64,000 nt of DNA from Petrosia ficiformis (taxonomy: Eukaryota > Porifera > Demospongiae > Haplosclerida > Petrosiidae), in NCBI GenBank assembly GCA_947044365.1, contig OX345636.1, positions 13,597,309 to 13,661,308 on the forward strand, read 5' to 3'. The stretch's first letter is position 1, and the number at the start of each line of letters is the position of its first letter. Shown here piece by piece: positions 1-64,000 of the stretch. The notes beneath the pieces were generated by a model. That model was given only the letters and a program-made list of their open reading frames with translations. It ran no database searches and had not been told where the DNA came from. A program made the position numbers and the translations under genes.

Positions 1-113
1 TTGGTATAGATGGGATTTTGCTAATTTTACAAATTTAAGATGGAGGCTTTAAGATTAAATTGGCTGTTTCACTAGTAATAACTATAAAAATAATGTACCT
101 TCTGTTATTCCAG

Positions 114-262
114 AATGTCATCACTGTGATCAATGTGTTATCAGCTTCAACAACAGAACCATAAAGTACATGTACATACTGGACACACCCTGTTAATAGT
201 TGCACGAGAAGATGAAACTCTCACTGAGTCATAAAAGACAGCACCTTATAGAATACAGAATA
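114..262 (+). pseudogene. Decayed NQY-family terminal exon (relic 1)
   Basis: It follows the polypyrimidine and acceptor sequence (TGTACCTTCTGTTATTCCAG) that precedes the intact terminal exons of the family at 19981, 40828 and 51450. The reading frame still shows TYWTHPV followed by an arginine-rich turn and VIKDS, matching the VPNCxYW-xHPxT-GES core, but stop codons interrupt it and the NQY part is missing. The same decayed form recurs at 21944, so decay probably preceded the copying of this block. I see no function left. The 110 bases before it are the end of an intron similar to those of the other copies. Confidence 0.5.
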
Positions 263-734
263 ATTAAATTAAAATGCATGTATATTTACTAATAATATAC
301 AAATTGCAGATTGGAATTGGTATATATGTGTATATCACCAAACATGTAACGGTAATGCAATTTAATTTGCCTTATCCTGTCTGATGTGGGTGTACGAAGA
401 AGTAAAATGAATTCTTTTAATTAAATGATTTTAGGTGTCCAAACCTTCTTTGTGCATCTATTCCAGCATATTTTGGTACAGGTATGTTTATGATGTACAT
501 GTAATAACAACCTGTATGACTAATTAATTAAATGCATTCTTGCAACTGTACTACATTACACATTATATTGTAGTGTAAGTGTATCTAGAAACTGTATTTA
601 GGTTTGGTTAACTAGGTGTATTCATACTGAAGGATTTGTTGACAATTTTATTTCAAATGTCTTATTTTAAAGAAAAAAAAGAAAAGAAAAAAGAAAAATT
701 ACCAGTCATTTTAATTCTTTCAATTACTTTACAG

Positions 735-789
735 CAATCTTTATCAGGTGGTATTGTTCTGACTAATGAAAAACAAATCCTTCAGCATG
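735..789 (+). CDS. Internal exon, phase 0 to 1, unknown small gene (NQY-type second exon)
   Basis: A 55-nt exon lies between a TTACTTTACAG acceptor and a G|GTAAAAC donor. It encodes QSLSGGIVLTNEKQILQH and ends in phase 1, which is the phase expected by the NQY terminal exons and by exon 3 of the gene at 2336. An equally open copy sits at 22395-22449 with three amino-acid changes (TN to SS, Q to P) and identical junctions. Both copies lie just downstream of a decayed terminal exon, so the whole block was duplicated. The first exon of this gene was not found. The product is not recognised. The surrounding longer open frame (636-884) reads through both splice sites and is probably incidental. 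Confidence 0.45.
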
Positions 790-970
790 GTAAAACTATT
801 AAAACAAAAGCCCCAGTACCTTCAAAAAAGGCTAGCAGCAAGTTTACAACTGTTTTGGTAACCTTGCCTCACATAGAAAATTAAAACTATTTGTATAAAT
901 TAATCACACACTGTGTTAGTAAAATGTACCTGGTTGCCCAGCAACAGAAAAGAATCTAAACAAAGCAGAG

Positions 971-1114
971 TATAAATAGCCCATATGTGGTCAGTCTGCT
1001 AGCTCTCAAAGCAACAGATGTGTTACTATTTTTTTGCAACTAAATTTGTTCAACTGAAGTATTTTGCTTTTCTCTCACGTAGTGATTGCACTATTACTAT
1101 ACTGCAACAGAAAG
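971..1114 (+). promoter_or_regulatory. TATA box and possible non-coding first exon
   Basis: TATAAATAG at 971-979 is a good TATA element in a more mixed-composition stretch. A candidate transcript would start near 1000-1010 and end at the donor AAAG|GTGAGT at 1114/1115 without containing a useful ATG. It could serve the gene whose first coding exon is at 2306-2351. A similar CAGAAAG|GT junction closes a comparable stretch at 24780-24854. The transcription start and the link to the next gene are inference. Confidence 0.35.
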
Positions 1115-1283
1115 GTGAGTTACTTCATTATTAAAACATGTTGCAATTACTTTATAACTTGTATACAAAGTAATATACATTATTTATATATTATCTGCAT
1201 AATTATCTGTGTGAATGAATAATTTACAGCTATACAAATGATATAAAGTTCATATCAATTCTTATAAATAACTATTCTGAATA

Positions 1284-1443
1284 CACTGGAACCCCTGTAT
1301 TCCAGAGACTCTTGGGACAAATATAAGTGTCCTGATTACATGGGTGTCCTCATTTTAGGGGTGAATTTATATTATAAAGCACAGGTTGGGACATTTGTAA
1401 GTGTCCTTAATACAGGGGTGTTCTCAATAGAGGGGTTTCACTG
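1284..1443. mobile_element. 160-bp MITE with CACTGGAACCCC termini
   Basis: The ends CACTGGAACCCC and GGGGTTTCACTG form a terminal inverted repeat flanked by TA on both sides, as expected for a Tc1/mariner-like target site. Inner sequence alternates GTGTCC and GGGACA words that fold back. It has no coding capacity. Its termini resemble the CAGTGAAACC elements at 44813 and 56013. Confidence 0.5.
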
Positions 1444-1758
1444 TAAAATGTTTCATTTTAAATTTTTGTTAACTTGATTATGAGGCTCTTCCAGTACTCT
1501 TCATCATTATCATTCTTTATAAGAAACTGAGCTATTGTATTGAAAATAGATAAAAACACTTCAAAATTAACAGAGAAGCTTTCATTAGCATTTAAAAGTT
1601 GAAATTTGAATGTAGTCCTTCAACATTTAAATGTAATCCTCCTGTAGCATAAAGAAACAAAATGATTTAGGTATCTGGGGAGGCGGCACACAGCTGCACA
1701 CTTTTAGTTTAAGACAGTTCATAAAGTAAACAGATGTGGTTTACTTAACTCCTTGAAA

Positions 1759-1938
1759 ACTATGATGATAAGATGATAAGTTGTGCTTGATGATATTACA
1801 TGCATCCTTAAACCAACAAACCTACTGCCATTACAGACTGATATGCTAATGTAACTATGATGATAAGATGATAAGTTGTGCTTGATGATATTACATGCAT
1901 CCTTAAACCAACAAACCTACTGCTATTACAGACTGATC
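1759..1938. repeat. Two tandem copies of a 95-bp unit
   Basis: ACTATGATGATAAGATGATA begins at about 1759 and again at about 1854. The two units are nearly identical through the words CCTTAAACCAACAAACC and TTACAGACTGAT. No gene is seen here. The preceding stretch 1444-1758 holds nothing I can identify. Confidence 0.7.
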
Positions 1939-1954
1939 AGATCATAAGTATACA

Positions 1955-2067
1955 TTATAACGCATCTATGAGTGCTATATCAGATTTATAATCACCTCAC
2001 TCTTAGGCCTATGGCCCTCATGCTCACTGATTATAAATCTGATATAGCATGAGTAAGTGTGTTATAA
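1955..2067. repeat. Long palindrome with GC-rich loop
   Basis: The stem GCTATATCAGATTTATAATCA (1974-1994) pairs with its complement at 2028-2048 around a loop containing CACCTCACTCTTAGGCC and TATGGCCCTCATG. Weaker pairing extends outward to TTATAAC and GTTATAA. The same palindrome, in another orientation and context, occurs at 35050-35162. It sits directly before the duplicated gene block. Confidence 0.65.
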
Positions 2068-2335
2068 ATTTCTCGAAAGACAAAACTTTTGTTGATGTCT
2101 GTTGCTGCTACTACTTTTCTGTCTTCACCTTGGTAAGCATTGTTTTCTTGTAGTCTGTGTCGACGGTAGGGTTTATATCTGATCACAGGGTGCTATATCT
2201 GATTTATAAATTTGTGGTTTATTTTGCTGTTTTGCTGTATCAGGATGTATGTAATCTGTATTATAATTATAGTTAGTTATAGTTATAATTAATATCTAAT
2301 TCCAGATTATTCTCAACCTGTTTCAAACTACTAAG

Positions 2336-4922
2336 ATGCCTTCTTTCAATGGTATGAGACATATTTTATAATAAATAATATCTTTGTCATCATTTGCGTC
2401 ACAATTATGATCATAGATTAGTGATGTACCGATAATCGTATTGGTAGTTGGTATCAGTCATTATCAGCCATTATTTAATAGTATCAGTATTGATTAGTTT
2501 TGAGTGATATAACTGATATTGTAATAAGTGTACTGAGCCCTGGTTTTCATACACTACTGCGTTCTGTATGAAACTATAGTTATTGACCCATCTTCTGTTT
2601 ACATTAAAATGAGAAAATGATTATAGAATGGGCAGTTTGTTGAAACCACATACACATAAGTCCAGTGATATATAAATGAAGTTATTGTATAAACGTGCGA
2701 ATACCTATCAGGTGTTTATTTTATCAATAGCTAAGATGCTACAGAAACACACCATTTCTGTATTTATGTAAACAGTCACAAATATATTGGTCAATGTCAT
2801 GTAAACACTATGATAACACAGGTGGTATTATACGCTTTTAATAATCAAGTCCACAAGACAAACAATCTCTTTCCATGAAACAAAATGCCATAAGCAGAAC
2901 CAGAACCACTGACTTTGCTATCAAGAGGCAGGCCCAAGCTCTAACCACTACATCACACTGCCTCCTCAGTATCAATCTGTGGACTTTTTGGTGGGAATAA
3001 TTCAATCATTCTCAGGGCCTATTAATTTCCTTTAAAGCTTTTCAATACCCTTAAGTTATTTCATTGAAAGAATCAGAAACAACAAGGTAGATATAATATT
3101 GGATCTGTAGGCAGACATCTTATCGATATCAGATAATTAGAATATCGGTATAATTCAATATTAGTAAATCGGTAGTTATTACTATTGCACACAAAACCAC
3201 AAAACATCAACCTGTGTTATTATACATGTGTATGTACAGACAGGAGCCCATAATGACGTTGACCAGAAGCGTAAGAGTAGGAGCGGCAAACGACCACGCA
3301 TTTAATTGAATTGGTCAAATTGTCTGCCCGTCTGTTACTATTTTTAGAACCCACGTGTACATGCCTTCATTAAATACGGCGTCTACACCTCAACGATCTC
3401 CAAGGCTGGCTATGAAACGAACACGTCTGGAGGCAGAAATGGAGTCACCTACTATCAGGAAAGTGAGAGCATGCTTTGGGAGAAGCCGAGAAATAACTGT
3501 TTAGTCCTATTCAAGTGTGTTTGACATCATTGCCTTCTGTCATTAAGTGAAGGCTTCCTACTATTTTGTCAATGGCTTCACTAGGAACATCTTCATAGTC
3601 TACACAAGCCAGAATATCGCTCAATTCCTTTCTCTGTCTTACAAGCAACTTAGTCAATGTAGTATATAGTAGCTGTTCATTTTCTAAAAGCTATATTTAA
3701 CGAATGCTTATACACGTGGGTTCTAAAAATAGTAACAGACAGTTAGACAGATAGTTTGACCAATTTAATTAAATGCATGGTCGTTTACCACTCCTACTCT
3801 TATGCTTTCTGTCATTATGGGCTCCTGGTACAGATTATAACATGAAGATAGTGCTGGTAATATGTATGATGGCAGTACTCATTATACTTTACAAATATTG
3901 ATATTTTATATGTACAGGTTATAACATGAAGATAGTGCTGGTAATATGTATGATGGCAGTACTCATTATACTTTACAAATATTATTATTATTGATGTATA
4001 GGTTATAACATGAAGATAGTGCTAGTACTATGTATGATGGCAGTGCTCATTTTACTGTACAATAACGGTCAGGAAGATTACATCACTGTAAACCAAATGA
4101 TAGCTTTGTTACTAGGTATGATTATTATATTAACAGTATATTTTATGTATAATAATAGTCAGGAGGATTACCCCTAACTGGATATGTCATGTGTTTATGC
4201 ATGCGATATACATGTGATATTGTAGTATAATACCTAATGTTCATCCCCATGTACAGCCGGATTTGCAACTGAATGCATGTGATATACATGTGATATTGTG
4301 CATTGACTAGTATAATATCTACCTATACTAATTGATATTTTGATTCTTAGGTATGATTGTTACATTACTGGCAATCAGGGTATCATTGTACACTTACAAT
4401 CAGTCAATCAACAAGAAGATAGCATTTATGATTGTTATATTATCACTGATCATTGCTAACAGTCAGGATTTAAGGTTAGGTTTCGTACTATAGTCTGTTC
4501 ATATTCACAATGACCTCAAAAATAGATGAGATGACTTTATATGTAATATAGTGTATAGTTTAATATCATAAGGGTAATACATGATTATACTGTAACTCAA
4601 TAACTTACATGTACTATAATGTATAGTTCAATGTCATAACGTTAACACATGATTGTACTGTTGAAATTTCGACATACACAAAAAAAGAATAGGAAGGATA
4701 ATTATATGTTAATGGTGCAGGTAAAAAGATTGTTGCTCCTTACACACTAAAGTTATGAACAGTTTTCTGAGGTGATTGTGAACGTGAATAATCTATCATT
4801 ATACTAACACATTATTATATATTAATAGTTCAGAAGAGCACTACACACATCCTATTGAGGCCCAGGATGATGGTACTAATGGATTGTTAATAATTCCTAA
4901 ACCACCCAAGAGACATTATTAA
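2336..4922 (+). CDS. Spliced gene for a ~115-residue hydrophobic protein, copy 1
   Basis: Proposed coding exons are 2336-2351 (MPSFN plus one base), 4002-4115, 4351-4474 and 4829-4922. All have GT-AG borders, and phases run 1, 1, 2 without a stop. The product would begin MPSFNGYNMKIVLVLCMMAV, reach YNNGQEDY, pass a second hydrophobic run (MIALLLGMIVTLL), then a third (MIVILSLIIANSQDL), and end in the polar tail PKPPKRHY. Three hydrophobic segments suggest a membrane or secreted protein; no family is recognised. Copy 2 keeps identical exon lengths and phases. The two copies differ only silently in the last exon, and mostly silently or conservatively in the second coding exon. A 587-bp transposon lies at an extra acceptor upstream of exon 2. 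If exon 2 is not spliced at 4115, its frame closes after NNSQEDYP at 4177. Confidence 0.55.
2420..3185. mobile_element. hAT-like non-autonomous repeat (TAGTGATGTACCGATA end)
   Basis: The left end TAGTGATGTACCGATA resembles the TAGKGATGTG ends of the proven 8-bp-target elements at 24174 and 62825. The right side ends in imperfectly matching AATCGGTAGTTATTACTA. Internally it contains ATCAG/CTGAT-rich sequence and the tRNA-like segment at 2891-2964. Copy 2 of the segmental duplication has the same element at 8148-8905. No transposase frame is visible. It fills most of the first intron of the gene above. Confidence 0.45.
2891..2964 (-). ncRNA. tRNA-like SINE segment
   Basis: On the minus strand GATGTAGTGGTTAGAGC resembles a pol III A box, and GTGGTTCTGGTTC follows about 45 nt later as a poor B box. 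No matching acceptor stem is seen, so this is more likely SINE-derived than a working tRNA gene. An equivalent copy is at 8612-8686. Confidence 0.35.
3241..3827. mobile_element. 587-bp CAGGAGC transposon, 7-bp target duplication
   Basis: Terminal inverted repeats of roughly 130 bp begin CAGGAGCCCATAATGAC and end GTCATTATGGGCTCCTG. The direct repeat GTACAGA at 3234-3240 and 3828-3834 is the target duplication. The target is a splice-acceptor-like TGTACAGATTATAAC, the start of the first 84-bp exon unit. Copy 2 has the same insertion at 9083-9607. Near the left end a plus-strand frame reads MKRTRLEAEMESPTIRK before GTGAG. The superfamily is not assigned; the 7-bp duplication is unlike hAT (8) or Mutator (9). 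Confidence 0.8.
3523..3702 (-). pseudogene. Transposon-internal coding remnant (VRQRK frame)
   Basis: The minus strand inside the 587-bp element stays open for about 58 codons: LLENEQLLYTTLTKLLVRQR, then KELSDILACVDYEDV, then EAIDKIVGSLH, ending at a stop. The related fragment at 63497-63715 on the same strand reads VKQRKALRKHLSSL and ERAVNKVKKRLH, with the same spacing of V-K/R-QRK-L and the I/V-K-V/I region. This suggests the C-terminal helical part of an element-encoded protein. It is interrupted by a deletion in the duplicate element at 9083. Function unknown. Confidence 0.4.
3833..4085. repeat. Three 84-bp units repeating the start of an exon
   Basis: Units start at 3833, 3917 and 4001. 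Each begins with an AG acceptor followed by TTATAACATGAAGATAGTGC and ends near CTTTACAAATATT. Only the last unit opens into the long coding exon; entry at either of the first two meets a stop. They therefore act at most as extra splice acceptors or as a minisatellite that arose from the exon. Confidence 0.75.
4488..4795. repeat. Intron-resident repeat R2
   Basis: This stretch from GTCTGTTCATATTCACAATG to GTGAACGTGAATAA lies in the last intron of the hydrophobic-protein gene. It recurs at 10318-10622 (duplicate gene) and at 37893-38137, there just upstream of an NQY terminal exon. A partial copy is at 16429-16500. It has no coding signal. Confidence 0.65.
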
Positions 4923-5126
4923 ACAACTGCTATATATACACCACACACTCACAAACTCATACTGTTATATAATATTTGTTTACTTTTTGTATTGTTGATT
5001 GCTCCACACCACCAGACATTAAATATTAATTTCATTGTTGTTACTGTCATACTTGTACCTCATGCAATTGTGATTGCATTAAATTTTCACATGAAATTAT
5101 CTTTTGTATTTAAAACAACAATAATT

Positions 5127-5132
5127 AATAAA
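5127..5132 (+). terminator. AATAAA polyadenylation signal candidate
   Basis: AATAAA lies about 205 bases after the stop codon of the upstream gene. In sequence this AT-rich such hexamers are common, so this is only positional support. Confidence 0.25.
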
Positions 5133-5285
5133 CTAATTATACAAATTATCATTATTTTCTGAAGTTATGGTCAGTCTCTCTTTTAATTACGTGATAATGT
5201 CTATCCCAAATACATTACATGATTAGTGTGTCATGATGTTTACATGTATTATTTGTTTGTTAAATTATTCAACATTATAATTACA

Positions 5286-5351
5286 GAGCTTCTAATTTGG
5301 CACTGCACAGTTCTCTCGTTGGGCCAGTGGCACAGTTAACTATGATTCTAC
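5286..5351 (+). pseudogene. Truncated hydrophobic terminal exon (copy of 11111-11254)
   Basis: After an ATTACAG acceptor the frame reads RASNLALHSSLVGPVAQL, matching RASYLALHSSLFGPVAQL of the intact copy at 11111-11254. The 5' 46 bases are deleted and the 3' part is cut off by the 5352-6108 insertion. After the insertion the homologous end resumes at about 6109. Confidence 0.55.
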
Positions 5352-5405
5352 CATGACTAGATTGAATTGACCAATCAGATTGCTTATAATGAGGTTTCTA
5401 AATGT

Positions 5406-5445
5406 GTTATCAAACCTCCCGGTCTTTACCGGGAGGTTTGATAAC
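5406..5445. repeat. Perfect hairpin
   Basis: GTTATCAAACCTCCCGGT and its exact complement are separated by four bases. A third, partial copy of one arm (TTATTAAACCTCCCAGTAAA) follows at 5449-5468. Confidence 0.8.
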
Positions 5446-5998
5446 ATGTTATTAAACCTCCCAGTAAAATTTTCCCGTCATTGATTGAAATGAAATTTAA
5501 GTTACATAGTTGTCAATTCCTTTATAATACTTCATAAATAATAATTATATATAATAATTGACATAAAACAACAATCATGATGACTATATATATACAACTG
5601 TAGCTATAATTATTAGCTGTAATTCATAGTGATGCATGTTCTTTTTGAAAATCTGACACCAATTTGTATGCTTGTGATTGAGGTCTTTCAGACCTCTATT
5701 GCTTCTTCTTGTATGAGATTCCAAAAGAGTTGGGTGGGGCTGTTCTTGCAGCGCTAGCTTCTTGATAGCGATCGCTCGCTGGAAGACCACACCTTATACT
5801 GGAGTAGAGGAGGAGCCGGAAGTCTGCCACATGTAGAGCTCTTTTTGTCATTTGCGATTCAACTGTTGATTAGTTACTTGTCTAAAGAGTCACAGAAACC
5901 CACACTATATCCATAGGTTAGTGAAATTATGTATACTGTTGCCACGCGCAAAGATTTGCTTAGTTACTGTATTTCGCGCGCGTTTCATGGTAGAAGAC

Positions 5999-6099
5999 GG
6001 TTATACACCTCGGTACGGTTTCTACTGATTTATCAAACCTCGTGCCTTCGGCCCTCGGTTTGATAAATCCAGTAGAAACCTTTACCTCGGTGTATAACC
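5999..6099. repeat. 101-bp palindrome with CCTTCGGCC loop
   Basis: The arms GGTTATACACCTCGGTACGG and TTTCTACTGATTTATCAAACC pair with the right half around a loop reading CTCGTGCCTTCGGCCCTC. It belongs with the other loop-conserved palindromes at 1955, 26246 and 35050. Confidence 0.75.
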
Positions 6100-6369
6100 T
6101 ATACTTATATTGTCAGCAACAGCATTAAATCATAGTTAATTGGCTCAAGATGTATTCTCAATGGGGCACACACTAACCATTTTTGAGCCAATTTGGCCCA
6201 AGCTTCAAAAGTTATCAAACCCTCTGGCTAGGGATATATGGCAAATAATCAAGTTAATGTATGTGCATGTATATACCTGTACATGTAGCTCAAAGAAAAG
6301 CTTCTTCTATTTTGAGAACCATTTAGGAAGAGGAACTGAGATCTCAAGGTCACTTAAAAAAGCAAGAAT

Positions 6370-6615
6370 GTGAAACACTATTAAAGGCCTTAGACAAATC
6401 GAGGAAAAAAAAACAACAGCTGTAGAGACTCTTTTGTCTGCTATTTTTGCCAGTCATTGGTAATCCTGAGTAGAACTACCAGGACGAAAACTAAACTTAT
6501 AATTTGACAACAGGGAATTGACCTCAACATATTTAAATAAACCATTATGAACAACTCTTTCAAGACATTTCGATAAAAGAGAGAGAAGAGAGATCAATCT
6601 GCACCAGGTAGTGGG
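6370..6615 (-). pseudogene. LINE reverse-transcriptase relic, copy 1
   Basis: On the minus strand the fragments RLISLLSLLSKCLERVVHN, then FRPGSSTQDY, then DLSKAF appear in the order found in non-LTR reverse transcriptases (NYRPISLL, FRPxxST, DxSKAFD). Frames shift between them and an A-rich run disrupts the catalytic motif A region. It is a decayed fragment of a Jockey/CR1-like LINE without endonuclease. The parallel relic is at 11390-11770. Confidence 0.7.
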
Positions 6616-7257
6616 GGAAGAGATTCACACTCACAAGAGTCTGCAACTGAAGGATCAGTGATAATTAGAAGCATTTAAATTCCACAAGTATATTCCATGG
6701 CTAATTAGTAGTATACAGCATACCAGAACGTTCACTGCATGCATTCTGTATTCAGCAAGACTGTAACTGGATCGAAAATGCTAACACAAATCGAAATTGC
6801 TAATAAACAGTATTCCGGAAGGATCAGATTTTCAGGGGGATCAGATTCGCTGTGACACCGGATTATCGATTCAATTTTTGAGGGGTGTGTTCAAACTTTT
6901 TGCTAGTGCTGTATGCATACATGTACCTAGAAGAAATTAACCAATCAGATTGTCCAAAAACGGGTTAATAGTGTTGTTTATATCAGAGCACAGCTTTATG
7001 CGTACGTTATATTGTTACACCCACACTTTAATTGAAGTGAAACATAATTAAAATTAATTATTAATAAATAATTGAGGTTAGTTATAAATACCATGGGAAT
7101 TTGTAAAGATGAAATCCTCTCTGTCCATGAATCTACAATTATCATATGACAACTAATCATGATAAGGAACTTGTCACCTTGATAGGGTATCCAGGTAAGG
7201 TAGCACAAATTGGCTTTGTGTACAATTAAAATGAATTTAGGAATTAATAACATGAAT

Positions 7258-7695
7258 GGGAAAAGTTCCAGTATTGGGATGTGACTTAGGTTGGCATAGA
7301 GACAAGTTCCTGTTGGAAGTGACTTAGGTTGATATAATAGGGACCAAGTTCCTGTTGATACAGTATTAGGTCATTTTGTTCAATGGGACAAGTTCTTGTT
7401 GATACATGTGACTTAGGTTGGGATATTAGGGACAAGTTCCTGTTGGAAGTGACTTAGGTTGGCATATTAGTAGAATGGGACAAGTTCCCAGTACTATGAT
7501 GTGACTTAGGTTGGGATATTAGGGGACAAGTTCTTTATTATGATGGTCTTAGGTTGGCATATTAGTTAAATGGAACAAGTTCCCAGTATTATGATGTGAC
7601 TAAGGTTGCCATATTAGGGACAAGTTCCTGTTGATATAGTATAATGATGTGACTTATATTGGCATATCAGTTCAATGGGACAAGTTCCTATTTCC
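7258..7695. repeat. Degenerate minisatellite
   Basis: Variants of GACAAGTTCCTGTTG and GTGACTTAGGTTGGCATATTAG alternate about seven or more times with uneven spacing. It fills the gap between the two segmental copies. No coding signal is seen. Confidence 0.75.
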
Positions 7696-8058
7696 TGTAG
7701 TGGAATATGACTAATTTGTCCATTATGAGAATTTACTATCTGTAAACGACACTGAGCTGGAATGTGTTATAATTAATATATTTCCCGAAAGACAAAACCT
7801 CTGTTGCTTCTATCTTTCTGTCTTTACTTTGGAGAAGGTAAGCATTGTTTTCTTGTAGTCTGTGTCGATGGCAGGTTATATATCTGACCACAGGCTGCTA
7901 TATCTGATTAATAAACCTGTTATTTACTTTCATGTTTCGCTGTATCGGGATGCTATAGCCTGTAATCTGTTGATATTGTAACTGTTATATTAATCACCAT
8001 TAACTACAATTACTATCTAATTCCAGATCATTCTCATTACCTGTTTCAAACTACTAAG

Positions 8059-10751
8059 ATGCCTTCTTTCAATGGTATGCGACATATTTTATAATAAATA
8101 ATATTTTGTTTGTCATCATTTGTGTCACAATTATGATCATAGATTAGTGATGTACCGATAATCGTATTGGTAATTGGTATCAGTCTTTATCAGCCATTAG
8201 TTAATATTGATTAGTTCTGAGTGATAATATAATCATATAACTGATATTGTAATAATAAGTGTACTAAGGCCTGGTTTTCATACACTACTGTGTTCTGTAT
8301 GAATCTATAGTTATTGATCCACCTTCTGTTTACATTAAAATGAGAAAATGATTATAGAATGGGCAGTATGTTGAAACCGCATACACATAAGTCAAGTGAT
8401 ATATAAATGAAGTTATTGTATAAACGTGCGAATACCTATCAGGTGTATATTTTATCAATAGCTAAGATGCTACAGAAACACACCATTTCTGTATTTATGT
8501 AAACAGTCACAAATATATTGCTCAATGTCATGTAAACACTATGATAACACAGGTGGTATTATACGCTTTTAATAATCAAGTCCACAATCTCTTTCCATGA
8601 AACAAAATGCCATAAGCAGAACCAGAACCACTGACTTTGCTATCAAGAGGCAGGCCCAAGCTCTAACCACTACATCACACTGCCTCCTATCAATCTGTGG
8701 ACTTTTTGGTGGGAATGATTCAATCATTCTCAGGGCCTATTAATTTCCTTTAAAGCTTTTTCAATACCCTTAAGTTATTTCATTGAAAGAATCAGAAACA
8801 ACAAGGTAGATATAATATCGGATCTGTAGGCAGACATCTTGTCAATATCAGTTTATTAGAATATCGGTATAATTCAATATTAGTAAATCGGTAGTTATTA
8901 CTATAGATTTTCTTGGTACAGATAATGATAATGAATCTAGCTGTTTCCAATAATTCCTTAATTATGGGAAAATGTAGAAATGTAACTGTACTCTCCCTTC
9001 CTTACACATTGAGTGCTTTAATAATATTGCACACAAAACCACAAAACATCAACCTGTGTTATTATACATGTGTATGTACAGACAGGAGCCCATAATGACG
9101 TTGACCAGAAAGCGTAAGAGTAGGAGCGGTAAACGACCACGCATTTAATTGAATTGGTCAAATTTTCTGCCCGTCTGTTACTATTTTTAGAATCCACGCG
9201 TACATGCCGCCTTCATTAAATACGGTCTCCAAGGCTGGCTATGAAACGAACACGTCTGGAGGCAGAAATGGAGTCACCTACTATCAGAAAGGTGAGAGCA
9301 TGCTTTGGAGAAGCCGAGAATAGTCCTATTTAAGAGTGTTTGACATCATTGCCTTCTGTCATTCAGTAAAGGCTTCCTACTATTTTTTCAATGGATTCAC
9401 TATGAACATCTTCACAGTCTACACGCAACTTAGTCAATGTAGTATATAGTAGCTGTTCATTTTCTAAAAGCTATATTTAACGAATGCTTATACACGTGGG
9501 TTCTAAAAATAGTAACAGACAGTCAGACAGATAGTTTGACCAATTTAATTAAATGCATGGTCGTTTACCACTCCTACTCTTATGCTTTCTGTCATTATGG
9601 GCTCCTGGTACAGAATATAACATGAAGATAGTGCTGGTAATATGTATGATGGCAGTACCATTATACTGTACAAATATTATTATTATAGATATTTAATATG
9701 TATAGATCATAACGTGAAGATAGTGCTAGTACTATGTATGATGGCAGTACTCATTATACTGTACAAATATTATTATTATAGATATTTTATATGTATGGAT
9801 TATAACATGAAGATAGTGCTAGTACTATGTATGATGGCAGTACCATTATACTGTACAAATATTATTATAGATATTTTATATGTACAGATTATAACATGAA
9901 GATAGTGCTAGTACTATGTATGATGGCAGTACTCATTATACTGTACAACATTGGTCAGGAAGATTATATCACTGTAAACCAAATGATAGCTTTGTTACTA
10001 GGTATGATTATTATATTAACAGTACTCATTATATTGTATGTATAATAATAGTCAGGAGGATTACCCCTAACTGGATATGTAACAGAGTCATGTGCTTATG
10101 CATGTGATATACTGTACATGTGATATTGTGCATTGACTAGTATAATATCTACCTATACTAATTGATATTTTGAATCTTAGGTATGATTGTTATATTACTG
10201 GTAATCAGGGTATCATTGTACACTTACAATCAGTCAATCAACAAGAAGATAGCATTTATGATTGTTATATTATCACTGATCATTGCTAACAGTCAGGATT
10301 TAAGGTTAGGTTTCGTACTATAGTCTGTTCATATTCACAATGACCTCAAAAATAGATGTAATGACTTTATATGTAATATAGTGTATAGTTTAATATCATA
10401 AGGGTAATACATGACTATACTGTAACTCAATAACTTACATGTACTATAATGTATAGTTCAATGTCATAACGTTAACACATGATTGTACTATTGAAATTTC
10501 GACATACACAAAAAAAGAATAGGAAGGATAATTATATGAAAATGGTGCAGGTAAAAGATTGTTGCTCCTTACACACTAAAGTTATGAACAGTTTTCTGAG
10601 GTCATGGTGAACGTGAATAATCTATCATTATACTAACACATTATTATATATTAATAGTTCAGAAGAGCACTACACACATCCTATTGAGGCTCAGGATGAT
10701 GGTACTAATGGATTGCTAATAATTCCTAAACCACCCAAGAGACATTATTAA
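8059..10751 (+). CDS. Spliced gene for a ~115-residue hydrophobic protein, copy 2
   Basis: The coding exons are 8059-8074 (MPSFN plus one base), 9888-10001, 10181-10304 and 10658-10751. Lengths are the same as in copy 1 (16, 114, 124 and 94 nt) and phases are the same. The product would begin MPSFNDYNMKIVLVLCMMAV, carry YNIGQEDYITVN, then two further hydrophobic runs, and end in PKPPKRHY. Third-base changes relative to copy 1 (GTG/GTA, TAC/TAT, GCC/GCT, TTA/CTA) are silent; the third hydrophobic exon has two replacements (T to I, A to V), both keeping hydrophobicity. The frame is free of stops. The promoter is probably the CGAAAGACAAAAC module at about 7780-7850, which ends in a GAAG|GTAAGC donor. 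Function unknown. Confidence 0.55.
8148..8905. mobile_element. hAT-like non-autonomous repeat, second copy
   Basis: This is the duplicate of the element at 2420-3185 and includes the tRNA-like segment at 8612-8686 (minus). It ends at ATTACTATAG; copy 1 has lost the next 120 bases. The open frame at 8913-9095 just beyond it is not supported by splice sites or by copy 1. Confidence 0.45.
9083..9607. mobile_element. 525-bp CAGGAGC transposon (duplicate insertion)
   Basis: The ends are CAGGAGCCC and GGGCTCCTG, with GTACAGA at 9076-9082 and 9608-9614. It was inherited with the segmental duplication. One extra A near 9109 and a deletion of about 40 bp in the VRQRK frame relative to copy 1 mark it as decaying. 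Confidence 0.8.
9613..9975. repeat. Four ~90-bp exon-start units
   Basis: Units begin at 9613, 9705, 9798 and 9887, each with TATAACATGAAGATAGTGCT or a near variant. As in copy 1 only the last unit leads into the complete coding exon (9888-10001). Units differ mainly in the number of ATT repeats before the next acceptor. Open frames that run through the array (9642-9899 and 9827-10045) are products of this repetition. Confidence 0.75.
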
Positions 10752-11110
10752 ACAACAACTGCTATATATACACCACACACTCGCTAACTCATACTGTTAT
10801 AATATTATAAAATGTTTTTTTACTTTTTGTATTATCGCTCCATACCACCAGACATTAAATTTTAATGTCATTGTTGCTACTGACCTACTTGTATTTCTCG
10901 CAAATGTGATTGCATTAAATTTTCACATGAAATTATTTTTTTTGTATTTAAAACAACAATAATTAATACATGTGTATACAATTATCATTATTTAGTTATG
11001 GTATGTCTATCTTTTAATCATGTGATAATGTAACTATCCCAAATGCATTACATGATTAGTGTATCATGATGTTTACATGTATTATTTGCTTGTTAAATTA
11101 TTCATTACAG

Positions 11111-11254
11111 CTAGGGACAGTGTTTTTGATAAGCTCCAATGGCACATCATCGGCCCATAGAGCTTCTTATTTGGCACTGCACAGTTCTCTCTTTGGACCA
11201 GTGGCGCAGTTAATTATGATTATATTGTCAGTAACAGCATTAACTCTTAGTTAA
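11111..11254 (+). CDS. Hydrophobic terminal exon, transporter-like, unassigned
   Basis: After the TTCATTACAG acceptor, 47 codons encode LGTVFLISSNGTSSAHRASY and then LALHSSLFGPVAQL, with a hydrophobic helix (IMIILSVTALTL) before the stop. The pattern of a polar NGT/NSS segment, a basic R, a small-residue helix and FGPVA recalls the last helices of major-facilitator proteins, but this is only a resemblance. Truncated or decayed copies are at 5286-5351 and 16541-16630. The upstream exons were not found, and the exon may be a fragment carried with the duplication. Confidence 0.35.
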   Translation, partial: LGTVFLISSNGTSSAHRASYLALHSSLFGPVAQLIMIILSVTALTLS

Positions 11255-11389
11255 TTGGCTCAAGATGTATACTCAATGGTGCACACACTAACCATTTTTG
11301 AGCCAAATTGGCCCAAGCTTCGAAAGTTATCAAAAACTCGGGCTAGGAATATATGGCAAGTAATCAAGTACATGTAGCTCAAAGGAAAG

Positions 11390-11770
11390 CTTCTTCTATT
11401 TTGAGAACCATTTATGAAAGGGACTTGAGATCTATGAAGGTCACTGAGGAAAATAAAAAAGCAAGAATGAGAAACAGTATCGAAGGCCTTAGACAAATCG
11501 GAAAAAAAAAGCAACAGCTATAGAGACTCTTTTGTCTGGCTGTTTTTGCAAGTCATTGGTAACATACAAAAGGGCATCATGAGGCATCATGAGTACAACT
11601 GATAATTGGACAACAGGGAATTGACAACAATATGTTTAAATAAACCATTATGAACAACTTTTTCGAGACATTTCGATAAAAGAGAGAGAAGAGAAATCAG
11701 TCTGTAATTAGACACCAGCACCATAGTGGGAGAAAAGTCAAGAGTCTGCAACTGAAGGATCAGATGCATA
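11390..11770 (-). pseudogene. LINE reverse-transcriptase relic, copy 2
   Basis: Minus-strand frames read NYRLISLLSLLSKCLE near 11700 and DLSKAFDTVSH near 11490, both diagnostic of non-LTR reverse transcriptases. Between them the frame shifts and a piece is missing (the FRPGSST segment kept in copy 1). No downstream YADD motif is found. It is inactive. Confidence 0.75.
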
Positions 11771-12571
11771 ACAATGATTAATAAGAGTTTCAGACGAATT
11801 TAAATTCCACAAGTATATTCCATGGCTAAGTAGCATACCAGAACGTTCACTGGGTGCATTCTGTATTCAGCAAGACTAGAACTAGATCGAAAACGCTAAC
11901 ACAGATCGAAATTGCTAATAAGCAGTATTCTGAGAAGATCGGATTTTTAGGGGGATCGGATTTGCTGTGACACCAGATTATCAATTCAATTTTTGAGGGG
12001 TGTGTCCAAACTTTTTGCTAGTGCTGTACGTGTATACACCATATACATGTATGCATACCTAGAAGTAATTAACGAATCAGATTGCTGAAAATGGGTTAAT
12101 AGTGTTGATTATATTAGAGTACAGCTTTATGCGCACATTACGTTGTTACACCCACACTTTAATTGAACTAAAACATAATTAAAATTAAAAATTCATTAAT
12201 TATTAATAAATAATTGAGGTTAGTTATAAATACCATGGGAATTTTTGAAGATGAAATCCTCTCTGTCCATGGATCTACAATTATACTGTTGATAAAATAG
12301 TACATTACTAATAATGCATGTGATGATGTTCATATTGTCTAGCAATCAGTCAATTTGGGATAAGAAATATTAGGAATAATAGGCCGGAAAGGTTTGTGAG
12401 AATTGCTTAAATAAATAATGATGAAAAGTTGAGTATAATGTGCTCAGGCCTACTGACCAGTGCAACATTATCATGGCTACGTTATAGAAAATGCAATAGA
12501 AATTACATGCAAAATTATTTAATTAACATTATAATTATAGCTAGGCAAGTAATCAGGTACATGCATGTGAT

Positions 12572-12645
12572 GATGTGCATGCTCAGTTGGTAGAGCATCT
12601 GTCTGGAGTACAGAGTGTCATGGGCTCGAATCCCACCTGAGGCAA
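12572..12645 (+). ncRNA. tRNA-derived SINE head
   Basis: GCTCAGTTGGTAGAGC is a textbook D-arm/A box, TCTGT-CTGGAGT-ACAGA forms an anticodon arm with loop triplet GGA, and GGGCTCGAATCCC is a B box and T arm. The 7-nt acceptor stem does not pair, so a tRNA-derived SINE is more likely than a functional tRNA gene. A (TTTC)n tract follows at 12677. Confidence 0.65.
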
Positions 12646-12676
12646 CTCTCATTTTCATTTTTCCATTGCCCCAGGT

Positions 12677-12677
12677 G

Positions 12678-12728
<51 letters not shown>
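12677..12728. repeat. (TTTC)n microsatellite
   Basis: About twelve TTTC units follow the SINE head, probably its tail or an expansion of it. The frames that cross it on both strands are low-complexity artefacts. The stretch 12730-13290 holds only TACATGTA-rich, AT-rich sequence. Confidence 0.9.
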
Positions 12729-13158
12729 ACATCTCCTGTAACATCATGTACATGTACCTCAAAGGAAGATTCTTCTATTTGCCATGCACATTCAACTGCT
12801 ACCACATCTCTTTGCTAAACAAACAAAAATGGCACCCAAAAAATAACACTGTCCCCATGTGTATAAATAATTGTATACCGTAGATACAATGTAAATAACA
12901 TACAGATGATATCATATCAGTTATAACACATTCAATTATATATGGTGATATCAACGGTTATATATGGTTATACGATGTTTACATATTGTGGATAATGTGT
13001 CATGCACATTTTTGAATCTAAACAAAATACTAACATACACACACACAGACTACTTCCATATCTGTTAAATTTATAATTATCATTATATTAACAACAATGT
13101 AGATTATATAGGCAAATTGCTATATAGTATATCAGAAAATAATTAACTTATTACATGT

Positions 13159-13180
13159 AGGTGTGGCTCAAAATAATTAA
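13159..13180 (+). promoter_or_regulatory. AGGTGTGGCTCnAAATAATTAA motif upstream of NQY gene
   Basis: The word AGGTGTGGCTCAAAATAATT occurs 448 bases upstream of the ATG at 13607, and nearly the same word occurs at 50003-50024, 225 bases upstream of the ATG at 50228. It may be a shared promoter element or the trace of an older repeat; the sequence alone does not decide. Confidence 0.3.
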
Positions 13181-13289
13181 GGGTGTGGTGACACATGTAC
13201 ATGAACATGTAAATGTACAACACAAATGTATAATTATGTACATGTACTTCTATAAATATGAATGTTGAGGAATACATGTACATACATGT

Positions 13290-13525
13290 ACCTCCTACTA
13301 CTACAGTATTACTAATATACAGTATTAATGACATACATGTAACTCATACATACCTCCTAATACAACAGTACTACTGACATACAGTAGTAATGACATACAC
13401 GTAACGTAGCTCATACACTACTACAGTATTACTGATATACAGTATTAGTGACACACGTAGCCTTCCTACTACTACAGTATTACTGACATACATGTACAGT
13501 ATTACTGACATATACACGTAATTAT
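13290..13525. repeat. Degenerate CTACTACAGTATTACTGACATA array
   Basis: Variants of CTACTACAGTATTACTGA and CATACAGTATTAATGACATA recur at least six times, interleaved with TACATGTA words. It lies just upstream of the first exon at 13607. Confidence 0.7.
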
Positions 13526-13606
13526 ACACATCGGGATTACCAATAATACGGGAAAATACAATAAGAGGTGTGTGTGTGAAATTATGGTATAATAATTACA
13601 GAAAAG

Positions 13607-14756
13607 ATGGAATATAAAGTGAGTTTTTTTACTAAAACATGTATAATTATGTAAATAAATACTCATTTAAATGACTATAATTAAATGACTATATGCTAAT
13701 AAGTACAGTATATGTCAATAAAGTCACCATACAGTACAGTAATTACTCAGTAGTTTCATTTCGACACTACAGTAGTTCAACAGTAGTTTTGACAGTAATT
13801 GGTGTACTTGTCAATTCAACACCACAGTAGTGAGACAGTATTTACTGTACTATAATACTGACAGTAGAACTAAGGTACTGTATGGTGACATTTTTTGACA
13901 TACTGTTGATTTTGCTTTGTCATATTGTTCTTGAACAAACTAAAGGGCATATATACAGCTTTATAACAATTGAGCTTTTAAACAAAATACTGCAGAAAAG
14001 GTATGTATTGTTTAGGACTCAAGGTGATTTGATTTAGTCAAAACTTCTTTAAATATGCATGAACAACTAAGTATTCAATATAATTATTGTTGGTGGGTGT
14101 GGTAGTGTGTGCATGTGTGTATATGTGTATATGTATGTGTGTGCTTATACACATGGGTGTATGTGTAGGAATTAGTGCTGCCACGATATATCGATATATC
14201 GACATATCACGATATAATTAAAGCCATGATACGATATGATATAACATTTTTTTATATCGATATGGTATACGCATGCACAGTTGAAAAAAAAATGGCGTCA
14301 TGTTTGAACTACTTAAAATCATTTTCTTGCATGCACCTGGAAAGAAGGTATCTACTGTATGTTGATTTTCTGCAAGCTTAAAGGTGTCTGCAGGTCTCTA
14401 AAACAGTAACAATCTTAATTCTGGAACATGGAAAGCAAAAGAGCCTTTGACTTCCTGAAAAGTGGGCGTCGCCCACAAGCAAGATGACGACTGATGTAGG
14501 AATCTAGCCTTAAAAATTATAAGATTTTCTTACTTTATTTTAGTTTATAGTTGTATCTAATTAAGTTTAAAAGGTACAGCAAGTTTTAAGAGCAGAGGAC
14601 AAAAAATAACATAACTGTAACCTTTGGTCAAAACATTTAATTATTATTAATATAAATGAATAATTAATTAAATTATATCGTGATATGTGATACATCGCGA
14701 TATAAACAGTCACGACATACGATAAAAAATTTTCTATATCATGGCAGCACTAGTAG

Positions 14757-14795
<39 letters not shown>

Positions 14796-15154
14796 CATAT
14801 ATATATACATGTATATATATACATATATACATATATATATATACATATATATATATACATATATACATATATATATATACATAATATATATATATATAGC
14901 ATGCTACCATGGCAACCGTTTGATGTGGTTAGGTCTTATATTTTTGTATATAGACCTGTGAATCTTTAATCTATCAGCATACAATATATTGTATATAGTA
15001 CACTTACAGTTCTTATATAAAACAATATAAAACCTTGGTTTAGTGTCCTCGGATGTGATATAGCCCTCGCAGGCTCAGGCTATATCACATCCTTGGACAC
15101 TAAACCTCGGGTCTATATTTTTGTATATAAGACCTGTAAGTGTACTATATATAT

Positions 15155-15205
<51 letters not shown>

Positions 15206-18200
15206 CACATGTATATATGTACATGTATGATAATAATTATTTGTTTTGTGTGTGCATCCATGTACATGTATGTGTGCAGGTATAAATGATGTGTGTGTAC
15301 ATGTATGTTAGGTGTTTGTGATTATGTGTGAGTATATGTTGATTTGTACACGTATGTTTGGGTAGTGAGTACATTAGTACTTATGTGTGTATAATAATAC
15401 GTATACAAATATACATGTACATGTACGTGTAAACACACACAAGGGTCAAAGGCAGGAGGTTTGAAAAACCCTACAGAGAGGAATAGGTACAAAATATACC
15501 AACCACATTTTTGCACTTATACAAACAATGTACATGCACATGCACATAGTTTTGTTAGCCTACAAGCCTGGAATGGATTTCTATGCCTCTTATAAACCAG
15601 TTCACATCAGAGGGTGATTATATTTCGTTTGAAATTACAGAACTACATGTAGTTAGCTGAACTCACAGGAAATTTCTACTTCTAGTTGACCAAAAATTAT
15701 TACATGTATCCATTTCAATTCTTTTTTTCCTGTGTCTGAAATTCAATTTACCTTGTTTTGCCTTCACATACACATGTACAATTGTATATGTGCATACAAT
15801 ATGCAGTGTTCTGCCACACTGGTCAGCACTGGTCAGGAATAACCACCCCTCACATGAACTAACTACCTCTCACATGAACTAACTACCTCTCAGATATTAC
15901 ATACACTGTACCAGACAAACAGCAATGTAGAATTCAACCAACATTCCAAATATCCTGGGCAGAACACTAAATTTGATATTTTATTTACACAGTGAAGTTA
16001 TTTTTCATACATTAATATAATGTAATATACATGATAAATCTCTCTCCACTATCTACATGTAGCAAAATGAAAACAAGCCACCAATACAAGAACAGAATCC
16101 TAATGGTAAGATTACATGTGTAAGTTAATTAATAAACACTCTCCTTTGAATGATTAAGGTGGTGCGTAAGCAACCATGTGTAATTTTCATAAAAAATTAA
16201 TACTTAACACTTAATACTCTGGAAGTTCAAAGTTATTGTTTGATATGGTTTCGTGTACAAATTGGACATATACATATACATGTACATGTACATGTAGGTT
16301 GGTTTAAATAATCAAATATGCCTTTTTCACAAGTATAATTATTGAAATTTTTTAATTAAGGGTATTTAGAGGAGATGATCATAACTGAAATTACGCTTTC
16401 CTATTGTAATCTCATATTAGAAGGTTAAGCTAAAGTCTGTTCACATTCACAATGACCTCAAAATTAGGATGCGATGACTTTATATGTAAACAATTTATAC
16501 AATGTAGTTTTACTGTAACTTAATCATGACGAACAAGAAGGATCAGTGTTTTTGATAAGCTCATATGGCGCACCATTGGCCCAAAGAGCTTCTTATTTGC
16601 CACAGTACAGTTCTCTTTTCAACTGTTGGGCAATACTTCAAGAATCCTCGTTGTATGATGGAGTCTTGGCACATACATGTACATAAGAAGATGGTGCTGT
16701 GAACAAAGAAAAGTACTACTACCTGATGTCTACCTGATACTCACAAGCTCAACATACAACCAAGTGTGTGTGACCAAGACTAATACATGTGACCTCTATG
16801 ACATCATGCATGTCTTGCACACTCCATGGAGTGTAGTGTAGTGTAGTGTAGTGTAAATAGTAGAATCAAAATAAAATCAATCCACGAATTATTAATATAC
16901 ATGTACATGTACATGTAGTTAACAAGCAAAAAGTATTCAAAGATGCAGCCCCAATCTATTTGACGATTGTTTTGAACTAAAAATTAAGGAGAGAGTGAGG
17001 ATGTATAGGTCCTTCATAAAGATCAATCAAGACAAACTCAGAGACAGTGTTTTCCAAGGAACCTCTACTACCTTCAAGCCGAGAGAGGTGACAGTTATGG
17101 ATACCAGGGCGACAGAGCACATTATACCCCAATGGGCAACCAACCTACATTCCCTCAGGCATTTCGAGCTTTCAGAGGAAGAACAAGTGACTATGACAAT
17201 CCCCAGAAAGAGGTTCATCCATGTATGAATATGTTGTCACAAATATAAAAAAAGCATAACACCACAGGAAGAACAAATCACTTTGTTCACAATTAGGAAC
17301 TCCTAATACAGGACCTTTGAGTCCTTAAGTCTAATCAGGCAGTAGGGATAGAATTTTTCGTACAAATTGGATTTCATACAGAAATTTTCGTTAAGGAGAG
17401 GAAAGAATTGATCACGTGAAGCACATTGCTCCAGGAGTGGAGATATGCTACATGTACCTCAAAAAATGTTTATTTACAGTACATATCATATGCAACTTAA
17501 GAGACAGACACATGCCTGCACGTGAACGCATTTAGTACTGTGGCAAAATTGTAGGCATGTGTAATGATAATTATTATTTCTATATGTTTGTGTACATGCG
17601 TACACATTTATATAACATGTGCACGCTGTTTTATCTCCAGTCAAGAGCATTTGCCAAAAATAAGTACGTTTGCCAAAATACACACGTGTTCAACACAAGT
17701 GTGCTCTTAAGTTGTTGGTGAACTAAAGTTAAGGGAGGATACATGTATTCCCTCCCTGCTGTATGAAACCTGATAAATCCTACCACGGAAAACGACCCTT
17801 CCAGAAACAACTGTCTGTAAGGAATAGAGCCATTTTAGAACTCACAGAAAGAGAAACCCGGGGGGGGGCTTCTACTCCAACAAGTTCCTAGTCCCAAAAA
17901 GGACGGGAAAAATGAGAACAGTCATAAATCTATAAAACAATATCCTATTTCAAGATAGAGGGTATGCACATATTAAGAGTTCTTGTCCAGCCGAATGACT
18001 AGATGACAAAAATAGATTTAAAAGATGAATACTTTATAATTCCTATTGACGAGAACCATCAGACGTTCCTCAGATTTAGAGTAAGATTAGGCTAAGAGCA
18101 GAAGTGAGGAGTCTCAGCAAGGATGCTACATGTGTATCTTGCATAGGCAAAATGATCTCTTTGGCACACGCAATCTCTCCTGCTCTGCTCCTGAAATGTT

Positions 18201-20174
18201 TCTCCAAGTTCTTAGCAGATGAGTCGTATGTATGTCCTGCCATAACTGTCAGGCATTATACTGAAAGGACAGAGCCTCTCTGTAAGCTTTGACCAATATT
18301 TTCAGTGTATATAGCCCACTGCATTAAGACAGTTCTGGCAAAGGCAAGTATAGACACTTGCTACAAGAGATGCATCAGTATCCGCTGGTGCAAATTCAGC
18401 TACATGTACATTTTACCTACCAAAGAAATTTTGGAAGCAGCCAATTGGAGCACAGAGTCCGTGTTCCAAAACTCCCACTACAAACCAGAAAAGCTGTTAG
18501 CAACAGGATGTTCTCCATTGTTCGAATAGAGAAAAATATCGAAGTACGGTAAGATGTAGGATTTAGGGTCCCGAACCATAGGGTCTCTTGCCGTTAGAGG
18601 TTAAAATATGAACAACGTTTATTTCCCAGGACTGGCTGAATCATTTACAAAATGTAGGTTCATTTCCTGTAGTAATTAATGAAATTTGTATCGTAATTCA
18701 ATATTTCTCTCTATTTCAATAAAACACACCATTGAAAAGTGAGAATCACCTTCTGAAATATATACTTTCAGAATGGCAAAGGTCGCAGAGCTATTCGATA
18801 TTATATGAAGTCCACCTCAGCTCCCCCACATTGATATACATGAGAGAGTCATGTGTCGAAAAGGCCAGAGAGCTAACATGGCTGACGGATTATATAGCTA
18901 CTGTTGACTCCTCCCACTTTCTATTTATTCATGTGGCTAGGATAGCACAAATACTACAAACTAGCTCTAATTAGTAGGAAACTAGTCCATACACCCTTGT
19001 TATGTGAGACTGACCTTCTGAATATCATGCAGCTGCTTTGTTTGGTGATGTACAGTAGTCTGTTAATAGCAGAAGTTCTACCAAGGTTAGCAAACAGCAA
19101 CTGTGTCCAGGGTTTGCTCTAGCTAGGGTATAAAACTAGGCCTCTCATTAATATTCATGAGTAATCAAGTTTGTATTAATCGTAGTTTTCACTCTATTTT
19201 ATAGGTACCAACAGTACCGTACAACAACGACTATTACTAATTTATAACTTATTTAAAGACCTGCACACCTTTCAGTGATAAAATCAACAATTTTAGGTTA
19301 AGCACTCAACTTTAGGTGACCAGGGACACCTAAACACCCTCTAAAGCAAACACCGACTGTGTCATAAAAATGCATTGTGTTTCCAAAAATCCCTTTGTTT
19401 TTTTCTTAAGCCAGGTTCACAAAGCCTTGTGTCACGTCAATGCGTTGTATTGTAAACAAGATATGATCTGATTCTATCTTTGTGTCAGCTGTGTTGCATT
19501 TCATCAATCAGTTTTCAGAATTTTATCACAACACAACGAACGCATTGATAGGCTTTGCGTCATATTCTGAACCAGGCTTTAGTGACTTGCCTGAAAGTTG
19601 GCAGTACTTCACTTGGGGCTAGTTTTCTGAGAATGTTTGGTAACAAACAGACACACAAACAAACAAAGTACCATACCCTGTACCTATACGGTGAGGTTTA
19701 AAAATTCCAATATACATGAACTTGTATATGTACATGTATATGTATTACATAATACTTATTTTAAATCCCAGATCGAACAGTGCATAACAGTTTATGACAA
19801 CATACATGTATATCATGATTATTTAAATATCCCCGTAATACATTTTCCCACAAAAACATTCTCACAAATAAAGTATACTATAGTACATGTTGCTGAACTA
19901 GGGGGTGGGGGCTTTAAGCTGTTTAACTACATGTACAAATAATCTACATGTATTTCATTATGTACCTTCTTTCATTCCAGAGTATACATGTAGTAAGCAA
20001 AAGCTGGTTGTTCATCCTTCACATAATCAGTATCATGATCCTGCAAATCCTATTATTTTTGCATCCTCTACAACAAAAGTCCCAAAATGTGTATACTGGA
20101 TAGATACAGTTACTGTTAGCAGTCAACAAGGAGAGTCCCGCTTAGTCCATGGGATACTAAAAAGTGTGCAATAA
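13607..20174 (+). CDS. NQY-family gene A (three exons, ~82 residues)
   Basis: Exon 1 (13607-13618) encodes MEYK before GTGAG. Exon 2 (16063-16105) has a TACATGTAG acceptor, encodes [14 protein letters not shown], and ends at G|GTAAG in phase 1. Exon 3 (19981-20174) follows the conserved TTCATTCCAG acceptor in phase 1 and encodes [17 protein letters not shown], then [16 protein letters not shown], then [16 protein letters not shown]. All phases agree. The terminal exon aligns with those at 38238, 40828, 50689 and 51450. The protein has no signal peptide or hydrophobic helix and is small, basic and probably soluble. A hAT MITE (14173-14752), a DIRS relic and repeats occupy the introns. The family and function are unknown. 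Joining these exons into one transcript over 6.6 kb is inference. Confidence 0.45.
14173..14752. mobile_element. 580-bp hAT-type MITE, 8-bp target duplication GTAGGAAT
   Basis: The ends TAGTGCTGCCACGATATA and TATATCATGGCAGCACTA are inverted. GTAGGAAT flanks both sides (14165-14172 and 14753-14760). The size of the duplication and the TAG...CTA ends fit hAT. No transposase is encoded; the open frame at 14175-14381 starts inside the terminal repeat. Confidence 0.85.
14760..14898. repeat. (TA)n tract with TACATGTA interruptions
   Basis: About 140 bases of TA and TATATACA/TACATG alternation directly follow the MITE. The open frame over it is low-complexity. Confidence 0.9.
14991..15152. repeat. 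Nested palindrome (TCCTCGGATGTGATATAGCC core)
   Basis: The outer arms ATAGTACACTTACAG...AACAATATAAAACC pair with GGGTCTATATTTTT...CTGTAAGTGTACTAT. The inner arms TTTAGTGTCCTCGGATGTGA pair with TCACATCCTTGGACACTAAA. The loop is CCCTCGCAGGCTCAGG. A relative with different outer arms is at 53566-53700. A pure AT tract follows to 15201. Confidence 0.7.
15300..15530. repeat. Dispersed repeat R4
   Basis: The sequence from GTTAGGTGTTTGTG to ACCACATTTTTGCACTTATA is repeated at 63737-63999 with moderate divergence, including GAGTACATTAGTA and GGGTCAAAGGCAGG words. Minus-strand open frames here are not conserved. Confidence 0.6.
16429..16640 (+). pseudogene. Composite relic: R2 fragment plus decayed hydrophobic exon
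   Basis: 16429-16500 matches the R2 intron repeat. 16541-16630 matches the transporter-like exon at 11111 and still reads [19 protein letters not shown] before drifting. It shows that the two pieces travelled together at least once. A short AGTGT repeat lies at 16832-16853. Confidence 0.5.
16995..17228 (+). CDS. 77-codon open frame, unrecognised, near DIRS relic
   Basis: The frame begins [20 protein letters not shown] and ends RKRFIHV. Composition is normal for protein (mixed, basic, few repeats), unlike most AT-driven frames nearby. It lies 560 bases upstream of the reverse-transcriptase relic in the same direction, so it may be a remnant of the same element. It has no domain I recognise and no conserved second copy in the window. 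Confidence 0.25.
   Translation: MRMYRSFIKINQDKLRDSVFQGTSTTFKPREVTVMDTRATEHIIPQWATNLHSLRHFELSEEEQVTMTIPRKRFIHV
17795..18530 (+). pseudogene. DIRS-like retrotransposon relic (RT and tyrosine recombinase)
   Basis: In shifted frames the sequence reads [11 protein letters not shown], then MRTVINL, then [20 protein letters not shown] and TFLRF, the fingers and palm start of a reverse transcriptase. Further on comes a segment ending [16 protein letters not shown]. It then reads [16 protein letters not shown] and [20 protein letters not shown], which matches the C-terminal end of DIRS/Ngaro tyrosine recombinases (AADWSSESVFxRFYxRP). The pol-to-recombinase order fits the DIRS order. Several frameshifts, a G run at 17860 and large internal loss make it dead. 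The 3' tail GCTGTTAGCAACAGGATGTT recurs at 55709. Confidence 0.75.
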
Positions 20175-20388
20175 TATAATTAATATAATTATACACATAC
20201 TTGTCAGGATTACATACAGGGGTTTGTTAGGGTCAATCATGCAAACCACACTGCATGTTGGGTGTGGGAGGGATCTGAAGTATGTTATCCTAAGAAATCT
20301 TTAAGTTCAGGCTCTCTGAGGTTGCTTCTGGGCCCCACGAAGGCTTGTAGTTGAGATGTTGTTGCATGTTGAAGTAAATCTAGGAGTG

Positions 20389-20426
20389 GATCCAGTGCTA
20401 GATGGAAATCCATCTAGCACTGGATC
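20389..20426. repeat. Perfect 38-bp hairpin
   Basis: GATCCAGTGCTAGATGGA is followed by AA and its exact complement. Nothing else is seen in 20175-20920. Confidence 0.85.
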
Positions 20427-20924
20427 TCTTAATATACTTCTATCTAGTACCTTTAACAAAATTATTATAAATATAAACTGCTCAAAAAATAATTACAGTA
20501 TATGTACAATGGTTATGTGAATGCATGCAAGTCATCAATATAATCACTTTCCATTATCTTGCTGTTCAGTCAATAAATGGTGTGGGTGTGTCAACAACAC
20601 TGACCATTAAGTTTAGGTCAAAAATCATGATCATAATAACAATAAAATGAATAATAATGATTATAGGAATTTAAATAATTATGTGTCTGTGGTCACAGGG
20701 TTTGGAAATGAATGAATGCATTCATAGTGTAGAATCGTCATTGCATTCCTAAATATTGACATAAAATGATACCAAATATTATATAATATATCTATAATTA
20801 TATTATAATTATTCTATATAATTATAACAATGTGTTTGTCTTTTAATTTATCCTCCAGTCCTTTGTCCATCTATTGTTTAAGCACTATAAAGCAACTTTT
20901 TATGTGGAGCAAAACAGTTTTTGC

Positions 20925-21310
20925 CTTGGTTCACGTGTGTGAAATAGGTGGAGCTAGAAAATGATTGTCATGGCAGAAGCTTAGAGCCAGTGCTCAATGT
21001 TGTAGCAACCACTACCTCAATTGTACTTCTTTTCAAGCAGTGCATTGACAGCGATAGCTTCGAACAAGATGAGTTGTGTTACCATATTTGTTTGCTACCA
21101 GAAATCTCATGAAAGTTATAAAAAAATGTAGACTGAAATGTTTTAGAAAAGGACTATTATTATAATTTGAAGTTCCAATGTACATAACATGTAGTATTGA
21201 TGGAAATTTGAGTGTATAAAAAAAAGGCAAATTGGAGTATATAAAAAAAGGCAAACAGACAATAAACATAATTATATTACATGTAAATTCCATAGTAATT
21301 AGGTACAACC
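20925..21310. repeat. Dispersed repeat R1, copy a
   Basis: R1 runs from GTCATGGCAGAAGCTTAGAG through ATGTTGTAGCAACCACTACC to AAACAGACAATA. Other copies lie at 37470-37840 in the same direction and at 26980-27245, 35760-36040 and 39880-40290 in the opposite direction. At 40290-40218 it could start a frame MAESLEPARCCSSHSFNF, but that frame is broken here, so coding is unsupported. Confidence 0.6.
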
Positions 21311-21943
21311 TTTTTAGTTAGGGTAGTGAAAATACCTTGACTTACTGTGGAATCATACACACATACCTTTACATGTACACAATATTTGGCTTGGGATCAA
21401 ATACATCAGTATCTTTAAGCATTAGATTATAATAAACATCACCTGTTAACACTATTTGAATTTTAAAATCTAACTAGATAAAGAAGTATTTTAAAAGTAT
21501 TTAAATACTTTTCAAAGTATTTGTATTTATATACATTTGTACATGTGAAGTATTTGTATTTGTAATTGATATATATGTATTTGCATTTGTATTTAAATAC
21601 ACATGTACTATTTAATGTATTTGTTCCCAAGCCTGCATCATATATACTTAAAGAAATCCCTCTCCTGAATTAAGCACCTGCCTTGTATAGACCGTAATAA
21701 ACACCTGACCATAATTTTTATTATAGCTTAATTAGCTTAGCCATTCATAGAAGTAACATAGTATGTAGTTAGATATAAGGCTGATAATCATGTATGGAAA
21801 GTTTCAAACAGTCCCAAAGTAGTTTTAAGAGAACAAATGCCTACCTCCAATAAATCCCTATGCCTATTGAGACTCTTGCTGAAATTTGAATTGTTAAAAT
21901 CCCATATTGGTAGATAACAATAGTGTACCTTCTTTTATTCCAG

Positions 21944-22080
21944 GATGTCATCACTGTGATCAATGTGTTATCAGTTCCAACAACAGAATCATACAGTACA
22001 TATTGGACACTGTTAATAGTTGCACGAGAAGATGAGACTCTTGCTCAGTCATAAAAGACAGCATCTTACAGAATACAGAA
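21944..22080 (+). pseudogene. Decayed NQY-family terminal exon (relic 2)
   Basis: The acceptor GTACCTTCTTTTATTCCAG is intact. The following 137 bases match relic 1 at 114 but have lost the segment for the VPNC part, keep TYWT, and contain stops. With the exon at 22395 it forms a duplicate of the 1-890 block. Confidence 0.5.
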
Positions 22081-22394
22081 TAAGATTAATATTAAACTAA
22101 GTTACAGCAATTATAATATACTTAGTCTAAATGTAGTACTTTTTTGTAACCCACATAACACACATGTACATGTACATATATTGTATGTATGTTGAAATAT
22201 CCATTATTGTGTAATAACACAAAACACTTGTTATTCATAACATGATACAATTGCTAACATAGTGTTCCCATAGTGCTTCGGTTGACTAAGTGTATTCATG
22301 CTGAAGGATTTGTTTTTCACTAGTTACAACAAATTTATTTCAAATGTTTTGTTTGAAAGAAAAAAAATTACCAGATGTTTCAATTACTTTACAG

Positions 22395-22449
22395 CAATCT
22401 TTATCAGGTGGTATTGTTCTGAGTAGTGAAAAACAAATCCTTCCGCATG
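22395..22449 (+). CDS. Internal exon, phase 0 to 1 (copy of 735-789)
   Basis: It encodes QSLSGGIVLSSEKQILPH plus one base between TTACTTTACAG and GTAAAAC. The frame is open and the junctions are identical to the first copy. No downstream terminal exon of matching phase is found before 38238, so the gene may be broken or may be missing its last exon. Confidence 0.4.
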
Positions 22450-23152
22450 GTAAAACTATTACAATTCTAACAAACTAACATCAGGGATACACACAGTGAA
22501 TTGGAAACCTAAACAAGATAAATTCATGAATTGAATCTCACATCTAATGATTGTAAAGATGCATTTAGAGATCAGATGAACTCTAGGCAAATACTATTCG
22601 TTACTGTCGTATAACTGAGCAATTACATGTACATACCAGCTATATATTTTGATGACTATTAAAGTTACATGTAGCTCTGTTGTATTTTAATTGTTGTTAT
22701 TATCATTATTATGCCATGCATTGCACAAAAAGAATTACTATAATTATATATGAGATTTTAAGGCTGCACTACTTCCGTGTATAATGGAATTGTTAAAATA
22801 ACAGATGTACATGTATCACTGCAAAAATTAAAAGAATCAATTTATTGGCTAGTACAGTTGCATGTACAGTAGCTCAATGTACATGTAGTTTGTAATACAG
22901 GTTGTGGCAGCTACTCGCATGATGTTACTATGACATTATGCACAAAGTATAAAAATGTACACTAGAATAACTTAAATTATGTGTTTACAGATTTCAACCC
23001 TATTGTTGGCCAGAAATGCCAGATATAATTACGAGGTTGTTGGTATGAAATACGAATAGGCAGCTCCCTAAAATTATGCTGCTTCAACTAGAAATTATTG
23101 GTTATAATAATTAGTACAAAGTAACTAAAGTAGTTATGGCCTTAGCATATGT

Positions 23153-23305
23153 GTATCCATAATAATCTGAACAACCAACTAATTTTTAAGTCCCTGCAAC
23201 TGTACTAACTACTAACCAGTACAAATATTATTTTAACAATTTTGTTTTTGAGTGATATTGGTTAGTACAGTTGCAAGGATTTAAGAATTAGTTGGTTGTT
23301 CAGGA
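23153..23305. mobile_element. Foldback element, ~150 bp
   Basis: AACAACCAACTAATTTTTAA and CCTGCAACTGTACTAAC are mirrored by GTTAGTACAGTTGCAAGG and GAATTAGTTGGTTGTTC. Related GTTAGTACAGTTGCAAGG ends occur at 22850, 49031 and 59907. Confidence 0.55.
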
Positions 23306-23495
23306 TACATACATCTAACACCATAGTTACTTGGGTCTAATTATATTAAAATACATAAGAGATATTTGTACCAATTATATAATCAATGAACATTCTTAAA
23401 TGCAATATCTCATATTAGATGCAGATTTGGATTTAATTAAAATATTCATTTTCCTTCTTTGTACCAGTGGATTATTATATCCCCATAATATGATA

Positions 23496-23932
23496 CCGTA
23501 TAGCGGGAAATATTCGTTGGGTGCAAAATTTCGTTATTTTCGTTGGCAGTTGAGGGCAACGAAAATTTGAATCAACAAAAATTTGACTCGAGGAAAATTT
23601 TCCGAGTCACGTGTGGTTTCAAAGTCACACCTCTCACACGTGTGTTATTATTGTTTACTAGCGATGGCTTCTTATCGGTATTTTAAGCCTGATTCATCTC
23701 TTCCAGACCCCAAGGGACCGCTATCAGACATAGTTAAGCCAGAGGCTATAAAGGATGCCAATGAAGCGGTAAGAACTAGCTAACACAAATTAATTTTTTT
23801 TAAAAGGTGTGGCTAACTGCTATGGTCGATCAACCGCTCGCCAACGAAATTTATTTCAACGAAAATTTATTCTAAAAGCTTTTTGTATTTTTAACGAAAA
23901 TTTCTTCCAACGGAAATTTCCCACTATACGGT
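23496..23932. mobile_element. 437-bp MITE (CCGTATAGCGGGAAAT ends) carrying an exon
   Basis: The termini CCGTATAGCGGGAAATATTC and GAAATTTCCCACTATACGG are inverted repeats. ATATGATA lies on both sides (23488-23495 and 23933-23940). Subterminal CAACGAAAATTT words also fold back. The 8-bp flank suggests a hAT-type element. It encloses the exon at 23664-23768. Confidence 0.75.
23664..23768 (+). CDS. First exon inside a MITE (SSLPDPKGPL protein N-terminus)
   Basis: ATG at 23664 opens 35 codons beginning MASYRYFKPD and containing SSLPDPKGPL and IKDANEA, ending exactly at a GCG|GTAAGA donor in phase 0. Codon use is balanced and GC content is above the surroundings. I recall similar N-termini (short, SLPxPxGPLS then AIxxANxxV) in many uncharacterised invertebrate transposon-associated proteins, so this is probably the first exon left in a deletion derivative of an autonomous element, not a host gene. 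No further exon is present before the right terminal repeat. Confidence 0.5.
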
Positions 23933-24173
23933 ATATGATACTACATGTACATGTATGGTGCTACACTTTAATAAGGTGATAATCAACTGTACTTCTAAGT
24001 ACTTTGTACTGTAATCATAGTGAAGTGTGTGTTCCCTTTATACTTGTATTTGATAGCACAGTACTAAGGTATAATACTGTGTAGTACATTTGAAGTACAG
24101 TGTACTTCACACAAAGTAGTCAATGGAAGTACAGTGATAGTATGTAAACTTAATAGTGTCAGGTACTGTATAT

Positions 24174-24547
24174 TAGTGATGTGCATCTGAAACTTACTAC
24201 AGACGTCTTAGAACAGCCCGAAACAAGTCGTTTTCTTTTGTTTCACCCTAAAGGGAAGAGCAAAGTATGAAAATATTTCGGTTTTCATAACCGATCGTAG
24301 CAAGATAATTGATAAGAAGCTGACTTGACACTTATGTTCAACTGTCATAACTTATTAAGGGAACACAACCAATCATTTACAGAAGGAACACATGCAACAA
24401 TATAGAGAAATGAAGGAGATGAAAGAGCAGGAGGAATCAACTGAAGCTTTTTTTTTAAATTGTGGGGCTATATCATGATATACATCATATTGCGATATAA
24501 ATGTCTATGATAGATGATATAAAATTTTCTTATATCGCATATCACTA
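24174..24547. mobile_element. 374-bp hAT-type MITE, target duplication CTGTATAT
   Basis: The ends TAGTGATGTGC and GCATATCACTA are flanked by CTGTATAT at 24166-24173 and 24548-24555. The interior includes TTTCACCCTAAAGGGAAG and ATATCGCATAT words but no frame. The stretch 23941-24165 is AGTACTGTA-rich and non-coding. Confidence 0.8.
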
Positions 24548-24779
24548 CTGTATATATATTTATATATCTAGAATTATTATATATATATAACTATATATAT
24601 ATATATAACCAATAAATTAACAATTTTATTTTTGCAGTGAATATACAGTGTACCAATTTGGTTATCATACACAAAAAAAAACTTAATCATAAAGTTTGGC
24701 TAATGATAACTATTTATAACATAATTATAGGTTATTATCTTCTATACTGTATATATATTATAGTAGTCTAGTTCTGTAA

Positions 24780-24854
24780 ACCACACCAAAATACAACTCA
24801 GTAGATACTTTTAACAGACTTCCTGCACACTCTTCACCTCACTACACCAGAAAG
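24780..24854 (+). promoter_or_regulatory. Possible non-coding first exon
   Basis: A TATATATATTATAG stretch at about 24751-24764 precedes a 75-base more mixed segment ending CACCAGAAAG|GTAAAA. It resembles the exon ending at 1114. It might serve the terminal exon at 26018; that link is a guess. Confidence 0.25.
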
Positions 24855-25302
24855 GTAAAATTCGCTCTGTAAGTTGATTTTTTTTCTTGTAAACATAATG
24901 ATGTATGTGGTCATACGATGAAACATGCAGTTTGGGGTCTGGTCTGAATCCTCAAGAAAATATTAAATCAAACGAAGTCACTACATCATACATGATCATA
25001 CATTCAAGGCAGTATAGCTGTCATTTTCACTTATAATAAGTTGACATTACAATTCGAATTTTTTGATGTTAGCCATTGAGTAAATTAATTTTATTTTGAT
25101 AACAATCTGAAAGTAAATTATATGCTGTACATGTACGTAGATAGGACTATTACTACAACTTAGGATACAACAATGATTGTTCTGATCAAGAAAAAAACTA
25201 TAAATCAAAACTTTTGTATGATTACCTTACGTCTGTAACTTGGAATTTAGAAACATGTTCCCCAGTTGTAGTATATGAGTGGTTACTGCTACTCTTTCAA
25301 GT

Positions 25303-25525
25303 CTGTTGGTAGCTCGATTGAAGTCCAAATGTTGTTAGTTGTCTAGAAAAAATTCTGGCATGCCATCGTTTGCTGTGAAAGGCAATCAGTCAAATCATAG
25401 GTAATTGGGCACCTGTTGGTAGCTCGATTGAAGTCTAAATGTTGTTAGTTGTCTAGAAAAAATTCTGGGCATGCCATCGTTTGCTGTGAAAGGCAATCAG
25501 TCAAATCATAGGCAATTGGGCACCT
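25303..25525. repeat. Two tandem copies of a 110-bp unit
   Basis: CTGTTGGTAGCTCGATTGAA begins at 25303 and again at 25413. The copies differ at only a few positions over AAATTCTGGCATGCCATCG and GGCAATCAGTCAAATCATAG. No gene is seen. A CCCCGGAAGTAG word at 25614 could be an ETS-like promoter site, unproven. Confidence 0.8.
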
Positions 25526-26017
25526 ATACATGGAAATAGCGTACGTTTCTAACCTTATTCTTATCATACATACATCAACCAGTTGCCAGGTGACTGAAGA
25601 GTCGGGACAAAAATCCCCGGAAGTAGCAGACTAGCAGTGCGTCATCAGGTGACATCACTTCCTTAACAGTATTATCGCTACGTATTATAGTTGTGGTTTA
25701 CTAGTGATTTAGATAACTACCAAATTACCAAGTAGCAAGTACCAATAACAATCCAATATCACGTGACATCTACCATCTATAGTACTTGTATGAAATGTTT
25801 GTATCAAAAAGCTTGATGTTGCGGTAAGAAATGACAATATTAGCACATATTAGTAATACTGTACTGATTAATTATATTTATTACATACACTGGATCTTTA
25901 ATAAAACAGTCAATATACATTTTAATTGTTGTATGCTACTAAATATAAAAATAATCAGTACTTGAGTCTAATTTCTTATTTCATTACAGAGGACTTGATT
26001 CTAATTTCATTACATAG

Positions 26018-26113
26018 GTCGGTCGTGATGGTCTATTGAAAAATAGTACTTCTGATGATGTACAGATCCATGTAAACCACAACGAAGACAATGTAGCTGT
26101 GTCTATAGTGTAA
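26018..26113 (+). CDS. Terminal exon, DNVAVSIV family, intact
   Basis: After TTTCATTACATAG the frame reads VGRDGLLKNSTSDDVQIHVN and ends HNEDNVAVSIV before TAA. The last eleven codons and about 60 bases of 3' flank match the exon at 54929-55050 and its frameshifted twin at 44399. Rich in acidic residues, no helix. The preceding exon was not identified: the GTAAGA donor at about 25824 (after MFVSKSLMLR) is in the wrong phase. Function unknown. Confidence 0.4.
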   Translation, partial: VGRDGLLKNSTSDDVQIHVNHNEDNVAVSIV

Positions 26114-26245
26114 AAGAAATTCATTACTATAATGATTATCACAACTATAAGCACCTGACTTCATTAAGTTTACATACTTTAATGGGGGCTACACTTTAGT
26201 AAGGTGACAGTCAATTTTACTTTTAAGTATTACTATAATTTATAC

Positions 26246-26280
26246 TAGCGAAATAACGGCCTTCGGCTGTTATTTCGCTA
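26246..26280. repeat. 35-bp hairpin with CCTTCGGC loop
   Basis: TAGCGAAATAACGG pairs with CTGTTATTTCGCTA around CCTTCGG, with one mismatch allowed. It belongs with the CCTTCGGCC-loop palindromes. Between 26281 and 26980 I see only low-complexity, T-rich sequence. Confidence 0.7.
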
Positions 26281-26979
26281 GGTGCTCGTAAAGTCTTAAA
26301 ATAAAACAATGATCATATATATTCATCACTCTCTTTCATTTTCCTATTAATCGATTTTTGTTAACGTAATACTGGATGACAAATGATGTTTTTTGTTATA
26401 ATTTTAGCTTGCTTTCCTGTTCTAAACGCCTCTTTCTTTGCCTTGACTCTCATCATATCACTCTGTGTAGCATGTCTTCCTGTTTGTGTAAAAATTGTAC
26501 AAAATATATTCAAGGAATTGCAGACATAGACACTACATACTGTTGTTATGGTAATATCCTCAAACTTGATTTTCTATTCTAGTACACACAACTAAAATGT
26601 CATACTTCCATTCACCAAAAACACATTTCAGAAATTTCATTATCTTTTTATACTTCCAATGGCCAACTTAATGCTGATCTATCAGTGTCATCTTGGAGGT
26701 TTTTAACCTTTATTCCTTTCTACTACTATTCTCTTATCTGATTTCCACTTCTCCATTTTCAATTTCTTTGTGACATTGAGGGCATAACTTTCTTTGATAC
26801 CTTTCTTGATTGTTTCTTCTTTCTCTTAAAGTATCTGTTTTTATCAATTTGCATATTGAAGGCTAGAGTATTTTACAACAACTTTTTAACTCTTTTTCTC
26901 TCTTCTCCATTTGCAAATTTATGGGCGCGGTTTAATGTGGTCGCCATGGTTTCTTACGTATAGGATTTTCTGGGTCTTT

Positions 26980-27245
26980 GTTGCGGGTGAATTTGACAGA
27001 CAAACAAGGATAATTATATAATAATTATTATAGATATACATTACAACGTAGGAATTCTTCTTAAACCTTTCGGTTATAAAGTTATCACAATGTTTATAAC
27101 TCACGGTTACTGTTTCCAGACTTGAGAAGACTCGTGGAGGCATCTGGACACATCAAAACATAACTACTCCTGTATCATGACTATCGCTAGCAAAGCACTA
27201 CATAAAAGCAAACAAAATTTGGGTAGTGGTTGCTACAACATCGAG
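26980..27245. repeat. Dispersed repeat R1, copy e (minus), split by a MITE
   Basis: GTGGTTGCTACAACATCGAG matches R1 copies at 40218 and, in complement, 20990 and 37500. The repeat resumes after the transposon at 27689 with TACTGGCTCCAAG, so the MITE landed inside it. Confidence 0.6.
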
Positions 27246-27679
27246 TAGTCTCGCGTAGCCAGCCCCTCCCACTCTAACGAAGGGAGGGTCTGGTACACTG
27301 TAAGCAGAGCGTTCGTTCAGAAAACTACCGGATGTTTGGTAGTCCTTAAGTACAACCCACTTTACCGAAGTACGTGTGAAAGCTGTAGTAGTGCGTGTGA
27401 AAGTTGTATTGCCGGCGTGTTTACTGAAAATCTCTCTCTTGAAGCTGAATTTGGTGCTCTAACTTGTTATTCTTCTCCATTTCTTGTGATTGAAGCTCCA
27501 ACTCTGTGAACAGAACAGCACAGAAGCAAGAATATAATATAAAATTAACATTATGTATAATTATTATATATACATGTACTAAATTTACAACAACAAAAAA
27601 CGTACAGAGTTGGAGCTTCAATCGCAGTGTACCAGACCCTCCCTTCGTTAGAGTGGGAGGGGCTGGATACGCGAGACTA
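27246..27679. mobile_element. 434-bp Mutator-type MITE, 9-bp target duplication
   Basis: Terminal inverted repeats of over 50 bp start TAGTCTCGCGTAGCCAGCCC and end with their complement. AACATCGAG occurs at 27237-27245 and 27680-27688. A 9-bp duplication with long arms fits MULE elements. Inner arms GATTGAAGCTCCAACTCTGT also fold back. The open frames on both strands cross the repeats and are not genes. Confidence 0.85.
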
Positions 27680-28159
27680 AACATCGAGTACTGGCTCCAA
27701 GTATTCTCCATTACTTTCAAACTCCGCCTATTTCAATTTTTCAAAGTTATGTGCTTGTGCACGTTACTCGAACGTCAGCAGTTTTGACTTTTGAGGACCT
27801 GACTATGCTGTCTTTGTGGAATATTTCACAAGACGAATTGAGGATCTTTCTTTCTTCTTTCAGATAATACAGAGACTAAAATGTAAGACTTATAGTATAG
27901 ACAAGGAAGAGACTAGTATAACCATACTAAGTAATAAGTAGTGACATGTTAGTTTATATAATTTATATATATATATATATATATATAATTATATATATCT
28001 ATATCTATTATAATATTATTATAAAAACTAACATGCCAGTACGGTTTTATAACTTAATATGTTTGATACACAAACTAAACAATCTGAAGTAAACATTCTC
28101 ATTATTATATGACCATACAAACGAGCAATGATAATTATAATCTTTTGGCATATTATATT

Positions 28160-28510
28160 TCGAAATTATAGTTTGTATGTACCTTGCCACGTAGGCGAGG
28201 GTCCCGTCCCGACGGCGCTCGTTATTAGTTATAACACACTTTACTGTGATTACGTGTTTTAATGTACCACGAGGGCATGTCAATAAAAGTTGAATTTACA
28301 TAATGCACGAGTCGAGGCGAGTGTGTTATGTAAACGAGACCTTTATTGACCGCCCAAGTGCTACATTGAAACACACAATGCACTGTCAAGTGTGTTATAA
28401 GTGATTTATTGAAGCTCTGGTGAACTTCCACTGTTGGAGCTGCTTTGTTAGTAGAGGTGAGCAAAGTGTGCAATAACTAACTTATTGCACGCAAAAGTGT
28501 GCAACAAGTG
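28160..28510. repeat. Cluster of loop-rich palindromes
   Basis: TTACATAATGCACGAG with GAGTGTGTTATGTAA, and CAATAACTAACTTATTG, fold over GC-rich loops such as TCGAGGCG. GTTATAACACACTT and AAGTGTGTTATAAG are also inverted. The overlapping minus-strand open frames are explained by these repeats. Confidence 0.45.
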
Positions 28511-28930
28511 ATTTAATGTTCAATCATGTGACACATTATCTGCATTATAATTTGGCCACAGGTCACATGATCAGCAATAAATATATATATATATGTGATA
28601 GTATAGTACTAAGGCAAAATACTGTGAAGTACATGTACATTGGTGTATAAATCACATAGCAACCTCAACCTCATTGAATAACCTATACTATGGATATTAA
28701 TAGTATACTAAACATGTAATACATACATGTATATACAACAACTAATTATTATTTATCAAAATGGTCTTGCATATTTGAACACAACCTCAAGATAAAATAC
28801 AGACTGCTAACTTTTAATATACAGTGCTCGGTTTCCTGAGGAATGATATGAAATATATAAATGATAATACGTATAATTATAACTTAAATCTGATGGTATA
28901 TTTTATGAGGTGAAAGAGGAAAGTGAATTG

Positions 28931-28992
28931 CTGGTAGTGGCTGGAGATTGAACTGTTTCAGCTGACCAGTGATCTCACCTCTGAGCTACATC
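28931..28992 (-). ncRNA. tRNA-derived SINE head
   Basis: On the minus strand GATGTAGCTCAGAGGTGAGA is an A box and CAGTTCAATCTCC a B box about 30 nt later. No acceptor stem is closed, so a SINE is likelier than a tRNA gene. 28510-28930 and 29000-29470 hold nothing further. Confidence 0.55.
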
Positions 28993-29477
28993 AACAAAAC
29001 GACTGCCTCCCTCACAATCCTTTGTATATAAATGTACAATCATACAATTAGAGTACTTGTAAGTTTCTTTATAACAGATCATTATAAGAAAATACATCTA
29101 TATCCACTGAATGCCATATTGAAGAATCGATTACAAAGATAATGAAGTAAACATAGAAAGAAGCACACTTTCACTTCAATATTCTTGTTACATGCACACA
29201 CATTCAAATCATACAATACATATTCACATTAACAATACTTTAATTATACATAATTATAAATATTTCTGAATATAATAATGGAATATTTAAACACAATGTT
29301 ACACAATCCTGACTATATGATTAATGTGTGCAAGATGTAACTGAGACAATTAAACTCAGGGAAATGTGTTTTAAGTGATCAAACATCAAAGTCAAGGAGT
29401 GGTATATTTTTGTGGAATTGACCATCTAACAATTACATAATTTATCAATAATGTTATCAAAATCATTACGTGGTTGA

Positions 29478-29508
29478 TTTAGGGTAGGGTTAGGGGTAGG
29501 TTAGGGTT
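29478..29508. repeat. Short telomere-like TTAGGG variants
   Basis: TTAGGGTAGGGTTAGGGG and GGTTAGGGTT occur once as a 31-base run. It is too short to mark a telomere and is probably an interstitial trace. Confidence 0.6.
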
Positions 29509-29613
29509 CCTTTGTAATTAGGCTTAAATCAATATCAAAGTCTTTGATGGCAAACTTGGACATCACTCCTCTTTAGAGTGGGTGCCCCCACTGAAGTTGG
29601 TTTACCTGAATCT

Positions 29614-29810
29614 CCACTGGGGAAGGAGAAAAAGCGGAAACAGCGGAAACGCCGGAAATCCTGACAAACCGGGGGGGGGGGGGGTCTGGGGGCCCTGGGA
29701 TCGTTAGGGAACATGATTTTGTTCATCACAAATTTGATGTTTATTATCAGTTTCCGCCATTTCCGCCGTTTCCGCTGTTTCCGCTTTTTCTCCTTCTCCA
29801 TCTCCACTTG
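29614..29810. mobile_element. Inverted-repeat element with GCGGAAAC arms
   Basis: GGAGAAAAAGCGGAAACAGC (29625 on) is mirrored at 29768-29793, and CCACTGGGG/CCACTTGGG extend the arms. The arms are internally built from GCGGAAAC units. A run of about 15 G lies at 29671. The minus-strand frame MEMEKEKKRKQRKRRK is an artefact of the arm. Confidence 0.6.
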
Positions 29811-30432
29811 GGTATTAGTGGAATTTAAACAACCCCTGCTTCAGTTTTGTCAAAACATTATGTATAAACAGTTCTAAAATTGGGATACTGCTAAATGTGC
29901 ATCAACAAAGTTCAAGTGAAGGAATGATGTTCTAGTTCTTCACAAACACATAAATGTGCATACTTTTGTTTATTTGGACTGTTTTGTTTTGGTTCAAATG
30001 TTTTGTAGAGCCTTTAGGAACTGTAGAGTTCAACAATAAGGCAAAATGAAGTCTTAAAAGTGCTCAAAATGTGCAAATTAATTTCAATGAGTTTGTGCTA
30101 ACATGTAGCTTGTATCATTTACACGAGGTAAACTCTTTATAACTGCTGGATAATGTGGATATACTACAAAACATGATTTTAAGGCTTGCAAAGAAACTCA
30201 TAGTTGTTGATTTTTGAAAGCATGAAAAAGTTCATAATTAATAAGCTAATTAATTAATTATGTGTATGTGTTTAATAATTAGCCACACCTCCATTAATTG
30301 GACTAAAATTCCTAGCTAGAACGCCACATACACTAGCATATTACAACACATATAATTATTATTATATTTAATGCTGTTGTAATTAGGCAGATTTAACATC
30401 AGAGAAAGATGTAGTCAGGGTATGATATATGC

Positions 30433-30435
30433 ATT

Positions 30436-30466
<31 letters not shown>

Positions 30467-30487
30467 AAGTCAGTCAGTAAGTCAGTA
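30433..30487. repeat. (AGTC)n microsatellite
   Basis: About thirteen AGTC or AGTA units in a row. Confidence 0.9.
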
Positions 30488-30527
30488 GCTAAGGAAAGCC
30501 AACTGTCTTTGTTAGTACTTTCTTTGA

Positions 30528-30674
30528 ATGAAGAGAACATCTCTGGCAGTTCTAACCAGGATGCAGGCTAAGGTTTGCTTTGGCGATGACCTCTATACTC
30601 CCATCGTGATGCAGGAGGAGGTCAGAGTGTCTCTATTCAGACATTCAGTGGAACCCTTGGTATCATTAACATAA
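30528..30674 (+). CDS. 48-codon open frame beginning MKRTSLAVL
   Basis: The frame encodes MKRTSLAVLTRMQAKVCFGD and ends SLFRHSVEPLVSLT. Composition is protein-like and GC is higher than the flanks. Its start and the KVCFG word resemble the plus-strand frame MKRTRLEAEM...KVRACFG in the CAGGAGC transposon at 3409-3500, so it may be a remnant of that element. Identity unresolved. Confidence 0.3.
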   Translation: MKRTSLAVLTRMQAKVCFGDDLYTPIVMQEEVRVSLFRHSVEPLVSLT

Positions 30675-30843
30675 ACTACATGTAAGAATGCCAAGGCAGC
30701 AGTTAACCTCAGTACTTGTGAACCACTGGGATCACCATAAGTATCTTTATTACATTAAATGTAAATCAAACTAAAATAATGTATTCAAAATAAATGACTT
30801 CGGAATTCTAAGTACAGTTAAAAAAAGGGTTCTTATAAATTCA

Positions 30844-31225
30844 CCAGCGTGTTTAAGGGGGGGCCTGGGAGGGCCCAGGCCCCACCTGTTGTCTATCAAT
30901 TCTAATTCTGTGCATCGTGGTTTGCAGAAATGAGCCTATTTCGCCCCCCATTACAGGATTAACTGAGTCTGATTTGGACTATGAGTCTGAGTCTGAGAGC
31001 ATTGAATCAGTAGACCCACGAAGATCGTGAACAGTGCCAGATTCTCAGTTGTCTTCCAACTCATCATCAATAATAGCGATAATGTACCATGTATCATTAG
31101 AGGTGTGGTCGCAACGTCGACCACACCTCTAATGATAATTCAAAAATTTGCGGCGAAAGTGCGCCATTCTTACACCAATACAGGTGCTAGGCCCCCCCTG
31201 GTATTCAGGTCTAGACACGCCACTG
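30844..31225. mobile_element. Inverted-repeat element carrying an acidic terminal exon
   Basis: The left end CACCAGCGTGTTTAAGGGGG and the right end CCCTGGTATTCAGGTCTAGA...CACGCCACTG form an imperfect inverted repeat. Inside are the exon at 30928-31030 and a hairpin at 31093-31136 (ATCATTAGAGGTGTGGTCG arms). Target duplication not resolved. Confidence 0.5.
30928..31030 (+). CDS. Acidic terminal exon inside the element
   Basis: After GTGGTTTGCAG and one base the frame reads NEPISPPITGLTESDLDYES and ends ESIESVDPRRS before TGA. A strongly acidic SESES tail of this kind is common at the C-terminus of element-encoded proteins. It is probably the last exon of a deleted transposon gene; no other exon is seen. 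Confidence 0.4.
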
Positions 31226-31229
31226 CTTA

Positions 31230-34200
31230 TAATTATAGTACATGTAACAAATGTCTTTAATGAGAATGCTACTTTCTAAATTCTAAATCACACTGAATTT
31301 TGGGCTTGGGTTCTGTATATTTCTGTGATTGGTAGCAGCTGTGGCAGCCTGAGGGGATTTTCCCAATCTGCTGTGTCAGTAACAAGCATGGTAAAAGGGA
31401 GAATAGCTGCATAGCAAGTAGGCCACCGGTTTAGAGAGGGATTTATATATGTGACCTATTTTTCAAAAACAGACCCAATCCCGCAAAATAATTTTGATTA
31501 AACACTTACACATGATGTACATGTACCTCTACCTTCAATTTCTCACCATTCCATCATTTTGACAGGAATCGAAGTCGATGAAATTTGGTATCCCAAAAGA
31601 GTTATTATTAAGCTTCTTGGATATCAAATTTCCTGTACAAACAACATAGAGGAACACTGAGCAACTGAAAGTCAGCATTCGATCAAAATTTTTCTGTGGG
31701 AGAAGGTTCCTTTTTGGTCACATATAATTTATATATTATATAATAATTTATAATAAAGTAATATTGTAAAATCTAGAATAGAATCAGGGTAGTCATGACC
31801 ACACCCACCAACCACATATAATCACTCAGCTTTTGATATGTGTCTGCCTTTGGTGAACACAGACTAATGCCAAGGGTTCCCTCCTACACTCCCATTGTCA
31901 TTTGTTGACACAATGCTGACTTACTACACAAAAATATTATGCTGAAACATTATACCGTATATATTATAATTTATACCATATAATTATTATATAATTTCAT
32001 ACGCTAAACCAGTTGGGTCATGTGCTTTTTCAGTGTCATTAAAGGAAACTGTCTTCATAGAGATGGAGGTTAGCAATTATATAACATGTAAATAAAAGAA
32101 ATTTGCTAAATGACTATAATAAATCATGTGATAAGTAGGTATGCTATAGCTGAGAAGCAGAGATGGGGTAATAGTAATTGGAGTAGCCCCTATATAAATT
32201 ATTATTAAAAATTATTAATAGCTAGGTACTTGGCCAACAAGAAGCTAAGAACATCAAACTAATAAACATTATACTGCTGCTGATATATGATGCACACATA
32301 TAATTACTATATATATCCTCTGCATGGGTTCAATGTTGGAGCCCACATACTCAAAACATCTTCCTATCCATCTCCTGAAACCATTGTGGTTCTTACCCTC
32401 TGTAAAAGTATCTCTGAATATTTTAATCAGGGGTACATGTAGATATAGAAATTTCATAAGCAGAAAACTCCACAATAGGAGAAACACTAAAGTATCATAA
32501 TTATACATGTAATTTTTATACTATACATGTACTAGCAATTGTAATATTGAATATACTAGTCACCCGCATGTATATCATTATTCTATTATATGCATTCTAT
32601 AATTATGCAAAGTATCAGTAAAAGGTAAAAGTAGTCTGTTTATGTGTGTGTGAGGGATACCAAAAAGGCACAGCCAAAACTAAGAAACGCTAGCAATGCT
32701 AACAGACACAAAAGGAAATTTACAATGTACCAGTAATAACAGTTTTAATGTACTGTATCTAATGTAATGTAGTTGCTATTGTTAGATCAAGATGAGACTT
32801 CAGGTGTAAAAAGAATAAATGATCTGATAGGTCACACTGTTTGACAATCATTGTTTCTAGTGTGTCAACTAGTCTAAGGTAAATTAACAGTGAAGTAGTA
32901 GCACTTATAAAAACAGTGAAGTGAAGCCACATCATGCACATTCGCCCATACCCACCTTTAGTCCTTTACTTTCATAGGCAGAAGGCCTTAGAAGAGCAGG
33001 GTTTTATACAGTGGAGAGGATAGTGGATGTCCCCCCCCCCCCCCCCCCTAGAATTCAGGCCAAATGAATTTCGACATGCAACAACATCTCCCCTTTTGAG
33101 GCCCCAAAAGCCATCATACATACAGGACTACAATGGAAAAATGCCTCCATGATGTGCTCTGGATGTGATTGGCTGTGCAATCTGTCATTCATAATTAATT
33201 TGCTGAAAGTGAACTGGTTCATTGGCTCCCCATACACCCGCCCCTGTTTTAGTTGTAACTCTCATGTGTACAAGTACTTTAATCTCACCTGTACATGTGT
33301 GTCTGAAACAGTCTACTCTTCCAACAGTTGACCAATTGACTCAAAACAGGTTATGCCTATGACTGAATGTCCATGTTTGTGCCCTGTGCAGAAAGAACAA
33401 TTTATTTAACAGATGGTGTACTATAAATATGTATTATACAAGTAGATGGAAAGTAATCATAGAATAACAAAGTAGGCAAAATTAATGTGTCAAATTGTCA
33501 GAATGGTACTATATACATGTAGTTTATTACAACATACATGTACATGTACATGTACAATGTACATTACATGTAGTTGACAGAAATAATTATTATCATCAAT
33601 GCTTCAATGTTGCTATGTTTCAAGTAGTGTTACATAATTGTGAGCTATACATGTATCTATTGACCTGTTCTTTGACACCCGAAATCTTGTCATAAGCCAG
33701 CAACAGAGATATTAAAACCAAACGTCTTTGGAAAATTCCCCACATTTTTATTAATTTTGTTTCTTTCATTCAGACTGTATTGATACCCAACTAACATTTT
33801 TAGTTTTCCCTTTACTTAGTAGCATAAGAAACAAAATTGCATTGATTGCTAATAAATGGTATGTTGGAAGCAAGTGAAAATTTTGCTGTATTAATTAATT
33901 TATAAGGGCTCTGGTAAATAATTGTATTTTTGTATACCACGGCATCATACTGCTACAGCAAATAAATGGTTGTTTCAAGTCTCTCACTTGCACCAGAAAA
34001 AAGTAAGATACTTACAAGTTACAAAGCACTGTAGCTACTCTGGGTTTTATCCTGCATATTGAAATTTAAGGGAGGGGTTAGCCCACCCCCATTCCTATGC
34101 CAACACATGTACCTTATATCTATTATAACATATACAGTATATATACACACACATGTACATATGTACACATGTAAGTACGTACATGTATGTATGACATTGT

Positions 34201-34240
34201 TTTTTCATATACATAACACTGCATTTTGTCTAGTATCTAT
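31230..34240. other. Gene-poor stretch
   Basis: I see no supported gene. It contains AT-rich sequence, a run of about 19 C at 33029-33048, and TACATGTACATG runs at 33530-33570. A possible micro first exon ATGGAG|GTTAGC at 32063 could precede the exon at 34243, but only its spacing supports it. The open frames of 60-80 codons here have skewed AT-driven composition and no splice or copy support. Confidence 0.5.
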
Positions 34241-34242
34241 AG

Positions 34243-34803
34243 CAAATCAGAAACAATTCACCATTCAACAAACCAAATCCTGGTGCATATGGTAAGATTT
34301 TACTACAAACCTTCCACAAATCAAGGAGATGTAGGGATGACCAATGTATTAAAAGGGTATAGGGATTTTGCATCTGAGTAACTATTGTCTCTTGTTTTTT
34401 AACTTTACATACATATCAGGGCATTGGAATTAAAGACAAGATGTGGAATGATTCAATTCAGATTCAAATTACAAATGCTTCACTTCAATTCCAGTAAATT
34501 AATTCCAATTCCATTCTAATTACAGCAGGTAGTGTTATGAATTCCACACCATTTCAATGAAGTTTAGTCCAAACAGAATTCATTATCCAAGGACCATGTT
34601 AAGTAATTATCACATACAATACATGTATATTACTTTTCAAAAATGGAATTGCTCTGGAATTGTACCATTCCTGCCAAACCTTCAATTCAATTCTTGTTCA
34701 TTTGATAGCGCAAGTTGCCAATTCATAATTCCACCCCAATTCATGCTAAAAGTGGAAAATTCCAGAATCATCAAAATTTTCAATACCAATGCCCTGATGT
34801 ATG

Positions 34804-34856
<53 letters not shown>

Positions 34857-37800
34857 GGCAAAACATCAAAGTAACATCAAAGTAAACCACAGGTTTATAA
34901 ATCAGATGTAGCACCCTGTGGTCAGATATAAAACCTGCCGTTGAAACAGACAAGAAAAAAAATGCTTACCTTCTCCAAAGTGCCAACAGAAAAGTAGGAG
35001 AAGCAACAGACATCAACAAAGGTTTTGTCTTTCGGGAAATATATTAATTACAACATGCCTACTCGTGCTATATCAGATTTATATATCACCTCGCCCTCAG
35101 GCCTATGGCACTCGTCCTCAGTGGTTATAAATCTGATATAGCACTCATAGGCATGTTATAACATATACATGTACATACAATGTATATTACTCTTGTGTCA
35201 CGATCACATACAGCCTGTACATGTTATATACGTAATTAAGGAAAATACAGTATTCTGGGGGGGGCTCAATCAATTAATGGCCGTGGTGGGTAATAGAATG
35301 CGTGTTCAAGCTCTACAGACCAGCAGGAAGAAAGCTGCTTGTAGTTTAAGTTGAAACTGGAAACATACTATTAGCTGTTCAGCTGAAATATATTCCTAAA
35401 GTTCTACAATACATTAAATGTTGAATACATGTAAGAAGAGCTAGTAGATAATCAAAATAATAACTTAATAGTTTGAATGATGACACCACAAAGCAATCAT
35501 AGGGATACGTTTTTCATCATATATATCTTGTTGTACATAAGGTCATCCCTACATGTATGTAGAAAATGTTTTTCAGTCACTCTTTTTATTCATAAAAATT
35601 GTGTTGGTATAGTAAGCATTTATCATTCAAAAAAAGTTATGTTTATGTTGAGCAAGTGAACAGTAATGAATATACATGTCGATGTATATATATAACATAT
35701 GTAAATTAATGGCTAAATCAAAGTACCCCTTAATTAATAAACCTCACCCACCCATAGGTAAAGCAGGTTACTGTAATTATATTGGCAGTTTGTGTCCGTC
35801 TTTTACCAAACCTAACTTTCTAGAAAACTAAGAACATTGGCACATCAATGAACTACCCACAGCATTAAAATACAAATTAACAATAGACTTGTTGTAAAAT
35901 TTGAAAGTTGTGGCAAATCGTCAGTTATCATTTCTCGATCTTAATAAGAGTTCTAGTAGCAAAGAAACACATTGAAACACAATTCAAGGCTATCACAGAA
36001 GAATTGCTGCTTGAACATTGCCATTAGCTGGAAGCTTTTTGCAATGTAAGTCGTTTTTTTTTATGGCCCATAGGGCCATCTTTATGATTGCTTTCTCACG
36101 GTATGTTTATATATAATTATATGTATATATATACATTTTTGTGTCACTTACGTGAGTATGTGTTGTATATGTAGTTAAGAAAGTTGCATCATCCCGAGGT
36201 AAAAAAAAAGCTACTTTGTAGATTACATAGAAAAAGGAACTAATAGCTAGCTATTCTACCTGAAATATATTCCTAAAGCTCTGCAAGGTCATTTAAAAGG
36301 TAAGGAGAGTAGATAATCAAGATACTAACCAGGCATGACAAAGTCAGCCATGATTACTGAATGTTGGACACCACAAAGCAGTCATAGGGATACTTTTTTC
36401 TCTATATACATGTATCTTTTTCAACATACTTTTACTCTTAACTGAAAAGTAAGTTGTAAGACATGCCATGTCATGAGCCCTATCAATAATAATTCGAAAA
36501 TGTTCATTATGTAATCACACTGGTGGTGAGGGTTCTGCACTCTTTCATTTATGTAGATAACTAATGTACATGAGCGTGCATAACCTATTCACTATATCAC
36601 ATTATTACAAGACTAGTAGCTAGTTTGTATGTACATCATGCTACGTTAAGATCGACTATAATAATTTCTGTTAATTACAAGTAGCAGCTATTCAGTCTTA
36701 CTAAGTGAATTTGGTATCTAAAAAGATCAGATATTGCCATTCTACACTACCAAAGATGCCAAACCTTAGGATTGATCAAGTGACCCCTATGATTGAGGCT
36801 CAGTGATTGTTTTGAAAATGTGCCATTGTTACATGTACAAAAGTTTGCTACTTATAATTAAAATTTGTTTTTATAAATCAATTGTACTAACTATCAACTG
36901 AATACACAAAGACTTTTGTATTAAAGCATTCTTGATAAAACTATCTACATGTATATACATGTATTACCACTGATAATTATATTGGTAGTTGGTATTGATA
37001 GATTACCATAACTGAAATTTCCTATCCTCTCCCTATCTTTATGTTCATCCTTGTGAGACCTATAATTGACTGCTAGTACACTCGTCAAATCAATAATGAG
37101 AGATGTATGGTGCTAATGACTAATTACGCAACATTGATTCATCCATAGCAAAAAATGCACTCATGGTGCAAAACTCTCATCACAAGTGTGATTATGATAT
37201 ATGTACAAATGAATTATTACTGACAAGAAAACCATTGCAGACTATTAAAATAAATTATAAATAAATAGATCTATTGTTTATATAAAAACAAGTTCTAATC
37301 CTGCCACAAAAAAGTAACTTGCTGCTCCAAATACAGTCAAAGAACATCCACAAAATATTGCTGTCTACAAAACAAATCTGTCTCTACAGTGGCTTAGAAC
37401 AAAGACAAAGAAAGATCCTCCATGTGTACTAAACTTTGCAATGATTCGAAAATTATTACCTAAAAGAAGCCACAACTGTCATGGCAGAAAGCTCACTATA
37501 TTATCGATGTTGTAGCAGTTACTACATGTACCTGAATTGGACTTCATTTCAAGCAATGATTCAACAGCGATAGGTTTCAAGCAAGGTGAGTTGTGTTTCA
37601 GTGAACTCTTTTGCTACCAGACGTCTTCTGAATGTCGTGAAATGGCAGCCATGAGTTATAAAAAATGGCATAACAAAAAAGGTTTTAGCAAATGCCTGTT
37701 GTTACTTTTGATCCTGATTAGAAGTGTGCTGGTAGTATTTTCAAAGTGCTAATGTTCATAGGTTCACTGGAATTTTGGAAACAGACAAACAGACAATATG

Positions 37801-38464
37801 ACTACAGTAATCATCCGCCAAGGGTTAATGACAATATAACTACATTGGTGCATAATGTAACAAGATTATTTAATTATGTAATGACAATTTTCAATAAACT
37901 AAAGTCTGTTCACATTTACAATGTCCTCAAAATTATGATGTGATGACTTTATATGTAATATGTAATGTCATAAGGTTAATACCTATGCTGTAACTCAATA
38001 ATGAATTTATCAATTGAAATCTGACACAAAAAATACAGGAAAGATATGTGAAAATGGTGAAGGTAAAAAGATTGTTGGTCCTTCAAAACTAAAGTTATGA
38101 ACATTTGCCTGAGGCTAAGGTGAACGTGAATGACCTTAGTACTTATTACAATATTATGAACTCACCATTGACATACATTGGCTGTTTAGCTACATGTATT
38201 ATCGAATTAATAACCATGTACCTTTTTTTTAATCCAGACAGAAATGGTGCACAGTGTCTGGTGTTTCTTCCTCCTTCAGTTAATCAGTATTGTGGCAGTG
38301 AGGATGCTATCATTGTTTCATCTGCTTCAGCAATACAAGTGCCAAACTGTACATACTGGACACATCCACTTACTAGTAGTAAGAAAAAAGGGGAATCTCA
38401 TTGGGTGACTAGAAAAAGTATGCAACAATATTTAAAGACAATATTAGACATAATTAAATATTAA
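34243..38464 (+). CDS. NQY-family gene B (exon 2 and terminal exon)
   Basis: Exon 2 (34243-34291) follows TAGTATCTATAG, encodes QIRNNSPFNKPNPGAY and ends G|GTAAG in phase 1, like exon 2 of gene A. The terminal exon (38238-38464) follows TTTTTAATCCAG in phase 1 and encodes RNGAQCLVFLPPSVNQYCG, then DAIIVSSASAIQVPNCTYW, THPLT, and KGESHWVTRKS, ending DIIKY. The joined codon is GAC. About 91 residues are visible; the first exon is not certain. The R2 repeat lies at 37893-38137, 100 bases before the last exon. A 142-bp part of the last exon is almost identical to 40842-40983. Function unknown; the cysteines and NCT sequon are not enough to infer secretion. Confidence 0.5.
34806..34855. repeat. 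(TA)n microsatellite
   Basis: About 25 uninterrupted TA units. The open frame that crosses it is an artefact. Confidence 0.95.
34890..35162 (-). repeat. Inverted copy of the promoter/first-exon module
   Basis: On the minus strand it matches the start of both segmental copies: CGAAAGACAAAACC, the GAAG|GTAAGCATT donor, and the CTGCCATC/CCGTC and ACCACAGGGTGCTA words at 2058-2230 and 7760-7900. The palindrome at 35050-35162 is the same as that at 1955-2067. No gene body follows, so the module is itself a dispersed repeat. Confidence 0.6.
35190..35560. repeat. Dispersed repeat M4, copy
   Basis: GGGGCTCAATCAATTAATGG, GTGTTCAAGCTCTACAGACC and AAAGCAATCATAGGGAT are shared with the insertion at 55101-55638. 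GTTCAAGCTC resembles a pol III B box, so a SINE origin is possible. Confidence 0.5.
35760..36040 (-). repeat. Dispersed repeat R1, copy d
   Basis: Matches the 39880-40290 copy in the same orientation through AAACACATTGAAACAC and CAAGGCTATCAC, more diverged. Confidence 0.45.
36045..36420. repeat. Dispersed repeat M4, copy
   Basis: It starts TTTATGGCCCATAGGGCCAT and ends AAAGCAGTCATAGGGATACT, forming the inverted termini seen at 55101-55638. Between 36420 and 37470 I see no supported feature. Confidence 0.55.
37470..37840 (+). repeat. Dispersed repeat R1, copy b
   Basis: GTCATGGCAGAAAGCTCAC, GATGTTGTAGCAGTTACTAC and GAAACAGACAAACAGACAAT align with copy a. The 71- and 65-codon frames here lie within the repeat and are not conserved in other copies. 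Confidence 0.55.
37893..38137. repeat. Intron-resident repeat R2 upstream of an NQY exon
   Basis: GTCTGTTCACATTTACAATG to GTGAACGTGAATGACC aligns with 4488-4795 and 10318-10622 with small deletions. In all three cases it sits shortly before a terminal exon. Confidence 0.6.
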
Positions 38465-39880
38465 TACATGTACATGAACATTTGTACAGCAGAATGAAAA
38501 ATCCATCTGTATCACAGCAAAGGTGTTTTGAGGGTGTTTTCCCGTTTTTTTTTTATTGCCCGCAGAGCCATCCCTATGATTTCTTTTCTATGGGTTTGAA
38601 ATAATTATACAATTATATATACAGTTAAGTTTATTAAGTTTACATACTATGATGGGAGTTACACTTTAATAAAGTGATAGTCAACTGTACTTCTAAGTAG
38701 TACTATAGTACTACACTGTACTCTGTACTGTAATCATAGTAATGTGTGAATCCCTTTACATTTTTACGTAATAACATAGTACTCAAGTGTAATACTGTAT
38801 ATTCAAGCACAATATACACTATAGTCAATGAAGTACAGTGATAGTATGTAAACTTAATAATGTCAGGTACTGTACCACAAGGTAGATATAATATCAGGTA
38901 CATGTAATTATCAGTTATTGATAGATATCTAAAGTCAATTATGGTTTATCGGAATATCAATGGATCACTACTTTTAACTGCCCCTTCAATTCATTCCCAA
39001 GGGAGCAAAATTGTTCTAGTCGGGCTGGCTGTCCAGGGTATCTGTTGCTACTTGTCCAATCTGGCTTGCAATACAAAATGAATCATTTTCAAACTACTTT
39101 GTTTGTCTATATTCTCTGATGCTTCCCAACAACATACAGTTCTATATTCTCTGATGCTCCTACTTCTAACACGTATACATGTAACTAGTCATTTAAATGG
39201 TGCTTTATGTATGAGCTTCAAAAGAGACAATTACATTACACTCAACATTTACACATAATTGTACAATATAAATATGGAGTTTTGTAATCAGTTCAAGTTT
39301 TACAGTGATAAGGGTTGAATATACATAAGAAACTGAAACATCGCTAGAACAAGTAACTGCATCACTCATGGCTTAACCCTTACAGGACTGAGCTTGTTTT
39401 TAAAAATTCTTCTCATTTCCAACACTGGCGACTCTATTGCATATATTTTGGCCATCATTCACTTTCTCTACCAAAAACTTGGCTCCTTTTCCGACATGGA
39501 GTATTACTTCTACCAAGTGCTTGAAACCACAATGCGTATATTGAGCTTTGAAAAGTGAGCCAGTTTGCATTTTGTAATGCTTTATGTTGAATTGTTGTTC
39601 ACAATGACTAAGTAAACTGATACATCAGATGAGTGATGTGATTTCAATGCCTATGTGAATTGTTAGTGTAGGAATACTTTTAAATTTGGTTATGGAATGT
39701 TGTTTTGTTTAACTAAACTGTAAAATGTGAATCATGAATAATTTACAACTGTTTCAACACCAAAGCAGTAATGTACTGGAAATGTAACCAACTGATTGGT
39801 TCAAATTATCAAACTGTTTTTGCAATGCACAGGTTGTGCCAAACTTCAGCCACCTTATCAACAATGACAATTTATATCCA
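38465..39880. other. Gene-poor stretch
   Basis: It contains a short M4 fragment at 38543-38610 (GCCCGCAGAGCCATCCCTAT) and AGTACTGTA-rich sequence at 38640-38880. No supported gene. Confidence 0.5.
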
Positions 39881-40290
39881 AGCATACATGTTATATTGAA
39901 ATTCATTAACACCCATCGGTGTAGGCAGAATGGAGGGTTACTGTAATCAGGTTTTCTGTCTGTCGATAAACAAAATTTCTGGACAGCTAACAACATTGTT
40001 ACTTCGATTGAGCAACCAACAGACTTGAAGGATCAAAATAAAAGACAGGCTTTTTCTAGAACTTTCCAGCTATAAAGTTATGCCAGTTTTTACAACATAC
40101 AATTGCGATTTCACCGCTTTCAGAAGACTTTTGGTAGCACACGAAGTAAACGGAAACACAACTCGTCGTGTTTGAAGGCTATCACTGTCGACTCACAGCT
40201 TGAAATCATGTAAAATTGAAGCTGTGGCTGCTACAACATCGAGCTGGCTCTAAGCTTTCTGCCATGATGGTCAATTTCCAGTTACACCTA
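39880..40290 (-). repeat. Dispersed repeat R1, copy c
   Basis: The best preserved minus-oriented copy, with GCTGCTACAACATCGAGC, CTTTCTGCCATGATGG and CTGTCTGTCGATAAAC words. On its minus strand a possible start MAESLEPARCC is seen, but the frame closes after 19 codons. Confidence 0.55.
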
Positions 40291-40827
40291 TTTATTTCAT
40301 GCACATGGTTGAAGCCAGAAAACACAAATTTCTATTAATTAAACCTGCACTTCTTATACTAGGAATTATGTACTCTAGGTATTAAGTTGTAACACACACA
40401 CAATTATGATTATAAATATAATAAATATTACTGCATTCAACTGCAATTATTTTCTTGTCAGTAATCATTCTTGTTTCCCAATCACATTTGTGGAAAGGGT
40501 TATGTACTACAAATGCATTCGTTCATTATGTTCTTTATTCATGACATAATGACATAGGTGTACTGCAATTTCAGTTATAACATGAATTTTGCAGTACACC
40601 TTCATGTACACAATTATGTAAATAACATGTGCTGGAAGTCTGCAACCACCACCAAGAATAATTTTCTTGGTAATAATTCTTGATTTTTCTAACAAACTCT
40701 TTATAAGAATGATATTCTTGCAAAAACAACTAGTTGCTGTTAAAATTATACTAGTCTTTGAGATATATTAGCTATTTAGCTACTAATAAACTATTTCACT
40801 AAAATACCGTACCTTCTTTTATTCCAG

Positions 40828-41030
40828 AATATTTTCGGGGAGGTGCACAGTGTCTAGTGTTTCTTCCTCCTTCAGTTAATCAGTATTGTGGCAGTGAGGA
40901 TGCTATCATTGTTTCATCTGCTTCAGCAATACAAGTGCCAAACTGTACATACTGGACACATCCACTTACTAGTAGCAAGAAAACAGTAGAATCTCGTTTG
41001 GTTATATATAATATAAATAACTACAATTAA
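40828..41030 (+). CDS. NQY-family terminal exon, near-identical core to 38238
   Basis: The acceptor is GTACCTTCTTTTATTCCAG and the phase is 1. It encodes YFRGGAQCLVFLPPSVNQYC, then SASAIQVPNCTYWTHPLTS, and ends SRLVIYNINNYN. Bases 40842-40983 match 38246-38387 at all but two positions, both silent, while the first 14 bases, the end, and both introns differ. No phase-0-to-1 exon is found between 38465 and here, so this may be an alternative last exon of gene B or a copied exon without its own gene. Confidence 0.5.
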
Positions 41031-42258
41031 TTATACAGTGTCACTTTAATTTATTTTATATTATCCCACAATAATTGTATTGCTGCATACTTACTGAGCT
41101 CCAGACTTGAACACTATTACTTCACTGCTCTGCTTAGGAATGACCAATCGTGGATATGGATAGGCGTAACATGGGCGTGGTCGACAAACCATAGAGTATA
41201 AGCATAGATTATATAGACTACGTATAAGGGATTGGAAACGCCCACGCATTTCCGTACACTCCGTTGCCCCACCCTATCTTTTTTAGCCAGCCCCTCCCCT
41301 CTAAATACAATGCGCTATGCATGCAAGACTGGTAAAGAACTTGTTTTAAATCGTGTATAATTAAAGAACACTTTTGTTAAACTAATTGATAATATCACCA
41401 ACCAACATAGGAGTGCTATACCTTCAGCTAGAAAACTGGAGTGTTGAACTATATGACCTACCACACTGCTTAGAGTCCCCAAAATGTAAGTACCTCGTAA
41501 CCGTTTCAACTGGATTTTCTACATCTAAACGGTAACTTTTTTCTCTATATTTGTTTTAAACCCATGTATTTTTATTGAGTAACAAAACTTACATGGGAAT
41601 ATTGCAATAGAACTGTTATTAAAAGAAGTAAGAGTCCCAAAACCCGTTTTCGTTATGATATGTACTAAAAAACAATGGTTTTTAACATCGTACATGATTT
41701 GTTGCTAATGTTTTAGCAGTTGAGATGTTAAAACGATACAATAGCAACATGTGTATCAAGAAAAAACACCTTAATTGTCCAGTTTCAGCAAGGAATAGTG
41801 TTTTTTCTATGATCAGTCCTCACTACTAAGTAATAAAATTTAATTGATTTCTGGGGACACGGAGTGCGTCACAGACTTATGCATTGATGCTATGGGATCA
41901 CGTGCGCCGTTTCCAATCCCTTATACGTAGTCTATATAATCTATGGTATAAGACATAGATATAATTATTAAATTTTTATTCTAATATCTATGGTATAGGG
42001 TCTAGGGGGGCAATTTCGTCGAACCATATTATTTAGGGCCCTATAAGCGCATAAATTCGCTTATATACATGTATATATATACAATTAATTACACAATGTC
42101 ACTTCATTTATTACACAATAATTGTATTGCTGCATACTTACTGAGCTCCAGAATCTGTTTTTGAACACTATTACTTTACTGCATTTGCTTATGATCGAGT
42201 TATATATATATATGGTGCTATCATGGATATAGGCGTAACATGGGTGTGGTCGACAAAC
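41031..42258. repeat. Direct repeats of 3' flank around a transposon
   Basis: 41031-41189 (GTCACTTTAATTTATT, GCATACTTACTGAGCTCCAG, GGCGTAACATGGGCGTGGTCG) is repeated at 42085-42258 with about 15-20% change. The 743-bp element lies between them, but its own target duplication is 7 bp, so the larger repeat is an independent duplication. Confidence 0.65.
41203..41945. mobile_element. 743-bp inverted-repeat transposon, 7-bp target duplication GTATAAG
   Basis: The ends CATAGATTATATAGACTACG and its complement extend through TATAAGGGATTGGAAACG (about 38 bp). GTATAAG is at 41196-41202 and 41946-41952. Inside, GCCAGCCCCTCCCCTCTAA resembles the Mutator-type arm at 27260. No transposase frame is seen. 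Confidence 0.75.
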
Positions 42259-42282
42259 GTTAACGTAACATATAACCACAGA

Positions 42283-42415
42283 GTCTAGGCACCGCCGAGC
42301 TATAGGCCCCGCGCGCCCCTTTAACTGTGGCCGACGACCGTCACGACCCCAGTCTTGATCGAGGCAGCCGCTGCCTATAGAGTGAGAGCGCAGTTGTCGT
42401 CAGCTAAGCTTATTT
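42283..42415 (+). promoter_or_regulatory. GC-rich, CpG-rich island before an open exon
   Basis: This segment has many CpG dinucleotides (CCGCGCGCCCC, CCGACGACCGTCACGACC) in otherwise AT-rich DNA. It lies immediately upstream of the ATG at 42447, so it could be a promoter; an inserted repeat is the alternative. Confidence 0.3.
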
Positions 42416-42446
42416 AGTACAAGATTCAATATGCTACAAACTAACC

Positions 42447-42590
42447 ATGCTAAAAAGAGGAGCTTTACACTTTACAGATCAAAAGCTTACTCAAGGTGTT
42501 GAAGTTATGTTTCCAACGAAATGGTTAGCTCCTGGAAACATTGTAAAAGAATTAGAAATGTTCAATATCCAACAAAAGGTATATAAATGA
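42447..42590 (+). CDS. Short exon/ORF MLKRGALHFTDQKL, unrecognised
   Basis: ATG at 42447 opens 44 codons with protein-like composition, including LTQGVEVMFPTKWLAPGNIV and KELEMFNIQQK, up to a possible AAG|GTATAT donor at 42578. Read through, it stops at 42590 (47 residues). There is no second copy in the window to test conservation. It is not recognised. 42591-43585 holds no supported feature. Confidence 0.35.
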   Translation: MLKRGALHFTDQKLTQGVEVMFPTKWLAPGNIVKELEMFNIQQKVYK

Positions 42591-43585
42591 ACAACTAAAT
42601 GATGTAGTGAAGAATCATGGAACCAGAGATAATAAATATATTATCTCTGATGGAACTAACAGGAGGGAGAATGGTAATTATGTATTAGAATTTGAAGTGT
42701 GCATGTGTGTAATGTAATGTGTAATCAGAAACATAGAATTTGTTAATGGTCATTCACTTATCGAGGTGTTTAGAAATTAATTGCGATTTGGAATATAGAA
42801 ATTTTCATTTCGAAATGGATGTCTACCTTCGGCTTCCATAGTCTGCCATGATTGGTAGATCTTCACTGTAAGATTCAATATGTTCTCTGCCTTCAACATA
42901 AATTATGTAGTCACAGTTATTTCATATTCATTACTTCATATTTTCATATTACAGTACAAATTATAGAATGGTTTTGCCAAGTGAAAGAGGATTAACTTAC
43001 TGATGTGACTCAAATCAATCTTCATGTTTCATAGTATATATGTTTGATAAATTCCATGTATATCTTTTTCGCAAATGTTTTAATTTGTTGTCTGTTATTT
43101 GATATTGTAAGTACAAAGTCATGGAATTTGTCAATAAATAACTTTGTTCTCCATAATATTGGACAATATGTGAACATAATTTTCAAAAAGCTACACTTTC
43201 ATGGAATAATGTTTAGCTTACATTTAATCACTCATTGTTCTGCCATTTTGTACAGAAAGTCAATGAAATTTGATATGTAGCTAAGAAGCAATAGCTGGAT
43301 ACCAAATTTAATTGACTTCCTGCATAAACTAGTGTTTGGTCAAAACATTTAGTGGGAATGTGTCCCTTTTCGAAATTAGGTCACATACATGTATCTTGTG
43401 ATTGAGTGTCTGTTTCAACACCAGTGTTTATATGTAGTCTTGTCCCCAGCTAGGTCCACCATGTCCTGCAGGGAAAAGACAATGTACAGTTGCTTAAATC
43501 TTTGGTCCAAGTGTCAAACGTTCTCTCCACTCAAAAACGTACGGCAATAATGAAAAATAATGATTGAACATTGCATGTGTGACAT

Positions 43586-43664
43586 TAGTCTCACATAGCC
43601 ACCCCAGGCCTCTCGAATCCCTGGCCCTGGTTCATAAAGGGGAGGGGCTGGCTACGCCAGACTA
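43586..43664. mobile_element. 79-bp Mutator-type mini-element
   Basis: The ends TAGTCTCACATAGCCACCCC and GGGGCTGGCTACGCCAGACTA match the arms at 27246. The flanks GTGTGACAT and TTGTGACAC agree at seven of nine positions. Confidence 0.55.
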
Positions 43665-44398
43665 TTGTGACACCTGAGGACAACGAATATAAAGCAACAT
43701 TTCCCGACCGCGGCCGTCTTTCACCTGAAGGGGCATGATGGTCTGGCGACGAGACTAGTTATTGTGTGTGTATAATCATATGCAGGACTTCATTTTTGGT
43801 GGGATTATTGAGGGACGGGTGTGGGAGTTGTGGGTTATTCCCCCACCCCCATACAAAAAGTGTTAAATGTAACATTGCTTCAGGTTGCTTCTGCGGCCTG
43901 TACGTAGCTGCTGATATTTTTTTTTTAAAAACATTTCAGAGGTATGTAAATATATTCACCACATTCTAAAACCACAATGATTTAGCAGCTACATTATATA
44001 GTATTAAACTTTGGAAAATTTCCCAGGTCCCTCCTCTGTATGAAACCCTGCAGCTGATATGCACACAAGGCCATGTGTTTCATGAATCATTCAATTATGC
44101 CAACATGATTTTCAAATCAGAAATAATGATACACTAAGTGTATCATAATTTCACACAGACTAAATTATCTATCACTTTGATATTGTTATTGATCATTTAA
44201 ATATTTTTATAGAAACACTTTAAATTTTAAGAACAACTTAGACGATGAAACTTCTTTTAAAAGAATATTCCATGAATTTTATAAATTCAACTGTTTTTGT
44301 TTTGCTGAATTAACTTTATATTCAAGTATTAATTATTTTGTGTTATAATGTGCATGTTTGTTTGTTGCTTGAATATCTCTTCTTTTAGCAAGTATTAT

Positions 44399-44490
44399 GA
44401 AAGATTCTGCAGTTACAACATTTACAATACTTCATAGCACAATGAAGAAGTGCAATAAAAAAAGACAATGTAGCTGTGTCTATAGTGTAA
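44399..44490 (+). pseudogene. DNVAVSIV-type terminal exon, frameshifted
   Basis: After TTCTTTTAG the frame reads SIMKDSAVTTFTILHSTMKK, but one extra A in the run at 44457-44463 shifts it off the KKDNVAVSIV ending kept by copy B. It is also 21 bases (seven codons) shorter than copy B. The long frame to 44615 comes from that shift. Confidence 0.55.
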
Positions 44491-44812
44491 AAGAAATTCA
44501 TTATAATGATTATCATAATTATGCTAATAAAACAATAAAAACATTTTTTAATAATAAGGATAGGATTTCAAAGCCTAAAATGTATGCAAACAAGATCAGG
44601 ATGGTACTAACTTGAAAGCTGTTAGCAACTGGTTCATTGAGAGTTCATTTCCTGTAGTAATTAATGATATTCATTTAAATATTTACCGTAATTCAATATA
44701 CCAGTAATTATCACTCTATTATAATGAATAACATCTAGTCACTAACGACTAGTCTAGGTAAATATAAGACCCAAATTAAACAACCACTGTATATATATAT
44801 ATACAGTGAAAC

Positions 44813-45413
44813 CACCGTTAGCAGACACCTCCCAATAGCCGACACCTCTCTAAGACGGACACTTTCTTGCAGTCCCAAACACACTTCCATAGACGCCTAT
44901 AGATTGGAACCCTCTGAAATACGGACACCTCACTATTCCATATACCGGACACATATCACACCCCCATTGATATTATAACATACGAAAACCACTCTATATT
45001 GCGGACAGTATAATTAATTTTTTCAAAATTATTATCAATAATATTTATAATATTTATATTATTATTAATTACACTATCTTCACTGTATCCAATCTTGAAG
45101 TCTAACAATCAGTGCTTTTAGTCTATCGACATAAACTTTTGGAACATTTCGGAAACACAGATAATATAAATACTGCTCTGCAGAAGAGTTTGCCACAGGC
45201 AACGATAATGTACCTGTAGCTATGTCAAGACTTTGCTGATGATAACTAGGAAAGTGAATTTATGTCACAGTTTGATAACAATCAAGAAGAAGATATAACA
45301 CTAAAACTAATGTTTTTGACAATATAGGTAAAGATAATAATAAACCTCTGAAATGAGGACACCTCTATAATAAGAACACTTTGAGCTGGTCCCAATGGTG
45401 TTCAATTTTGCTA
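44813..45413. mobile_element. CAGTGAAACC MITE, right end deleted
   Basis: The left end CAGTGAAACCACCGTTAGCA and the inner ACGGACACC words match the complete element at 56013-56635. The right end is lost in a deletion joining GGTGT to TCAATTTTGC. Confidence 0.65.
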
Positions 45414-45729
45414 AGGATTTTAAAATATAATAATTAAAACACTTGTAATTATATATTTACCAAAATGGCTTGGGACATTTGAACATGATCCTAGTGGCCC
45501 TAAGACAATATGCACCTGCTCTGACACACAGTTCATTCCTGTAGTGACAAAATGAATATAGAAATGATCATAATTATAATTCCAATTATATAATTATATC
45601 AGATGTAATTGTTAAAGAATTCTTTTGAGCGCATTATGGGGAAATTACAAAACAAGCATACAGCAAAGTGCATTCTTGTATGCTTGTCAACACCGCACAT
45701 TGAGTGCATTACAAAAAAAATTAGCGTAC

Positions 45730-45801
45730 ATGAGGTGTGGTCGAGAAGCATACAACATAAAGAAATGAGCATGGTATGTTTGATGATACCACACCTCTCA
45801 T
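45730..45801. mobile_element. Small ATGAGGTGTGGT inverted-repeat element
   Basis: ATGAGGTGTGGT and ACCACACCTCTCAT bracket 45 bases. The same arms make the tight hairpin at 31093-31136. The duplicate is at about 57131-57202. The open frame around it (45609-45803) is broken in the duplicate. Confidence 0.5.
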
Positions 45802-45987
45802 GATATAATTCTATAGTGTATAGTAAGTGGTTTCATTAATACATTTATAGTGATGCATGGATGAGTCAGTCTTGATGGAGTGCTGTAAGAGCTTCTATGT
45901 TACAATAGGCATATGTCAGTGCTTTTGATACAACCACGCATCATACAATTGTAATACTTATAAAATCATTTGAGAATAGAGAGTTGT

Positions 45988-46029
45988 AATAACCAATGCA
46001 GTGGAAACACCACCACTGCATTGGTTATT
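45988..46029. repeat. Hairpin with shortened left arm
   Basis: AATAACCAATGCAGTGG faces CCACTGCATTGGTTATT. In copy B (57389-57438) the arms are complete and eight bases longer, so this copy lost GTGGTGTG. Confidence 0.75.
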
Positions 46030-47246
46030 TAGTAGAAATTGTAATTAGGAACGAGTGATAATAATAATATACTTACATGTTGCATCATAGGGATAATTAT
46101 CATGATTTTCGATATTATTATGATACTAGTGAAACATTGTCAATATACTACCTTTTGTCATATCAAGGATTTTCAAATCAACTTCCATACACACTAAGCT
46201 TGTGTAAGACCAAATTTCCAATTTTTACATTACTACAAGTATCTATATAAGTGATGATATATAATATTGCCCAGCTCTTGATTTTACAATACTTGACACA
46301 CTTGCAGGTCAATTAATTCCTGAAATTCCTGTATACCTGTCTATTGCGTTCATAAAGAAATAACAGGGTTAATTAATTCCTACAATTATTTTTAGCATAC
46401 TTTAATAATTATATACAATATGTACCACTCAAAATTAAATAAACATATTGTATTATATATAATTACTTGCTAGTTGGGGGTATGGTGAGTTTGAATATCA
46501 TCAATGGACTCCAAGGTCTGTTTTGTATTAGGAAAAACTTAGTCAAGCCTCATGTATGCATGTATACTGACAAGGAATATTATGATATTATACCAAAAGC
46601 ATATAATCTTGGGGGGGGGGGGGTGGTGTTAGCCTGGACATATGCTCAGGGAACATTCACATTAGAATTAATTGACCACACCCATATGAATAATTAATTA
46701 GATACAAAAATTTTGCCACACTCTTTGTGTGTCCCAATTCTGCCGAGGTAATATCTGGAGTCTAGTTATGCCACTGCACATTAAAGTGCCTCACCTACTA
46801 TAAATAAATACCATACATGTGGAGATATTGACAGTGTTTTTTATTTGCCAGTTTGGTAGTTTTGGGTTAATACTGTGACATTAAAATTCATCAATTAGTC
46901 CATGAATGTGCATGTGTATTCTAAACATTTTCCCTACTGAGAAATATAAAACAACAAGCTGATATCTTCCTTGGATGTGTTCAACAAAAAGTAGTGGTCT
47001 CCATTTCTCAGTTCTTACCTTCCGCTACTAAGTACTTCCAGTGATAAATGGAACAGCTTTCTATTGTTCAGAAGTTGTGCTCAGACACGCCCACATAATA
47101 AAATGTAAATTAATTGCTAATCGTAAAAATTTAATTCATCAATACTCTGTGTACACAAATTAATATTTACTACTATCAATATTTCCACATATACAATATT
47201 GCAGAAGGTGCTTTAAGTGCCTTCCACAATATCCAAAGAGTGTAGG

Positions 47247-47997
47247 CAGGAGCTTATGAGCGCCGTGAAGGAGCGTCAAACTGCAGTACCATCTGTTGTC
47301 GAGTCACACTTTCAGCAAAACTCCAAATATGGTCAAAAGGATGGATTTAAGATAAGTGTTCTGAAGTGGGTGGACAATTATTAGGATCCAGTCAAGAAAA
47401 AAATGTCAAACGAACTCGTGCAGAAGAACAGTCAAGCCACAGTCCTAAGCAGATTCGCTGTTTAGCAGAGATGAAATAGCGATCAAAAGAACCAATGCAC
47501 AGATTTCTGGATGGAATATTTCAAACTAACTGGAAGCCCGAAACGTAAGTTCTACAAGCCAAGAAGAAACTCAAGAAGAAAGCTTGAATACAAGGCGGTT
47601 TCAAATCATACTCTAGGTAACAAACTAATCATCATGTGCTTATTTCATTAGAGATATTGCTTTTGTTGTTGTCTATTAATAGTCCTTTTGTACACCCTGT
47701 AGAATCAACACACTGACAGCAGTTTGACACTTTTGTTACAGAGTTTGGTAGCACCTATCCTTTGCTGACTATACTAGTATCGTTTCGGTCTGGAAAGAAG
47801 TGGGGGATTATACAGACTCATCTTGTCAGACGCACACGATAGTCAATTTATAATTTTTTTTTTTTTAATAAACACTTATCACAGAGGTTTTCCATATAAG
47901 GCAGTTTGCAAAGGTGTGATTCGACAACAGATGGTTTGCAAAACATATTGGAGTTTGATGCTCCTTCGCGCCACTTTGCGGTGCTCATAAGCTCCTG
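47247..47997. mobile_element. 751-bp CAGGAGC transposon, 7-bp target duplication, empty site in copy B
   Basis: The arms CAGGAGCTTATGAGCGCCG and CGGTGCTCATAAGCTCCTG are inverted over about 110 bp. GTGTAGG lies at 47240-47246 and 47998-48004. Copy B has a single uninterrupted TTGTAGGTGTGATAG at about 58864. Inside, a plus-strand frame includes VKRTRAEEQSSHSPKQIRCL, resembling the MKRTR frame of the 587-bp element at 3241, then stops. The minus ORF 47879-48241 runs across the right arm and is not a gene. Confidence 0.85.
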
Positions 47998-48004
47998 GTG
48001 TAGG

Positions 48005-50000
48005 TGGGATAGAAATATGAATAAATATAATGTAGTGTGAGTAATTCTGCCTAATATAGTAATAACAATACAAGTAGCTGTTCAGTTCTAGTTGAAATAC
48101 TTTGCTAAAGGTATAGAAGAACCTCAAAATGGAAAAAAGAACGAACAAAATAGTAACTATATAGGGCAAGGCGCTTTCTGTAAAGAGAGCTTGTACACAA
48201 ACATCAAAATATACCATTAGTGGACATACATGTGGACACATATTCTATATACAAGTACATTATACATACTTCTTGTTGGACACATTCCAAGGAAGATATC
48301 ATATGGTTGTTCTATATTTCTAAATGTTAAGAATGCACATGCGCATTTGTGAACTAATTAGCGAATTTAAATGTGAACCCAAAACTGCCAAATCAAACAC
48401 AAGACACTGCCAATATTTCCACATATATGGTACGTCATTTATCTTACATTTATATAACATGATAAATATAGATGTAGTGCAATTCACTATAGAGCAATGA
48501 AAACACTTTGACAAACACAAGTCCTGACAACTAAACTGGCACAATTACATTAGTTAATTATAATTAATGATACCAAATTAAAAAAAAAAAATTGAATACT
48601 TATTTATAGTTACATGTAGATGTATATAATATGTGACTACTGGTTCTGATAAAATGAATTCAAATACAATTTTGAAATACAAGTGAAAATACATTAGGCA
48701 GTTATGGGTTAAATTTGTCAACATAAAAATGTTCATTAATATGGCTTTGTCTTTATCTCAATCGGGATGTATGATATATCATTCCAGAGCTAATTTAATG
48801 CTCTATTCAGGTAAAACAAAAAAAATTAATTTTGAATTATAATCCATAAACTTGGTTTTCTCAGAGCCAGTCATATATAGTTCTAACAGTTCAGATCAGT
48901 TACACTGTATGCATGGAGAAATTGAGTTATTTTAACAATTTTATTTTGCAGTGTATGTGCTATTTATGGCTTACATATCTATAATAATTATAATATATAC
49001 TCTGCAAAATAAAGTAACTAATTTATTGGTTAGTACAGTTGCAAGGAATAGTGGAGATTGTAATTTAATTGGTCATGTAGGTTTTATGGACTAATTTAAT
49101 AATTACTATTTCAATTATCCTTATATTGTTGATATGTACAAAGAAGCAGAATAATATTTTTTAATAAATCCTTAAAACCTTCTTTGTACATCTAATATGA
49201 GATATAAGACATGATAATTGATTATAGTATCGTCTGTCATGCAGTCATAGCAACAACCTATATGACCAATTATATTATAATTAGCATCTTTGCAACTCTA
49301 CAACTAATACATTTTTAATTTCAACAATTCTATTTTTACAGTATAATTCTAGCAGAAACTCATCACTTGCAAACGATATGAATGGACAGCAAATCTTTTC
49401 TTAGGGTAGGTGTATTCCATATTAAGGTTCAATGCCAGTGATCAATAAAGACAGGGGAAGACCATATATATAGATCTAAATTTTTGCAGGCTATAAATTT
49501 CGCATTTTTCGTAAAAACTGACTGGCCGCAAAAATAATGACCATGTCCACCACATACGCTCATTTTTGGTGAATGCATACATTTTATCACAAAATAGTTG
49601 AATATCGTCAAAAATTTAGGGCTTAACAGTATATAATTACATGCACAAACTTGAGATACTGGAGTATTATAATTATTAAATTTTGATGAAACTTTTAATA
49701 ATTAGTAATAACTACTCACATTAAAACTTGCATGTCAATAAAACAGTTTAGAAGACTGTGTACAAACATTGAATGTTTATTAACATAAATATTACAAGTT
49801 CTGATTTTAATTAATTTTACTGGAATTGTCAGATTTGTGGCATAATGAGTGTACCTTGAAATCATAATAGGTTGTTTTAAAAAGCATAACATAATAGGAA
49901 CACACCTAGCATGATCAACTATAGCTGTTGATATATTTTACTATTTTAATAACAATTTGGAAAAGCAACAGGCATTTTAATTACATGCTCTCACATAATT
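48005..50000. other. Duplicated non-coding stretch and spacer
   Basis: It holds foldback ends GCAAAATAAAGTAACTAATT (49004) and GTTAGTACAGTTGCAAGG (49031). The minus frames 48320-48544 and 49429-49611 have counterparts in copy B, but with many replacement changes, so I do not call them genes. Confidence 0.5.
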
Positions 50001-50002
50001 AT

Positions 50003-50024
50003 AGGTGTGGCTCCAAATAATTAA
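50003..50024 (+). promoter_or_regulatory. AGGTGTGGCTCnAAATAATTAA motif upstream of NQY gene C
   Basis: Nearly the same as the word at 13159-13180. Here it is 225 bases before the ATG of gene C. Confidence 0.3.
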
Positions 50025-50227
50025 ATGTATTATAAGTTGATGCACCACAGTGAAATTAATTCATCTAATGTGAACATACACATGTACAGAGAATGCAAAG
50101 TATTACTTCCTACACTAATATTTTGATAGAGTACAATATCATTGAGAAATATACATATGCGACGATCATCGACAAATTAATTAAACTATACCGGATATAT
50201 AAGGGACTATACTACTTACTTTTTAAA

Positions 50228-50970
50228 ATGGAGTCCTATTTAGCACAACAGTTAGACTTTGAAGTGAGTATAATTAAGATAATGTAAATGTATTTAATCA
50301 TGTATATGACTATATGTACATTGTAAATGAGTATTTGGCATATGATTATAATCTGTATTAAGAATAATAGTAAAAGTATGAAAGTACATGTACATGTACA
50401 TCTGTCTCACGCGTTCATGTGTATCCAAAACAATCTAGTTCTTTCTTTCAAGTGATGACTCATTGAGTTATCCTCATAGTTGCTTCCAACATTGTAGTGA
50501 ATGTTTTCTTTAAATGCAGTAAACAATCATTAGGTACAGACACAATCTCATAAATGAGTCATCATTCTTGAGCTTTTCAATGAATTACTACAAAAACAGC
50601 ATATGTCACTTGAGGACCTAAAGTATTTAGTTCAGGCATTCACATAATAAATATTTAACAATAAATTTTGTCTATTATCTATACATAGAAAAACAGTGGA
50701 CAATGGCTGGTGGTTTTACCCATACTACCTTCAGTCAATCAATATGATAAAGAAACAACTGATAAATCTATCATTGTTCATTCTTCATCAACAATTCATG
50801 TGCCGAATTGTGTGTATTGGAGAGATCCAATTACTGTTAGTAACAGAAGAGGAGAATCTCATTGGGCCATTAAAAAAAGTATATTTTACATGATACATGC
50901 ATTTAACATTTGTAGCTATACATGTATGATAGAAAGGAATTCCATCAGCAATACCAGAAAGACATTTTGA
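50228..50970 (+). CDS. NQY-family gene C (two exons, 105 residues, complete)
   Basis: Exon 1 (50228-50263) encodes MESYLAQQLDFE and ends at a GAA|GTGAGT donor in phase 0. Exon 2 (50689-50970) follows TCTATACATAG in phase 0 and encodes KNSGQWLVVLPILPSVNQYD, IIVHSSSTIHVPNCVYWRDP, and NRRGESHWAIKKS, then a tail with CSYTCMIERNS. This is the most compact and complete member: one 425-base intron and no intermediate exon. The tail after KKS is longer than in other members. There is no signal peptide; basic residues follow the core. The AGGTGTGGCTC motif lies upstream. It aligns with the other terminal exons over about 50 residues. Function unknown. Confidence 0.55.
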
Positions 50971-51449
50971 CGATGTCTAGTGTGTGAAGATATATGGAGA
51001 AAAGGTATGATTGCTTTGGCCTTTTTATTTGCCACAGGGTCATTGGTCAATTGATGGGTGTAGCACTAGATACAAAACAGTACCAATTTATTCTGTCTAC
51101 CACCAGGAAGAAATCAGCTTACGGAACTGTTTTTGATAGCTGAAATTGATTGCAAAATGTATACAAAATAACAGTAACTATCAGGGTTCTATCTATTGGG
51201 GGGAAAAAAGCTCAGTAAAAACATTATAGTACTACTCCCAAATAGTGTCTACGGTGGCTGTATAACCACAATAATGCACACACATTTTTGTAACATGCAT
51301 GTACACAATTTTTCAATAAAATTCTCTCCCAAATAAACTATTATATATTAAAATGTGAACTGGTATTCTTTTGATATATTAAATTGGCTGTTTAACTACT
51401 AATAACCTATAATACAATACATGTAATTGTGTACCTTCTTTTATTCCAG

Positions 51450-51664
51450 AATACATTAGGCAAGACAGAGCACAACGTCTAGTGATTTTACATCCTCCAC
51501 ATAATCAGTATTGTGGTATTGAGAATGCAATCATTGTGTCCTCTGCTATGCCAATAGAAGTGCCAAACTGTACATACTTGACACACCCAGTTACTAATAC
51601 CAAAAGAGGAGAATGTTTAAGTCGCTGGGTCCTAAAGGAGAGCATTATATATAATATGGGATAA
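51450..51664 (+). CDS. NQY-family terminal exon D
   Basis: The acceptor is GTACCTTCTTTTATTCCAG and the phase is 1. The exon encodes YIRQDRAQRLVILHPPHNQY, then NAIIVSSAMPIEVPNC, TYLTHPVTN, and KRGECLSRWVLKES, ending IIYNMG. It differs from the others by L for W after the CTY and by an inserted CL in GESHW. The nearest upstream first exon is that of gene C in phase 0, which would not join in frame, so a separate phase-0-to-1 exon is missing or this exon is an orphan. Confidence 0.5.
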
Positions 51665-53560
51665 GTACAGAGACTTATCATTTACTAAATAGTTTATGCA
51701 TTATAATCATGAAGTATTAATACATGAATTACATTCTTACTGAGATGCAGAATGTCTTTTGACGATCATTGTTTAGGCTATTGTCCTCATCACACTACAT
51801 AATTGAATTTAATATGTTTGTACATGTAATTAATACACAAGTGAGTAGGAGCGTATTGCTGGTGGGTCTAGACTAAGGAAATGTGTTGCACTACTGGATT
51901 GGGGTGGTAGAGGGTCTGAGAGCATTTCCACATGAATATTTTTGAGTTTTGGGTCCTCTGAAATTGATTCGGGTATAATCTGAAGATTATACACAAAGTA
52001 AACCCTACTCTTTAGTAATGGGATGGATCAGATTTCATCTGTGTTTCACCATTTTTCGTTCTTTTCTATCATGTGTATGTGTGGCACCAAAAGTGCATGA
52101 ACACCATGCTCCTGGTGGCACCCACTCCTCATTTTCAGCAACCTATAAATGAGCCCAATGTAACCTGGCAACCATGTAAGGCAAGGTACTTTCTGAACTT
52201 GAATAAATATCTCTGAATAACAGAGTTACAAATGTATCTCTGTTAATATCAATTTATTCCTCTATATTTCTGTTAAAACGCTTTATGGCACAAAGGGCCA
52301 TCCCTATGATTCCTTTTCTATGGGTTCAAACTATTATATGTATATAATATTATATTGGCCGATGCTATTGCCACCAGATAATTGGTGTTGATAATTCTAC
52401 TACCACTGGTCGGTGGTATTGGTAATTACAAAAAGTCTGTTGCCGCCGGCCAGTGCGCCGATAAGCCACAGAGCCCCACTGCCATCACCTAGCACCTGCA
52501 AAGTATCTTATGATGGGTACAGTCAAATGAATATCATTAAAAACCCAGGACATGAGCCCACAATGACAGTAGTAGGGATGGGAAATGAAAAGAGCATTTC
52601 CACCAAGGATGGTGAGGGTGGAGGATTACAAAATCTAACTTGAACCCTATCTACACAAGACCCTATAGTTCGGCAAATTTATTCATTGTCGGATGAATAA
52701 ATTGGTCCCATTTCCAGGACTCTAGACATTGTGAAACTTTATGTGAATGATATATACATGCTTTCTACAACCTACACTGATTGTGTAAGCTATAAATTAA
52801 CCTCCTCCAACATACTAAAAAAATGCTTTGTATTGTTATGATAGTATACACATTTTGGAATTTCTGCATGCTTGCATAAAGTTGTACGTAGTATTTATAA
52901 TTATAATGAAAAAAACTAGTCATAAACTATATCTATAATGCATGTTTGCTAATTTGTATAACTATTATGGTACAGTATTTAATTACCAGATAATTAAAAG
53001 GCAACATACTTTACATGAGCATTAACATAATAAAAGCAAGGTCTTCAGGTGACAGAATCAATAAGTATCACTAATCCAATATCCACCCACCAGAAAGTGG
53101 TGGGCTTTCAGCTGTGCAGCCCAAGTTAAAAATTAAATGGTCTAAGTTTCATTCTGAGGACATCTTCACTACCACTGAATGCAAATCATGTATTGTGTAT
53201 CCACCAAAGCTGGAATGCTACCACTAAATATGCATCTGAGTCACTGTAGGCTGTTAGAGAAACAGTGACATCAACATGCATCCATTTTTTCATTTAGCTT
53301 GCGTTATCAGCTTTAGGGGAAATCATTCCGTGCACTTTCCACCCCTTTCTACAACATGATACCCAAACAATGAGCTAACAAATTATTATAAATAAATTAT
53401 AATTATATAATATGTTGTATATAATTATATATATAGTATGATGGTGACATCATTCCTTTGATGTGGTGAGTTCTATATATTGTATATAATTATATCTTCC
53501 ATGTGCATACTATGCAGGAGATGTCACCATCACACAATATATTGTATATACATGTAGTAT
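51665..53560. other. Stretch without supported genes
   Basis: A partial M4 end lies at 52283-52330 (TTTATGGCACAAAGGGCCAT). A 48-codon open stretch near 53083-53229 (ESGGLSAVQPKLKIKW) looks protein-like but has no start, junction or copy. Other frames are AT-driven. Confidence 0.4.
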
Positions 53561-53565
53561 GCTAA

Positions 53566-53700
53566 CAGGTTCTATATACTGAATATAGGACTCTCATTTT
53601 GTGTCCTCGGATGTGATATAGCCTTCACAGGCTCGAACTATATCACATCCTCGGACACAAACTCAGGTCCTATATTTTGGACCTATTAGAATACTATATA
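53566..53700. repeat. Nested palindrome (TCCTCGGATGTGATATAGCC core)
   Basis: The inner arms TGTGTCCTCGGATGTGATAT and their complement enclose GCCTTCACAGGCTCGAAC. The outer arms differ from those of the relative at 14991-15152. Confidence 0.7.
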
Positions 53701-53996
53701 ATATACATATATAATATATTATATATATAATTATATATAATTTTGATCAAACTTACCAAGACTAACTAATCTTTAATAAAATGCTTCACACTACTTCCTC
53801 CTCATAGAATAGTTCTTCTCCTAATTCTGTATTGTATGTCTTGGTTCCAAATAAGTAAATACACTTCTTTTCTTGATTTATACTTGGTTGGTCTATTCTT
53901 GTTTTCCAATTAGAGCACAATCAATTTGATATTCATAGAGAAATTGAGCAGTTGAATATTCTGGTGCAGAGAATACCTATCAGTGCAGAGGATGTT

Positions 53997-54048
53997 TAGT
54001 CTGGCGTAGCCACACCCTTCGCATAGAGGGTGTGGCTACACCAGACTA
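53997..54048. mobile_element. 52-bp minimal Mutator-type element with 9-bp target duplication
   Basis: TAGTCTGGCGTAGCCACACC and its near complement ending ACACCAGACTA leave a loop of about seven bases. GAGGATGTT precedes (53988-53996) and follows (54049-54057). It is essentially two terminal repeats joined. Confidence 0.85.
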
Positions 54049-54928
54049 GAGGATGTTCGAAAGAATATACAGTTTGGCTGGACAGATTTGCACTCCATTA
54101 ATTAACTATCAAAAGTGGGAAGAGTTGTTGTCACTGACACTGAGAAGCTGCTATACAACATTCTCCAAGAAAGAAAACCAGTTGAGGTGAATCTTACTAC
54201 TCTACTTAGCCATCAAGGTTTACCATCAGTGGCCAAAGTACTATAGCTGTGTTAGCAGTCTTAGCACATGCTCCGCATAACTGTAATAACGAATTATGCA
54301 AACTTACTCTCTAAACTACTCTCGCGTATCCAGCCACTCCCTCTTCCGCTCTACAAAAATCTGACCTTATTTATTTATTTAAAAATGTAACATTGCTTCA
54401 GGTTGCTTCTGGGGCCTGTACGTAGCTGCTGATATTTAAAAAAAAAAAAACATTTCAGAGGTATGTAAATATATTCACCACATTCTAAAACCACAACGAT
54501 TTAGCAGCTACATTATATAGTATTAAACTTTGGAAAATTTCCCAGGTCCCTCCTCTGTATGAAACCCTGCAGCTGATATGCACACAAGGCCATGTGTTTC
54601 ATGAATCATTTAATTATGCCAACATGATTTTCAAATCAGTAATAATGATACACTTAATAATTAAGTGTATCATTATTATAACTATATCATAATTTCACAC
54701 AGACTAAATTATCACTTTGATATTGTTATTGATCATTTAAATATTTTTATAGAAACACTTTAAATTTTAAGAACAACTTAGACGATGAAACTTCTTTTAA
54801 AAGAATATTCCATGAATTTTATAAATTCAACTGTTTTTGTTTTGCTGAATTAACTTTATATTCAAGTATTAATTATTTTGTGTTATAATGTGCATGTTTG
54901 TTTGTTGCTTGAATATCTCTTCTTTTAG

Positions 54929-55050
54929 CAAGTATTATGAAAGATTCTGCAGTTACTGCAGTATGTAGGATCAGAACAACATTTACAATACTTCATAGCA
55001 CAATGAAGAAGTGCAATAAAAAAGACAATGTAGCTGTGTCTATAGTGTAA
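54929..55050 (+). CDS. DNVAVSIV-type terminal exon, intact
   Basis: After TCTTCTTTTAG and two bases the frame reads SIMKDSAVTAVCRIRTTFTI, then LHSTMKKCNKKDNVAVSIV and TAA. The ending and 3' flank match the exon at 26018-26113. It is basic in its middle and has no recognised domain. Upstream exons were not identified. The twin at 44399 is frameshifted by one base, so at most this copy is functional. Confidence 0.4.
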
Positions 55051-55100
55051 AAGAAATTCATTATAATGATTATGCTAATAAAACAATAAAAACATTTTTT

Positions 55101-55638
55101 ATGGCCCGTAGGGCCATCCCTATAATTGCTTTCCACGGGGTTTAATGTATATATATATATATAATTATAATTATATATATATATATATTCCTTGTGTCAC
55201 TTGCGCGACTATGCGTTGTATACGTAGTTAAGGAGGGTGCGTCATTCCCGGGGGCTCGGTCAATTAATGGGCGTGGCGCGTAAAAGAACGCGCGTTTGAG
55301 CTACAGACCAGCCAGGAAGATTCAGAAAGGATGTAAAACTGCTAATAACTGTTGTATATAGCAGAGAAACAGTATAGATATTATGCAAGAATCTTTAACA
55401 AGTAAGTATGATAAGTTGTTGAGTTTCAGACACGAGGAAGTCATCATTTAGAACCTTGAAGAAGTACCTCAGTCAGTTCATCAGACATCTGTGTATTTAG
55501 ACTGCAATTAGGCTTACACTTACGTCTTCAGGCCCCAGGAGTACACAGAAAGGTAGAGACACTAGTGCCATCAGCAATGCTTAATACATAGTCATCACAA
55601 AGCAAATATAGGGATGTTTTTTTCTCTATATACACTTG
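55101..55638. mobile_element. 538-bp M4 insertion with inverted ends
   Basis: It starts ATGGCCCGTAGGGCCATCCC and its far end AAAGCAAATATAGGGATG mirrors CATCCCTATAATTGCTTT. Copy A of the duplication is continuous at this point, proving insertion. An internal GTTTGAGCTACAGACCAGCC resembles the B-box region of M4 at 35290. Other M4 pieces lie at 35190, 36045, 38543, 52283 and 62500. Confidence 0.7.
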
Positions 55639-55699
55639 TTAATAATAAGGATAGGATTTCAAAGCCCAAAATGTATGCAAACAAGATCAGGATGGTACT

Positions 55700-55790
55700 A
55701 ACTTGAAAGCTGTTAGCAACAGGATGTTATCCATCATTCAAATAAGGATAAATATTGATCTTACGTAGTTAGGGTTCAAATCTCCACAAA
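55700..55790 (+). repeat. 3' tail shared with the DIRS relic
   Basis: GCTGTTAGCAACAGGATGTT and the following TTCAAATAAGGATAAATATT match 18495-18550 downstream of the DIRS recombinase relic. Copy A keeps only the start (44616) because of an internal deletion. Confidence 0.5.
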
Positions 55791-56012
55791 TGTTTTTGTA
55801 GATGTCCTCCCTATACCAACCATCCTTAACAAACATGCTCTTTTATTTCCACGGACTGTCTGGTTCATTGAGAGTTCATGATATTCATTTAAATATTTAC
55901 CGTAATTCAATATAATTATCACTCTATTATAATGATGAATAACATCCTGTCGCTAACGACTAGTCTAGGTAAATATAAGACCCAAATTAAACAACCACTG
56001 TATATATATATA

Positions 56013-56635
56013 CAGTGAAACCTCCGTTAGCAGACACCTCCCAATAGCCGACACCTCTCTAAGACGAACACTTTCTTGCAGTCCCAAACACACTTCCATA
56101 GACGCCCATAGATTGGAACCCTCTGAAATACGGACACCTCACTATTCCATATACCGGACACATATCACACCCCCATTGATATTATAACATACGAAAACCA
56201 CTCTATATTACGGACAGTATAATTAATTTTTTCAAAATTATTATCAATAATATTTATAATATTTATATTATTATTAATTACACTATCTTCACTGTATCCA
56301 ATCTTGAAGTCTAACAATCAGTGCTTTTAGTCTATCGACATAAACTTTTGGAACATTTCAGAAACACAGATAATATAAATACTGCTCTGCAGAAGAGTTT
56401 GCCACAGGCAACGATAATGTACCTGTAGCTATGTCAAGACTTTGCTGATGATAACTAGGAAAGTGAATTTATGTCACAGTTTGATAACAATCAAGAAGAA
56501 GAAGATATAACACTAAAACTAATGTTTTTGACAATATAGGTAAAGATAATAATAAACCTCTGAAATGAGGACACCTCTATAATAAGAACACTTTGAGCTG
56601 GTCCCAATGGTGTCCGCATTATAGAGGTTTCACTG
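56013..56635. mobile_element. 623-bp MITE with CAGTGAAACCTC ends
   Basis: The ends CAGTGAAACCTCCGTTAGCA and TGTCCGCATTATAGAGGTTTCACTG are inverted and flanked by TATATATA on both sides. Repeated ACGGACACCTC words fill the arms. No coding frame. Confidence 0.7.
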
Positions 56636-57388
56636 TATATATAAGTACTTGCACTGCTATAAAGAAAAAGAGAAAGTAGATCTGTACTTATGCAGGGTTA
56701 TATAATAGTGGTTTGTTTTTACTATATAGTTATAATAAACACAATTAATTCATATAGTATTTTAATCAATGTATGGGCATTCAATATACAAATTATTAGT
56801 TCAATTTTGCTAAGGATTTTAAAATATAATAATTAAAACACTTGTAATTATATATTTACCAAAATGGCTTGGGACATTTGAACATGATCCTAGTGGCCCT
56901 AAGACAATATGCACCTGCTCTGACACACAGTTCATTCCTGTAGTGACAAAATGAATATAGAAATGATCATAATTATAATTCCAATTATATAATTATATCA
57001 GATGTAATTGTTAAAGAATTCTTTTGAGCGCATTATGGGGAAATTACAAAACAAGCATACAGCAAAGTGCATTCTTGTATGCTTGTCAACACCGCACATT
57101 GAGTGCATTACCAAAAAAAAATTAGCGTACATGAGGTGTGGTCGAGAAGCATACAACATAAAGAAATGAACATGGTATGTTTGATGATACCACACCTCTC
57201 ATGATATAATTCTATAGTGTATAGTAAGTGGTTTCATTAATACATTTATAGTGATGCATGGATGAGTCAGTCTTGATGGAGTGCTGTAAGAGCTTCTATG
57301 TTACAATAGGCATATGTCAGTGCTTTTGATACAACCACGCATCATACAATTGTAATACTTATAAAATCATTTGAGAATAGAGAGTTGT

Positions 57389-57438
57389 AATAACCAATGC
57401 AGTGGTGGTGTGGAAACACCACCACTGCATTGGTTATT
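57389..57438. repeat. Hairpin, complete arms
   Basis: AATAACCAATGCAGTGGTGG and GTGT are mirrored by ACACCACCACTGCATTGG and TTATT over a three-base loop. Confidence 0.85.
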
Positions 57439-60400
57439 TAGTAGAAATTGTAATTAGGAACGAGTGATAATAATAATATACTTACATGTTGCATCATAGG
57501 GATAATTATCATGATTTTCGATATTATTATGATACTAGTGAAACATTGTCAATATACTACCTTTTGTCATATCAAGGATTTTCAAATCAACTTCCATACA
57601 CACTAAGCTTGTGCAAGACCAAATTTCCAATTTTTACATTACTACAAGTATCTATGTAAGTGATGATACATAATATTGCCCAACTCTTGATTTTACAATA
57701 CTTGACACACTTGCAGTAGTCAATTAATTCCAGAGATTCCTGGATACCTGTCTATTGTATTCATAGAGAAATAACAGGGTTAATTAATTCCTACAATTAT
57801 TTTTAGCATACTTTAATATATACAATATGTACTGCTCAAAATTAAATAAACATACTGTATTATATATAATCACTTGCTAGTTGGGAGTGTGGTTAAATCT
57901 GAATATCATCAATGGACTCCAAGGTCAGTTATATAATATTGTATATTAGGAAAAACTGAGTCAAGCCTCATGTATGCATGTATACTGATGATGTAGATAA
58001 GGAATATTATGATATTATACAAAAAGCATTCTAAGGTAAGCAGTGGCACAGCCTAGGGGGGGGGGGGGTTAGCCTGGGCATATGCTCAGGGAAAATTCAC
58101 CTGTCCAGGCAACTGCTGAATCTAATCATACATTTTGAATCACTGAATTCCTATGGAAATCAGACTTGAAAGTTGAGCTACTTCGATCAGTATAAAAGCA
58201 AGAAAACTGAGATTAGAAACACTAAAAGTGCTGATCATGAAACACCAAAGATCCTTCGTATTTTTCATTTTCTATTTTGATACAAAAACATTAGAATTAA
58301 TTGACCACAGCCACCATGAATAATTAATTAGGTTAAAACATTTTACCGCACACTTTGTGTGCCCCAATTCTGCCCAGGTAATATCTGGAATCTAGCTATG
58401 CCTCTGCTGGTAAGCACATTAAAGTGCCCCAGCCACTATAATTAAATAACATATATGTAGAAACATTGTCAGCATTTTTTATTTGGCAGTTTTGGGTTCA
58501 TATGGTCACATTAAATTCATCAATTAGTCCATGATTGTGCATGTGTATTCTAAACGTTTTCCCTACTGAGAAATATAGCACAACCAGCTGATATCTTCCT
58601 TGGATGTGTCCAACAAGAAGTAGTAGTCTCCATTTCTCAGTTCTTACCTTCCGCTACTAAGTACTTCCAGTGATAAATGGAACAGCTCTCTATTGTTTAA
58701 AAGTTCTCCTCAGTCACGCCCACATAATGAAATTTAAATTAATTGCTAATCGTAAAAATTTAATTCATCAAAACTCTGTGAACAGAAAACAGTCAATATT
58801 TATTACTATCAATATTTCCACATATACGATATTGCAGAAGGTGCTTTCCACAATATCCAAAGATTGTAGGTGTGATAGATATATAAATAAATATAATGTA
58901 GTGTGGGTAATTATGCCTAACAATTAGTAATAATAATAGCTGTTCAGTTCTAGTTGAAATACTTTGTTAAAGGTATAGAAGAACCTCAAAACGTAAGAAG
59001 AGTGGACAAATAAGTAACTAGCTATATGTAAAATAATAAGAGAATTTCCAAGATAAAACATACCATTATTGGACATACATGTACATGTGGACATATACTA
59101 TGCATATTCTATATACATGTACATTATACATACTTCTTGTTGGACACATTCCAAGGAAGATATCATATGGTTGTTCTATACTTCTAAACGTTTAGAATGC
59201 ACATGTGCATTTGTGAACTAATTAGCAAATTTAAATTTGAACCCAAAACTGCCAAACAAAACACAAGACACTGCCAATATTTCCACATATATGGTAAATC
59301 ATTTATCTTACATTTACATAACATGATAAATATAGATGTAGTGCAATTCACTATAGAGCAATGAAAACACTTTCCTACACACAAGTCCTGACAACAAAAT
59401 TAGCACAATTAATTAGTTAATTAAATTATCCAATGATATCAAATTTTAAAATTTAATTTAAAAATTAATTGAATACTTTTTTATAGTTACATGTAGATGT
59501 ATATAATATGTGACTGCTGGTTCTGATAAAATGAATTCAAATATAATTTGAAATACAAGTGAAAATACATTAGGCAGCTTATGGGTTGCATTTGTAAACA
59601 TAAAAATGTTCATTAATATGGCTTTGTCTTTATCTCAATTGATATACCATTCTAGAGCTAATTTAACGCTCTATTCAGGTAAAACAAAAAATTAATTTTG
59701 AATTATAATCCATAAACTTGGTTTTCTCAGACCCAGTCACATATACATATAATTCTAACAGTTTAGATCAGTTAGTTGAATTACACTGTATGCATGGAGA
59801 AATTGAGTTATTTTAACAATTTTGTTTTTGCAGTGTATGTGCTATTTATAGCTTACATATCTATAATATAATATATACGCTGCAAAATAAAGTAACTAAT
59901 TTATTGGTTACTACAGTTACAAGGAATAGTAGAGGCTGAAATGTTTTGGTCATGTAGGTTATTATGGACTGGCATGGTGTAATTAAAATCTAATAATTAC
60001 TATTACAATTATCCTTATATTGTCGATATGTACAAAGAAGCAGAATAATATTTTTAATTAAATCCTTCAAACCTTCTTTGTACATCTAATATGAGATATA
60101 AGACATGATAATTGATTATATTATCGTCTATCATGCAGTCATAGCAACAACCTATATGACCAATTATATTATAATCAGCATCTTTGCAACTCTACAACTA
60201 ATACATATATTCCATATTTAGGTTCAATCCCAGTGATCGATAATGACAGGGGAAGTTTGTGGACCCCAAGTATGAAGTACAAGAGGTCTACCATATACAT
60301 GTATATAGACCTAAACTTTTGTGGGCTATAAATTTCGCATTTTTCGTGAAAACTGACTGACCATAAAAATAATGGTCATGTCCACCAGATACACTCATTT

Positions 60401-60585
60401 TTGGTGAATGAAAACATTTTATCACAAAATAGTTGAATATCGTCAAAATGCAAATATTTTACGCACAAAAATTAAGGGCTTAACGGTATATAATTACATG
60501 TACAAACTTTGAGATACTGGAGTATTATAATTATTAAATTTTGATGAAACTTATAATTATTAGTAATAACTACTCACATTAAAAC

Positions 60586-61130
60586 TTTAAAATTCCCCAT
60601 GTAGTCATTATTTAGGCCAAAGGGCGTCCGAAAAACTATCAACTTTTAAAACCATTTTCATGGCCTTGTGCCTGACACCAGTTACAAGCCTTGGGAGTGC
60701 TTTGTAATGCTAGGAACACACTCTGAACCATGTAAGGATGAAATGTCACATATATGTGACATCAGTCCTCTAAGGGTTAAAATTTTATAGCAACATAATT
60801 ATTTAGTTTTCGATTAATGTATGTATAGCAACCACATGTATGTATAGCAGTGCAAATAAACATCTATATTTAATTTAGAACCAGAGTCCACGGTAGTCTC
60901 GAATAGGAAGCCACTTCCACTCTAAATCCACCACAAGTACTGTCATTTTGTTGTGTAGCGTAAATGTTTACTGAACTTGAACAATACTATACTTATCAGT
61001 AAGCAATGAATATGAATTATGTATTGTAGTAGGGTTTACTAAAATTTATCGGTTTATATGGTTTACTGTTTTACCAATAAACAGATAATAACTACTAATA
61101 ACTGACACTGATCCAATATCTACACTCTGA
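60586..61130. other. Stretch without supported genes
   Basis: AT-rich DNA with one ordinary-composition part at 60650-60780. Nothing identified. Confidence 0.4.
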
Positions 61131-61640
61131 ATTCTTCAATGAAAATTTTTGTATCAAAAATGGTTGATGTCAGTCATAAGAAATGACAGTATTAATGCAT
61201 TATAATGTATAGTAGTGTAGAATGAATATTAGTACAGTATCTACTCGGTAGTACTACATGTATATAAATACTGTATTTATTAGTGATGTACTGAGAACTG
61301 GATCAGTAATTAGTATCACTCATAATCATCCAGTATCAGTATCAGTTTCTGTGTAGTAGTGTAGAATGAATATTAGTACAGTATCTACTCGTAGCACTAC
61401 ATGTATACAAGTACTGTATTTATTAGTGATGTACTGACATGAATTAGTAATTAGTATCACTCATTATCAGTATTAGTGTAGCTAATATTTATTTGCTTTG
61501 TTATATTATATTAACTGGATCTTTGATAAAATGACTGAAGATACATTTTAATTGTTGTACACTACTAAATGTATGGATCATAAATGTTACTAAAACTAAT
61601 CAGTACTTGAGTCTAATTTCATTACGTACGTCTCATTACA
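61130..61640. repeat. Dispersed repeat R6
   Basis: TTTTTGTATCAAAAATGG, CATTTTAATTGTTGTA and AATCAGTACTTGAGTCTAAT align with 25795-26010, upstream of the exon at 26018. Inside, GTAGTGTAGAATGAATATTA and TTAGTGATGTACTGA words occur twice (61211/61353 and 61281/61424). Confidence 0.5.
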
Positions 61641-61802
61641 TGTAATTATTAATAAATTTCTACTAAAATATCAAATTTATTAATAGGACAAGTACTGTAC
61701 TAGTAACACTGATTCATAAAAGAGTTATTTCTTTGTTGGCTAGTTGTAACAGTAAATGTTACCTTTAAAGTGAATATTATATAAGTAAACTAATCTATAG
61801 CA

Positions 61803-62069
61803 GTGATATCAAGTATCAAAATCACTTGGAATATTTTCAAGATTTTCAATTACCTATTAGAAGAGGTTTCCATCACTACTAGTTGGCTATCATTACACAA
61901 AGTTAAGAAAGGGATTGATGGCTGCATATTTTGTAGATGTGCTGACAAGTTAAGTAGAGAGAAGGTGATCCAAACAGGACTACAAATTGAGACAACTGGA
62001 AATCACAACCAAACCTATCAGCCAAAAAAGTGGGCAAGAGCTTCAATTACACTTTGGGAATGGAGTTGA
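61803..62069 (+). CDS. 88-codon open frame, unrecognised
   Basis: The frame begins MISSIKITWNIFKIFNYLLE and contains GCIFCRCADKLSREK, ending ITLWEWS. Its composition is more protein-like than most frames here. There is no copy, splice evidence or recognised domain, so it may be chance. Confidence 0.2.
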   Translation: MISSIKITWNIFKIFNYLLEEVSITTSWLSLHKVKKGIDGCIFCRCADKLSREKVIQTGLQIETTGNHNQTYQPKKWARASITLWEWS

Positions 62070-62372
62070 CATTTTGTAACATTGCCTTTTTACATTCTGG
62101 GAATTGACATTTTGAGAGTTGACATAGTTGCAGGGAAATGCATGTATATGTAGCTCAAATGAAAGCCTCTTCTATTTTCTATGCTGCTAGCTGTAATATT
62201 ATAATCACAGTATATCTGCTTTATTTGTTAAGACTGGAAAATAATATATACACTGTATATGCATAATAATGAATATGGAAGTTGCATACCTTCTGTATAC
62301 ATGTAATATGATTAGACGATTAATATGATCAGCATTACAACTAATACGGTAGCAAATGTGGGATATGACAAA

Positions 62373-62390
62373 ATGGATGAATTTATAACA
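62373..62390 (+). CDS. Micro first exon MDEFIT of a gene continuing past the window
   Basis: ATGGATGAATTTATAACA is followed by GTGAGT in phase 0. The intron start (TACTAAAACATGTATAATTA) is nearly identical to that after exon 1 of NQY gene A at 13619. This shared sequence, not the six codons, is the reason to call it. Later exons are not found before 64000. Confidence 0.4.
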
Positions 62391-62498
62391 GTGAGTAAAA
62401 AACCTTTTATACTAAAACATGTATAATTATGTAGATGAGAAACTTCAGTATACCAAGAAGTACATGTATGAATGATAGTAAAAGTATATGTTTGATTG

Positions 62499-62560
62499 TT
62501 ATGGCCAGTAGGGCCATTTCTATAATTGCTCTCTATGGGGTTGAATCTATATATATTATA
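62499..62560. repeat. M4 end fragment
   Basis: GTTATGGCCAGTAGGGCCAT and CTATAATTGCTCTCTATGGG match the start of M4. The open frame 62435-62680 crosses it. Confidence 0.5.
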
Positions 62561-62824
62561 TTAGTGTTGTTTAAGTTAAATACAACTATAACTAATCCCC
62601 TTTTAGTAAGGCATTGCAACTTTCAGTTCATTAAACATTACAAGTCCATTGCAGAACACTGTAAAAACATTTTTGGTTAGTACTTGCAAATAATAGTGTT
62701 AATCACTTGTCCCCTATAGCACAGTGGATATTGCCACCTTTATCGGTTAAATCGCTCCAATCCTCGTATTATAAATAAAATAAAAATTGGTCAATAATGG
62801 CCACTTTTAATTAGTTAACTTAAC

Positions 62825-63170
62825 TAGTGATGTGTGATACGTATCGATATATCGAAATATCGATATTTTTGTTGAATATCGTGATACAATATTAGCTTTT
62901 GGGTGTATCGATACACTGGAATGGACAGTTTAGTAAACATGGTTTTTCTAATTTCTCCAATTTGATACATAAAAGTAATTATAAAAAGCTAGTGTGCATA
63001 ACTTTCATTGATTTCTTTTACCATTTCTTGACAAATACATCCAAATAGGACATTTATTTACATTTTATAAGTGTTTCAATATTATTTCGAATATCGTGAT
63101 ACTGTATCGTATCGTGATATTTTTGTCAGTGATACGCAATACTATTATTTAGTTGTATCGCACATCCCTA
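62825..63170. mobile_element. 346-bp hAT-type MITE, target duplication AACTTAAC
   Basis: The ends TAGTGATGTGTGATACG and CGCACATCCCTA are inverted. AACTTAAC lies at 62817-62824 and 63171-63178. The inside is rich in ATATCGTGATAC words. No transposase. Confidence 0.85.
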
Positions 63171-63278
63171 AACTTAACCCTTTTAGTAAACCTATAACTA
63201 AACTAAAAGTTTGAGAAACCAGGCATACAATATTTATAAATGAAAATTTTTGTCTAACTAAAACAATACTAATTATCA

Positions 63279-63736
63279 GGAGCGCATAATTGTGTGAGAG
63301 GGAAAACGTCGTAAGAGAGGGAGCGTGAAACTCCCACGCATCTAATGAAATCAGGCAAGCAATCTCCCTGGCTAGCTGTTACTATTTTTATAATGCCACG
63401 TTGTCGCATGTGACCGTGACTACTATGGCGACCAGTTCAGTCTTGAATCCATTTCCCGTTAAACAAAGAAAAGAATAAGATAAATAGAATTTCCCGTTAA
63501 ACAAAGAAAAGAATGAGGTAAATAGCCTTTGCACATTTAAGAAGATGTTGCTCACCAATCGGGTTATTGAGAGCGCGTAAGCGCTCGCTGTAGTAGTTAA
63601 CATGGAGTCTTTTCTTTACCTTATTCACAGCTCTTTCACTGATGTCAAACAACTGTGTTTCAGTCAACGATGACAGATGTTTTCTGAGTGCTTTTCTTTG
63701 TTTAACGGGAAACAAAGTATAAATTAAATTAAATAT
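63279..63736. mobile_element. CAGGAGC-family element fragment
   Basis: The left end CAGGAGCGCATAATTGTG, CGTAAGAGAGGGAGCGT and CTGTTACTATTTTTATAATG align with the terminal repeat of the 587-bp element at 3241-3380. TTTCCCGTTAAACAAAGAAA occurs twice near 63450 and 63490 and inverted at 63690. No right end is found before 63736. Confidence 0.55.
63497..63715 (-). CDS. Element-encoded open frame (VKQRK protein)
   Basis: The minus-strand frame begins MFPVKQRKALRKHLSSLTET, continues QLFDISERAVNKVKKRLHVN and YYSERLRALNNPIGEQHL, and closes after 72 codons. The first half aligns with VRQRKELSDIL...EAIDKIVGSLH inside the element at 3241. It is basic, helical and probably a C-terminal part of a transposon protein. 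The start is formed within the inverted TTTCCCGTTAAAC repeat, so the true start may lie elsewhere. No known domain is recognised. Confidence 0.4.
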   Translation of the reverse strand: MFPVKQRKALRKHLSSLTETQLFDISERAVNKVKKRLHVNYYSERLRALNNPIGEQHLLKCAKAIYLILFFV

Positions 63737-64000
63737 AAAAGTGTATGTTAGGTGTGTGTATGTTGATTTGTATGTATACAGTTTATCTGGATCGTGAGTA
63801 CATTAGTATTTGTATGCTTATGTGTGTATATACATGTACAATAATATATATACATGTAAACAGACACACGCATGTACATGTAAACATGTTTCTGCTATAT
63901 TTTTTTTAACTGAGGGTCAAAGCCAGGTTTGAAAACCATACAAAGGTGTATACATGTAGGTGCAAAATATACCAATCACATCTTTGCACTTATACATGTA
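63737..64000. repeat. Dispersed repeat R4
   Basis: Aligns with 15300-15530, ending in the same ACCAATCACATCTTTGCACTTATA word at the window edge. Confidence 0.6.

Follow-up and report, generated by a model that had tools for sequence, protein, structure and literature searches.

We found that the NQY exons of Petrosia ficiformis form a real family, and that most of them are probably not terminal exons, as the original prediction had it, but symmetric 1-1 module exons, judging from their splice phases. The observation of the family was confirmed and its first interpretation was partly supported. The window (the whole stretch of 64,000 nucleotides that was analysed) lies on chromosome 1, and we read the family in it as quickly turning-over, modular and unnamed.

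The NQY exon family and its extent

The five exons starting at 19981, 38238, 40828, 50689 and 51450 were all open and had in common the core described for them. Their arrangement suggests three genes, namely A (19981, with a decayed second exon), B (38238 and 40828) and C (50689 and 51450; Table 1). The idea of one coding family with a short exon 1, an exon 2 running from phase 0 to phase 1 and a conserved exon 3 was right. When the window and 25 loci were scanned for phase-0-to-1 exons, six were returned, including both of those proposed in the window, at 16063 and 34243. The proposed first exons fared unevenly. The exon at 50228 stood, recurring together with its upstream stretch at five genomic places, all within the cluster of the window, and it is therefore no dispersed repeat. 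Those at 13607 and 62373 are weak because the genome search matched them only to themselves and, for 13607, also to local tandem repeats. No exon 1 of gene B was found with a relaxed motif.

Table 1. Exons and associated elements of the NQY family in the window
Feature	Position	Strand	Remarks
Putative decayed second-module exon (R type), gene upstream of window	114..230, end approximate	+	Family acceptor stretch, broken frame; one of 5 aligned R copies
Candidate exon 1, gene A (MEYK)	13607..13618	+	ATG, phase-0 donor GTGAGT; weak, no paralogue found
Predicted exon 2, gene A, phase 0 to 1, 14 residues	16063..16105	+	Homologous exons in L024, L025, L028, L029
Predicted module exon, gene A (E type)	19981..20163	+	GTGTGC at 20164 as possible phase-1 donor; without it, stop ending at 20174
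Putative decayed second-module exon (R type), gene A	21944..22060, end approximate	+	R copies follow E exon in L027 and L025 too
Predicted exon 2, gene B (QIRNNSPFNKPNPGAY), phase 0 to 1	34243..34291	+	Returned by exon 2 motif scan
Predicted first module exon, gene B, 180 nt, symmetric 1-1	38238..38417	+	Donor GTATGC
Predicted second module exon, gene B, phase-1 acceptor	40828..41030	+	Ends at stop; no donor at homologous place
Promoter-like element CTATACCGGATATATAAGG, gene C	50186..50204	+	Conserved in paralogues
Predicted exon 1, gene C (MESYLAQQLDFE), phase-0 donor GTGAGT	50228..50263	+	Same in L031/L007; variant in L005, L023, L024
Putative fused exon 2/exon 3, gene C (K type)	50689..50878	+	Acceptor of exon 2; entered in phase 0, left in phase 1 at GTATAT
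Predicted second module exon, gene C (Q type), phase-1 acceptor	51450..51664	+	Ends at stop TAA
Candidate exon 1 (MDEFIT), next gene	62373..62390	+	Weak; exon 2 just beyond window in L028 (2204-2246)

A search of the sponge's own genome placed the NQY exons at 32 places in three clusters (17 + 13 + 2), with 3 scattered relics in addition. The E-values of the protein search reached down to 5.6e-44, one query alone giving 29 matches at E <= 1e-3, and these values, along with gaps that keep the reading frame, put the family beyond chance. Neither the domain search of Pfam nor the search of PDB gave a relative of the NQY module. The 24 public protein matches included none with a name, which agrees with the original remark that the core is known from no named family; 7 of the first 21 were identical to Petrosia ficiformis copies, and all 24 look like sequences from this sponge itself or from a species very close to it. 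A plasmid tblastn with the family gave nothing, as expected. Over Pfam, PDB and public proteins, this looks like a lineage-restricted tandem-array family, seen so far only in Petrosia ficiformis.

A search for known domains elsewhere in the window covered 76 of its 231 listed open frames and yielded three weak matches (E 0.0028-0.0098). A Tox-PL-2 match on the frame of L030 (E 5.3e-4, below the curated cut-off) lies in the repeat-bearing T exon of that copy and was counted as chance.

Splice phases and proposed module structure

In 23 of 28 copies a phase-1 GT stood at the homologous place, directly after the last conserved residues, and the frame was lost thereafter; in L023b it came two codons later. 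The residue encoded at this site varied (G, C or S), whereas the GT itself was constant. The sharing of this GT makes the exons look like symmetric 1-1 modules, and exon 3 can no longer be called terminal in general: the sequence does not support the label for 38238 and 50689, which have the GT at the homologous place, and probably not for 19981 either. Donor quality differed among the groups. The donor was GTAAGT in all five C15B copies counted and likewise in L014, a GT repeat follows directly on the C15A donors, and E-type donors were poor (GTGTG) in four of six copies. Among K copies, the frame was not kept from copy to copy beyond the GT point. The GT was carried by none of the four exons in second position (40828 and 51450 in the window, L031b and L024b). 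It appears that an exon reading into a stop just past a hidden donor can pass for a terminal exon, which calls for caution.

Module exons were found in pairs by sequence (38238 with 40828, 50689 with 51450, and the a and b exons of L031 and of L024), though no second exon was found behind L028 or the E copy of L023. Joining 38238 to 40828 and 50689 to 51450 would give two-module proteins, that of gene C having a predicted 146 residues. Were the K donor not in use, the phase-1 exon 51450, which is open in three paralogues, would lack a partner in phase 1 within gene C. In the C15 type-A copies, one more phase-1 exon, which ends in a stop and is called the T exon, lay downstream of 7 of 8 copies; it contained 0 gaps, against 126 and 141 in its flanks. 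The reading frame was not favoured over the other frames either in the T exon or in B2, the exon upstream of C15B modules.

As predicted, a phase-1 acceptor precedes four of the five exons and a phase-0 acceptor precedes 50689. This exon has the acceptor of exon 2 and begins with the first two codons of exon 2, which in L024, unlike here, is separate from exon 3; 50689 would thus be a fusion of exons 2 and 3 and no mere exception. The relics at 114 and 21944 were present as described, with the same acceptor stretch and broken frames, and look like decayed second-module exons.

We propose, with about even confidence in the reading as a whole, that the repeating unit would be a symmetric exon, starting and finishing in phase 1, with a length of about 180-230 nt and coding for a module of about 60-75 residues. 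A gene of the window's cluster would consist of a promoter-like stretch, a short acidic exon 1, an exon 2 of 14-16 codons, a 1-1 module exon and an ending module exon, with exon 2 fused to the module exon in one lineage. With such phase symmetry, module exons could be duplicated or lost without a frame break, which fits the observed copies; closely related ones show a single fusion of exons and several cases of exon loss. We consider it likely that the predicted junctions are in use and, slightly more so, that the genes make protein.

Constraint and competing explanations

Gaps were compared among 28 copies, open ones only. Inside the exons 85 of 94 pairwise gaps were multiples of three, compared with 270 of 994 in the flanks, the pairs not being independent of each other. 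Exon identity in five groups was 0.77-0.91, versus 0.52-0.68 upstream and 0.52-0.72 downstream, the downstream side of C15B standing apart at 0.86. At least three copies are damaged (L014, L026 and the K copy of L023); these three were set aside for the codon tests, as was L030. Between groups, pS exceeded pN in nine of ten comparisons and equalled it in one. The third codon position was the most variable in 7/10 between-group and 3/5 within-group comparisons. Pooled within-group pN/pS was 0.61-0.98 (0.98 in the E type, 0.80-0.83 in C15), from which the evolution of the family is fast.

These values could also come from a once-working array whose copies are now largely unexpressed and drift under little constraint, and the broken copies, relics and weak donors, along with pN/pS of 0.8-1 in the E and C15 groups, fit such decay. 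We regard it as quite unlikely, given that gaps keep the frame, that exons are more conserved than their flanks and that recent K-type pairs have dN/dS of 0.16-0.41 (3/3 pairs without L024a). It is unlikely too that the genes encode single-module proteins of 80-105 residues with a terminal exon 3, the downstream exons being other genes or alternative ends, as originally proposed. Stops do lie close behind the GT in many copies, E-type donors are weak and gene A, with no additional splice, would encode 82 residues; however, the GT is constant although the residue at the site changes, the frame is lost just beyond it, 51450 would be left without a phase-1 partner and the C15B donors are full-consensus.

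Exons of the 1-1 class are typical of extracellular receptor and adhesion proteins, and FN3 modules typically lie on them. The phase, together with the cysteine-bearing 1-1 exon B2 found upstream of 4/6 C15B module exons, would suit a longer family of this kind, with a signal-peptide exon and others that had escaped detection. This reading has little probability in our view, for inspection by eye revealed no signal peptide in the C1 first exons, there is neither a relation to FN3 nor a Pfam match, and, in a search that did not find the C15 first exons, the type-A copies shared at most one upstream exon, a 16-residue candidate within about 3 kb. A transposon-derived element is extremely improbable. 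Pieces of transposons (reverse transcriptase, hAT) abound in the clusters, but the family itself is grouped at three clusters, apart from 3 relics, instead of being scattered, and the match to a transposon protein that the original prediction had named as counter-evidence did not appear in Pfam. The symmetric-module reading is the one we follow below.

Fold and possible role

Two structure models were poor (mean pLDDT 36.6 and 53.1), and a beta-strand-rich pattern was predicted for the module at low confidence. With such models, and with first exons that could be inspected for a signal peptide in C1 but not in C15, the original description of the proteins as small and soluble is tentative. That pattern and the 1-1 exons are reminiscent of FN3, whose repeats are abundant in this genome. 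The module is nevertheless not an FN3 half-domain, an idea taken from the strands: against a profile of 20 FN3 exons taken from the Petrosia ficiformis genome, hhalign gave a probability of 0.2%. Homology of the B2 or T exon to the module also had no profile support, both profiles being very shallow.

Among the expanded, tandemly arrayed recognition genes of invertebrates, sponge SRCR genes (PMC10855680) resemble the NQY family in their clustered copies, fast change and sponge host; the NQY family differs from them in having no SRCR or other Pfam domain and no cysteine-rich pattern. With taxon-restricted ("orphan") tandem families it has in common clustered copies and, over the databases searched, no relative detected beyond near species, but its two-module, phase-symmetric build, exon fusion and conserved promoter-like stretch set it apart.

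Each module would be a binding unit of small size and mainly beta structure, a tandem pair would bind a partner, and array turnover with weak constraint would diversify the module surface. It is conceivable, at a tentative level, that these are tandem binding modules diversified by turnover, like recognition or host-defence families. The full proposal, in which a new, sponge-lineage-restricted beta-rich module on phase-symmetric exons would yield one- and two-module proteins from arrays turning over by duplication, fusion and loss, as a diversifying recognition system, is speculative and has a low probability as a whole. The family offers exact junctions that are open to testing. Petrosia ficiformis harbours many symbionts (PMC12648040). 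Clustered, fast-changing orphan families are often at the front line between animal and microbe, and for this one a part in recognition or defence, though unproven, seems the most plausible.

Genomic distribution and coding constraint

We searched the sponge's own genome (191,215,263 bases in 29 contigs, of which C1, the contig carrying the window at 13597309-13661308, holds 63,279,122; the published genome note gives 191.25 Mb and 35 scaffolds, the longest being 63.28 Mb, PMC12648040) with the proteins of four different members. The searches found 32 family places in three clusters, leaving out a 29-residue fragment at C1:13731649, and besides these, 3 stop-bearing places at C1:28.10, C2:14.30 and C2:14.61 Mb.

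Coordinates of clusters, gene models and neighbouring features (L-numbers, excised loci with family copies)
Feature	Position	Description
Cluster 1	C1:13.55-13.80 Mb	17 places
Cluster 2	C15:3.03-3.18 Mb	13 places
Cluster 3	C1:38.0 Mb	2 places
Gene A	window 13607-13618, 16063-16105, 19981-	predicted 82 residues to stop at 20174
Gene B	window 34243-34291, 38238-38417, 40828-41030	predicted 143 residues, excluding its exon 1
Gene C	window 50228-50263, 50689-50878, 51450-51664	predicted 146 residues, two modules
hAT transposase C-terminal domain	L025:777-1535	E 4.2e-11; adjoins E-type gene
Conserved blocks upstream of C15B genes	L012:2760-3260	open on minus strand by eye; perhaps another gene
T exon with in-frame repeat	L030:4733-5233	many copies of ~11 residues, IPVEETGNDNE-like
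Rfam tRNA match	window 12581-12636	33.2 bits; no tRNA called by ARAGORN; perhaps a tRNA-derived repeat
Tandem repeats	window 3828-4062, 9608-9948	units nearly identical, 84-93 bases
Shared 17-base tandem repeat unit	window 45334-45379, 56546-56591	suggests a duplicated stretch

The 28 open copies of the module exon, which carries the NQY core, fell into five groups (C15A, n=8; C15B, n=5; C1E, n=6; C1K, n=4; C1Q, n=5) and were aligned pairwise with 400 bases on either side. Exon identities in the five groups were 0.911, 0.905, 0.860, 0.874 and 0.767. The upstream flanks gave 0.535-0.682 and the downstream flanks 0.522-0.863, this top value belonging to C15B. Of 94 gaps inside exons, 85 had a length divisible by three; of 994 gaps in the flanks, 270 did. 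These alignments covered open copies only, whose pairs share history and are not independent. The codon measures were a weaker signal of coding: pooled within-group pN/pS was 0.83, 0.80, 0.98, 0.70 and 0.61, pS exceeded pN in 9 of 10 between-group comparisons (equal in one), and the third codon position was the most variable in 7 of 10 comparisons between groups and 3 of 5 within. Taken together, these data show exons that hold on to their frame and length even as their residues diverge quickly, and suggest that the exons are coding, or were so until recently. The original prediction of one family was borne out: its members are clustered, frame-keeping and fast-changing, with paired phase-symmetric exons.

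A phase-1 GT where the module exon ends

A phase-1 GT stands at the homologous place in 23 of the 28 copies, closing the conserved stretch and following a lysine codon in most groups. Its context (slash before the GT) is G/GTGTGTG in 8/8 C15A copies, T/GTAAGT in 5/5 C15B, A/GTATAT in 4/4 C1K, A/GTGTG or A/GTGAGT in 5/6 C1E and A/GTATGC in the window exon at 38238; L023b has G/GTGAGT two codons further on, and L014, outside the 28-copy count, has T/GTAAGT. Because the residue of the GT-bearing codon varies (G, C or S), the constraint lies on the GT and not on the residue. Past the GT, K copies do not share a frame (L024a versus the window exon at 50689; public match P0022), and the four second-of-pair exons (window 40828 and 51450, L031b, L024b) lack it. 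These results make it doubtful that the NQY exons are in general terminal, as had been proposed. The VCVCVC tails extending the apparent reading frame of C15A copies are a GT repeat, whose start coincides with the putative donor in each of the eight (L009, L010, L011, L015, L016, L017, L021, L022).

Gene models and additional exons

The two modules of gene B are near copies of one another, and the family genes may encode two-module proteins. An alternative for gene A would be splicing from 20163 in the direction of the decayed exon located at 21944. A decayed exon of this R type, aligned from five places, also lies behind the E exon in L027 and L025; the stretch downstream of L028 yielded none, and neither did that behind the E copy in L023. 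The exon at 50689 is a fusion, with the exon 2 acceptor and first codons joined there to exon 3, whereas the two exons are separate in L024 (2103-2145; from 2329).

On C15, a phase-1 exon with a stop at its end (T exon) follows the module exon of all seven type-A copies; it is missing behind the type-A copy on C1 (L011). Its identity is 0.947, versus 0.770 and 0.861 in the flanks, and its gaps number 0 versus 126 and 141; it gives no codon signal, with pN/pS 0.94 in the reading frame versus 0.41 in another. Divergent T exons occur in L020 (type B) and L030, the latter swollen by an in-frame repeat. A further 1-1 exon, B2, lies upstream in 4 of 6 type-B copies and shows no frame preference among them. 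A search upstream for C15 first exons found none.

Relatives and possible role

Pfam gave no family at E < 0.1 for 20 members (best 0.12) and no match up to E 10 for joined B2 and module exons; the best PDB match had E 0.35. A relation of the module to FN3 was rejected, as comparison found none. Dense FN3 arrays at ~0.17-2.4 Mb of contig C12 hold most of the genome's 150 scored FN3 matches. Among 5.8 billion proteins there were 24 distinct matches; 7 of the first 21 are identical to copies in this genome and the others mostly 75-99%, while P0019, at 61%, resembles L030, which that comparison left out. The matches seem to come from this species or a very close one. A literature search, with thin coverage of subscription journals, found no publication on the family.

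Judged by the C1 first exons, in which no signal peptide is seen by eye, the putative two-module proteins are probably intracellular. Our guess, a tentative one, is that the modules would bind a variable partner, as members of recognition or defence families do.
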